Of a stretch of 64,000 nucleotides of DNA, positions 1 through 64,000 are shown in pieces; the first letter of the stretch is position 1, and each line of letters starts with the position of its first letter. Source of the DNA: Siphonodentalium dalli (Eukaryota > Mollusca > Scaphopoda > Gadilida > Siphonodentaliidae); NCBI GenBank assembly GCA_032622095.1, contig CP136068.1:164631465-164695464 (forward strand), written 5' to 3'. Position numbers and translations under genes: made by a program. The notes beneath the pieces were generated by a model, which worked only from the letters and a program-made list of their open reading frames with translations, searched no databases and had not been told where the DNA came from.

Positions 1-175
1 CCCCAAAATGAATCATTCTGGTCTAAATGTTGATGTCAACAGCTATGACAAATTTCACAATGATCCGACCAAAGGTACGACCTGTAGCCTGTATTGTTGA
101 CGCCTTACGCACACACGGACGACAAAGCCATGGCAATAGCTCAAACTTTACAAAGTAAAGTTGAGCTAAAAATCA
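1..175 (+). repeat. Hairpin-tailed dispersed repeat, 3' part
   Basis: The stretch ends in a GGACGACAAAGCCATGGCAA-like lead-in, then a hairpin at 137-168 (arms tagctcaaactttac and gtaaagttgagcta around AAA, one bulged A), then AAAA. The same layout recurs at 3776-3813. This tail style (hairpin of the 'agctcacc...ggtgagcta' type followed by A residues) is familiar from dispersed repeats of molluscs, which is recall-based knowledge. The 5' limit is outside the window or too diverged to place. Confidence 0.55.
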
Positions 176-544
176 ATTAGGTGCAAGCGAAATCATTAGG
201 TGGACAGATTGTCGAAATTAGCGTTATTATTATGCCAAAAGTCAAGTTGATGTATACTGCTGTCAGATAACCTTCCAAGAATTATAGTGTTGTCAATATT
301 TACACTCAGACAACAGCACAACCATTGACAAGCTTAGTGGCAATTATCGCCCCAACAACGCCCGCTACTTTAATGATCTGGAAGGAGCATAACTAACACA
401 AAGTGCTTAAGAATTTTTATCGCAGAATGAATTGTTTTGCGGTTTTCCGTTCTGGAATTATAATATGCATGAAACGAGAATCAAGTTTCATACCAAAAAG
501 TTAATGAAGATATCTTAGCCTTGCATTAGTATAGTAAATCTTGT
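176..544. other. No recognisable feature
   Basis: AT-rich single-copy-looking sequence. No open frame of note, no inverted repeat and no RNA gene was seen. Confidence 0.6.
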
Positions 545-762
545 TTAACCCTTTCAGTGCCAAGTCTGATTTTTGTATCAACCCATATTTCCTTGATCAT
601 TTTTCAAATTTATTGATTATAATAATGTGATACATTGATGGAAAGAACTCAAAGAGCTCTTTCCATCATCAATGTATCACATTATTATAATTAATCAATT
701 TGAAACATGATCAAGGAAATATGGGTGGATACAAAAATCGGACTTGGCCCCGAAAGGGTTAA
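545..762. mobile_element. Palindromic MITE with TTAA target duplication
   Basis: The two halves are near-perfect inverted copies of about 100 bp each: the left half starts TTAACCCTTTC and the right half ends GAAAGGGTTAA. They meet at the short palindrome around agagctct near 653-660. TTAA stands at 545-548 and 759-762, so the element proper is 549-758 (210 bp). TTAA duplication with a CCC...GGG terminus is the hallmark of piggyBac-type MITEs (family knowledge). No coding capacity is present, so it would have been mobilised in trans. A single-strand form would fold into one long hairpin. Confidence 0.8.
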
Positions 763-2004
763 TATCGGTTGGAATAAGACTCAGTTTTTCTCTTCATGAG
801 CCTATCGCCAAACCGTCACCAAGGAACATATACACTTTAGTAAACACATATACAGTACTGTAGCTATTCCAAAACGGCACAAGCGTGAACTTCTAATATA
901 AATTTCTACCTTCTTAACCCAAGAAAATAAGTATGCTCTTCCGTGAAATCAAAATGGTGATAGCCGAGTGAATATCCAAGATTAATACACATGTACATCA
1001 ACAATTAGCTTTTAAATATAGAAGAGCAATCTTCCAACTTGAGAGAATTTCCCATTACCCATACACATCACTGGGGTCTAAAATGAGCCTGTTTAAATTA
1101 ACCCTCTCTCAAGTAAGTTGGTAAAGAGACTCGAAATGTTAATTGGCTGAACAATTATTACCGAGTTATATTGATGGTGGTGTTAAATAAAATTGTATTT
1201 TATAGCCATTCTCAATAGAAAATGCAACAAGATGTCGATTCAATCGAACTCCAAAACAAATCAGCAGTCATCTTAGATCTGTTTATTCTGACCTCAAACA
1301 TTTCCTTTATGACTATATTTCGGTGGAATTCTCCATAAGAATTGCCATTCGAAGTACATGTACTAGTACTATACACACAATACTTAACTTGCAGTCCTTT
1401 GGTCATCAACTGGGCTGCATCATTGTCGAGGCTGGAATCCAGCGACGCCGGCTGTGGACGGATGGCTCTTGATGAGGTAGCGAAGGAACACAACTTATGG
1501 AATGATCCGCAGATGAAAAGGCTCCTCTTACTCGCTACAGCGCACCCTCCAAAATCACCAATATTAACTAGTCAGCTTCCAACCGCTCGACTTCGGTCCT
1601 CGCCTTGAATAAGCGACGTTGATAACTTCAAACTTGACGTCAATGCGATCCTATAGTTATATCCGTTGAATCCGCCGTTCGTGAATCAAAAACGCCAGTT
1701 AAGTCATTGGAACAGAGCACAACAAAAAGGGCACAAAATAAATAACTGCGACCCTAGTTCAATCAGCATAGATTGACATTACCTCACACAATCCGTGCTG
1801 AGTATGTCTTCTATACGCGCATGAGTGCCCTAGAAGCCAACAGCTTGATTGCCCAATCAGTCATTAACCCCCTCGGAGAAATCAGTTCCATTCTACATGT
1901 GTAATTCGTCCCTCGAACGAAAAGAACTATATCGGTATATATATACTTGTGCATACTGTTGAGTATACTACTTGCATATATCCATGTGCAAATGAATACA
2001 GGAG
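763..2004. other. Unannotated spacer, no supported gene
   Basis: An 88-codon open frame at 1342-1608 (+) overlaps an open frame on the other strand at 1212-1493. A weak acceptor-like 'acttgcag' precedes 1393. Neither frame has a recognisable domain, and both lack convincing splice context, so neither is called as a gene. The rest is AT-rich with short TA-rich runs (for example 1934-1950). Confidence 0.5.
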
Positions 2005-2699
2005 AAGTCGGCCCCACGCGAAGTCGGCCCCATGCGAAATCGGCCCCATATATAACAGAACAATTGTTTTAAATCATTGTTTATTTAGTGGGGAATGAAA
2101 ATCGTCCCGACGCCCAAAATTTTATTTAAACTTTGGCCTCTAAGGCGAAGTTTGGCAACAAATTTTTTACATCATGGAACATTAAAACTCGGGTTTTCGA
2201 CATCTTGATATGAAATATGAAACTGGTAATAGTAATAATGACAATATAATAACAAATTCAAACAACATCGTCGTCGCTATCACTTTTAGGCTCAGTAATG
2301 GCCCAATAGGCTCTTTAAGTCTGAAATTAAATGGTACAACACCGATCTGCCAGATACATCTTTAATATCTACAACTACACAAGCAGCCCCACAAACATGC
2401 TAAGCATTCTCAAATGGCCTACTCTCAGCAGAAAAAAGACACTTCTCCTCTCTTATTCTCTTCCATAAAATCCGATATAACCATGTAAATACCGGTATGT
2501 ATATATAAACCATGTAAAGTTCATTTTGTTATTACAACTAAGAAAACATTGCGGACTTCACAATTAGACTACACAATTTAAACACTACACTGAATTAATC
2601 AAATTAATTTGGGGACCTCACAATTAGCCAACATAAACACTATCTCAATAAAATTAAGACCCGTCTTCGTATGGGGCCGACTTCGTGCGGGGCCGACTT
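2005..2699. mobile_element. Foldback-like element with 16-bp repeats in its inverted ends
   Basis: The left end carries three tandem copies of a 16-bp unit, aagtcggccccacgcg and variants (2005-2052). The right end carries two to three inverted copies (about 2660-2699, read as ggggccgactt). The interior of about 600 bp is AT-rich, has no coding capacity, and contains a diverged direct repeat based on 'cacaattag' near 2560 and 2620. I could not identify a target-site duplication, so the outer limits are those of the inverted repeats. The design matches the element at 5752-6604, but the 16-mer is different. Confidence 0.65.
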
Positions 2700-3463
2700 G
2701 TAGCTCAACTTGGAGAGGGAATAAATTAATGTGAAGCGATTAGGTATGCGGAAAGTTGAAATGTCTAAGTAATACTAGATTATCTACATGAAGAGATATA
2801 TATATACTATATATATATATGTATACCTCAGTCTGATTAGGCCTCAACAGCCATGGAAAACCTAGGAACATATTGAAGTTCTACAGTTGAAGTTGGTGAT
2901 GCACACCCATTGAGCACCTCAATGTTATCTTCTGCAAATTAGGGGGACATAGAAACTGAACAGAAGGGAAAAAGTAAAAAAGTAACTAAAACAATGATGA
3001 GGCCTAAGCAGAATTAGGTCCCTAGAGGGTGTATTTGGCGATGCTAGCCTGCTGTACGGGGTAGAAACAGTAAATTCACCCTCTGGGGACCTCATTCTGC
3101 AAATGTCAAGACACTAAATTCAGGCTTGGGAACAGCGGTTTGTTTTAATTTGCTAGCCTGCCAGATGACATCTATTATTCTAATCTAAATTAATGACCTG
3201 TGTCTCTGCAAATACATCTGCTTCTGGTAAAGTTGAAAGATGTTAGAAGGGATGTTGGTTGGGGGCGGGGTTGGGGGTATATCTGGGCCATGTGGGAGGG
3301 GGGATGGGTAATGGAATGTTTCCGTAATTTCATTAAAGATTAATGTTTCATAACTCTGCAGATGTAATAATGATGTCAATTTTATCAAATTTTATAACAT
3401 GTTTATAAAATAATGTTTTTGTTCGTTAAATTGAGCAAGGTCGCCCTGAAAATTCCACATTCA
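2700..3463. other. Spacer with a strong hairpin and a G-rich tract
   Basis: No gene seen. A TA-dinucleotide run lies near 2795-2820. Positions 3008-3031 and 3077-3100 are inverted copies matching at 22 of 24 positions (gcagaattaggtccctagag versus its complement), giving a hairpin with a 45-nt loop. A G-rich tract is described separately. Confidence 0.6.
3261..3308 (+). other. Potential G-quadruplex tract
   Basis: Successive G-runs occur at 3261-3265, 3267-3270, 3273-3277, 3285-3287, 3294-3296, 3298-3303 and 3306-3308. Loops are mostly 1-7 nt, which satisfies the usual G3+N1-7 pattern at least once. No function is implied by position. Confidence 0.5.
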
Positions 3464-3813
3464 ACCCAGTGACCTCATTTGAACAAATCTGAACCACAGT
3501 CCCCCCCACAAGGACCCTTCATACCGAATATGAACCCATTCGGCCCAATGAAATTTGAGAAGAAGTCATTGTAAGAATTACTATGGTGGAAAAGAGTTGT
3601 GGTCTTAGCTTATAAACTATTTGACTGAGTGACCTCATTTGAAAAAATCTGAATGTTATTCACCTAGGTAACATCCACACCAAATATGAACCAATTCGGT
3701 CATACGGTTCTGGAGGAGAAGATGATTCTTGATGGATGGACAGACGGATGGACGACGGACGACGAGTGATGACTATAGCTCCACCGGAGACTTCGTCTCA
3801 GGTGAGCTAAAAA
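3464..3813 (+). repeat. Two-copy dispersed repeat with hairpin tail
   Basis: Two diverged copies start at about 3464 and 3631, each beginning with gtgacctcatttgaa and containing 'ccnaatatgaacc.attcgg'. The second copy continues through ggacgacggacgacgagtga into a hairpin at 3776-3809 (tagctccaccggagac / gtctcaggtgagcta) and an A-run. The hairpin tail matches the type seen at 137-168. The period is about 167 bp. No coding content. Confidence 0.65.
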
Positions 3814-4252
3814 GCCAGAATCTGTAACAGAATTTGGCTTTTGTAAAAATACATGTAATATGGTGTACAAACTTGTGCTAGTGCTGAGTGAATTAAGCAG
3901 GACTGGCAAAACCATAAATGAATCTATAATATTTAGATTAATTCAAATATCTGACAAATGTGTCCATATATTACTGGTACATGTACTGGTATACCGTTGC
4001 TAACCGACCTTACTACTAATTTCGACATTGAAAAGGGTCACATATATTCCTAATTTTGGCCATATCAGTTATTGCAACTCTATAAATCATATTTACAAAT
4101 TCAATACATTCTTCTAAGGAGATTAGAAATAAGTTCTATAAATGTGCAGGAAATATTTTTGTCTTATGGTACCGGGTACATTTGTGCTAAAAATATTGAC
4201 AAAATGACCGGGTTGTTCTTATGTTCCATGAAAGAAACCCTACAATAGAGGC

Positions 4253-4337
4253 ACCGGTACCAGGCTTGTCAAAGTACTGCCGCTACCAAGGTAGTCAGTA
4301 CCGGTACTGCGTTGGAACCGCGGTACCGGTACTGGTG
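4253..4337. repeat. Degenerate CCGGTAC-rich cryptic repeat
   Basis: The palindromic words accggtac, taccggtact and gcggtaccggtac recur about six times within 85 bp, separated by unrelated bases. This looks like a decayed simple repeat. It is rich in KpnI/AgeI-like palindromes. Confidence 0.5.
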
Positions 4338-4410
4338 TTTTATTGTTTATTCCACTACATATCACACATTTAAAAGAGTATATTCTAATGTGGTAATAAC
4401 TGGTAATGTA

Positions 4411-4592
4411 TGGCACTTTATGCCAGTTTTTGGTGATTGTTGTGGATGACAAATACAACCATGTCAGACTATCCTAATGCACGCATGCCACAGCAGCCAC
4501 ACATACATGTGTGACATACATGTACATACATTTAAAGTATAGTCTGAAATAGTTGGATTTATCACCCACAACAATCACCTAAAATGTGCCAT
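4411..4592. mobile_element. Short inverted-repeat MITE, probable TA target
   Basis: Arms 4411-4474 and about 4538-4590 are inverted copies. The left reads tggcac...ggtgattgttgtggatga, and the right reads tcacccacaacaatcacc...gtgcca. Each side is flanked by TA (4409-4410 and 4591-4592), consistent with a Tc1/mariner-type target. The central loop of about 60 nt is rich in acatgtac. Non-coding. Confidence 0.6.
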
Positions 4593-4780
4593 AATTGAGG
4601 CAGCCTGATAGGTGTTAGAACTGTTATGTTTAGGGCTTCGGGCGCTCAAATACATACATCGGAAAGATGGGTATATATAACAATTTAAACTGGATAAAAG
4701 GTCAGCAGACCACAGTGTCCCCCGACAACATGGCAAGTCGATGCCGCTTTGTTAAAAAAATTAAAAAAAAAATTGAAATT

Positions 4781-5100
4781 TTCTAAGTCAAAAAGGGTTA
4801 ATAACTCCATAAAAAAAATATTAGCTATATAGATGTTGCAAATCACCCAATTGTTCGGAACAATATCCCAGAGTTTCAAATCTCTACATTTAAAACCGTA
4901 GGAGGAGTTGATTACACCATGAAGGTACCCAATCTCATCCAAAAGGCAAAAATGTTCCAAATTTTCCAAGTCAAAAAACCCCCGAATATGTTTTTTTTAA
5001 TTTTGTTATTAGCTATATAGATGTTGCAAATCACCAACATGTTAGGAACAATATCCCAGAGTTTCAAATCTCTACATTTAAAACTGTAGGAGGAGTTGAT
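4781..5100. repeat. Two-copy tandem duplication, 188-bp period
   Basis: The block ttagctatatagatgttgca at 4821 recurs at 5009. The following 95 bp, up to taggaggagttgat, are nearly identical in both copies. The open frames on the minus strand here (4685-4969 and 4912-5220) are a by-product of the duplicated AT-rich sequence and are not called as genes. Confidence 0.75.
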
Positions 5101-5742
5101 GCGCATTTTGAATAGCTCTAGCAGCTGAAATGGGGTCACACGCCTTGGAATCATGCGGAATGTTTCAAAATGAGTCATACCAGAGTAATATAAATATATT
5201 CCGATCAATTGTGGACACATGCATGTGTTCCTAAGCAGATACTTTATGACACTTCATTGTTCGTATATGTACACTAGCTATTGTATGCCGAGTATACATG
5301 TATATATATATTTGGCACCTGTATTGGTAGTGTGATCTCAAGCATCTTTATTATGGCGCGTGTGGTTAGAACATTGTTGCAAAGTTCTCTGATCGGAGTA
5401 ATATAGACAGGGATGTGTTCACAGTGAAACCTGTATGTATGTTAAAGACGTTTCACCGAAATACTTGTATACCGTAATGAATGCGAAGTCCAGTAAGGGG
5501 CATCAACTTGGGTTTTCGTTGAGTTGTGTATTAAAGTGATGTGAAACACTCCGGTAGGGTGATCTTTTCAAGTTATTTTTAAAAAAATAGTATAACCAAA
5601 TTGGCAACATATACCGGTATTAGTTAATTGCAGTGATTCTCAAAGGTGAAATCGTTTTCGTTAGTTCATCGCAAATAGTTGCATCCCGAAGTGAGAAGTA
5701 CATGTAAATATTTACAATTGAGGGGAGTTCAGACGATGATTT
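5101..5742. other. No recognisable feature
   Basis: AT-rich spacer. Only short TA runs (about 5297-5311) and an A/T-rich stretch near 5575-5600 were noticed. Confidence 0.55.
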
Positions 5743-6613
5743 AGAACTATGGGGTAGGGTTCTCTATTCTGAAGGTTCGCTATTCCGAAGGTTCACTAAT
5801 CCGAAGGTTCACTAATCCGAAGGTTCACTAATCCGAAGGTTCACTAATCCGAAGGTTCACTAATCCGAAGGTTTTCTATTATGGGAGTTTTTAGCCAGAA
5901 ATGAATCAAAATTTGCGCCCCCGTACATTTATACACCCCAATATAATATCTAATTTGTCCCAGATGTCGGTTATTAATAGCAAGAAGACAGTATCAGTTT
6001 ATCATTTTAATATTATAGAAAGTTGAAAACACAATGACTGAAATAAACTACGAGTTAGAGATGCATTCTACCCGAACTGGCAATCTGTACTTGAAAGAAA
6101 CATCAACATTAAAATCAATACAAAGTCAGAATTGCAGTTAGGTCCATTCAGCGGTATTCTGCTATACAGTAAGTTATAGCGCTCCAGTATTTATTAACCG
6201 TAAGAGCCCCACTGTTATAGTCCGCCTTTAGCATTCGGGACATTATATTAATCAAAATAACTCCTATGTAAATCATTTATAAATCAGATGATTTATTGAA
6301 GTTATGTCTACGTAAAATAACACTTCCTAAAACGACGTTTTAGTCCTCAGCCGATAGACGACATATATGTCGTTCTACTCGCCAAAGGGTTAAATCTCAA
6401 GGAAACCCACGAAAACAAAAATCACATTATTTTTTTAATGTTTTAAGTTATTTCCTTCATAAAAAGAGTCTTCGTACTAAAGAACCCTCTCAATACTTTA
6501 GAATATAGAATTAACTTTTAAAATAACAAAAACCTTCGGAATAGCGAACCTTCGGATTAGTGAACCTTCGGAATAGCAAACCTTCGGAATAGAGACATGT
6601 TCCCAGAACTATG
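5743..6613. mobile_element. Foldback/MULE-like element with 16-bp repeat ends and 9-bp target duplication
   Basis: The inverted ends contain a 16-bp minisatellite: about seven tandem units of actaatccgaaggttc and variants at 5763-5874 on the left, and four inverted units at 6528-6594 on the right. Outside them, agaactatg occurs directly at 5743-5751 and 6605-6613, giving a 9-bp target duplication around 5752-6604 (853 bp, GGG...CCC ends). A duplication of 9-11 bp is typical of Mutator-like elements (family knowledge). The interior is AT-rich and non-coding, and holds the 16-bp palindrome acgacatatatgtcgt at 6358-6373. A direct tandem repeat without unique spacers rules out a CRISPR array. Confidence 0.75.
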
Positions 6614-6748
6614 GAGTGGTACGGTCGATTTGCTTGAAATTTTCGGCGATGTTACTAAAATGCTACGTTACTCCAGTCGATATGGCGCCTGAATACTAAC
6701 TTATCATTTTCACATACACGAACAAGTCTATAATATGTCTTTTAGCAT

Positions 6749-7848
6749 ATTTTGAGTAGGGTCCTGCGAATATTCTAAAGTCAAATTCGATTTGAATTCG
6801 ATTCGAAATTGCCAACTCGAAATTTCGAATATACACTGATGGAAAAGTAGGCTGTTTACGGGCAGGTACACACGTCGATCTTAGCTGTTTTGTGCCATTT
6901 AATTACAGAAAATGATGTATAAATGTACCTTATAATTATCATTGTACATCGCGATTATATATATATTAATTATAAGTATAGACAGCAATTAGCCACTATA
7001 GGACAACTAAATACATGAACGTCTGATTTCTATCTTTGAACATGGTGCCCAAAAGCTCTGAGATCGCTGATGGACCGACGACGCGCGTAAATTATAATAG
7101 CTATGAGACTGATCAACTGCTAGCGTTATCCGTGGTCTATCCATCTCAGATTCTGCGTTATGTAATATAGCTCAGAATTTAAACAACACGTGTTCCCGGC
7201 ATCGAAAACTGCGTTTTGGCAGCGTTTTCTTTTGAAGTTTACTTTCAATTTCGGAGCGTTTTTTGACACTATTATAAATGTCTTGACAAAACGTCATCCG
7301 TTATTCATGTTTATTTTAAACATGATAGAGCTGCAGGCTTACACGTGTGATGAATGCAACATGGTGTATAAATCGCAAGCATCTGGGACAACGACCCATC
7401 TATGGAATCATCTGTCCAAGAAGCATCCAGCACTACATAAACAGGCTACACTGCGACTATTGTTGCATCTTCAAGTTTATAACAACGGGTGATTCCGAAT
7501 GTTGATTTGCAATTTTGCATGCACATGCAATCTGTACAAATTTTGCGTGATTTTATTTCCAATAATCCGTTTAGTGGTTATATATTAATCGTCGTGAGGG
7601 CCGCATGGACGTTTTAATCAGTTATCAATTGAAGTTAATAGTATTGCAAATGACGGTTCATCGCCACATAAGTTATGATGGAACTTCGTGCATGTAGTTC
7701 ATGGAACGTTTCACAAATCGTCTAATCGTTGACAAAATATGCCCAATTGAGAATACAACATACAGATATGATTCGAATCGATATTCGATTCGATTTCCTG
7801 AATTAGATTTCGATCAAAATCTCCAATTCGCAGGACCCTAATTTCGAG
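6749..7848. mobile_element. hAT-type element with BED-finger relic
   Basis: The terminal inverted repeat TAGGGTCCTGCGAAT is perfect for 15 bp at 6757 (left) and 7840 (right). Directly outside stand attttgag (6749-6756) and atttcgag (7841-7848), an 8-bp target duplication with one mismatch. This is the size hAT transposons make. Both subterminal regions are packed with TTCGAA/ATTCGAAT words. The body is 1084 bp, too short for a full transposase of about 600 codons, but it retains a BED zinc-finger segment (7340-7429). It is therefore an internally deleted relative of an autonomous element. Confidence 0.85.
7190..7492 (+). pseudogene. Relic of hAT transposase N-terminus (BED zinc finger)
   Basis: A 100-codon open frame. 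Residues 51-80 have the BED-finger layout: Cys53-x2-Cys56, a stretch containing GTTTHLWNHL, then His74-x4-His79. BED fingers bind DNA and sit at the N-terminus of hAT transposases (family knowledge). Nothing resembling the dimerisation region or the DDE catalytic core follows, and the frame stops 20 residues after the finger. The first 50 residues look like read-through of AT-rich DNA, and the true start is unknown. It lies inside an element with hAT ends, which supports the assignment. Confidence 0.7.
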
Positions 7849-9625
7849 GTATGTAGTTTTACATATTAGCTACATGTATATGCACGTTCCTGTGGGCAAT
7901 GTTAAAATATTTTTAACTTGTCAAAATGACATATATACCAACTCTCATATACCAATTCCCTGCATTGTTTTATTTTTCAGAGCAATTTCAGGAGCTCCTA
8001 TTGCTAACACAAGAGCGAATATTCAGATGGGGCTTTGGATCACGCATTTTATGCTCACCAAATCGAGGCAATTGTTTGATCAATAAAGAATGATATAGAA
8101 TGATTCAATTTGGCACTATACACCCAAGTGACATGAATCCAGCATTTGGGTAGTGCATGAATAAGGACTCCATGATGCTGGAAAAAAAAGCATGGAACCA
8201 AGTCCCGAAGTTCATCACGAGTAATCAGTGATATGTGGCGTTACTGGTATTGTACACAACTAGCAATTGGAAATGTGTCGAAATGTCTGCGAAGAATGTG
8301 TAACTTACTGCTGCAAAATCTGCAGTTAAATAGCACAGGGTTCATATAGACAAGGCCAGATAAAATTCAAGGCCATTTCCAAGGCTGAAAACTCTGCCAA
8401 GCGCAGCGAGCCTTGTAACAACCGGCCGGGTGTCTGGGGCTGCCTTGGCCCCCAGAACTGGGCCAGAAGCCAAAGGGTTAACATTGTCATTTGGTGCAAT
8501 CTCAGCCATTTCCTGGCACTTCAGGTTGTTGATTTACTCCTTCAAATTGTAGCCAAAAAGCATATTTTGAGAAACTCTGAGCAAAACATCAACTGTTAAA
8601 CATATTATTTTTACAGTTCGTGTAGGTCAAGTATAGGAATCAACATAGTACGGCATGTGTCATGTGGTGTTTTATTCAGTATTTAAATGTTCACATGTGT
8701 GTCATATACATGCATAAAGATATAAACTCATCATTTTGGTATCAGGAGTCATATAGAAATCTTGAGTTTGTGCTGATTTCAATTTTCATAGCCTGAAAAT
8801 TAATAAACATGCAGACCCAAATAAGCACTGTGCGGGGGGGAAATTTCCCAAGAAAATAATAAACGTGCATGCATGTTTATTTGGAGCCCAAGAGTAGCGT
8901 CCGGTCGTAATTTGACTTTCCGTTTGAAGAGTGACGATGTGGCTTTACGAAAAATATATAAATACATCAAAGATATCATATAACTTGCAAGGTGAATCAG
9001 ATAAAATGGAACCACGCGTACACAGTTTGGTTAAAAGTGCGGTCGATCGGTTTATACATTTAGATTGATTTTTTTTATTTAAAACCAATAAAATGAACTT
9101 GGGTCGGGGGGTTTTGAAGACGGTAGGTCGGGTTATCGGAAATACGCATCCAATATGTTTTGGCCTTATTGGTACTGATCAATAGAAAATATAGTCTTTA
9201 TGAACTTAATGTTCGGATCAAGTCAGAACGCTACCGCGGTTCAGCATAGGCGACTAGCTATTTTTTTTTAAATACACTTAATTTTAAGAATCAACTACCA
9301 GTCATTAATGTTAACAATATTGCAATCTCTATTAACTCTACCGTACCAGAAAGTGTGTATAATTCCGTATTAACTATTTAATCCCAAAATCCAATTGGGG
9401 AAAACACATGTTGCAAATGGCCGAAGCAAGAAAGTAGGAGGTCCTAAATATCACATGACAACACGTGCACGTCACATGTGACCGAAGCCATGGGAGTTTC
9501 CCCATGTAATGTTCGTAGAGCAAAGGTCACGCATGCGCAGGGCGTAGTTAAACTCGACCTAATTGTGGATAGTTCGGATATTCCACGGGGATTCACGACC
9601 GCTTGCAATGACATGTTGCGGTCAC
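7849..9625. other. Spacer, no firmly supported gene
   Basis: The only gene-like hint is the acceptor/exon/poly(A) pattern at 7963-8093, listed separately. The 24-bp near-palindrome at 8858-8881 (aataaacgtgcatgca...) is a solitary relative of the palindrome inside the TA element at 17011-17034. A G7 run lies at 8834-8840. A CpG/acatgtgac-rich stretch at 9450-9625 has open frames on both strands without recognisable domains. Confidence 0.5.
7981..8093 (+). CDS. Possible terminal exon (weak)
   Basis: A good acceptor (ttgttttatttttcag ending at 7980) is followed by 37 open codons in the frame that begins EQFQELLLLTQER. A TGA stop lies at 8091-8093, with AATAAA at 8082-8087 overlapping the last codons. 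No domain is recognisable, and no partner exon or donor could be located within the window. The hAT element ends only 140 bp upstream. Acceptor-like T-runs are common by chance in AT-rich DNA, so this is a hint and not a gene call. Confidence 0.12.
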
Positions 9626-9838
9626 ATGTTATGGTAGACATGTCAGTGTTTACATTCTGTTATTTGTCGGATTTTAAGGATAAATGACACGTAGGTGAGT
9701 CAGCGGTTAGTATTTAGTTGATAAATACCGGTACATGTCCGTTGTTACTTTTATAGGAATCATAGCCGCCCATAACGTTTAGGGACCAAGATGGAACTTA
9801 GATGGCGTAAGCTATGCCACTAAGTTCCAATGGATCTA
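9626..9838. repeat. 213-bp tandem unit, uninterrupted copy
   Basis: This unit begins atgttatggtagacatg and ends with a hairpin at 9793-9828 (ggaacttagatggc / gccactaagttcc) followed by aatggatct. The next copy starts immediately at 9839. Because this copy is uninterrupted, it shows what the second copy looked like before transposons entered its hairpin loop. Confidence 0.75.
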
Positions 9839-10070
9839 ATGTTATGGTAGACATGACTAAACATGTCAGTGTTTACGTTCTGTTATTTGTCGTATTTGAA
9901 GGATAAATGACACGTAGGTGAGTGGGTGGTTTCACACTTGTCTTAGTATTTAGTTGATAAATACAATGTACATGTCCGTTGGTCATAATTGTTACTAGTA
10001 CTTTCATAGGAAACATAGCCGACCATAGGCTAGCGTTTAGGGACCAAGATGGAACTTAGATGGCGTAAGC
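9839..10070. repeat. 213-bp tandem unit, interrupted copy (left part)
   Basis: A diverged copy of 9626-9838 with small insertions. It runs as far as ggaacttagatggcgtaagc. The remainder of the unit (ctat at 14341-14344, then taagttccaatggatc at 15325-15340) is found 4.3-5.3 kb downstream, beyond two transposons. Confidence 0.7.
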
Positions 10071-10905
10071 CAGGCCACGTTTTTTTTATAATGTGGTTTA
10101 CGGATCCGCCGACTGACCTGCTGGACCGCCCGATAAATAAAAAAAATGCATTCTGATTTTTTATTTTTTTTATGCCCGACGAACTCCGAATTCTCAATAT
10201 TCAGCGATAATTTTTTCATGTTCAAATCGATGTTTCACTTCGCGAAATGCAAAGCGGAAATGCAAATGCAGCGGAAATAAGTCTACCGTGGAAATACCAT
10301 TCCACTTTCGATTTGAACTATTCCGAGGCCGTTATAAAACAGGTTACCAACTCCGGCACAGAACTGCACGTTGCGAACTATGATTGAACATTCACCCTTT
10401 CCATTTCAGTATTGTAGATACACTTTCAGATGTTATGTGGCGTTTGGTCCGTTGTTTCTCAATGGATATTAATGCAATTTGGTGTATATGTCCGGACTGG
10501 GACATGGACTACAATAACGTTTGAATTGTTTTTAAATTCACAAATTTGTTGATTTTATTCAACTTTTTCGTTCTGAAACACACTATAAAGTGTAAACGGC
10601 TGGCTCCAATTAAAAGGTGTAAGCGAATTGATGTCGCATTATCTTCTTTGTTTATAAATGGTTATGACTGAAATTTAGTACATATGTCCGGGTTATGGCA
10701 TTTGTTGATTTTATTAAATTTTTCGTTCTGTAAAGTGTAAGCGGCCGGCTCCAATTAAAAGGTGTAAGCGGCTTATGTGCTTAGCGTTATAGGTATTAAT
10801 CAGATTAACTAATTGGCGACTCTATAGACTATTGTGTTTTTGGGCATTTGAGGTTTTGGCGAAATAATAATCTAAATACATTTATTTTAAATGATAACTT
10901 TATTT

Positions 10906-11324
10906 TTAATCATAATGCATATATAATAAACACATAAAATATAATAACAAACATGAGACATACATGAATATGTTAACAAAAGAAATGGGTAGATGGGAGT
11001 ATTCATGCACAAAGCCATGAAGATCGTACGCTAACTCCAACGTGTTGTATGTCGAGTCGTGTGTCAACTTTGTGGATTTATTTGTCTTGTATCTGATGTT
11101 TTCGACTTGTTTTCTGTTCTTCGCGTTCAGGATGCCTTGATCAGAGGCCTGTATGTTTGGCTTGATGACGCTATCTCTATAAACTGCTGCTGGCTCTTGG
11201 CTGACGTTTTTCGCTCGGATGTCGCCGAGTGTCGATGGCATTGTTCTTTTGTGAGATTGTTGGTTGTATTTACTGTTGTCGTGAGGTCTGTCAGTGTGAG
11301 TTTTTCTTGGGAGCCAGTCGCCAT
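10906..11324 (-). pseudogene. Broken open frame inside the long-inverted-repeat element
   Basis: Two overlapping minus-strand frames: one starts MATGSQEKLT at 11324 and stops at 11127, and the other is open from 11241 to 10906. The second contains AKNRKQVENIRYKTNKS followed by a YNTLELAYDLHGFVHEY segment. This pairing resembles, from memory, an N-terminal region of MULE-like transposon proteins common in invertebrate genomes. I cannot confirm that without a search. After about residue 85 the frame runs into hydrophobic AT-rich noise, so the gene is truncated. The hAT at 11340 sits 15 bp upstream of the ATG at 11324, in what would be the 5' leader. Confidence 0.3.
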
Positions 11325-11331
11325 ATTTCTA

Positions 11332-12656
11332 TTGTAAACTAGTGCTGGGACGGTTGGGTTTTTTCATAACCGGTTAACCACGGGCATTAACCTAACCATA
11401 ACCGGTTAACCATGACCAGTATTACCCATATTACGAGATTGAATACTACATAATATATCGGCAAAATAAATGTTTATTACGCGTCCCGGAAACGTTGATA
11501 TACATGCGATCACAAACGATGTCTTGGACATACAATGCGTTCCCGTTACGGCTATCAAATAGTTGTAAATGTGTATAAATTAATTCAGTTTTGAGCCCAT
11601 ACAAACTAAAATACATGTATAATATATATTAGTGGTGCGCTAGTATATCGATGTTTACGGGAGTTTCGCACTGCATAACGCTTGCTTGCAATACCTTCAG
11701 CGACGAAATATAGTTCCTCCCTTGTGTGTATCCGGTTTGTATTCAAACAAGGTAATGAAGATAGGCATACTGTTGTTCAGTAAAGTTTACTAGTGTTTGG
11801 GTATAGCCTATAGGCAGCTATGTATTAATCACAGTGGCTACACGATGTTACTTCAATTATTTAATAAACAAATTCAAACAAAATTAAATCGTTGTGATTC
11901 ATTACTCAAGCCCCAGCCAGTGTTTAGGAATTAAAGTTATCGAACGCATCACTAGATATACTCTTATTTCCCACTCCCAGTAGGCCTGTGTTTTTTCTGG
12001 ATGTGCGACTTCATATTGGATGTTGATCCAGAATAAAAGAATCGCCTTCGGCAGGCCTTGCATACCACCCATTTCTTCTTCCTTTTTTTTTCGTCATCTT
12101 CAATTATATGACTAAATGTCCCCAAACGTTTGATTTCCGTTTGTGTAGGTCTTCTGTCATCGCTTTGAGACGAACTAATGGTAATGACAAGGGGGGTGCA
12201 GTTTCAAGAAAACAGACATAATATTGATGACGTAGTAAAAATGATTGCTTTGATGTACGCCGCGGTGCGCATGCAGCCGGAACGTCATGACTAATGCCGC
12301 CAAAGGAAATTGGCATTGATTGTGTAGCAAGTGATTCACAGACTGACACAGATAAGAGTGTAGTTGTTGGTTTCACGTCTAGAAAAGTCGCCGGTGATCA
12401 AACAGGCATGTGTTTTGGGGGTATATGAATACACAATCAACTGTCCAAATCGCTTCTATAAGCGGCTTCTTATTATTTACTCTCGTTACTTAAACTTCTG
12501 TAAATGATTTCGGCAACATTTACACGGAGTACTACGCTGATAATACGATCGTTATCAATATTACCGTTATCCGGTTGTGGCCTACTCCAACCGGTTGACA
12601 CACGTAACCGAACCGTAACCGGTTATCAGGACAACCGTCCCAGCACTATTGTAAAC
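11332..12656. mobile_element. hAT element with perfect 8-bp target duplication
   Basis: The inverted ends TAGTGCTGGGACGGTTG lie at 11340 and 12648 and are perfect over 17 bp. They are flanked by ttgtaaac at 11332-11339 and 12649-12656, an exact 8-bp duplication. Subterminal regions repeat aaccggtt many times on both sides, as transposase-binding sites often do. The body is 1309 bp and contains a frameshifted BED-finger region on the minus strand. The intact duplication and ends point to a younger insertion than the hAT at 6757-7840. Confidence 0.9.
11964..12160 (-). pseudogene. hAT transposase N-terminus with BED finger, frameshifted
   Basis: An ATG at 12160 opens a frame reading MTEDLHKRKSNVWGHLVI, stopping at 12104. 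The S-x-V-W start is typical of BED fingers. The neighbouring frame then continues from about 12119 to 11964 with an acidic/lysine-rich stretch, Cys-x2-Cys (CKAC, 12062-12051), SGSTSN, and His-x4-His (12005 and 11990), ending at TAA 11966-11964. The finger is therefore split by a one-base frame difference between 12104 and 12119. The catalytic domain is absent. The open frame extends upstream of the ATG to 12376, but that part is not finger-like. Confidence 0.7.
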
Positions 12657-14344
12657 ACATGTTCATGATGTTGTCATTTTTTAATTCGCGGCAGGTACAT
12701 GAAAATCGACCAGAAAAGCAATTCGATCCTGCAATTGGGCAAGTTTATGATATGAAATCGATGCTTTCAGTTTATTAAGTTGTTGGAATTAATTTAGTTG
12801 CTTGATTACCCACGATTTATGAAGTTTTGTGCTGTTTACAGATGGAAATGTTGATATTTTATTTTTAGAATTACCAGTCTATAGTCGAAAGCGAGATTAC
12901 AAGATGTCGTATTATTACGTAAATCACATAAATAGAAAAGTTACATGTTTCAGAATATTGTATTATTCTAAAATCAAATAGCCTATATAAAAACATATTT
13001 ATGAATAGGAAAGTACCGTATTCCGACGAAATATGTCATATTTTACGACGGACTCTTTGTGCGAGTTCACTTCCGGTCAATTCTATTTTGGTGCACTGGG
13101 ATAAAAACATTGGGGAGAAAAATACGTTTAATAACATTTGAATGTAAATTAATCGAGAAATTGTCGGTTATCAGGTACAATCATATAACCCATATATGTT
13201 GATGGGCATAATCAAAAGCTTGATCCCATGCGCGATTGTCTAAACTGATCGATTTCCATTCGTAATCGTATTCTAGTATTGACGGATGGGTTTGTTTGTA
13301 ATCATGGCCGCCCCGCCCCCATGGCATGCGTCGGCTATCGCAAAATAATGTTAGGATATTATGGTCTCCCATACAAAGAAAAATAGTTCCTAAGAATGTA
13401 AACAATGCAACTGGAGGACATTTTGCCATTATTCAGGATGACAGTACTATTTTCACAGGCAGGGTATTTGGGAAAGTTCTTGTTTTTCCTCAAAATGATG
13501 TCTCCTTGTCTCCAGCCAGATTCTTATAGGACCCATTTTGACTGTTCAGTTTGTACAAAAAGTTAACCATTGGAACTGGAGAAACGCCGTTTGGGGACAT
13601 GATTTTTTGTCCACTCTACCGCGAGTAAATTGTAACAGCTAAAATTTCTCTACTAATGACAAGATCTTTGTTTATTATTGATTATTATGTGTGAAAAATA
13701 TGAAGTTTATCCATTCTATGGCCGGTGAGTAATTATTGATCATCTGGAGGTAGGGTGCAATCCGCGGTGGCCATCTTGACCAAACTTTACCATCCCCTTA
13801 AAAACAATTCAAACGTTATTTTATTCCATGTCCCAGTCCGGACATATACACCAAATTTCATTAATATCCATTGAGAAACAACGGACCAAACGCCACATAA
13901 CACCCCGTTTACACCTTTTATTTGGAGCCGGCCTCGGCATACACTTTATAGTGTGTCCCAAATCAGATTCTGACATTGCCAAGAAAAGTGCCGGAAACAA
14001 AATGGGGATGGATCTACCAGCTGAGTTTCCTGTGGAGGTAATCGAAATTGCTTACTAGTACGGTAATCGGTAAATTCGCCTATAATGATAAGACTTGTTC
14101 TGATTAAAACATTTCATATTCAAGTTTATATTGTGTCTATTTTCATCACTTGAATATAATTTCTGCATTTAATATGTTTGTCCCAATTTTATACAGCTCT
14201 AGGAGCAAAACCGTAGTTTGCATTTCGGCAGTGAAAAGTTAACATGCCTAAAAAAAAATGGAATCACAATTTTAATTTTATTCCGTAAAAAACTGTCCAA
14301 AAAATCCGTAAACCACATAATAAATTAAAAAAACATGGCCCTAT

Positions 14345-15322
14345 TTAAGGACTTTGCTAACCCAATTTTCCCCAAATTTAATGGAGTCCAAAACAAAGGT
14401 TTATGTTCACTTTTATTAGTAACCACAGTAACCAAACCCATGAATAAACATTTTAAGAGTATAATTCATGGTAGATTATGTTAGAAATTCAAAATGTGGA
14501 ATTTATAGAAGTTTTAAAAATAATTTTTTTCGAACCGAAAATCAACAAGCACAAAGTCAATATCAAAGAAAAAAATATGGCAATATGTACTGAACACTGA
14601 AGAATGATGAACAATAAAGATATACTCACATTTCTTTAGTTTCATTAAGTTTTTGGCTTGGAAGCAGTTGTTTACAGATGGTAGCTTTCATTGCTCAGAA
14701 AAGCTATTTGGGAACTGAATTTGATGGGTTAAGTTAATGTTCACTCAAGCCAGCTAAGATTATGACCAGCAGGACAATCCAGGTGCTTGAGCCATGACAA
14801 GATTACATCCTGATTCAGGATGATTGGCGAACTAGTTTCTGGGTTACCCAGAGATTAGAGATTAATCATTACATAGTTCTTTTATCAAGAGATTCACAAC
14901 ACACCACTGTCCACACAGTTATTAACACTTAACTGTCACCTCACTTCAAGGGATGTCAGGCATGTTACTCAAATATTTGTAAACAATTGGTTCTTAGTAA
15001 TTTTATCAAAGAATGCTTGACAAATACTAGTATGAATATTATTTTATTGTTCATCATTCTTCAGAGTGTTCAGTACACATTGCCATATTTTTTTCTTTGA
15101 TATGGACTGTCTTTGTGTTTGTTGATTTTGGGTTCGAAAAAAATTATTTTAAAAACATCTATAAATTTCACATTTAGTATTTCTAACATATTCCACCATG
15201 AATTATACTATTAAGATGTTGCATTCATGGGTTTGGTTACTGTGATTACTAATAAAAGTGAACATAAACCTTTATTTTGACTCCATCAAATTTGGGGAAA
15301 ATTGGGTTAGCAAAGTCCTTAA
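14345..15322. mobile_element. TTAA-flanked element with ~270-bp inverted arms
   Basis: Arms 14349-14620 and about 15040-15318 are inverted copies with roughly 90% identity by eye, starting ggactttgctaaccc and ending gggttagcaaagtcc. TTAA lies at 14345-14348 and 15319-15322. The centre of about 420 bp has no coding content. TTAA duplication suggests piggyBac-type mobilisation, although GG ends are unusual for that group. It is inserted in the residue of the 213-bp tandem unit, 4 bp downstream of the 4.27-kb element. Confidence 0.75.
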
Positions 15323-15341
15323 AGTAAGTTCCAATGGATCC

Positions 15342-15361
15342 GGGGGGGGGGGGGGGGGGGG
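15342..15361 (+). repeat. Uninterrupted run of 20 G
   Basis: A homopolymer of 20 G follows aatggatcc and precedes agtctgg. A related sequence without the long run (ggggggagtctgcaaaaa on the minus strand) is at about 18640-18655, so the run is an expansion within a dispersed repeat. The exact length is doubtful in any sequencing technology. Confidence 0.8.
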
Positions 15362-15946
15362 AGTCTGGAAAAAAATTGCACATAAAGGGCCCAAAAAGTT
15401 TTTTTCCGACCCGAAGGACCCACCACCCCATTTGTGCAAAAAAAATATTGTTTTCCTCCAAAATTTTGGGGACCCACCCCCTTTCTCATGTTTTTATCAA
15501 AATTTCAGAGTTTTTTTTTAGCCGTTCTTCAATAACTGTTAACTGCCTTTCAATCCCATTCCACTATTCTTTTTTAGTGCAAACTCTTGATGTATACCAT
15601 TAAGACTCAAGCAATAACATGCTTAATTGGTAAACACAGATCAGAAAAACGAAAAATAAACTGTATTTCAAGGTGTTCCTGGTGTTTTCAGTATCTAACA
15701 ATAATAATAAAGCATTGTGTAGGTACCCGGTACACTATATGTCACAAATTGCCCTAGACCCCGTTATAGCCTTAATATATCGAGTGCGTTGTCTCTGACA
15801 TAACACTGGCCAGTGTAAATAGTGGTAAACAGCTCAGGGGGTTCCACAATTATTTGTGCATGACCAAAGAACTCTTTAGTCTTATCCACCAAGGTGGGGA
15901 GGGGAATTGTTTTTGGTTAGGTATACACCTAGATATATGGTTATTA
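15362..15946. other. No recognisable gene
   Basis: A C/T/A-rich stretch (15362-15500, with gacccacc words) has a diverged inverted relative at about 18545-18660. The rest is unremarkable AT-rich DNA. Confidence 0.5.
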
Positions 15947-16410
15947 TACCCCCGATATTAGTCGGCGGTATATAGACTAGTTGACGTCTCGAGCCATCCG
16001 TGCGTCCGTCCGTACAAACATTTAGCATTATAACTCAAGAGTCGGTTGTCATATTTTGATGCCCTATTGCATGGTGACGAATCAGAAATGGGGAACGAAT
16101 ATACATAATATCACGGGTTGTGACCATCAATGCCTACCAGAGCCCTGTTCGACTTTATGAAATTCAGTCCGTACAAAGTTTTTGCAATATAAGTTATGTG
16201 TTGGTTGTAAAATTTTGATGTGGTTTGGTATGGTGATAGACCAGAATGATAGGGGAAGGATGTATGCACATATTACTGCATATCACAGGTTTCGCCTATC
16301 AATGCATACCAGAGTTACCGGCCTTGTTCCATCCGTAAACACGTTTTGCATTATTATAACTCAACCATGGGTTAAGTTTCCTGAACGCTATTACGGTGGT
16401 CCACTGTGAA
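15947..16410. repeat. ~160-bp degenerate tandem repeat, 2.5 copies
   Basis: It opens with a hairpin, taccccc...ggcggtata (15947-15972), and ccatccgtgcgtccgtccg. Tandem units then start near 16010, 16169 and 16330, each with tccgtacaaa..tttngca-ttataa. Units contain 'ggtgacgaatcag/ggtgatagaccag' and 'caatgc.taccagag'. This is a typical dispersed non-coding repeat of lophotrochozoan genomes (recall-based). Confidence 0.6.
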
Positions 16411-16724
16411 GTGGGCCGGGATCCTGTGAAATCCAGAATGTTGCTAAATCTGAGGCTAAAGAGTCACTATAAGTATAACTGCATATATAGCCCTACATGT
16501 ACATCATAGTACATGTATACCAACAAGCATGGTACTAACATGCTTACAAACAACATTACATGTACATGATCAGGCCTTCGATTATGAGGCGTGCGATCGC
16601 GCACCATAGCACGCCTGAAATTAAATCTTGGCGAGTAATTAATCACACTCCTCGGCGATATTAGGCACACGATTGAAAAAGACTTTATAATAACGATCAA
16701 CCTTGTTTGCTGGAGAAGACTGAC
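16411..16724. other. Spacer with hairpin and inverted-repeat arm
   Basis: The 19-bp word at 16565-16583 (catgatcaggccttcgatt) is inverted at 18510-18530. A hairpin at about 16586-16612 pairs aggcgtgc with gcacgcct around gatcgcgcaccata. The sequence at 16607-16655 is a diverged copy of the 34-bp unit found at 18429. No gene seen. Confidence 0.5.
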
Positions 16725-16917
16725 AGACATGCCGTATACGACGGAAGTAATTGTTTTAAGTTTTGCGCATGCGCTAGAACATTATTATAGTCAGGTGCGG
16801 TTAGCGATGTCGTCGCATTCGTATGTAGGTCTGAGTAATTCTCGGCTAGATATTGTTACCAACATGACATATTTAAATTAATCCCACCGTGCACCCCACA
16901 CCAATGCAACGTAAAAT
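16725..16917. repeat. ~191-bp duplication, intact copy
   Basis: It starts cagacatgccgtatacga and ends caccaatgcaacgtaa. The second copy begins at 16935 after a 20-bp partial unit and is interrupted by the TA element (16998-17947), resuming at 17948-18079. The intact copy reads aacattattatag at the insertion point, which gives the empty-site sequence. Confidence 0.8.
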
Positions 16918-16934
16918 GCAGACATGCCGTATAC

Positions 16935-18079
16935 GACAGACATGCCGTATACGACGGAAGTAATTGTTTTAAGTTTTGCGCATGCGCTAGAACATTACTC
17001 TCGTGTCTGGAATAAACGTGCATGCACGTTTATTAAATTTCGGAAGATTTTCCACCCTGCACGAAGCTTATTCCAGTCTGCACGTTTATTTAATTTTGTG
17101 TATATTGTGATTTTGGAAGACGGGTCTTGACAGGCGATTTTGTTTTCCCCCACAACAAATCTTGATCGAGTGTTGTTTATAAAATCTCTGCACGGTACTA
17201 GTAAGTGTCAACAGAATAGTAATATTGTTGATAGGGAGCCGATTGAATGAGTCGAAGTTCCGCGGGACTCCCGAAACACCGGTGCCGGTGGGAACATGGA
17301 TTTAAAACATGCAGAGCGCAATGCTCTCGATTACAAATACATTTGCAATATTTTTGAAAATAAATCACGCAGCAATTCAGAACTTGCTGTGAATTTATAC
17401 CACGGGGATTAAATTCCGATCCTAATCGGTATATTTAATCCGCAGCCATGCCCATGTGCCGTGTGAAGGACCAAAACAAATCAATATGCAGGAACCGGGA
17501 TTCCGCTATAAATTAACCAATGGAAGTATGCATTTGTACCGCGTGCACATACGTCATACAGAAAAATTGATAACCACGTGCCGGAATCCCGTGAGTCACG
17601 TGACACTACGTCATTATGTAGATACGACTTTAGCAATGCAATCCAGGGGGGGGGGGTAATCCAAATTGTGCTATTAAATCTGCTAACACCGACTGGCTAT
17701 CGGTGTATTGCTAATGAACATATGATTGTTGTTCGCAGTACTGGGATTTTGTATCACATATTGCGATGTGAAACCGGCCAATTTGCTAATTAAATTATAT
17801 TAACACAATTTAGAAACGCAATTTTGATATCCTGTATTTCCATAAAAATTTCCACTCTGCACTTATATTCAAGTTTATATTAATTCTGGTCGGTTTTTCC
17901 ACCCTGCACTTATATTCCAGACTGCACTTTTATTCCAGACACGAGAGTATTATAGTCAGGTGCGGTTAGCGATGTCGTCGCATTCGTATGTAGGTCTGAG
18001 TAATTCTCGGCTAGATATTGTTACCAACATGACATATTTAAATTAATCCCACCGTGCACCCCACACCAATGCAACGTAA
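16935..18079. repeat. ~191-bp duplication, copy split by a transposon
   Basis: 16935-16997 and 17948-18079 together reconstitute the unit at 16725-16917 with essentially no other change visible. The duplication therefore preceded the insertion, or the copies were homogenised and only one carries the element. Confidence 0.8.
16996..17949. mobile_element. TA-flanked transposon, 950 bp
   Basis: The inverted ends begin CTCTCGTGTCTGGAATAAA at 16998 and end with the complement at 17947. TA occurs on both sides (16996-16997 and 17948-17949), and comparison with the intact neighbour shows that exactly one TA was duplicated. The arms contain repeated ccaccctgcac and tattccag words. A perfect 24-bp palindrome lies at 17011-17034, and a G9 run at 17647-17655. 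A hairpin at about 17407-17441 pairs ggattaaa with tttaatcc. No open frame resembles a transposase, so it is non-autonomous. TA duplication fits Tc1/mariner/IS630-type transposition. Confidence 0.85.
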
Positions 18080-18428
18080 TTTTGGTACCATGATTGTGTT
18101 GCGTTCTAAATGAAGCCGCCCCGATGGGCGGTGAAGATCAATAGAAATTGAAACTTGAGTTCGGGGCAATCAAACATTATTTTTAAAAATATCGATAGAG
18201 TTCACACAACAGGAAACTCTCACGTGGTTACATGGTCTATGACCGCATTTCATAACAACTTACATCCAACGGAAGCATTACGACGCAATTCGAGAATGGA
18301 GTTTTAATTACTTCAATGTGGAGAATACATGTGTACAAGATGAATCACAATGGTGATAAAATTGATTTAATTTTGAGTCTTCGTTTGTCATTTTATACCC
18401 CCGAAATATCCACCAAAATCACACGCCT
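18080..18428. other. No recognisable feature
   Basis: Ordinary mixed-composition spacer. No open frame, repeat or RNA gene was recognised. Confidence 0.55.
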
Positions 18429-18496
18429 GGGTTTCAGGTTAGGCGAGTGACCAACCACACTCGGGTTTCAGGTTAGGCGAGTGACCAACCACACTC
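18429..18496. repeat. Perfect 34-bp tandem duplication
   Basis: Two identical 34-bp units, each starting gggtttcaggttaggcgagt, stand side by side. A diverged third unit lies at 16607-16655. There are only two units and no spacers, so it is not CRISPR. Confidence 0.85.
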
Positions 18497-19402
18497 CTGC
18501 ATTTTACAGAATCGAAGGCCTGCATGATCAGTACTAAATTGTTTGAAAAAAAACATTTTGGAAAACAATTTCCAAGCACAATTTTTTCGACCTTTGGACC
18601 ACCCACCCACCCTGGCCCTATATACGGATTGTTTTTGCAGACTCCCCCCTGAGTGATGGATCTATAGAAAATATAATTATATTTCATTCAAAAAACGGGA
18701 AAAAAATATGCAAAACCTGGCAAAACTACAAAAATACAGGAAAAACTACACAAATATACTGGTGCTAGTGATTAAAATCCAGTGTGGTATTAATTGTCCG
18801 CAAATAGCCGAAGGCTATTATTTGTACGAACCGGCCGAGTTCGTACCGATTTCAAGAGGTCAGCCGCCATCAGGCCATGCTGTGAGAATAATTATGCAAC
18901 AGGCAGGACCCAAAACCATGCCATTGTTGGATGTTTGTGGGGTGTCATTATTATGTAATCAATGCATGCAATATATATATAAATAACTAACCTTATATGA
19001 TATAAGCGAAGATCCAGCGATGAATAAATACAATGTAATACGTCAATTAGTCTTGTTTGTCCAAACTGTCGAAATTGCATGGAATGGAGAATCCACGGTG
19101 TATCGCTCCGCTGATATGTTCCAAAATTGCACTTATCTATCATTGGCTGTTTCGGCGGAGTGGCATATTTGTGTGTGTGGTTCGGCTCTCTGATAGAGAG
19201 CATTTCGCACTATATTTTCTACTATGATATTTTAATTCATATTCATATACAATTCAGCTATACTAACAGCTATAATGAATCTTCGTATATGTCTGTATAT
19301 GTTGTTATTAGCAGGTTTTAGTAGAGAAATCTTTCGACAGAACTCTTCGCTAAAGCTCAACTGACAACGTAGCGCTGAGCACTGCCAGGGAACGTAAACA
19401 TA
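18497..19402. other. Spacer with paired hairpins
   Basis: Two adjacent hairpins: 18803-18819 (aatagcc/ggctatt, loop gaa) and 18824-18846 (gtacgaac/gttcgtac around cggccga). An A-rich stretch at 18685-18760 and a TA run at 18970-18982 also occur. Open frames here are short and unsupported. Confidence 0.5.
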
Positions 19403-19972
19403 GATGCGAAAGAAAAATACAAAAGTGAAATTCACGCACGTAGATAGCTCATGACACGATAAAATGATAATTTACCACACACCATGGGCTACACAATTTA
19501 CGACTAGGTGGGTTTATATTCAAATCCAAGTTATTAGCTTTATAATGGCTCCGATATGAACTCATACCAGTATACCACTCTGGAAATCAATGTTGGAATT
19601 CGATGTTCTATATCGGTTCTCAGGTAGAAGATTGAGACTGGCCCGCGGCAAAGAGGGTGTGTTCGAATCGGAGGTAGGTTCCATCCAAGTGGGGATGGGG
19701 TAGCCGGAGGAAGGTGAAAGGGGAGTGACAATTTTTTGGCGTATATATAGATAATATATATTATATATATAAGCGGAATTTTTTTGAAGAGCTCTTTTCA
19801 CTTGACTGAGAAAAAAATAATGTTCTAAGTCCAAAAGTTTTGGTTGAAATATTGGAGCCTTTTTCAAAAAGTGAAAACAAAATGAACGACTTTTCTAAAA
19901 CAGGTCGATTTGGATCCGTTTTGGACTGGATTTGCTAAAAGTCATCTCCGTTTCGCGTGTAGCATAATATGA
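19403..19972 (+). repeat. Satellite head module, copy A
   Basis: This 570-bp sequence (starting gatgcgaaagaaa, ending gcataatatga) stands directly before array A. It recurs at 33380-33961 directly before array B with only scattered substitutions. It includes gtgttcgaatcggaggtagg, which is B-box-like, but no A box at a suitable distance was found. A TATATA block lies at 19741-19770. Its minus strand shows open frames that are not conserved in length between the two copies, so it is not called coding. Confidence 0.8.
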
Positions 19973-20602
19973 ATCTTCGGAGGAGATGTGTTCACAAGCA
20001 CATCGGCCCAAATTGCAAACTTTGAGGGCCCGTAACTCTTGCATTTCTTCTCGGATTTCAAAAATCCTTTCCGGTATGGGTTTGTTATCGTTCGGGACAT
20101 ACATAAACTTAAATAGATAAATGTCAAACAAAATTTAATTTTGCAAAAATTTTGCCCCCCCACCCCAGTGTCAAAATATATGTCCGACCCTGTCCAATTT
20201 TCTTTCTCGGACTAAACTGACAAAGAATAACACGACTGTGAAAACCAAATGCAGTTATCTGGAATGATACGAGACGACAACAGAGTACAATGAAATAGAG
20301 GTTTGCCTATTTATGGGCGGTAACTCTTCAGGGAAAGCGCGGACACAAGTTTTGATGCCCGTGGGCAGTAGGGCATATCGAGGTGTACATACGGTCCAAT
20401 TTTCGATGCTCTGCTCCCTATAATTTCCGAGATAATAAATGACATTTTGTTCATATAAAGGGAGATAACTCCGCGGGGTAAACGCGGACAATATTCGTTG
20501 TATGCCGACCGGTTAGAACTCATTGAACCCAACATACATACAAATTTTCACTTCGATACTCCCCATACTTTCAGATATTAAGGCGTTGCAAAAGTGTTGA
20601 GT

Positions 20603-20624
20603 ATAATAATAATAATAATAATAG
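20603..20624 (+). repeat. (TAA)n microsatellite of monomer A (first copy)
   Basis: About seven ATA/TAA units follow gtgttgagt. The tract recurs every 1448 bp with unchanged length in every monomer of array A. Confidence 0.9.
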
Positions 20625-20805
20625 TGAAAAATATTTTATTTTTTATTTTTAATTTCACACCGTGGGGAAGCGTTGGGTCGAAATCGCGATATCTTCATTT
20701 TCAGTATCCCTTAGATGCCTACATTCCCTAGAGATTTCACGGTCCTACTGCAATTAGTTTCTGAGTATTTCAAATAAACGGAAAACGACCTCAGTACAAA
20801 AACAA

Positions 20806-20836
20806 TATACTTCCTTGGTTACACCATGGAAGTATA
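20806..20836. other. Conserved hairpin of monomer A (first copy)
   Basis: tatacttccttggt pairs with accatggaagtata around a 3-nt loop (13 of 14 pairs), followed by ataatag. It recurs every 1448 bp. Positionally equivalent hairpins exist in monomer B (34971-35001) and monomer C (62397-62426). In C the stem is perfect but uses a different tip, as expected if the structure rather than the tip sequence is maintained. Confidence 0.85.
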
Positions 20837-23800
20837 ATAATAGGGACAATCATGAGCTGAAACAATCGCAGTTTAGGGACGGGATATATGAAGTATGGTG
20901 ATTATATGTTGTCCTTAACATGTGTGTGTTGATCTCAAGTATTTGGAAGTGACCCCACCCCTGCCTCGAAATTGGGTGACGGGAATGTGAAATTGTCAAA
21001 CCCGGCCCAAAATGCGAAGTTTGAGGGCCCGTAACTCAGTTATTTTCCAATGGATTTTAAAATTGTTTTCAGTATTGTGATTAGCTCCTCACATAGATTG
21101 TTTGTTATAAATTTTGTCTGATTCGGAGACGGCTAACATTTTGGTTATTGGAAAGAATACGGGTCCAGATTCAATTTTGATGGCCCAAATCTCGGCCATT
21201 TTTTAACGGATTTACGATCTGTTTTCAGTTTTGTGATCAACGTGTATGGTAGATGTTATATTTCAAGTTTCATATAATTCGGAGACGAAATAAATTTTGG
21301 TACCCCGGACCGCCCCTCCCCTGATCCACATCACTGAACCGACACTGGCAAAATTTGGCACACCGCGTGCTCTCTTCAGCCCGCACGCATTGGCGTATCA
21401 GATGACATCCAAAGTTCGACATCTTCGGAGGAGATGTGTTCACAAGCACATCGGCCCAAATTGCAAACTTTGAGGGCCCGTAACTCTTGCATTTCTTCTC
21501 GGATTTCAAAAATCCTTTCCGGTATGGGTTTGTTATCGTTCGGGACATACATAAACTTAAATAGATAAATGTCAAACAAAATTTAATTTTGCAAAAATTT
21601 TGCCCCCCCACCCCAGTGTCAAAATATATGTCCGACCCTGTCCAATTTTCTTTCTCGGACTAAACTGACAAAGAATAACACGACTGTGAAAACCAAATGC
21701 AGTTATCTGGAATGATACGAGACGACAACAGAGTACAATGAAATAGAGGTTTGCCTATTTATGGGCGGTAACTCTTCAGGGAAAGCGCGGACACAAGTTT
21801 TGATGCCCGTGGGCAGTAGGGCATATCGAGGTGTACATACGGTCCAATTTTCGATGCTCTGCTCCCTATAATTTCCGAGATAATAAATGACATTTTGTTC
21901 ATATAAAGGGAGATAACTCCGCGGGGTAAACGCGGACAATATTCGTTGTATGCCGACCGGTTAGAACTCATTGAACCCAACATACATACAAATTTTCACT
22001 TCGATACTCCCCATACTTTCAGATATTAAGGCGTTGCAAAAGTGTTGAGTATAATAATAATAATAATAATAGTGAAAAATATTTTATTTTTTATTTTTAA
22101 TTTCACACCGTGGGGAAGCGTTGGGTCGAAATCGCGATATCTTCATTTTCAGTATCCCTTAGATGCCTACATTCCCTAGAGATTTCACGGTCCTACTGCA
22201 ATTAGTTTCTGAGTATTTCAAATAAACGGAAAACGACCTCAGTACAAAAACAATATACTTCCTTGGTTACACCATGGAAGTATAATAATAGGGACAATCA
22301 TGAGCTGAAACAATCGCAGTTTAGGGACGGGATATATGAAGTATGGTGATTATATGTTGTCCTTAACATGTGTGTGTTGATCTCAAGTATTTGGAAGTGA
22401 CCCCACCCCTGCCTCGAAATTGGGTGACGGGAATGTGAAATTGTCAAACCCGGCCCAAAATGCGAAGTTTGAGGGCCCGTAACTCAGTTATTTTCCAATG
22501 GATTTTAAAATTGTTTTCAGTATTGTGATTAGCTCCTCACATAGATTGTTTGTTATAAATTTTGTCTGATTCGGAGACGGCTAACATTTTGGTTATTGGA
22601 AAGAATACGGGTCCAGATTCAATTTTGATGGCCCAAATCTCGGCCATTTTTTAACGGATTTACGATCTGTTTTCAGTTTTGTGATCAACGTGTATGGTAG
22701 ATGTTATATTTCAAGTTTCATATAATTCGGAGACGAAATAAATTTTGGTACCCCGGACCGCCCCTCCCCTGATCCACATCACTGAACCGACACTGGCAAA
22801 ATTTGGCACACCGCGTGCTCTCTTCAGCCCGCACGCATTGGCGTATCAGATGACATCCAAAGTTCGACATCTTCGGAGGAGATGTGTTCACAAGCACATC
22901 GGCCCAAATTGCAAACTTTGAGGGCCCGTAACTCTTGCATTTCTTCTCGGATTTCAAAAATCCTTTCCGGTATGGGTTTGTTATCGTTCGGGACATACAT
23001 AAACTTAAATAGATAAATGTCAAACAAAATTTAATTTTGCAAAAATTTTGCCCCCCCACCCCAGTGTCAAAATATATGTCCGACCCTGTCCAATTTTCTT
23101 TCTCGGACTAAACTGACAAAGAATAACACGACTGTGAAAACCAAATGCAGTTATCTGGAATGATACGAGACGACAACAGAGTACAATGAAATAGAGGTTT
23201 GCCTATTTATGGGCGGTAACTCTTCAGGGAAAGCGCGGACACAAGTTTTGATGCCCGTGGGCAGTAGGGCATATCGAGGTGTACATACGGTCCAATTTTC
23301 GATGCTCTGCTCCCTATAATTTCCGAGATAATAAATGACATTTTGTTCATATAAAGGGAGATAACTCCGCGGGGTAAACGCGGACAATATTCGTTGTATG
23401 CCGACCGGTTAGAACTCATTGAACCCAACATACATACAAATTTTCACTTCGATACTCCCCATACTTTCAGATATTAAGGCGTTGCAAAAGTGTTGAGTAT
23501 AATAATAATAATAATAATAGTGAAAAATATTTTATTTTTTATTTTTAATTTCACACCGTGGGGAAGCGTTGGGTCGAAATCGCGATATCTTCATTTTCAG
23601 TATCCCTTAGATGCCTACATTCCCTAGAGATTTCACGGTCCTACTGCAATTAGTTTCTGAGTATTTCAAATAAACGGAAAACGACCTCAGTACAAAAACA
23701 ATATACTTCCTTGGTTACACCATGGAAGTATAATAATAGGGACAATCATGAGCTGAAACAATCGCAGTTTAGGGACGGGATATATGAAGTATGGTGATTA

Positions 23801-26800
23801 TATGTTGTCCTTAACATGTGTGTGTTGATCTCAAGTATTTGGAAGTGACCCCACCCCTGCCTCGAAATTGGGTGACGGGAATGTGAAATTGTCAAACCCG
23901 GCCCAAAATGCGAAGTTTGAGGGCCCGTAACTCAGTTATTTTCCAATGGATTTTAAAATTGTTTTCAGTATTGTGATTAGCTCCTCACATAGATTGTTTG
24001 TTATAAATTTTGTCTGATTCGGAGACGGCTAACATTTTGGTTATTGGAAAGAATACGGGTCCAGATTCAATTTTGATGGCCCAAATCTCGGCCATTTTTT
24101 AACGGATTTACGATCTGTTTTCAGTTTTGTGATCAACGTGTATGGTAGATGTTATATTTCAAGTTTCATATAATTCGGAGACGAAATAAATTTTGGTACC
24201 CCGGACCGCCCCTCCCCTGATCCACATCACTGAACCGACACTGGCAAAATTTGGCACACCGCGTGCTCTCTTCAGCCCGCACGCATTGGCGTATCAGATG
24301 ACATCCAAAGTTCGACATCTTCGGAGGAGATGTGTTCACAAGCACATCGGCCCAAATTGCAAACTTTGAGGGCCCGTAACTCTTGCATTTCTTCTCGGAT
24401 TTCAAAAATCCTTTCCGGTATGGGTTTGTTATCGTTCGGGACATACATAAACTTAAATAGATAAATGTCAAACAAAATTTAATTTTGCAAAAATTTTGCC
24501 CCCCCACCCCAGTGTCAAAATATATGTCCGACCCTGTCCAATTTTCTTTCTCGGACTAAACTGACAAAGAATAACACGACTGTGAAAACCAAATGCAGTT
24601 ATCTGGAATGATACGAGACGACAACAGAGTACAATGAAATAGAGGTTTGCCTATTTATGGGCGGTAACTCTTCAGGGAAAGCGCGGACACAAGTTTTGAT
24701 GCCCGTGGGCAGTAGGGCATATCGAGGTGTACATACGGTCCAATTTTCGATGCTCTGCTCCCTATAATTTCCGAGATAATAAATGACATTTTGTTCATAT
24801 AAAGGGAGATAACTCCGCGGGGTAAACGCGGACAATATTCGTTGTATGCCGACCGGTTAGAACTCATTGAACCCAACATACATACAAATTTTCACTTCGA
24901 TACTCCCCATACTTTCAGATATTAAGGCGTTGCAAAAGTGTTGAGTATAATAATAATAATAATAATAGTGAAAAATATTTTATTTTTTATTTTTAATTTC
25001 ACACCGTGGGGAAGCGTTGGGTCGAAATCGCGATATCTTCATTTTCAGTATCCCTTAGATGCCTACATTCCCTAGAGATTTCACGGTCCTACTGCAATTA
25101 GTTTCTGAGTATTTCAAATAAACGGAAAACGACCTCAGTACAAAAACAATATACTTCCTTGGTTACACCATGGAAGTATAATAATAGGGACAATCATGAG
25201 CTGAAACAATCGCAGTTTAGGGACGGGATATATGAAGTATGGTGATTATATGTTGTCCTTAACATGTGTGTGTTGATCTCAAGTATTTGGAAGTGACCCC
25301 ACCCCTGCCTCGAAATTGGGTGACGGGAATGTGAAATTGTCAAACCCGGCCCAAAATGCGAAGTTTGAGGGCCCGTAACTCAGTTATTTTCCAATGGATT
25401 TTAAAATTGTTTTCAGTATTGTGATTAGCTCCTCACATAGATTGTTTGTTATAAATTTTGTCTGATTCGGAGACGGCTAACATTTTGGTTATTGGAAAGA
25501 ATACGGGTCCAGATTCAATTTTGATGGCCCAAATCTCGGCCATTTTTTAACGGATTTACGATCTGTTTTCAGTTTTGTGATCAACGTGTATGGTAGATGT
25601 TATATTTCAAGTTTCATATAATTCGGAGACGAAATAAATTTTGGTACCCCGGACCGCCCCTCCCCTGATCCACATCACTGAACCGACACTGGCAAAATTT
25701 GGCACACCGCGTGCTCTCTTCAGCCCGCACGCATTGGCGTATCAGATGACATCCAAAGTTCGACATCTTCGGAGGAGATGTGTTCACAAGCACATCGGCC
25801 CAAATTGCAAACTTTGAGGGCCCGTAACTCTTGCATTTCTTCTCGGATTTCAAAAATCCTTTCCGGTATGGGTTTGTTATCGTTCGGGACATACATAAAC
25901 TTAAATAGATAAATGTCAAACAAAATTTAATTTTGCAAAAATTTTGCCCCCCCACCCCAGTGTCAAAATATATGTCCGACCCTGTCCAATTTTCTTTCTC
26001 GGACTAAACTGACAAAGAATAACACGACTGTGAAAACCAAATGCAGTTATCTGGAATGATACGAGACGACAACAGAGTACAATGAAATAGAGGTTTGCCT
26101 ATTTATGGGCGGTAACTCTTCAGGGAAAGCGCGGACACAAGTTTTGATGCCCGTGGGCAGTAGGGCATATCGAGGTGTACATACGGTCCAATTTTCGATG
26201 CTCTGCTCCCTATAATTTCCGAGATAATAAATGACATTTTGTTCATATAAAGGGAGATAACTCCGCGGGGTAAACGCGGACAATATTCGTTGTATGCCGA
26301 CCGGTTAGAACTCATTGAACCCAACATACATACAAATTTTCACTTCGATACTCCCCATACTTTCAGATATTAAGGCGTTGCAAAAGTGTTGAGTATAATA
26401 ATAATAATAATAATAGTGAAAAATATTTTATTTTTTATTTTTAATTTCACACCGTGGGGAAGCGTTGGGTCGAAATCGCGATATCTTCATTTTCAGTATC
26501 CCTTAGATGCCTACATTCCCTAGAGATTTCACGGTCCTACTGCAATTAGTTTCTGAGTATTTCAAATAAACGGAAAACGACCTCAGTACAAAAACAATAT
26601 ACTTCCTTGGTTACACCATGGAAGTATAATAATAGGGACAATCATGAGCTGAAACAATCGCAGTTTAGGGACGGGATATATGAAGTATGGTGATTATATG
26701 TTGTCCTTAACATGTGTGTGTTGATCTCAAGTATTTGGAAGTGACCCCACCCCTGCCTCGAAATTGGGTGACGGGAATGTGAAATTGTCAAACCCGGCCC

Positions 26801-29800
26801 AAAATGCGAAGTTTGAGGGCCCGTAACTCAGTTATTTTCCAATGGATTTTAAAATTGTTTTCAGTATTGTGATTAGCTCCTCACATAGATTGTTTGTTAT
26901 AAATTTTGTCTGATTCGGAGACGGCTAACATTTTGGTTATTGGAAAGAATACGGGTCCAGATTCAATTTTGATGGCCCAAATCTCGGCCATTTTTTAACG
27001 GATTTACGATCTGTTTTCAGTTTTGTGATCAACGTGTATGGTAGATGTTATATTTCAAGTTTCATATAATTCGGAGACGAAATAAATTTTGGTACCCCGG
27101 ACCGCCCCTCCCCTGATCCACATCACTGAACCGACACTGGCAAAATTTGGCACACCGCGTGCTCTCTTCAGCCCGCACGCATTGGCGTATCAGATGACAT
27201 CCAAAGTTCGACATCTTCGGAGGAGATGTGTTCACAAGCACATCGGCCCAAATTGCAAACTTTGAGGGCCCGTAACTCTTGCATTTCTTCTCGGATTTCA
27301 AAAATCCTTTCCGGTATGGGTTTGTTATCGTTCGGGACATACATAAACTTAAATAGATAAATGTCAAACAAAATTTAATTTTGCAAAAATTTTGCCCCCC
27401 CACCCCAGTGTCAAAATATATGTCCGACCCTGTCCAATTTTCTTTCTCGGACTAAACTGACAAAGAATAACACGACTGTGAAAACCAAATGCAGTTATCT
27501 GGAATGATACGAGACGACAACAGAGTACAATGAAATAGAGGTTTGCCTATTTATGGGCGGTAACTCTTCAGGGAAAGCGCGGACACAAGTTTTGATGCCC
27601 GTGGGCAGTAGGGCATATCGAGGTGTACATACGGTCCAATTTTCGATGCTCTGCTCCCTATAATTTCCGAGATAATAAATGACATTTTGTTCATATAAAG
27701 GGAGATAACTCCGCGGGGTAAACGCGGACAATATTCGTTGTATGCCGACCGGTTAGAACTCATTGAACCCAACATACATACAAATTTTCACTTCGATACT
27801 CCCCATACTTTCAGATATTAAGGCGTTGCAAAAGTGTTGAGTATAATAATAATAATAATAATAGTGAAAAATATTTTATTTTTTATTTTTAATTTCACAC
27901 CGTGGGGAAGCGTTGGGTCGAAATCGCGATATCTTCATTTTCAGTATCCCTTAGATGCCTACATTCCCTAGAGATTTCACGGTCCTACTGCAATTAGTTT
28001 CTGAGTATTTCAAATAAACGGAAAACGACCTCAGTACAAAAACAATATACTTCCTTGGTTACACCATGGAAGTATAATAATAGGGACAATCATGAGCTGA
28101 AACAATCGCAGTTTAGGGACGGGATATATGAAGTATGGTGATTATATGTTGTCCTTAACATGTGTGTGTTGATCTCAAGTATTTGGAAGTGACCCCACCC
28201 CTGCCTCGAAATTGGGTGACGGGAATGTGAAATTGTCAAACCCGGCCCAAAATGCGAAGTTTGAGGGCCCGTAACTCAGTTATTTTCCAATGGATTTTAA
28301 AATTGTTTTCAGTATTGTGATTAGCTCCTCACATAGATTGTTTGTTATAAATTTTGTCTGATTCGGAGACGGCTAACATTTTGGTTATTGGAAAGAATAC
28401 GGGTCCAGATTCAATTTTGATGGCCCAAATCTCGGCCATTTTTTAACGGATTTACGATCTGTTTTCAGTTTTGTGATCAACGTGTATGGTAGATGTTATA
28501 TTTCAAGTTTCATATAATTCGGAGACGAAATAAATTTTGGTACCCCGGACCGCCCCTCCCCTGATCCACATCACTGAACCGACACTGGCAAAATTTGGCA
28601 CACCGCGTGCTCTCTTCAGCCCGCACGCATTGGCGTATCAGATGACATCCAAAGTTCGACATCTTCGGAGGAGATGTGTTCACAAGCACATCGGCCCAAA
28701 TTGCAAACTTTGAGGGCCCGTAACTCTTGCATTTCTTCTCGGATTTCAAAAATCCTTTCCGGTATGGGTTTGTTATCGTTCGGGACATACATAAACTTAA
28801 ATAGATAAATGTCAAACAAAATTTAATTTTGCAAAAATTTTGCCCCCCCACCCCAGTGTCAAAATATATGTCCGACCCTGTCCAATTTTCTTTCTCGGAC
28901 TAAACTGACAAAGAATAACACGACTGTGAAAACCAAATGCAGTTATCTGGAATGATACGAGACGACAACAGAGTACAATGAAATAGAGGTTTGCCTATTT
29001 ATGGGCGGTAACTCTTCAGGGAAAGCGCGGACACAAGTTTTGATGCCCGTGGGCAGTAGGGCATATCGAGGTGTACATACGGTCCAATTTTCGATGCTCT
29101 GCTCCCTATAATTTCCGAGATAATAAATGACATTTTGTTCATATAAAGGGAGATAACTCCGCGGGGTAAACGCGGACAATATTCGTTGTATGCCGACCGG
29201 TTAGAACTCATTGAACCCAACATACATACAAATTTTCACTTCGATACTCCCCATACTTTCAGATATTAAGGCGTTGCAAAAGTGTTGAGTATAATAATAA
29301 TAATAATAATAGTGAAAAATATTTTATTTTTTATTTTTAATTTCACACCGTGGGGAAGCGTTGGGTCGAAATCGCGATATCTTCATTTTCAGTATCCCTT
29401 AGATGCCTACATTCCCTAGAGATTTCACGGTCCTACTGCAATTAGTTTCTGAGTATTTCAAATAAACGGAAAACGACCTCAGTACAAAAACAATATACTT
29501 CCTTGGTTACACCATGGAAGTATAATAATAGGGACAATCATGAGCTGAAACAATCGCAGTTTAGGGACGGGATATATGAAGTATGGTGATTATATGTTGT
29601 CCTTAACATGTGTGTGTTGATCTCAAGTATTTGGAAGTGACCCCACCCCTGCCTCGAAATTGGGTGACGGGAATGTGAAATTGTCAAACCCGGCCCAAAA
29701 TGCGAAGTTTGAGGGCCCGTAACTCAGTTATTTTCCAATGGATTTTAAAATTGTTTTCAGTATTGTGATTAGCTCCTCACATAGATTGTTTGTTATAAAT

Positions 29801-30977
29801 TTTGTCTGATTCGGAGACGGCTAACATTTTGGTTATTGGAAAGAATACGGGTCCAGATTCAATTTTGATGGCCCAAATCTCGGCCATTTTTTAACGGATT
29901 TACGATCTGTTTTCAGTTTTGTGATCAACGTGTATGGTAGATGTTATATTTCAAGTTTCATATAATTCGGAGACGAAATAAATTTTGGTACCCCGGACCG
30001 CCCCTCCCCTGATCCACATCACTGAACCGACACTGGCAAAATTTGGCACACCGCGTGCTCTCTTCAGCCCGCACGCATTGGCGTATCAGATGACATCCAA
30101 AGTTCGACATCTTCGGAGGAGATGTGTTCACAAGCACATCGGCCCAAATTGCAAACTTTGAGGGCCCGTAACTCTTGCATTTCTTCTCGGATTTCAAAAA
30201 TCCTTTCCGGTATGGGTTTGTTATCGTTCGGGACATACATAAACTTAAATAGATAAATGTCAAACAAAATTTAATTTTGCAAAAATTTTGCCCCCCCACC
30301 CCAGTGTCAAAATATATGTCCGACCCTGTCCAATTTTCTTTCTCGGACTAAACTGACAAAGAATAACACGACTGTGAAAACCAAATGCAGTTATCTGGAA
30401 TGATACGAGACGACAACAGAGTACAATGAAATAGAGGTTTGCCTATTTATGGGCGGTAACTCTTCAGGGAAAGCGCGGACACAAGTTTTGATGCCCGTGG
30501 GCAGTAGGGCATATCGAGGTGTACATACGGTCCAATTTTCGATGCTCTGCTCCCTATAATTTCCGAGATAATAAATGACATTTTGTTCATATAAAGGGAG
30601 ATAACTCCGCGGGGTAAACGCGGACAATATTCGTTGTATGCCGACCGGTTAGAACTCATTGAACCCAACATACATACAAATTTTCACTTCGATACTCCCC
30701 ATACTTTCAGATATTAAGGCGTTGCAAAAGTGTTGAGTATAATAATAATAATAATAATAGTGAAAAATATTTTATTTTTTATTTTTAATTTCACACCGTG
30801 GGGAAGCGTTGGGTCGAAATCGCGATATCTTCATTTTCAGTATCCCTTAGATGCCTACATTCCCTAGAGATTTCACGGTCCTACTGCAATTAGTTTCTGA
30901 GTATTTCAAATAAACGGAAAACGACCTCAGTACAAAAACAATATACTTCCTTGGTTACACCATGGAAGTATAATAAT

Positions 30978-31184
30978 GAAAAATAATCGAAAAAGGGCCA
31001 TAACTCTGTCAAAATATATTGGACCAACATCCGGATAGCATTATTTTTAGTAGACCTTAGATGCCTACATTCGCTAGAGATTTCGCGGTCCTCCTCCCAT
31101 TAGTTTCTGAGTATTTCCAATTAAACAGAAAACGGCCGCAGTAGAAAAACAATATACTTCCTTGGTTACACCATGGAAGTATAA
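30978..31184 (+). repeat. Extra terminal module after array A, with a second hairpin
   Basis: After the last complete hairpin of array A, a diverged copy of the microsatellite-to-hairpin segment follows (gaaaaataatcg ... gaagtata). It is closer in wording to monomer B (gggccataactc, cattcgctagagatttcgcg) than to monomer A. The array therefore ends with two consecutive hairpin-terminated segments. Confidence 0.75.
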
Positions 31185-31250
31185 CTAGAGGTCAGATTCC
31201 ATGGAATCAGATATACTTCCATGGTATTCCATCCCATCCCATCCCGTCCC
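31181..31250. repeat. Array A tail junction
   Basis: ataactagagg (31181-31191) marks the end of satellite sequence. It is followed by the 14-bp palindrome gattccatggaatc (31195-31208), then gatatacttccatggtattc and repeated catccc. The same junction and order are found after array B at 59529-59585. Confidence 0.7.
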
Positions 31251-31507
31251 GACCTGACCTTGGTCTTCAAAATGGTCAATCGAAGGTCAAATCGGGTAAA
31301 ACATGCGGATTTCCACGAAATTTGATACCTAGGGGTACTTTTGTCCGGGGAGTCTTTTGGGCGGGTCAAGTCGTGACCCCGACCTGACATTGACATTCGA
31401 AATGGTAAGTTCAAGGTCAAATCGAGTAAAACTATCGGATTTCGACGAAATTTTATACCTAGGAAAACTTTTGTCCGGGGAGTGTTTTGGACAGGTCAAA
31501 TCGTGAC
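31249..31507. repeat. ~129-bp tandem duplication
   Basis: Two diverged copies (31249-31376 and 31378-31507) share cgacctgac, aaggtcaaatcg, gatacctagg/tatacctagg and acttttgtccggggagt. Minus-strand open frames of 79-84 codons span it and reflect the duplication only. Confidence 0.75.
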
Positions 31508-31524
31508 AATAGGTTACTTTTACA

Positions 31525-32270
31525 GTAGAGCGGACATACCTATATAGTATATCGGTGAGCATATTCATGCATTTGCCTTGCTTCTTGCTAAGTCCGTTTG
31601 AATTTGCGTCATGAAGAGAGGGTTTGAATTTGAGTAATATATATCACCCGTCACAACGTTATACGCTACCAGGGTTAAACCGTTCAATATAAATTATTAA
31701 AAAGTGTACTAATCTTGCGTATATATACTACTTATCACATCCACTCATCGAAAAGTTTTTATCTCAATATATGATTTTCGGAGTAATTTTGCCCATTTGA
31801 TCTTCGGTGGAATTTTCCAAATCTGAACCCACCCGACACAAACACTCCCTTGAGCAGGTTGCGTTTATATTAGAGAGGTCAAATTTTAGAGTCATACCTA
31901 CAGTATACCGGCTTATGTACCACCGCATTAAACTCGCTCCTACATCGGCCCGTTTGGATTTGGGGCTAAAAATCGGCTAGTGATAGACTACAGAAGTATA
32001 CATATTTATGATATATAGCGTTGTCACGAGTAAACCGTTCCATCTGAAAATTAGAAAATTGCGCTCTAGATGCGCGTGAACACTAGCTATCAGATGTACT
32101 CGTCAAAAAAAATTATCTCGATGTTTGAATTTGAAGTATAGCGGTCAAGATTTGGGGGAGGGGCGTGAATAGAATATCCAAATGTACCTGCTACATTACC
32201 TTGCTCTTTAATTAGCCCTTTTGGATTTGGTGGGAAGAATAGGTGCATTTTCCTGTTCCCCGTATAGCGG
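31525..32270. repeat. ~360-bp degenerate tandem repeat (array A tail)
   Basis: Two and a partial copies. Shared words include 'agcggtcaa', 'cgctcct.cat', 'agcccgtttgaatttg', 'cacgagtaaaccgttc', 'atccactcatcgaaaa' and 'tttatctc.at.t'. The same family follows array B at about 60600-61480. No coding content. Confidence 0.7.
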
Positions 32271-32384
32271 AAAGGGGTATATATATATAGTCACGCATTT
32301 CAATCAGTTTGGATATACAGTTTAAATATACACAGTTATATGCCTATATATTTAATACTAATATATTTTCTTATAAATTAACAG

Positions 32385-32475
32385 CGCAGTGCGTAGCCCA
32401 GTGGTGAGAGCGTCAAACGTTCAGTTTGTGTTTTATTGCGACGTGAGTTCGAATCCCGTCAAATTATCTTTTTTT
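32385..32475 (+). ncRNA. tRNA-like pol III unit, copy 1
   Basis: An A-box match, tagcccagtgg, at 32394-32404 continues tgagagc like a tRNA D-arm. A B-box match, gagttcgaatccc, lies at 32445-32457, and T7 at 32469-32475 can act as a pol III terminator. Between them, caaa-cgttcag-tttg can form an anticodon-like stem with a TTC triplet, but position 33 would be G rather than the invariant U. The acceptor stem does not close convincingly. It is therefore better read as a tRNA-derived SINE head or tRNA pseudogene than as a functional tRNA. Internal pol III promoters could still drive a short RNA. Confidence 0.55.
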
Positions 32476-32655
32476 ATTTTTTATTTTTAACATGTTTTGG
32501 TGTATTTTAATCATCAAATACGAATAATACCAAACTAAAGATAATGTAAAGATGCTTTTTATATTCGATTTCAATCAATTTGAATATAAAGTTTAAATAT
32601 ACACAGTTATATGCCTATATATTTAATACTAATATATTTTCTTATAAATTAACAG

Positions 32656-32744
32656 CGCAGTGCGTAGCCCAGAGGTGAGAGCGTCAAACCTTCAGTTTGT
32701 GTTTTATTGCGACGTGAGTTCGAATCCCGTCAAATTATCTTTTT
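32656..32744 (+). ncRNA. tRNA-like pol III unit, copy 2
   Basis: The A box tagcccagagg (32665-32675) has one change from copy 1. The B box gagttcgaatccc (32716-32728) is identical, and T5 lies at 32740-32744. The anticodon-like loop reads ccttcag instead of cgttcag. Retention of both boxes while a loop base changes is compatible with selection on the promoter but is too little to prove it. Confidence 0.5.
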
Positions 32745-32822
32745 GTATTTTTTATTTTTAACATGTTTTGGTGTATTTTAATCATCAAATACGAATAATA
32801 CCAAACTAAAGATAATGTAAAA

Positions 32823-33379
32823 TGTGTTATTGAATCGGATATAAAACAATAAACACGTGGGTCGGTTTTCGCATATATAACATGAAGCGCGCTTAATGAA
32901 CGTTCGGTCCGAAGAATATAATGAGTGATTAACAACAACACACAAATAGTTTGAACGTAATCGAACAGAAAAGAGCGTTCTCTATAAGTAGATTCCTTTA
33001 TGGTAGGAATAATGAGCGGTTGTTTCACGTTTGCTTTTTTGACAAGACTTAAATGACGGAGTACGAAACTATCAGTGGTGTTTTAGTTTGCGAAAGTATA
33101 AAAGGAGTCATTTCCAATTCGGCAGACATATACTCACGGAAAGAATTGAATGTCTATCAGCAGTATACTACGGTTTATAACAATATACAAATTGATCTTA
33201 CGAAACTGATGATGTTTGCATGTTTCTATGTGTTTATCGTTGTTATCGCAAACGGAATAATTGGCTATACGTCGTCATTACGTTAGTAGAAATATACACC
33301 GTATAACGAAGGCTTGTTTGACCAAATTAATGTAATGTTTGTATTTTGTTTGGTTGTATATGATATGCAATGCGTTGAA
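32823..33379. other. Spacer between tRNA-like repeats and head B
   Basis: A 77-codon open frame at 33053-33286 (+) with a hydrophobic segment near its C-terminus has no recognisable family and no splice or promoter context. A 97-codon minus-strand frame overlaps the upstream repeat. Neither is called as a gene. Confidence 0.5.
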
Positions 33380-33961
33380 GATGCGAAAGAAAATACAAAA
33401 GTGAAATGCACGCACGCAGATAGCTCATGACACACTCTACACGATAAAATGATAATTTACCACACACCATGGGCTACACAATTTACGAATAGGTGGGTTT
33501 ATATTAAAATCCAAGTTATTTGCTTTATAACGGCTCCGATATAAACTCATACCAATATACCACTCTGGAAATGATTGTTGGAATTCGACGGGCGTTCTAT
33601 CAGTTCTATGGTAGACGATTGAGACTGGTCCGCGGCAAGACGGGTGTATTCGAATCGGAGGTAGGTTCCATCCCACGGGGGATGGGGTAGCCGGAGGAAG
33701 GAGAGAGGGGAGTGACAAATTTTTGGCGTATATATAGATAATATATATTATATATATAAGCGGAATTATTTTGAAGAGCTCTTTTCACTTGACTGAGAAA
33801 AAAATAATGTTCTAAGTCCAAAAGTTTTGGTTGAAATATTGGAGCCTTTTTCAAAAAGTGAAAACAAAATGAACGACTTTTCTGGGACAGGTCGATTTGG
33901 ATCCGTTTTGGACTCTGGATTTCCCAAAAGTTATCTCCGTTTCGCGTGTAGCATAATATGA
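33380..33961 (+). repeat. Satellite head module, copy B
   Basis: This is a paralogue of 19403-19972, collinear over its whole length with scattered substitutions and small indels. It ends at gcataatatga, exactly where copy A meets its array. Here 190 bp of additional diverged satellite-like sequence intervene before array B. Confidence 0.8.
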
Positions 33962-34150
33962 CTTTTATGAATAAGTAACGGATAGTTTGGGGAATGAGAT
34001 GTGAGCTTGTACAACATTCGTTCATAGTTCGCGAATTACATTTGGATAGACATATTTATGTTATATCCCAAGTTTCATATGATTCGGAGAAGAATTAAAA
34101 ATTGGTACCGCAGACCACCCCTCCCCTGACCCACAATACTGGACCGACAC
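33962..34150 (+). repeat. Pre-array segment with truncated monomer
   Basis: From about 34055 it matches the monomer module 'caagtttcatatgattcgga...cctgacccacaa.act..accgacac'. It then jumps to 'ttgcaaactttgaggg', skipping the roughly 130 bp that separate these points in a full monomer. The word ttgcaaa occurs at both sides of the missing part, so a short-homology deletion explains it. Confidence 0.65.
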
Positions 34151-34746
34151 TTGCAAACTTTGAGGGCCCGTAACTCTTGCATTTCTTCTCGGATTACAAA
34201 AATCCTTTCCGGTATGGGTTTGTTTTCGTTCATGGAATCTACATACTTAAATAGATGAATGTCAATAAAAAAAAAAAATTGCGAAAATTTTGCCCCCACC
34301 CCAGTGTAAAAATATATGGCCAACCCTGTCAAATTTTCTTCTTCGGACTAAGCTGACAACGGTCAACACGACTACAAAAACCAAATATAGTTATCTGGAA
34401 TGATACGGGAGGACAACAGAGTACAATAAAATAGAGGTTTGCCAACTATGGGCGGTAACTCTTCAGGGAAAGCGCGGACACAAGTTTTTATGCCCGTGGG
34501 CAGTAGTGCATATCGAGATGTGCATACGGTCTAATTTTCGATGCTCTGCTTCTTATAATTTCCGAGATAATAAAATGACATTTTTTCAAATAAAGGGAGA
34601 TAACTCCTCGGTGAAAGCGCGGACAAAATCGTTATGGGCCATAGGCATAGAACTCATGTACCCCAACCTACTTACCAAGTTTTAGTGTCCTACTTCTTGT
34701 ACTTTTCGAGTAATAGTGATTACAAAAGTGTCAAGTATAATAATAA

Positions 34747-34747
<1 letters not shown>

Positions 34748-34790
<43 letters not shown>
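34748..34790 (+). repeat. (AAT)n microsatellite of monomer B (first copy)
   Basis: About 14 AAT units follow aagtataataataag. The tract is identical in length in every complete monomer of the array, since the period never changes, and array B terminates within this tract. Confidence 0.9.
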
Positions 34791-34794
<4 letters not shown>

Positions 34795-34970
34795 TGAAAA
34801 ATAATCGCAAAAGGGCCATAACTCCACCAAGAAACATTGGGCGGAAATCCGGATACCATTATATCTAGTAAACCTTCGATTCCTACATTCGCTAGAGATT
34901 TCGCGTTCCTACTGCAATCAGTTTCTGAGTATTTCGAAATAAACGGAAAACGACCTCAGTAGAAAAACAA

Positions 34971-35001
34971 TATACTTCCTTGGTTACACCATGGAAGTAT
35001 A
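34971..35001. other. Conserved hairpin of monomer B (first copy)
   Basis: It has the same stem and loop as in monomer A (tatacttccttggt / accatggaagtata), followed by ataatagg. It recurs every 1770 bp. Confidence 0.85.
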
Positions 35002-35440
35002 ATAATAGGCCAAATCATGAGCTCAATAAATCGCAGTTAAGGGACGGAAAATATGAAGTAGGATGATTATATCTTTCCCTTAACATGTGTGAGTTGATCT
35101 CAAGTGTTTGGAAGTGACCCCACCCCTGCCTCGAAATTGGGTGACGGGATTGGGAAATAGTCAAACCCGGCCCAAAATGCGAATTTTGAGAGCCCGTAAC
35201 TCCGTTATTTTCCAATGGATTTTAAAATTGTTTTGAGTATTGTGATCAGCTAGTTACATTGATTATTTTTTATAAATTTTGTCTCATTCAGAGACGAATA
35301 ACATTTTGTTTATTAGAAAGAATACGGGCCCACATTCAAAGTTTGAGGGCCCAAATCTCCGCCATTTTTTAACGGATTTACGATCTGTTTTCAGTTTTAT
35401 GATCAACGTATAAGGTAGATGTTATATACCAAGTTTCATA

Positions 35441-35960
35441 TGATTCGGAGACGAACTAAATTTTGGTACCTCGGACCACCCCTCCCCTGACCCACAACAC
35501 TGAACCGACACTTGCAAAATTTGGCACATCGCGTGCTCTCTTCAGACCGCGCGCGCTGCGATATCAGATGACATCCTAAGTTTGAGATCTTCGGAGGAGA
35601 TGAGGTCACAGGCACATGGGCCCAAATTTGCATTGTTTGAAGGACCGCAACTCCGTCATTTTTCAATGGATTTTCGAAATTGTTTCAGTTTCTAGATCGG
35701 TTGGCGGTGTAGATGTTACACTCCAAGTTTCATCTGATTCGGAGAAGAATAAAAAATTGGTACCCCGGACCGCCCCTCCCCTGATCCACAACACTTAACC
35801 GACACTGGCAAAATTTGGCACATCGCGTGCTCTCTTCGGACCGCACGCACTGGAATATCAGATGACATCCTAAGTTCGATATCTTCGGAGGAGATGTGAG
35901 CACAAGCACATGGGACCAAATTGCAAACTTTGAGGGCCCGTAACTCTTGCATTTCTTCTC
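35441..35960 (+). repeat. Internal 294-bp module duplication that defines monomer B
   Basis: The two copies start at 35441 and 35735. Each runs through ggaccrcccctcccctgayc, 'cgacact.gcaaaatttggca', 'atcgcgtgctctcttc', 'atcagatgacatcctaagtt' and 'atcttcggaggagatg'. They differ by roughly one base in ten, while copies in successive monomers look identical. The internal duplication is therefore older than the array amplification. Confidence 0.8.
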
Positions 35961-36516
35961 GGATTACAAAAATCCTTTCCGGTATGGGTTTGTTTTCGTT
36001 CATGGAATCTACATACTTAAATAGATGAATGTCAATAAAAAAAAAAAATTGCGAAAATTTTGCCCCCACCCCAGTGTAAAAATATATGGCCAACCCTGTC
36101 AAATTTTCTTCTTCGGACTAAGCTGACAACGGTCAACACGACTACAAAAACCAAATATAGTTATCTGGAATGATACGGGAGGACAACAGAGTACAATAAA
36201 ATAGAGGTTTGCCAACTATGGGCGGTAACTCTTCAGGGAAAGCGCGGACACAAGTTTTTATGCCCGTGGGCAGTAGTGCATATCGAGATGTGCATACGGT
36301 CTAATTTTCGATGCTCTGCTTCTTATAATTTCCGAGATAATAAAATGACATTTTTTCAAATAAAGGGAGATAACTCCTCGGTGAAAGCGCGGACAAAATC
36401 GTTATGGGCCATAGGCATAGAACTCATGTACCCCAACCTACTTACCAAGTTTTAGTGTCCTACTTCTTGTACTTTTCGAGTAATAGTGATTACAAAAGTG
36501 TCAAGTATAATAATAA

Positions 36517-36564
<48 letters not shown>

Positions 36565-38286
36565 TGAAAAATAATCGCAAAAGGGCCATAACTCCACCAA
36601 GAAACATTGGGCGGAAATCCGGATACCATTATATCTAGTAAACCTTCGATTCCTACATTCGCTAGAGATTTCGCGTTCCTACTGCAATCAGTTTCTGAGT
36701 ATTTCGAAATAAACGGAAAACGACCTCAGTAGAAAAACAATATACTTCCTTGGTTACACCATGGAAGTATAATAATAGGCCAAATCATGAGCTCAATAAA
36801 TCGCAGTTAAGGGACGGAAAATATGAAGTAGGATGATTATATCTTTCCCTTAACATGTGTGAGTTGATCTCAAGTGTTTGGAAGTGACCCCACCCCTGCC
36901 TCGAAATTGGGTGACGGGATTGGGAAATAGTCAAACCCGGCCCAAAATGCGAATTTTGAGAGCCCGTAACTCCGTTATTTTCCAATGGATTTTAAAATTG
37001 TTTTGAGTATTGTGATCAGCTAGTTACATTGATTATTTTTTATAAATTTTGTCTCATTCAGAGACGAATAACATTTTGTTTATTAGAAAGAATACGGGCC
37101 CACATTCAAAGTTTGAGGGCCCAAATCTCCGCCATTTTTTAACGGATTTACGATCTGTTTTCAGTTTTATGATCAACGTATAAGGTAGATGTTATATACC
37201 AAGTTTCATATGATTCGGAGACGAACTAAATTTTGGTACCTCGGACCACCCCTCCCCTGACCCACAACACTGAACCGACACTTGCAAAATTTGGCACATC
37301 GCGTGCTCTCTTCAGACCGCGCGCGCTGCGATATCAGATGACATCCTAAGTTTGAGATCTTCGGAGGAGATGAGGTCACAGGCACATGGGCCCAAATTTG
37401 CATTGTTTGAAGGACCGCAACTCCGTCATTTTTCAATGGATTTTCGAAATTGTTTCAGTTTCTAGATCGGTTGGCGGTGTAGATGTTACACTCCAAGTTT
37501 CATCTGATTCGGAGAAGAATAAAAAATTGGTACCCCGGACCGCCCCTCCCCTGATCCACAACACTTAACCGACACTGGCAAAATTTGGCACATCGCGTGC
37601 TCTCTTCGGACCGCACGCACTGGAATATCAGATGACATCCTAAGTTCGATATCTTCGGAGGAGATGTGAGCACAAGCACATGGGACCAAATTGCAAACTT
37701 TGAGGGCCCGTAACTCTTGCATTTCTTCTCGGATTACAAAAATCCTTTCCGGTATGGGTTTGTTTTCGTTCATGGAATCTACATACTTAAATAGATGAAT
37801 GTCAATAAAAAAAAAAAATTGCGAAAATTTTGCCCCCACCCCAGTGTAAAAATATATGGCCAACCCTGTCAAATTTTCTTCTTCGGACTAAGCTGACAAC
37901 GGTCAACACGACTACAAAAACCAAATATAGTTATCTGGAATGATACGGGAGGACAACAGAGTACAATAAAATAGAGGTTTGCCAACTATGGGCGGTAACT
38001 CTTCAGGGAAAGCGCGGACACAAGTTTTTATGCCCGTGGGCAGTAGTGCATATCGAGATGTGCATACGGTCTAATTTTCGATGCTCTGCTTCTTATAATT
38101 TCCGAGATAATAAAATGACATTTTTTCAAATAAAGGGAGATAACTCCTCGGTGAAAGCGCGGACAAAATCGTTATGGGCCATAGGCATAGAACTCATGTA
38201 CCCCAACCTACTTACCAAGTTTTAGTGTCCTACTTCTTGTACTTTTCGAGTAATAGTGATTACAAAAGTGTCAAGTATAATAATAA

Positions 38287-38334
<48 letters not shown>

Positions 38335-40056
38335 TGAAAAATAATCGCAAAAGGGCCATAACTCCACCAAGAAACATTGGGCGGAAATCCGGATACCATT
38401 ATATCTAGTAAACCTTCGATTCCTACATTCGCTAGAGATTTCGCGTTCCTACTGCAATCAGTTTCTGAGTATTTCGAAATAAACGGAAAACGACCTCAGT
38501 AGAAAAACAATATACTTCCTTGGTTACACCATGGAAGTATAATAATAGGCCAAATCATGAGCTCAATAAATCGCAGTTAAGGGACGGAAAATATGAAGTA
38601 GGATGATTATATCTTTCCCTTAACATGTGTGAGTTGATCTCAAGTGTTTGGAAGTGACCCCACCCCTGCCTCGAAATTGGGTGACGGGATTGGGAAATAG
38701 TCAAACCCGGCCCAAAATGCGAATTTTGAGAGCCCGTAACTCCGTTATTTTCCAATGGATTTTAAAATTGTTTTGAGTATTGTGATCAGCTAGTTACATT
38801 GATTATTTTTTATAAATTTTGTCTCATTCAGAGACGAATAACATTTTGTTTATTAGAAAGAATACGGGCCCACATTCAAAGTTTGAGGGCCCAAATCTCC
38901 GCCATTTTTTAACGGATTTACGATCTGTTTTCAGTTTTATGATCAACGTATAAGGTAGATGTTATATACCAAGTTTCATATGATTCGGAGACGAACTAAA
39001 TTTTGGTACCTCGGACCACCCCTCCCCTGACCCACAACACTGAACCGACACTTGCAAAATTTGGCACATCGCGTGCTCTCTTCAGACCGCGCGCGCTGCG
39101 ATATCAGATGACATCCTAAGTTTGAGATCTTCGGAGGAGATGAGGTCACAGGCACATGGGCCCAAATTTGCATTGTTTGAAGGACCGCAACTCCGTCATT
39201 TTTCAATGGATTTTCGAAATTGTTTCAGTTTCTAGATCGGTTGGCGGTGTAGATGTTACACTCCAAGTTTCATCTGATTCGGAGAAGAATAAAAAATTGG
39301 TACCCCGGACCGCCCCTCCCCTGATCCACAACACTTAACCGACACTGGCAAAATTTGGCACATCGCGTGCTCTCTTCGGACCGCACGCACTGGAATATCA
39401 GATGACATCCTAAGTTCGATATCTTCGGAGGAGATGTGAGCACAAGCACATGGGACCAAATTGCAAACTTTGAGGGCCCGTAACTCTTGCATTTCTTCTC
39501 GGATTACAAAAATCCTTTCCGGTATGGGTTTGTTTTCGTTCATGGAATCTACATACTTAAATAGATGAATGTCAATAAAAAAAAAAAATTGCGAAAATTT
39601 TGCCCCCACCCCAGTGTAAAAATATATGGCCAACCCTGTCAAATTTTCTTCTTCGGACTAAGCTGACAACGGTCAACACGACTACAAAAACCAAATATAG
39701 TTATCTGGAATGATACGGGAGGACAACAGAGTACAATAAAATAGAGGTTTGCCAACTATGGGCGGTAACTCTTCAGGGAAAGCGCGGACACAAGTTTTTA
39801 TGCCCGTGGGCAGTAGTGCATATCGAGATGTGCATACGGTCTAATTTTCGATGCTCTGCTTCTTATAATTTCCGAGATAATAAAATGACATTTTTTCAAA
39901 TAAAGGGAGATAACTCCTCGGTGAAAGCGCGGACAAAATCGTTATGGGCCATAGGCATAGAACTCATGTACCCCAACCTACTTACCAAGTTTTAGTGTCC
40001 TACTTCTTGTACTTTTCGAGTAATAGTGATTACAAAAGTGTCAAGTATAATAATAA

Positions 40057-40104
<48 letters not shown>

Positions 40105-41826
40105 TGAAAAATAATCGCAAAAGGGCCATAACTCCACCAAGAAACATTGGGCGGAAATCCGGATACCATTATATCTAGTAAACCTTCGATTCCTACATTC
40201 GCTAGAGATTTCGCGTTCCTACTGCAATCAGTTTCTGAGTATTTCGAAATAAACGGAAAACGACCTCAGTAGAAAAACAATATACTTCCTTGGTTACACC
40301 ATGGAAGTATAATAATAGGCCAAATCATGAGCTCAATAAATCGCAGTTAAGGGACGGAAAATATGAAGTAGGATGATTATATCTTTCCCTTAACATGTGT
40401 GAGTTGATCTCAAGTGTTTGGAAGTGACCCCACCCCTGCCTCGAAATTGGGTGACGGGATTGGGAAATAGTCAAACCCGGCCCAAAATGCGAATTTTGAG
40501 AGCCCGTAACTCCGTTATTTTCCAATGGATTTTAAAATTGTTTTGAGTATTGTGATCAGCTAGTTACATTGATTATTTTTTATAAATTTTGTCTCATTCA
40601 GAGACGAATAACATTTTGTTTATTAGAAAGAATACGGGCCCACATTCAAAGTTTGAGGGCCCAAATCTCCGCCATTTTTTAACGGATTTACGATCTGTTT
40701 TCAGTTTTATGATCAACGTATAAGGTAGATGTTATATACCAAGTTTCATATGATTCGGAGACGAACTAAATTTTGGTACCTCGGACCACCCCTCCCCTGA
40801 CCCACAACACTGAACCGACACTTGCAAAATTTGGCACATCGCGTGCTCTCTTCAGACCGCGCGCGCTGCGATATCAGATGACATCCTAAGTTTGAGATCT
40901 TCGGAGGAGATGAGGTCACAGGCACATGGGCCCAAATTTGCATTGTTTGAAGGACCGCAACTCCGTCATTTTTCAATGGATTTTCGAAATTGTTTCAGTT
41001 TCTAGATCGGTTGGCGGTGTAGATGTTACACTCCAAGTTTCATCTGATTCGGAGAAGAATAAAAAATTGGTACCCCGGACCGCCCCTCCCCTGATCCACA
41101 ACACTTAACCGACACTGGCAAAATTTGGCACATCGCGTGCTCTCTTCGGACCGCACGCACTGGAATATCAGATGACATCCTAAGTTCGATATCTTCGGAG
41201 GAGATGTGAGCACAAGCACATGGGACCAAATTGCAAACTTTGAGGGCCCGTAACTCTTGCATTTCTTCTCGGATTACAAAAATCCTTTCCGGTATGGGTT
41301 TGTTTTCGTTCATGGAATCTACATACTTAAATAGATGAATGTCAATAAAAAAAAAAAATTGCGAAAATTTTGCCCCCACCCCAGTGTAAAAATATATGGC
41401 CAACCCTGTCAAATTTTCTTCTTCGGACTAAGCTGACAACGGTCAACACGACTACAAAAACCAAATATAGTTATCTGGAATGATACGGGAGGACAACAGA
41501 GTACAATAAAATAGAGGTTTGCCAACTATGGGCGGTAACTCTTCAGGGAAAGCGCGGACACAAGTTTTTATGCCCGTGGGCAGTAGTGCATATCGAGATG
41601 TGCATACGGTCTAATTTTCGATGCTCTGCTTCTTATAATTTCCGAGATAATAAAATGACATTTTTTCAAATAAAGGGAGATAACTCCTCGGTGAAAGCGC
41701 GGACAAAATCGTTATGGGCCATAGGCATAGAACTCATGTACCCCAACCTACTTACCAAGTTTTAGTGTCCTACTTCTTGTACTTTTCGAGTAATAGTGAT
41801 TACAAAAGTGTCAAGTATAATAATAA

Positions 41827-41874
<48 letters not shown>

Positions 41875-43596
41875 TGAAAAATAATCGCAAAAGGGCCATA
41901 ACTCCACCAAGAAACATTGGGCGGAAATCCGGATACCATTATATCTAGTAAACCTTCGATTCCTACATTCGCTAGAGATTTCGCGTTCCTACTGCAATCA
42001 GTTTCTGAGTATTTCGAAATAAACGGAAAACGACCTCAGTAGAAAAACAATATACTTCCTTGGTTACACCATGGAAGTATAATAATAGGCCAAATCATGA
42101 GCTCAATAAATCGCAGTTAAGGGACGGAAAATATGAAGTAGGATGATTATATCTTTCCCTTAACATGTGTGAGTTGATCTCAAGTGTTTGGAAGTGACCC
42201 CACCCCTGCCTCGAAATTGGGTGACGGGATTGGGAAATAGTCAAACCCGGCCCAAAATGCGAATTTTGAGAGCCCGTAACTCCGTTATTTTCCAATGGAT
42301 TTTAAAATTGTTTTGAGTATTGTGATCAGCTAGTTACATTGATTATTTTTTATAAATTTTGTCTCATTCAGAGACGAATAACATTTTGTTTATTAGAAAG
42401 AATACGGGCCCACATTCAAAGTTTGAGGGCCCAAATCTCCGCCATTTTTTAACGGATTTACGATCTGTTTTCAGTTTTATGATCAACGTATAAGGTAGAT
42501 GTTATATACCAAGTTTCATATGATTCGGAGACGAACTAAATTTTGGTACCTCGGACCACCCCTCCCCTGACCCACAACACTGAACCGACACTTGCAAAAT
42601 TTGGCACATCGCGTGCTCTCTTCAGACCGCGCGCGCTGCGATATCAGATGACATCCTAAGTTTGAGATCTTCGGAGGAGATGAGGTCACAGGCACATGGG
42701 CCCAAATTTGCATTGTTTGAAGGACCGCAACTCCGTCATTTTTCAATGGATTTTCGAAATTGTTTCAGTTTCTAGATCGGTTGGCGGTGTAGATGTTACA
42801 CTCCAAGTTTCATCTGATTCGGAGAAGAATAAAAAATTGGTACCCCGGACCGCCCCTCCCCTGATCCACAACACTTAACCGACACTGGCAAAATTTGGCA
42901 CATCGCGTGCTCTCTTCGGACCGCACGCACTGGAATATCAGATGACATCCTAAGTTCGATATCTTCGGAGGAGATGTGAGCACAAGCACATGGGACCAAA
43001 TTGCAAACTTTGAGGGCCCGTAACTCTTGCATTTCTTCTCGGATTACAAAAATCCTTTCCGGTATGGGTTTGTTTTCGTTCATGGAATCTACATACTTAA
43101 ATAGATGAATGTCAATAAAAAAAAAAAATTGCGAAAATTTTGCCCCCACCCCAGTGTAAAAATATATGGCCAACCCTGTCAAATTTTCTTCTTCGGACTA
43201 AGCTGACAACGGTCAACACGACTACAAAAACCAAATATAGTTATCTGGAATGATACGGGAGGACAACAGAGTACAATAAAATAGAGGTTTGCCAACTATG
43301 GGCGGTAACTCTTCAGGGAAAGCGCGGACACAAGTTTTTATGCCCGTGGGCAGTAGTGCATATCGAGATGTGCATACGGTCTAATTTTCGATGCTCTGCT
43401 TCTTATAATTTCCGAGATAATAAAATGACATTTTTTCAAATAAAGGGAGATAACTCCTCGGTGAAAGCGCGGACAAAATCGTTATGGGCCATAGGCATAG
43501 AACTCATGTACCCCAACCTACTTACCAAGTTTTAGTGTCCTACTTCTTGTACTTTTCGAGTAATAGTGATTACAAAAGTGTCAAGTATAATAATAA

Positions 43597-43644
<48 letters not shown>

Positions 43645-45366
43645 TGAAAAATAATCGCAAAAGGGCCATAACTCCACCAAGAAACATTGGGCGGAAATCC
43701 GGATACCATTATATCTAGTAAACCTTCGATTCCTACATTCGCTAGAGATTTCGCGTTCCTACTGCAATCAGTTTCTGAGTATTTCGAAATAAACGGAAAA
43801 CGACCTCAGTAGAAAAACAATATACTTCCTTGGTTACACCATGGAAGTATAATAATAGGCCAAATCATGAGCTCAATAAATCGCAGTTAAGGGACGGAAA
43901 ATATGAAGTAGGATGATTATATCTTTCCCTTAACATGTGTGAGTTGATCTCAAGTGTTTGGAAGTGACCCCACCCCTGCCTCGAAATTGGGTGACGGGAT
44001 TGGGAAATAGTCAAACCCGGCCCAAAATGCGAATTTTGAGAGCCCGTAACTCCGTTATTTTCCAATGGATTTTAAAATTGTTTTGAGTATTGTGATCAGC
44101 TAGTTACATTGATTATTTTTTATAAATTTTGTCTCATTCAGAGACGAATAACATTTTGTTTATTAGAAAGAATACGGGCCCACATTCAAAGTTTGAGGGC
44201 CCAAATCTCCGCCATTTTTTAACGGATTTACGATCTGTTTTCAGTTTTATGATCAACGTATAAGGTAGATGTTATATACCAAGTTTCATATGATTCGGAG
44301 ACGAACTAAATTTTGGTACCTCGGACCACCCCTCCCCTGACCCACAACACTGAACCGACACTTGCAAAATTTGGCACATCGCGTGCTCTCTTCAGACCGC
44401 GCGCGCTGCGATATCAGATGACATCCTAAGTTTGAGATCTTCGGAGGAGATGAGGTCACAGGCACATGGGCCCAAATTTGCATTGTTTGAAGGACCGCAA
44501 CTCCGTCATTTTTCAATGGATTTTCGAAATTGTTTCAGTTTCTAGATCGGTTGGCGGTGTAGATGTTACACTCCAAGTTTCATCTGATTCGGAGAAGAAT
44601 AAAAAATTGGTACCCCGGACCGCCCCTCCCCTGATCCACAACACTTAACCGACACTGGCAAAATTTGGCACATCGCGTGCTCTCTTCGGACCGCACGCAC
44701 TGGAATATCAGATGACATCCTAAGTTCGATATCTTCGGAGGAGATGTGAGCACAAGCACATGGGACCAAATTGCAAACTTTGAGGGCCCGTAACTCTTGC
44801 ATTTCTTCTCGGATTACAAAAATCCTTTCCGGTATGGGTTTGTTTTCGTTCATGGAATCTACATACTTAAATAGATGAATGTCAATAAAAAAAAAAAATT
44901 GCGAAAATTTTGCCCCCACCCCAGTGTAAAAATATATGGCCAACCCTGTCAAATTTTCTTCTTCGGACTAAGCTGACAACGGTCAACACGACTACAAAAA
45001 CCAAATATAGTTATCTGGAATGATACGGGAGGACAACAGAGTACAATAAAATAGAGGTTTGCCAACTATGGGCGGTAACTCTTCAGGGAAAGCGCGGACA
45101 CAAGTTTTTATGCCCGTGGGCAGTAGTGCATATCGAGATGTGCATACGGTCTAATTTTCGATGCTCTGCTTCTTATAATTTCCGAGATAATAAAATGACA
45201 TTTTTTCAAATAAAGGGAGATAACTCCTCGGTGAAAGCGCGGACAAAATCGTTATGGGCCATAGGCATAGAACTCATGTACCCCAACCTACTTACCAAGT
45301 TTTAGTGTCCTACTTCTTGTACTTTTCGAGTAATAGTGATTACAAAAGTGTCAAGTATAATAATAA

Positions 45367-45414
<48 letters not shown>

Positions 45415-47136
45415 TGAAAAATAATCGCAAAAGGGCCATAACTCCACCAAGAAACATTGGGCGGAAATCCGGATACCATTATATCTAGTAAACCTTCGAT
45501 TCCTACATTCGCTAGAGATTTCGCGTTCCTACTGCAATCAGTTTCTGAGTATTTCGAAATAAACGGAAAACGACCTCAGTAGAAAAACAATATACTTCCT
45601 TGGTTACACCATGGAAGTATAATAATAGGCCAAATCATGAGCTCAATAAATCGCAGTTAAGGGACGGAAAATATGAAGTAGGATGATTATATCTTTCCCT
45701 TAACATGTGTGAGTTGATCTCAAGTGTTTGGAAGTGACCCCACCCCTGCCTCGAAATTGGGTGACGGGATTGGGAAATAGTCAAACCCGGCCCAAAATGC
45801 GAATTTTGAGAGCCCGTAACTCCGTTATTTTCCAATGGATTTTAAAATTGTTTTGAGTATTGTGATCAGCTAGTTACATTGATTATTTTTTATAAATTTT
45901 GTCTCATTCAGAGACGAATAACATTTTGTTTATTAGAAAGAATACGGGCCCACATTCAAAGTTTGAGGGCCCAAATCTCCGCCATTTTTTAACGGATTTA
46001 CGATCTGTTTTCAGTTTTATGATCAACGTATAAGGTAGATGTTATATACCAAGTTTCATATGATTCGGAGACGAACTAAATTTTGGTACCTCGGACCACC
46101 CCTCCCCTGACCCACAACACTGAACCGACACTTGCAAAATTTGGCACATCGCGTGCTCTCTTCAGACCGCGCGCGCTGCGATATCAGATGACATCCTAAG
46201 TTTGAGATCTTCGGAGGAGATGAGGTCACAGGCACATGGGCCCAAATTTGCATTGTTTGAAGGACCGCAACTCCGTCATTTTTCAATGGATTTTCGAAAT
46301 TGTTTCAGTTTCTAGATCGGTTGGCGGTGTAGATGTTACACTCCAAGTTTCATCTGATTCGGAGAAGAATAAAAAATTGGTACCCCGGACCGCCCCTCCC
46401 CTGATCCACAACACTTAACCGACACTGGCAAAATTTGGCACATCGCGTGCTCTCTTCGGACCGCACGCACTGGAATATCAGATGACATCCTAAGTTCGAT
46501 ATCTTCGGAGGAGATGTGAGCACAAGCACATGGGACCAAATTGCAAACTTTGAGGGCCCGTAACTCTTGCATTTCTTCTCGGATTACAAAAATCCTTTCC
46601 GGTATGGGTTTGTTTTCGTTCATGGAATCTACATACTTAAATAGATGAATGTCAATAAAAAAAAAAAATTGCGAAAATTTTGCCCCCACCCCAGTGTAAA
46701 AATATATGGCCAACCCTGTCAAATTTTCTTCTTCGGACTAAGCTGACAACGGTCAACACGACTACAAAAACCAAATATAGTTATCTGGAATGATACGGGA
46801 GGACAACAGAGTACAATAAAATAGAGGTTTGCCAACTATGGGCGGTAACTCTTCAGGGAAAGCGCGGACACAAGTTTTTATGCCCGTGGGCAGTAGTGCA
46901 TATCGAGATGTGCATACGGTCTAATTTTCGATGCTCTGCTTCTTATAATTTCCGAGATAATAAAATGACATTTTTTCAAATAAAGGGAGATAACTCCTCG
47001 GTGAAAGCGCGGACAAAATCGTTATGGGCCATAGGCATAGAACTCATGTACCCCAACCTACTTACCAAGTTTTAGTGTCCTACTTCTTGTACTTTTCGAG
47101 TAATAGTGATTACAAAAGTGTCAAGTATAATAATAA

Positions 47137-47184
<48 letters not shown>

Positions 47185-48906
47185 TGAAAAATAATCGCAA
47201 AAGGGCCATAACTCCACCAAGAAACATTGGGCGGAAATCCGGATACCATTATATCTAGTAAACCTTCGATTCCTACATTCGCTAGAGATTTCGCGTTCCT
47301 ACTGCAATCAGTTTCTGAGTATTTCGAAATAAACGGAAAACGACCTCAGTAGAAAAACAATATACTTCCTTGGTTACACCATGGAAGTATAATAATAGGC
47401 CAAATCATGAGCTCAATAAATCGCAGTTAAGGGACGGAAAATATGAAGTAGGATGATTATATCTTTCCCTTAACATGTGTGAGTTGATCTCAAGTGTTTG
47501 GAAGTGACCCCACCCCTGCCTCGAAATTGGGTGACGGGATTGGGAAATAGTCAAACCCGGCCCAAAATGCGAATTTTGAGAGCCCGTAACTCCGTTATTT
47601 TCCAATGGATTTTAAAATTGTTTTGAGTATTGTGATCAGCTAGTTACATTGATTATTTTTTATAAATTTTGTCTCATTCAGAGACGAATAACATTTTGTT
47701 TATTAGAAAGAATACGGGCCCACATTCAAAGTTTGAGGGCCCAAATCTCCGCCATTTTTTAACGGATTTACGATCTGTTTTCAGTTTTATGATCAACGTA
47801 TAAGGTAGATGTTATATACCAAGTTTCATATGATTCGGAGACGAACTAAATTTTGGTACCTCGGACCACCCCTCCCCTGACCCACAACACTGAACCGACA
47901 CTTGCAAAATTTGGCACATCGCGTGCTCTCTTCAGACCGCGCGCGCTGCGATATCAGATGACATCCTAAGTTTGAGATCTTCGGAGGAGATGAGGTCACA
48001 GGCACATGGGCCCAAATTTGCATTGTTTGAAGGACCGCAACTCCGTCATTTTTCAATGGATTTTCGAAATTGTTTCAGTTTCTAGATCGGTTGGCGGTGT
48101 AGATGTTACACTCCAAGTTTCATCTGATTCGGAGAAGAATAAAAAATTGGTACCCCGGACCGCCCCTCCCCTGATCCACAACACTTAACCGACACTGGCA
48201 AAATTTGGCACATCGCGTGCTCTCTTCGGACCGCACGCACTGGAATATCAGATGACATCCTAAGTTCGATATCTTCGGAGGAGATGTGAGCACAAGCACA
48301 TGGGACCAAATTGCAAACTTTGAGGGCCCGTAACTCTTGCATTTCTTCTCGGATTACAAAAATCCTTTCCGGTATGGGTTTGTTTTCGTTCATGGAATCT
48401 ACATACTTAAATAGATGAATGTCAATAAAAAAAAAAAATTGCGAAAATTTTGCCCCCACCCCAGTGTAAAAATATATGGCCAACCCTGTCAAATTTTCTT
48501 CTTCGGACTAAGCTGACAACGGTCAACACGACTACAAAAACCAAATATAGTTATCTGGAATGATACGGGAGGACAACAGAGTACAATAAAATAGAGGTTT
48601 GCCAACTATGGGCGGTAACTCTTCAGGGAAAGCGCGGACACAAGTTTTTATGCCCGTGGGCAGTAGTGCATATCGAGATGTGCATACGGTCTAATTTTCG
48701 ATGCTCTGCTTCTTATAATTTCCGAGATAATAAAATGACATTTTTTCAAATAAAGGGAGATAACTCCTCGGTGAAAGCGCGGACAAAATCGTTATGGGCC
48801 ATAGGCATAGAACTCATGTACCCCAACCTACTTACCAAGTTTTAGTGTCCTACTTCTTGTACTTTTCGAGTAATAGTGATTACAAAAGTGTCAAGTATAA
48901 TAATAA

Positions 48907-48954
<48 letters not shown>

Positions 48955-50676
48955 TGAAAAATAATCGCAAAAGGGCCATAACTCCACCAAGAAACATTGG
49001 GCGGAAATCCGGATACCATTATATCTAGTAAACCTTCGATTCCTACATTCGCTAGAGATTTCGCGTTCCTACTGCAATCAGTTTCTGAGTATTTCGAAAT
49101 AAACGGAAAACGACCTCAGTAGAAAAACAATATACTTCCTTGGTTACACCATGGAAGTATAATAATAGGCCAAATCATGAGCTCAATAAATCGCAGTTAA
49201 GGGACGGAAAATATGAAGTAGGATGATTATATCTTTCCCTTAACATGTGTGAGTTGATCTCAAGTGTTTGGAAGTGACCCCACCCCTGCCTCGAAATTGG
49301 GTGACGGGATTGGGAAATAGTCAAACCCGGCCCAAAATGCGAATTTTGAGAGCCCGTAACTCCGTTATTTTCCAATGGATTTTAAAATTGTTTTGAGTAT
49401 TGTGATCAGCTAGTTACATTGATTATTTTTTATAAATTTTGTCTCATTCAGAGACGAATAACATTTTGTTTATTAGAAAGAATACGGGCCCACATTCAAA
49501 GTTTGAGGGCCCAAATCTCCGCCATTTTTTAACGGATTTACGATCTGTTTTCAGTTTTATGATCAACGTATAAGGTAGATGTTATATACCAAGTTTCATA
49601 TGATTCGGAGACGAACTAAATTTTGGTACCTCGGACCACCCCTCCCCTGACCCACAACACTGAACCGACACTTGCAAAATTTGGCACATCGCGTGCTCTC
49701 TTCAGACCGCGCGCGCTGCGATATCAGATGACATCCTAAGTTTGAGATCTTCGGAGGAGATGAGGTCACAGGCACATGGGCCCAAATTTGCATTGTTTGA
49801 AGGACCGCAACTCCGTCATTTTTCAATGGATTTTCGAAATTGTTTCAGTTTCTAGATCGGTTGGCGGTGTAGATGTTACACTCCAAGTTTCATCTGATTC
49901 GGAGAAGAATAAAAAATTGGTACCCCGGACCGCCCCTCCCCTGATCCACAACACTTAACCGACACTGGCAAAATTTGGCACATCGCGTGCTCTCTTCGGA
50001 CCGCACGCACTGGAATATCAGATGACATCCTAAGTTCGATATCTTCGGAGGAGATGTGAGCACAAGCACATGGGACCAAATTGCAAACTTTGAGGGCCCG
50101 TAACTCTTGCATTTCTTCTCGGATTACAAAAATCCTTTCCGGTATGGGTTTGTTTTCGTTCATGGAATCTACATACTTAAATAGATGAATGTCAATAAAA
50201 AAAAAAAATTGCGAAAATTTTGCCCCCACCCCAGTGTAAAAATATATGGCCAACCCTGTCAAATTTTCTTCTTCGGACTAAGCTGACAACGGTCAACACG
50301 ACTACAAAAACCAAATATAGTTATCTGGAATGATACGGGAGGACAACAGAGTACAATAAAATAGAGGTTTGCCAACTATGGGCGGTAACTCTTCAGGGAA
50401 AGCGCGGACACAAGTTTTTATGCCCGTGGGCAGTAGTGCATATCGAGATGTGCATACGGTCTAATTTTCGATGCTCTGCTTCTTATAATTTCCGAGATAA
50501 TAAAATGACATTTTTTCAAATAAAGGGAGATAACTCCTCGGTGAAAGCGCGGACAAAATCGTTATGGGCCATAGGCATAGAACTCATGTACCCCAACCTA
50601 CTTACCAAGTTTTAGTGTCCTACTTCTTGTACTTTTCGAGTAATAGTGATTACAAAAGTGTCAAGTATAATAATAA

Positions 50677-50724
<48 letters not shown>

Positions 50725-52446
50725 TGAAAAATAATCGCAAAAGGGCCATAACTCCACCAAGAAACATTGGGCGGAAATCCGGATACCATTATATCTAGTA
50801 AACCTTCGATTCCTACATTCGCTAGAGATTTCGCGTTCCTACTGCAATCAGTTTCTGAGTATTTCGAAATAAACGGAAAACGACCTCAGTAGAAAAACAA
50901 TATACTTCCTTGGTTACACCATGGAAGTATAATAATAGGCCAAATCATGAGCTCAATAAATCGCAGTTAAGGGACGGAAAATATGAAGTAGGATGATTAT
51001 ATCTTTCCCTTAACATGTGTGAGTTGATCTCAAGTGTTTGGAAGTGACCCCACCCCTGCCTCGAAATTGGGTGACGGGATTGGGAAATAGTCAAACCCGG
51101 CCCAAAATGCGAATTTTGAGAGCCCGTAACTCCGTTATTTTCCAATGGATTTTAAAATTGTTTTGAGTATTGTGATCAGCTAGTTACATTGATTATTTTT
51201 TATAAATTTTGTCTCATTCAGAGACGAATAACATTTTGTTTATTAGAAAGAATACGGGCCCACATTCAAAGTTTGAGGGCCCAAATCTCCGCCATTTTTT
51301 AACGGATTTACGATCTGTTTTCAGTTTTATGATCAACGTATAAGGTAGATGTTATATACCAAGTTTCATATGATTCGGAGACGAACTAAATTTTGGTACC
51401 TCGGACCACCCCTCCCCTGACCCACAACACTGAACCGACACTTGCAAAATTTGGCACATCGCGTGCTCTCTTCAGACCGCGCGCGCTGCGATATCAGATG
51501 ACATCCTAAGTTTGAGATCTTCGGAGGAGATGAGGTCACAGGCACATGGGCCCAAATTTGCATTGTTTGAAGGACCGCAACTCCGTCATTTTTCAATGGA
51601 TTTTCGAAATTGTTTCAGTTTCTAGATCGGTTGGCGGTGTAGATGTTACACTCCAAGTTTCATCTGATTCGGAGAAGAATAAAAAATTGGTACCCCGGAC
51701 CGCCCCTCCCCTGATCCACAACACTTAACCGACACTGGCAAAATTTGGCACATCGCGTGCTCTCTTCGGACCGCACGCACTGGAATATCAGATGACATCC
51801 TAAGTTCGATATCTTCGGAGGAGATGTGAGCACAAGCACATGGGACCAAATTGCAAACTTTGAGGGCCCGTAACTCTTGCATTTCTTCTCGGATTACAAA
51901 AATCCTTTCCGGTATGGGTTTGTTTTCGTTCATGGAATCTACATACTTAAATAGATGAATGTCAATAAAAAAAAAAAATTGCGAAAATTTTGCCCCCACC
52001 CCAGTGTAAAAATATATGGCCAACCCTGTCAAATTTTCTTCTTCGGACTAAGCTGACAACGGTCAACACGACTACAAAAACCAAATATAGTTATCTGGAA
52101 TGATACGGGAGGACAACAGAGTACAATAAAATAGAGGTTTGCCAACTATGGGCGGTAACTCTTCAGGGAAAGCGCGGACACAAGTTTTTATGCCCGTGGG
52201 CAGTAGTGCATATCGAGATGTGCATACGGTCTAATTTTCGATGCTCTGCTTCTTATAATTTCCGAGATAATAAAATGACATTTTTTCAAATAAAGGGAGA
52301 TAACTCCTCGGTGAAAGCGCGGACAAAATCGTTATGGGCCATAGGCATAGAACTCATGTACCCCAACCTACTTACCAAGTTTTAGTGTCCTACTTCTTGT
52401 ACTTTTCGAGTAATAGTGATTACAAAAGTGTCAAGTATAATAATAA

Positions 52447-52494
<48 letters not shown>

Positions 52495-54216
52495 TGAAAA
52501 ATAATCGCAAAAGGGCCATAACTCCACCAAGAAACATTGGGCGGAAATCCGGATACCATTATATCTAGTAAACCTTCGATTCCTACATTCGCTAGAGATT
52601 TCGCGTTCCTACTGCAATCAGTTTCTGAGTATTTCGAAATAAACGGAAAACGACCTCAGTAGAAAAACAATATACTTCCTTGGTTACACCATGGAAGTAT
52701 AATAATAGGCCAAATCATGAGCTCAATAAATCGCAGTTAAGGGACGGAAAATATGAAGTAGGATGATTATATCTTTCCCTTAACATGTGTGAGTTGATCT
52801 CAAGTGTTTGGAAGTGACCCCACCCCTGCCTCGAAATTGGGTGACGGGATTGGGAAATAGTCAAACCCGGCCCAAAATGCGAATTTTGAGAGCCCGTAAC
52901 TCCGTTATTTTCCAATGGATTTTAAAATTGTTTTGAGTATTGTGATCAGCTAGTTACATTGATTATTTTTTATAAATTTTGTCTCATTCAGAGACGAATA
53001 ACATTTTGTTTATTAGAAAGAATACGGGCCCACATTCAAAGTTTGAGGGCCCAAATCTCCGCCATTTTTTAACGGATTTACGATCTGTTTTCAGTTTTAT
53101 GATCAACGTATAAGGTAGATGTTATATACCAAGTTTCATATGATTCGGAGACGAACTAAATTTTGGTACCTCGGACCACCCCTCCCCTGACCCACAACAC
53201 TGAACCGACACTTGCAAAATTTGGCACATCGCGTGCTCTCTTCAGACCGCGCGCGCTGCGATATCAGATGACATCCTAAGTTTGAGATCTTCGGAGGAGA
53301 TGAGGTCACAGGCACATGGGCCCAAATTTGCATTGTTTGAAGGACCGCAACTCCGTCATTTTTCAATGGATTTTCGAAATTGTTTCAGTTTCTAGATCGG
53401 TTGGCGGTGTAGATGTTACACTCCAAGTTTCATCTGATTCGGAGAAGAATAAAAAATTGGTACCCCGGACCGCCCCTCCCCTGATCCACAACACTTAACC
53501 GACACTGGCAAAATTTGGCACATCGCGTGCTCTCTTCGGACCGCACGCACTGGAATATCAGATGACATCCTAAGTTCGATATCTTCGGAGGAGATGTGAG
53601 CACAAGCACATGGGACCAAATTGCAAACTTTGAGGGCCCGTAACTCTTGCATTTCTTCTCGGATTACAAAAATCCTTTCCGGTATGGGTTTGTTTTCGTT
53701 CATGGAATCTACATACTTAAATAGATGAATGTCAATAAAAAAAAAAAATTGCGAAAATTTTGCCCCCACCCCAGTGTAAAAATATATGGCCAACCCTGTC
53801 AAATTTTCTTCTTCGGACTAAGCTGACAACGGTCAACACGACTACAAAAACCAAATATAGTTATCTGGAATGATACGGGAGGACAACAGAGTACAATAAA
53901 ATAGAGGTTTGCCAACTATGGGCGGTAACTCTTCAGGGAAAGCGCGGACACAAGTTTTTATGCCCGTGGGCAGTAGTGCATATCGAGATGTGCATACGGT
54001 CTAATTTTCGATGCTCTGCTTCTTATAATTTCCGAGATAATAAAATGACATTTTTTCAAATAAAGGGAGATAACTCCTCGGTGAAAGCGCGGACAAAATC
54101 GTTATGGGCCATAGGCATAGAACTCATGTACCCCAACCTACTTACCAAGTTTTAGTGTCCTACTTCTTGTACTTTTCGAGTAATAGTGATTACAAAAGTG
54201 TCAAGTATAATAATAA

Positions 54217-54264
<48 letters not shown>

Positions 54265-55986
54265 TGAAAAATAATCGCAAAAGGGCCATAACTCCACCAA
54301 GAAACATTGGGCGGAAATCCGGATACCATTATATCTAGTAAACCTTCGATTCCTACATTCGCTAGAGATTTCGCGTTCCTACTGCAATCAGTTTCTGAGT
54401 ATTTCGAAATAAACGGAAAACGACCTCAGTAGAAAAACAATATACTTCCTTGGTTACACCATGGAAGTATAATAATAGGCCAAATCATGAGCTCAATAAA
54501 TCGCAGTTAAGGGACGGAAAATATGAAGTAGGATGATTATATCTTTCCCTTAACATGTGTGAGTTGATCTCAAGTGTTTGGAAGTGACCCCACCCCTGCC
54601 TCGAAATTGGGTGACGGGATTGGGAAATAGTCAAACCCGGCCCAAAATGCGAATTTTGAGAGCCCGTAACTCCGTTATTTTCCAATGGATTTTAAAATTG
54701 TTTTGAGTATTGTGATCAGCTAGTTACATTGATTATTTTTTATAAATTTTGTCTCATTCAGAGACGAATAACATTTTGTTTATTAGAAAGAATACGGGCC
54801 CACATTCAAAGTTTGAGGGCCCAAATCTCCGCCATTTTTTAACGGATTTACGATCTGTTTTCAGTTTTATGATCAACGTATAAGGTAGATGTTATATACC
54901 AAGTTTCATATGATTCGGAGACGAACTAAATTTTGGTACCTCGGACCACCCCTCCCCTGACCCACAACACTGAACCGACACTTGCAAAATTTGGCACATC
55001 GCGTGCTCTCTTCAGACCGCGCGCGCTGCGATATCAGATGACATCCTAAGTTTGAGATCTTCGGAGGAGATGAGGTCACAGGCACATGGGCCCAAATTTG
55101 CATTGTTTGAAGGACCGCAACTCCGTCATTTTTCAATGGATTTTCGAAATTGTTTCAGTTTCTAGATCGGTTGGCGGTGTAGATGTTACACTCCAAGTTT
55201 CATCTGATTCGGAGAAGAATAAAAAATTGGTACCCCGGACCGCCCCTCCCCTGATCCACAACACTTAACCGACACTGGCAAAATTTGGCACATCGCGTGC
55301 TCTCTTCGGACCGCACGCACTGGAATATCAGATGACATCCTAAGTTCGATATCTTCGGAGGAGATGTGAGCACAAGCACATGGGACCAAATTGCAAACTT
55401 TGAGGGCCCGTAACTCTTGCATTTCTTCTCGGATTACAAAAATCCTTTCCGGTATGGGTTTGTTTTCGTTCATGGAATCTACATACTTAAATAGATGAAT
55501 GTCAATAAAAAAAAAAAATTGCGAAAATTTTGCCCCCACCCCAGTGTAAAAATATATGGCCAACCCTGTCAAATTTTCTTCTTCGGACTAAGCTGACAAC
55601 GGTCAACACGACTACAAAAACCAAATATAGTTATCTGGAATGATACGGGAGGACAACAGAGTACAATAAAATAGAGGTTTGCCAACTATGGGCGGTAACT
55701 CTTCAGGGAAAGCGCGGACACAAGTTTTTATGCCCGTGGGCAGTAGTGCATATCGAGATGTGCATACGGTCTAATTTTCGATGCTCTGCTTCTTATAATT
55801 TCCGAGATAATAAAATGACATTTTTTCAAATAAAGGGAGATAACTCCTCGGTGAAAGCGCGGACAAAATCGTTATGGGCCATAGGCATAGAACTCATGTA
55901 CCCCAACCTACTTACCAAGTTTTAGTGTCCTACTTCTTGTACTTTTCGAGTAATAGTGATTACAAAAGTGTCAAGTATAATAATAA

Positions 55987-56034
<48 letters not shown>

Positions 56035-57756
56035 TGAAAAATAATCGCAAAAGGGCCATAACTCCACCAAGAAACATTGGGCGGAAATCCGGATACCATT
56101 ATATCTAGTAAACCTTCGATTCCTACATTCGCTAGAGATTTCGCGTTCCTACTGCAATCAGTTTCTGAGTATTTCGAAATAAACGGAAAACGACCTCAGT
56201 AGAAAAACAATATACTTCCTTGGTTACACCATGGAAGTATAATAATAGGCCAAATCATGAGCTCAATAAATCGCAGTTAAGGGACGGAAAATATGAAGTA
56301 GGATGATTATATCTTTCCCTTAACATGTGTGAGTTGATCTCAAGTGTTTGGAAGTGACCCCACCCCTGCCTCGAAATTGGGTGACGGGATTGGGAAATAG
56401 TCAAACCCGGCCCAAAATGCGAATTTTGAGAGCCCGTAACTCCGTTATTTTCCAATGGATTTTAAAATTGTTTTGAGTATTGTGATCAGCTAGTTACATT
56501 GATTATTTTTTATAAATTTTGTCTCATTCAGAGACGAATAACATTTTGTTTATTAGAAAGAATACGGGCCCACATTCAAAGTTTGAGGGCCCAAATCTCC
56601 GCCATTTTTTAACGGATTTACGATCTGTTTTCAGTTTTATGATCAACGTATAAGGTAGATGTTATATACCAAGTTTCATATGATTCGGAGACGAACTAAA
56701 TTTTGGTACCTCGGACCACCCCTCCCCTGACCCACAACACTGAACCGACACTTGCAAAATTTGGCACATCGCGTGCTCTCTTCAGACCGCGCGCGCTGCG
56801 ATATCAGATGACATCCTAAGTTTGAGATCTTCGGAGGAGATGAGGTCACAGGCACATGGGCCCAAATTTGCATTGTTTGAAGGACCGCAACTCCGTCATT
56901 TTTCAATGGATTTTCGAAATTGTTTCAGTTTCTAGATCGGTTGGCGGTGTAGATGTTACACTCCAAGTTTCATCTGATTCGGAGAAGAATAAAAAATTGG
57001 TACCCCGGACCGCCCCTCCCCTGATCCACAACACTTAACCGACACTGGCAAAATTTGGCACATCGCGTGCTCTCTTCGGACCGCACGCACTGGAATATCA
57101 GATGACATCCTAAGTTCGATATCTTCGGAGGAGATGTGAGCACAAGCACATGGGACCAAATTGCAAACTTTGAGGGCCCGTAACTCTTGCATTTCTTCTC
57201 GGATTACAAAAATCCTTTCCGGTATGGGTTTGTTTTCGTTCATGGAATCTACATACTTAAATAGATGAATGTCAATAAAAAAAAAAAATTGCGAAAATTT
57301 TGCCCCCACCCCAGTGTAAAAATATATGGCCAACCCTGTCAAATTTTCTTCTTCGGACTAAGCTGACAACGGTCAACACGACTACAAAAACCAAATATAG
57401 TTATCTGGAATGATACGGGAGGACAACAGAGTACAATAAAATAGAGGTTTGCCAACTATGGGCGGTAACTCTTCAGGGAAAGCGCGGACACAAGTTTTTA
57501 TGCCCGTGGGCAGTAGTGCATATCGAGATGTGCATACGGTCTAATTTTCGATGCTCTGCTTCTTATAATTTCCGAGATAATAAAATGACATTTTTTCAAA
57601 TAAAGGGAGATAACTCCTCGGTGAAAGCGCGGACAAAATCGTTATGGGCCATAGGCATAGAACTCATGTACCCCAACCTACTTACCAAGTTTTAGTGTCC
57701 TACTTCTTGTACTTTTCGAGTAATAGTGATTACAAAAGTGTCAAGTATAATAATAA

Positions 57757-57804
<48 letters not shown>

Positions 57805-59528
57805 TGAAAAATAATCGCAAAAGGGCCATAACTCCACCAAGAAACATTGGGCGGAAATCCGGATACCATTATATCTAGTAAACCTTCGATTCCTACATTC
57901 GCTAGAGATTTCGCGTTCCTACTGCAATCAGTTTCTGAGTATTTCGAAATAAACGGAAAACGACCTCAGTAGAAAAACAATATACTTCCTTGGTTACACC
58001 ATGGAAGTATAATAATAGGCCAAATCATGAGCTCAATAAATCGCAGTTAAGGGACGGAAAATATGAAGTAGGATGATTATATCTTTCCCTTAACATGTGT
58101 GAGTTGATCTCAAGTGTTTGGAAGTGACCCCACCCCTGCCTCGAAATTGGGTGACGGGATTGGGAAATAGTCAAACCCGGCCCAAAATGCGAATTTTGAG
58201 AGCCCGTAACTCCGTTATTTTCCAATGGATTTTAAAATTGTTTTGAGTATTGTGATCAGCTAGTTACATTGATTATTTTTTATAAATTTTGTCTCATTCA
58301 GAGACGAATAACATTTTGTTTATTAGAAAGAATACGGGCCCACATTCAAAGTTTGAGGGCCCAAATCTCCGCCATTTTTTAACGGATTTACGATCTGTTT
58401 TCAGTTTTATGATCAACGTATAAGGTAGATGTTATATACCAAGTTTCATATGATTCGGAGACGAACTAAATTTTGGTACCTCGGACCACCCCTCCCCTGA
58501 CCCACAACACTGAACCGACACTTGCAAAATTTGGCACATCGCGTGCTCTCTTCAGACCGCGCGCGCTGCGATATCAGATGACATCCTAAGTTTGAGATCT
58601 TCGGAGGAGATGAGGTCACAGGCACATGGGCCCAAATTTGCATTGTTTGAAGGACCGCAACTCCGTCATTTTTCAATGGATTTTCGAAATTGTTTCAGTT
58701 TCTAGATCGGTTGGCGGTGTAGATGTTACACTCCAAGTTTCATCTGATTCGGAGAAGAATAAAAAATTGGTACCCCGGACCGCCCCTCCCCTGATCCACA
58801 ACACTTAACCGACACTGGCAAAATTTGGCACATCGCGTGCTCTCTTCGGACCGCACGCACTGGAATATCAGATGACATCCTAAGTTCGATATCTTCGGAG
58901 GAGATGTGAGCACAAGCACATGGGACCAAATTGCAAACTTTGAGGGCCCGTAACTCTTGCATTTCTTCTCGGATTACAAAAATCCTTTCCGGTATGGGTT
59001 TGTTTTCGTTCATGGAATCTACATACTTAAATAGATGAATGTCAATAAAAAAAAAAAATTGCGAAAATTTTGCCCCCACCCCAGTGTAAAAATATATGGC
59101 CAACCCTGTCAAATTTTCTTCTTCGGACTAAGCTGACAACGGTCAACACGACTACAAAAACCAAATATAGTTATCTGGAATGATACGGGAGGACAACAGA
59201 GTACAATAAAATAGAGGTTTGCCAACTATGGGCGGTAACTCTTCAGGGAAAGCGCGGACACAAGTTTTTATGCCCGTGGGCAGTAGTGCATATCGAGATG
59301 TGCATACGGTCTAATTTTCGATGCTCTGCTTCTTATAATTTCCGAGATAATAAAATGACATTTTTTCAAATAAAGGGAGATAACTCCTCGGTGAAAGCGC
59401 GGACAAAATCGTTATGGGCCATAGGCATAGAACTCATGTACCCCAACCTACTTACCAAGTTTTAGTGTCCTACTTCTTGTACTTTTCGAGTAATAGTGAT
59501 TACAAAAGTGTCAAGTATAATAATAAGA

Positions 59529-59585
59529 ATAACTAGAGGGTTAAAATTCTGGCCTGCAGAATTTTGATACTTCCATATAAATTCC
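59529..59585. repeat. Array B tail junction
   Basis: ataactagagg at 59529-59539 is followed by a hairpin (aaaattctg/cagaatttt, about 59543-59566), then gatacttccatataaattcc and catccc. It is collinear with the junction after array A at 31181-31250. Confidence 0.7.
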
Positions 59586-59990
59586 CCATCCCCGACCACC
59601 ATCCATAATTTAATCATCTACCCACCACTATCCAATCCTTACACATAAACCACCCCATAACCCTAATATTGGCAGCCAATCCATAATCATAACCATTTCC
59701 ACAGCCCTATCCACAGCACTTAACTCTAACCCAATAAAATATCCTTACCAAATACATTGCCCTCCTGCAAACCATATTCATAGCCGTACCTTGGACCATT
59801 ACCAAAACTCTTTCGATGAGCCTAGTCATACATACAAGCGTACCCACAACCAAATCCTTTGCATAACTGACACCGTCACAATTTTAACATTAACAATATC
59901 CACAATTCTAACCCAATTTATAAACCATATCCTGACCATAACGTTAACATTAATCCTAACCCTGATATACACATATCTATAAGCCTATAC
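59570..59990. repeat. G-poor, CCTAA/CCATA-rich cryptic repeat
   Basis: Over about 420 bp the + strand is almost free of G and full of accac, ccata, aaccctaat and taaccctgat words. Scattered matches to CCCTAA resemble a strongly degenerate telomere-like or simple-repeat tract. No regular period can be fixed by eye. A 63-codon open frame at 59791-59982 is a composition artefact. Confidence 0.5.
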
Positions 59991-60599
59991 TTAATGTATT
60001 ATATAGTTATCAGGGTATAAAATATTAAATATGAGTAAAGAATTCTGTCCGGAAATGAGTCTATTGATTAATATTGATTTCATTTCGAATATCTTCTGGT
60101 CTAATAATGTGTGGTTGTTTAGCTAACGAACAATAGTGGTTACTGTTACCAGCGACCAGGTATGTTCTAAAAATAAATCAATAACTTGTCCCAATTAAAC
60201 ATCTCATTTCATAATAAAATATTCGAAAAAATTCAACATTAGCTGATAGAAGTCTTACTGGACATGGATCTTCAATTCATATTTATTATTTTGGACCCAC
60301 AAACTATTTCAAACTTGTTATTTAAAGAGATAGTCATATTGTTAACCCTTCACATTAATTTTCCTATGTGTATACAGTCATCCGGGAGTATTTTTCTGCA
60401 TGATAAGTGAATACATGTAATATCTATCGGTCACTTAATCCTGATTAACTAAGTGCGTATTCATTTGAAAAGTTAAAAAAATCATCGAATTTGCACGTGG
60501 ATAGTACCGACCACATCCAATTTGCGTTATCTCGATTTCTTCATTTATTTCTTTGCAAGATTTACTTGAAGTTGCCAAAAGCCTCGATCAACCGATGCG
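59991..60599. other. No recognisable feature
   Basis: AT-rich spacer. No open frame, inverted repeat or RNA gene was recognised. Confidence 0.5.
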
Positions 60600-61480
60600 C
60601 GTTCTCTGTTAGACGGATTGCTTTTATACCACAGTCAAACTTCCAGGATGTATATATGGTATACTGAGACACATGCTCACGCATTTCACTCACTCCTTCA
60701 TTAGTCTGCTTGAATTTCGACTTTTGCCATATATCGATGTAGGCGTATTCCTATGCATGTAGTACGCATTACGCTATATATCGTCGCCACGAGTGGATCC
60801 TTTGTTCTGAAACTTAAGCAATCGCACCAGTGTTGGGCGTTGATATCCCCTATCACATCCACTCGTCAGAAAAATTTTATCTCCATATTTTATTGTTTTC
60901 AAGAATTTTTGAACTTTCGGTTTTTGTTGGAATTTGCCAATATGTACCCACCTGAACACGAGCTTTCCGTTGGTCGGTTTGCTTTGTAAGTAGAGCGGTC
61001 AAACGTTGGGATGTTACCAAAAATATATCAACGTACCCGCTCCTGCATTACATCGCTCCTTCATTAACACGGTCGGATTTGGCGAGGTAAATAGCTTAGT
61101 GATACAGCACTTAAATATACTTGTTAACATTATAAAGCCTCGCCACGAGTAAACCTTGTCCCTTAGCGCAAATTAAGCAGACATCGATAAGTTGCGTTTG
61201 GGTACTATCTATCATATCCACTATTCAAATTTTGTTTATCTCGATGTTTGATTTTTAGACAATTTTTCCCCCTTTGATTTTCGTTGGAATTTGCAAAAAG
61301 TCTGAACCGACCGGAAGCTCACTCGCTGTTTGACAGTTTGCTATTATAGCAGAGCTATCAAACTTTGGGAGCCTACCTACGCGATACCGCACTACCTGCT
61401 CCTGCATTAACCTTGCTCACCAATTAGCCCGTTTGAATTTGGAGCCAAAAATAGGTAATTTTCTTGTACATGCCGTAGAT
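60600..61480. repeat. ~360-bp degenerate tandem repeat (array B tail)
   Basis: Two and a partial copies: 'tccactcgtcagaaaaattt' near 60859 recurs as 'tccactattcaaattttg' near 61218. Shared words with 31525-32270 include agagcggtcaaa, gctcctgcatta, agcccgtttgaatttgg and gccacgagtaaacc. It follows array B as its relative follows array A. Confidence 0.7.
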
Positions 61481-61580
61481 CGGTAACGATTGGGAATTAA
61501 AAACATGCCAGCGAAAAAATTCAGTCCGCACCACTCTCCCCATTCGGAATATGCAACAAAAATATTATACCGCTGGACTT

Positions 61581-61581
<1 letters not shown>

Positions 61582-61613
<32 letters not shown>
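61582..61613. repeat. Run of 32 T
   Basis: An uninterrupted T32 follows ctggacttg. It could be the poly(A) tail of a retroposed sequence lying on the minus strand (its body would then be to the right, 61614 onwards), or a simple homopolymer expansion. No target duplication was identified. Confidence 0.8.
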
Positions 61614-61616
<3 letters not shown>

Positions 61617-61647
61617 AAATCTGCCGTTTACATCCGCCACCGGTCAG

Positions 61648-61735
61648 CCTGGTCTCACCACCCTGGGCCTGGTTTCACCACCCCGACCTGGTATCATTAC
61701 CCAGCATGGTTTCGTCACCTCCCTGGTTATGCTTC
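61648..61735 (+). repeat. ~18-19-bp degenerate minisatellite
   Basis: Four to five units of cctggtttcaccaccccg type (cctggtctcaccaccctg, cctggtatcattacccag, catggtttcgtcacctcc). No gene function is suggested. Confidence 0.65.
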
Positions 61736-61772
61736 ATTCTCTCCCATGCTCCTTCATTAGCCAAATTATTTA

Positions 61773-64000
61773 ATTTCCGATGGTCTGTAACTTGGACATT
61801 TCTCAACCGATTTACAAAATTCTTTCAGGAGGATCATTAGTACACCCTATAGATACACGACAGTAAAAATAGTTGAAATCATCGAAAAAAAAAATTGCGA
61901 AAATTTTGCCCCCACCCAAAACGCCAAAATATAAGTCCGTCCCTGTTCAAAACTTGTTTTCCTTAGCAAGTTGATAACGGGTAACTACATAAAAGCTCTC
62001 AAATATGGATACCGTGCATGTTATAGGCGGTTACATGATATGAAATAAATCGAATTTTGCGAATCATGGGCGACAACTCTGTAGAAAAAGCGCGGACATA
62101 AATTATAATGTATGGATTCAATAGGGAATCCTGAGTTCTACATATGGTCCAAATTTTTAGTCTCTGCTGCTCATACTTTTCGAGATACAGCAACCCCATA
62201 TTTTCACAAACAGGGAGATAACTCTGTAAACCAAACGCGGACAACATCCTATATACTCTTATTAGTTAGAAATAGTATAGGTCTATATGCATACGAAATT
62301 TCAGCTCCCTATCTCTTGTACTTCCGGAGATATAAGAGTTGAAAAATTGCTTAGAATAATAATAATAGAGGAGAAAAATAATAAATTGAATAACAATATA
62401 CTTCCATATTAAAATATGGAAGTATAATAAGGGATTCGCACGGAATTGATTGGTATGTCGATAGTATGGTTTATTGACATTTCTGTGTTCAGTTGGAACG
62501 TTCTGGTGTGACCCCCACCCTTGCATCGGAATTAGGTGATGCGGGTAAAAAAGTCGCCATATCTCGGCCAATCTTCGAGATATCGAGCTAATTTTTGCGT
62601 CATTGTGTTCGCATTTGATGCCCCTTTAATATTTAGTAGGGTTCTAGTAAGATATTGTGGCGATATTCTACTATATAGACCTATATTAATGCTGTTCAGT
62701 ACATACATTTCGATTATATCTGGCTTCCATCGACATAATAAGGCAAGTCGGTAATCGTTTAAAAGTATTATAAATTCCCCACCGAATGACACTAAACAAT
62801 TGACGATTGGTTGAAGGAATTTGAATTCATAGTGCATCTTCTGTAAACTTGAAAAAAATGAAGGGGCCACAATTTCTACATTTTTCAACCGATTCACAAA
62901 ATTCACTCATAATATCACTCGGTACATCTTATAGATACTTCACAACAATTTTGGTTCAAATCGGAGACCAAAAAAATATGACAATTTTTGCCCCCTCCCT
63001 AATATGGACCAATGTTTTTGGATCTTCGTCAAAATTGCACCATTTCGTCTTCTTTCTATGGATAACACGCTCACATAAACCAAATCCAGTTCGCGTGCGT
63101 CGTCTAGGAGGAGTTTTGTCCACAAGCACTTTCTCCTCAATCGATGTATGAATACAATTTTCGATGGTCTGTAACTTGGACATTTCTCAACCGATTTACA
63201 AAATTCTTTCAGGAGGATCATTAGTACACCCTATAGATACACGACAGTAAAAATAGTTGAAATCATCGAAAAAAAAAATTGCGAAAATTTTGCCCCCACC
63301 CAAAACGCCAAAATATAAGTCCGTCCCTGTTCAAAACTTGTTTTCCTTAGCAAGTTGATAACGGGTAACTACATAAAAGCTCTCAAATATGGATACCGTG
63401 CATGTTATAGGCGGTTACATGATATGAAATAAATCGAATTTTGCGAATCATGGGCGACAACTCTGTAGAAAAAGCGCGGACATAAATTATAATGTATGGA
63501 TTCAATAGGGAATCCTGAGTTCTACATATGGTCCAAATTTTTAGTCTCTGCTGCTCATACTTTTCGAGATACAGCAACCCCATATTTTCACAAACAGGGA
63601 GATAACTCTGTAAACCAAACGCGGACAACATCCTATATACTCTTATTAGTTAGAAATAGTATAGGTCTATATGCATACGAAATTTCAGCTCCCTATCTCT
63701 TGTACTTCCGGAGATATAAGAGTTGAAAAATTGCTTAGAATAATAATAATAGAGGAGAAAAATAATAAATTGAATAACAATATACTTCCATATTAAAATA
63801 TGGAAGTATAATAAGGGATTCGCACGGAATTGATTGGTATGTCGATAGTATGGTTTATTGACATTTCTGTGTTCAGTTGGAACGTTCTGGTGTGACCCCC
63901 ACCCTTGCATCGGAATTAGGTGATGCGGGTAAAAAAGTCGCCATATCTCGGCCAATCTTCGAGATATCGAGCTAATTTTTGCGTCATTGTGTTCGCATTT
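61773..64000 (+). repeat. Satellite array C, 1384-bp monomer, at least 1.6 copies, cut by window end
   Basis: The sequence at 61778 onward repeats from 63162 with a 1384-bp period to the last base of the window, without visible differences. The order matches A and B: 'gcgaaaattttgcccccacc', 'gggcgacaactctgtagaaa' with gcgcggac, 'gggagataactctg' with gcggac, (AAT)4, a perfect hairpin at 62397-62426, and 'gtgacccccacccttgca'. The substitution level relative to A/B is high, so C is the most distant family. The open frames (72-124 codons) recur per monomer and have no recognisable domain. Confidence 0.9.
62397..62426. other. Perfect hairpin of monomer C (first copy)
   Basis: tatacttccatat pairs perfectly with atatggaagtata around taaa, followed by ataaggg. 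The second copy is at 63781-63810. Confidence 0.9.

Follow-up and report, generated by a model that had tools for sequence, protein, structure and literature searches.

Xiong et al. reportedly described, in 2016, tandem truncated Helitrons of plant centromeres. Among the closest known counterparts of the locus examined here are the non-autonomous Cg_HINE elements of the Pacific oyster, reported with Pearl-type elements (PMC7492417). As far as the accessible text of that report goes, they have subTIR flanks, a 3'-side palindrome, a microsatellite and an internal array of fixed orientation, and related elements carry different arrays, all of which recurs in our material. Their monomers are mostly 140-180 bp and their arrays mostly of five monomers or fewer, whereas here the unit is a higher-order repeat of 1.4-1.8 kb with a 5' hairpin and one element spans 58 kb, including an insert. 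Plant Helitron arrays, according to the available part of a review, pair several 5' ends with just one 3' end, and a rolling-circle model that starts from loss of the 3' terminator is described for them (PMC12628747). The hairpin in each complete unit and the single CTAG end of elements B and C (see below) resemble that arrangement; the plant arrays, however, consist of partly decayed truncated copies, as opposed to the Helitron2-type ends, dispersed young copies and locus-private clonal arrays found here.

Terminal features are shared with two further groups. FoHeli, a Helitron2-type element of Fusarium oxysporum, has a similar 12-bp asymmetric inverted repeat, FoHeli1/2 have hairpins at both termini, and self-insertions and a tandem case are noted; these elements are autonomous, have other terminal letters and the target TNAT|T, and appear without kilobase arrays in the accessible sections of the report (PMC5148889). 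The DINE-1/HINE elements share subTIRs, a 3' palindrome and TT flanks, and the Phytophthora proto-Helentron has 5' TT and a 3' CTAG flanked by A and T, which is compatible with the position of CTAG here; an autonomous partner is known there, and kilobase higher-order arrays go without mention in the available portion of that source (PMC4067079). Oyster satellitomes, in the text accessible, include monomers longer than 2 kb, with ranges up to 3287 and 8637 bp, and such monomers of CgiSat04 and CgiSat07 are mostly standalone, whereas arrays B and C here are bounded by element ends (PMC8268682, PMC11136912). In a literature search of mostly openly accessible papers, some available in part, we recognised no HINE with a kilobase higher-order tandem unit carrying a 5' end. 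We rate the element plan as already known (HINE) and the kilobase higher-order unit with its 5' end as apparently new.

Array units and their relatedness

The locus lies in a 64,000-nucleotide stretch of contig C8 of the scaphopod Siphonodentalium dalli, referred to as the window; coordinates beyond 64000 continue its numbering along the contig. The three arrays named A, B and C in the original prediction are present where it had placed them, with zero mismatch at their periods:

19973..30977, minus strand: array A, 1448 bp x 7.60, zero mismatch at the period; a hairpin ends each unit
34151..59532, minus strand: array B, 1770 bp x 14.34, zero mismatch at the period; it resumes beyond element C
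61778..64000 (window part), minus strand: array C, 1384 bp, zero mismatch at the period
34737..34805, strand not assigned: TAA microsatellite within the B unit, into which C and other copies inserted
34972..35000, minus strand: 5' hairpin ATACTTCC...GGAAGTAT of the first B unit, recurring every 1770 bp

Read past the window, array C comprises 9.47 units in total, with its last hairpin at 74881, and array B then picks up again and extends to 89175. A block search bore out the predicted common strand and block order: gtgacccc, poly-C, gcggac, gcggac, TAA tract and hairpin follow one another in a single orientation in A, B and C, with a second poly-C match in the C unit. The families had also been described as related yet distinct, and the MAFFT identities agree, at 85.7% for A and B (1444 columns), 58.9% for A and C (1241 columns) and 59.2% for B and C (1242 columns); the whole range of 58.9-85.7% lies above the 38.2-45.8% obtained when B was aligned with 10 shuffled C units. 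Judged from these alignments, the A, B and C units are paralogues with one block order.

Each unit contains a decayed sub-period, visible at offsets of 145, 156/157, 293/294/302 and 449/451 (in B also 587 and 744), with 11-266 matching windows at these offsets, whereas 20 shuffles of each unit gave no more than 3. Since the sub-period of about 145-157 bp recurs in its multiples, the unit of 1.4-1.8 kb is, on the evidence of its internal matches, an old, decayed higher-order repeat of a short monomer of that length, similar in size to the central repeats known from other HINE-like elements. When arrays A, B and C are cut from hairpin to hairpin, every piece has the exact array period, one deleted B unit excepted, so that the 5' hairpin is present in each complete unit. 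The exception lies to the right of C (76902-80325; L015, L016), where a 116-bp deletion has removed part of the hairpin in an array that is otherwise invariant.

Element ends, nesting and dispersal

Beyond the arrays, the window contains the following parts of three elements:

31185..64000, on to about 89391, minus strand: element B, with a CTAG left end and a right end; its array is split by C
31185..31224, minus strand: 3' end of B, made of CTAG, 10 nt, the palindrome GATTCCATGGAATC (31195-31208) and the subTIR ATACTTCCATGG (31213-31224)
31225..34150, minus strand: unique (non-array) region of B, with a 149-aa open frame inside
59533..64000, on to 74883, minus strand: element C, 15,351 bp, within array B, with an exact empty site
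59533..59578, minus strand: 3' end of C, made of CTAG, the palindrome AAAATTCTG..CAGAATTTT and the subTIR ATACTTCCATAT (59567-59578)
59579..61777, minus strand: unique (non-array) region of C
19402..19972, minus strand: non-array stretch of element A adjoining array A, 91.4% identical by BLAST to 33379-33961 of B
30972..31182, minus strand: short 211-bp end unit closing array A, of a subtype about 98% identical to units in C1

Element B and element C each combine a single 3' end, composed of subTIR, palindrome and CTAG, with many tandem 5' hairpins. We rejected a plus-strand reading, in which hairpin and CTAG together would close the array, because ten extra loci show CTAG starting the next element: homology begins at AA|CTAGAGGTCAGATTCCATGGAATC (AA|CTAGAGG) in all ten, preceded by unrelated DNA in three and by array units in seven. 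AA precedes each of the 15 B-type left ends examined, that is, CTAG is followed by TT on the element strand. At the right ends, the hairpin is followed by AA in 16 of the 16 junctions listed, which on the element strand places TT before ATACTTCC. The 5' end is thus (TT)ATACTTCC and the 3' end CTAG; a canonical Helitron (Helitron1) was discarded, as its 5' TC is absent despite the 3' CTAG.

In each family, the left subTIR matches that family's own right end as its reverse complement, with CATGG in B and CATAT in C. It is 12 bp long in both families and lies 28 nt (B) or 34 nt (C) from the 3' end, below the 38-60 bp given for mite HINEs in the available text of one report (PMC4067079) and within the approximately 20-40 bp given for FoHeli in that of another (PMC5148889). 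The palindromes lie 10 nt from the 3' terminus in both. The 5' hairpins fold better than shuffled sequences (z of -6.0 for C, -4.4 for A and -3.4 for B); no such advantage over shuffles is seen for the 3' palindromes (z about -0.9), and in B another pairing folds best. A search of window positions 1-19972 for the 3' end of A (CTAG plus subTIR) found none.

The coding content of these regions is small. The 149-aa frame, the largest in the unique region of B, has no Pfam match; the only other frames of at least 120 aa in the arrays and regions up to 62531 are the 128-aa frames of the B units, and array C has a 124-aa open frame at 62532-62906. Minicircle genomes and coding repeats were dismissed on these grounds, the open frames being short and the longest of them lacking a Pfam match. 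Genes for tRNAs or other known RNAs were likewise set aside (no ARAGORN gene, no Rfam match), and the hairpin core has no exact copy in IMG/VR. We conclude that B and C are non-coding, minus-strand elements of the Helitron2/Helentron type (HINE-like).

Several other features of the window were recorded. Within the unique region of B, positions 32297-32821 hold a tRNA-like, SINE-like stretch in two tandem copies (271 bp, 97%), and alignments of several genome copies break exactly at this duplicate. Arrays of different 16-bp units, with up to 7.2 copies, occur at 2004-2049, 2661-2699, 5758-5873 and 6531-6592. A 132-bp direct repeat is identical at 16783-16914 and 17948-18079, 1165 bp apart. Short frames at 7166-7489 (plus strand, E 0.00016) and 11967-12203 (minus strand, E 3.6e-08) match the BED zinc finger and may be what is left of hAT-type transposons or of ZBED genes.

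Element C is inserted in the TAA microsatellite of array B. Joining 59532 to 74884 restores an intact B unit exactly over 400 bp, and among the 12 joins tried this one alone matches, the other 11 failing. No classic target-site duplication is seen at this empty site, where at most 2 bp (AA/TT) are ambiguous. The AA at both junctions may belong to the element or may be a duplication of 2 bp, so that the exact ends are ambiguous by 2 bp. The four C-type left ends examined all sit at position 602 of a B-type unit. Clustering is also apparent among the first 100 of the B-type 3' ends, all on C1: 17 of the 99 gaps are shorter than 15 kb, versus 0.7 expected, and all 17 close pairs share a strand. 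Insertion into the TAA tract borne by the unit explains this clustering, since such a tract as target would predict that elements gather in one orientation. It is worth noting that C1:5362581-5588986 holds thirteen B-type 3' ends within about 226 kb, on one strand, a larger nest of like kind.

The relation between A and B is read from short end units. Array B ends at 89175 and is followed by a 214-bp B-type short unit (89176-89389) and then, at about 89390-89609, by a second short unit, about 220 bp long and of a different subtype; unrelated DNA follows 89609. As short end units thus stand on both sides of B, B (31185 to about 89391) is most simply read as having inserted near the 5' end of A, where a short end unit of A would lie on either side of it. 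These units of 211-220 bp run from TAA tract to hairpin and also occur at a C4 locus (L009-L011). They could have formed when an element nested in a terminal unit and transposition then started from the outer 5' end, or alternatively by a deletion between TAA-like stretches.

The genome searched comprises 9 contigs and 2.23 Gb. A B-unit query returned full copies on C4 (3, at 100%) and C1 (4, at 99%), with 2 of 2,318 candidates scored, and the unique stretch 33380-34150 gave at least 40 matches, all at 99-100% (40 scored of 2,064 candidates), the scored places being spread over seven contigs (C1, C2, C3, C4, C5, C8 and C9). Genome-wide, the exact 24-bp B-type 3' end is present 1,208 times (640 + 568), against 0 + 0 for the reversed control. 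A 771-bp core is full-length in 29 of the 30 loci cut out; besides the window's own core, two are equal to it, 15 carry one and the same set of 9 differences and 11 carry 2-10 differences. These near-identities indicate that the B-type element is young and dispersed. At C5:27409719-27415237, a copy of 5,519 bp (AA excluded) contains about 1.5 units and its right-end hairpin is followed by unrelated DNA, which marks it as a complete isolated copy of the element.

The expectation of a mobile, structured unit is therefore borne out by sharp-ended copies elsewhere. Solo copies with sharp ends and target duplications had been expected to reveal the ancestral unit; the sharp ends were found, including those of the complete C5 copy, but classic target duplications were not. 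The idea of three or more independent amplifications of the unit at a single place must be abandoned, as C arrived by nested insertion and B appears to have done so, and the families are present at many other places as well.

A search for an autonomous partner with PF14214 gave at least 151 matches (150 scored of 457 candidates). Open frames surrounding the higher-scoring matches are up to 1,697 aa long, and among the matches listed are eleven Rep frames of 1,835-2,864 aa with scores of 90.8-110.8 bits. Long Rep frames are located, for example, at C1:169483708, C1:214418025, C2:5304353 and C4:255311255. A long Rep frame at C8:164614114, about 17 kb to the left of the window, has an OTU domain in a 500-aa piece (E 2.1e-08), a domain that the accessible text of one source reports for Helentrons (PMC4067079); three short pieces around this frame contain no end shared with the B or C elements. 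The listed part of C1 has 22 Rep places. Two of its three long frames are 26 and 28 kb away from a B-type end in the proper orientation, and the other 20 places are at least 232 kb from one. Across the pieces read and the listed part of C1, no Rep frame has an end shared with B or C.

Unit homogeneity and the origin of the arrays

Full units show zero differences among the 7 of A, the 19 of B on both sides of C and the 9 of C, as well as among 4 units at L059 and 5 at L060. Two C1 arrays of 4 units each show 0-1 substitution plus changes in TAA length, the 3 units of L062 show 0-1 substitution (2 distinct units of 3), and C1 units of 1776, 1779 and 1785 bp and with single substitutions occur. 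One comparison on C4 pooled units of different arrays, which accounts for its mismatch counts of up to 275 and 22; between C4 neighbours of the same length there are 0-1 differences. Unit identity is mostly 99.9-100% within arrays and 66-99.9% between them. Units from three unlinked sites, L059, L060 and L061, differ by 2 substitutions per pair, with a 6-bp gap in addition at L061.

Private variants are shared along an array. Thirteen of 23 aligned copies carry unit-1 substitutions unique within the set, and the private changes were compared with a second unit in four of the 13 (L026, L035, L029 and L033). The next unit shares the private substitutions in six of six clean cases. At L026, both testable sites recur in unit 2, in a stretch identical at 828 of 828 positions, a third site lying beyond the truncated second unit; at L035, all three recur (1497/1497 identical); at L029, which has two private sites in all, the one testable site recurs (600/600 identical). 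The further locus, L033, is mosaic: its three private sites are in both units (3/3), yet the neighbouring units have 78 mismatches, which speaks against universal clonality. The neighbours with 78 mismatches, at L033 and L064 (C4:255.18 Mb), are nonetheless identical over their last 270 compared bases; such a mosaic array perhaps arose by gene conversion. L047 has a single private unit-1 change, and L025 has 9 private changes in the left region, none in unit 1 and four identical full units. Two loci that seemed rearranged or misaligned were left out of the clonality tests (L042, with 140 private left-region differences, and L043, with 29 in unit 1). We conclude from these comparisons that most arrays examined are clonal per locus, though not always, as at L033.

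Based on the above data, we hold the identity of the elements and their nesting, taken together, to be highly probable. It is likely that the arrays are internal tandem repeats of related, nested, non-autonomous Helitron2/Helentron (HINE-like) transposons on the minus strand. On this reading the elements enter TAA tracts and, as the units themselves carry one, pile into one another in one orientation. In the mechanism that we propose, a circle lacking the 3' terminator would be replicated by rolling circle into an array, any of the tandem 5' hairpins could act as the 5' end, and the proteins would be supplied in trans. The array would be made anew from one unit at each jump. Here we infer the circle, the timing of amplification and the protein donor, as well as the nesting of B in A, whereas that of C in B is shown. 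We favour rolling-circle rebuilding as the cause of the homogeneity, the rolling-circle step being slightly better than an even proposition. Tentatively, and with a little less than even confidence, we suggest that each transposition rolls out a new array from a single unit instead of copying the old one, so that each insertion would be born as a clonal megasatellite.

The main rival keeps the same transposons and is a serious, if lesser, possibility: the arrays would grow and stay uniform after insertion, through unequal crossing-over or gene conversion and not through rolling-circle replication. Array length indeed varies greatly between near-identical copies, from 22.4 units in the window's B to about 3.5 on C4, the mosaic array of L033 and the 116-bp deletion unit to the right of C resemble products of exchange or slippage, and the pattern of L025, with private changes in the left region and homogeneous units, fits continuing homogenisation. 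However, even very young copies are completely homogeneous, and the B units are identical on both sides of the 15-kb insert C; exchange would therefore need to be very fast. A lesser rival, that the perfect identity is partly a product of assembly and polishing, with units flattened to one sequence and copy numbers unreliable, could draw on the zero mismatch over 19 full B units and on their equally long TAA tracts. We consider it unlikely, as unit variants are kept elsewhere in the assembly (the lengths and substitutions on C1, L062, L033), the deletion unit is kept within B itself, and unit identity has no bearing on the ends or the empty site. Ordinary, for example pericentromeric, satellites of common ancestry amplified in place without transposition would account for long homogeneous units with a nucleosome-sized sub-period, but the 40 scored places on seven contigs and the fixed ends speak against them, and the exact empty site and the isolated copy contradict them, which leaves this reading barely credible.

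Competing models exist for how HINE-type elements gain and keep tandem repeats and how transposons seed satellites, as set out in the accessible parts of the literature. The family is young, with 15 of 29 cores of one haplotype, and it offers clean boundaries, an exact empty site and 1,208 exact 3' ends. Given the clean boundaries, the empty site and the shared private variants, replication at the time of the jump could be separated from later exchange with long reads from a few individuals. If a new array is indeed rolled out at each transposition, each unit would hold both a working 5' end and a target, the arrays would be start sites, landing pads and products together, and transposons would turn into higher-order satellite DNA by a route that feeds itself.
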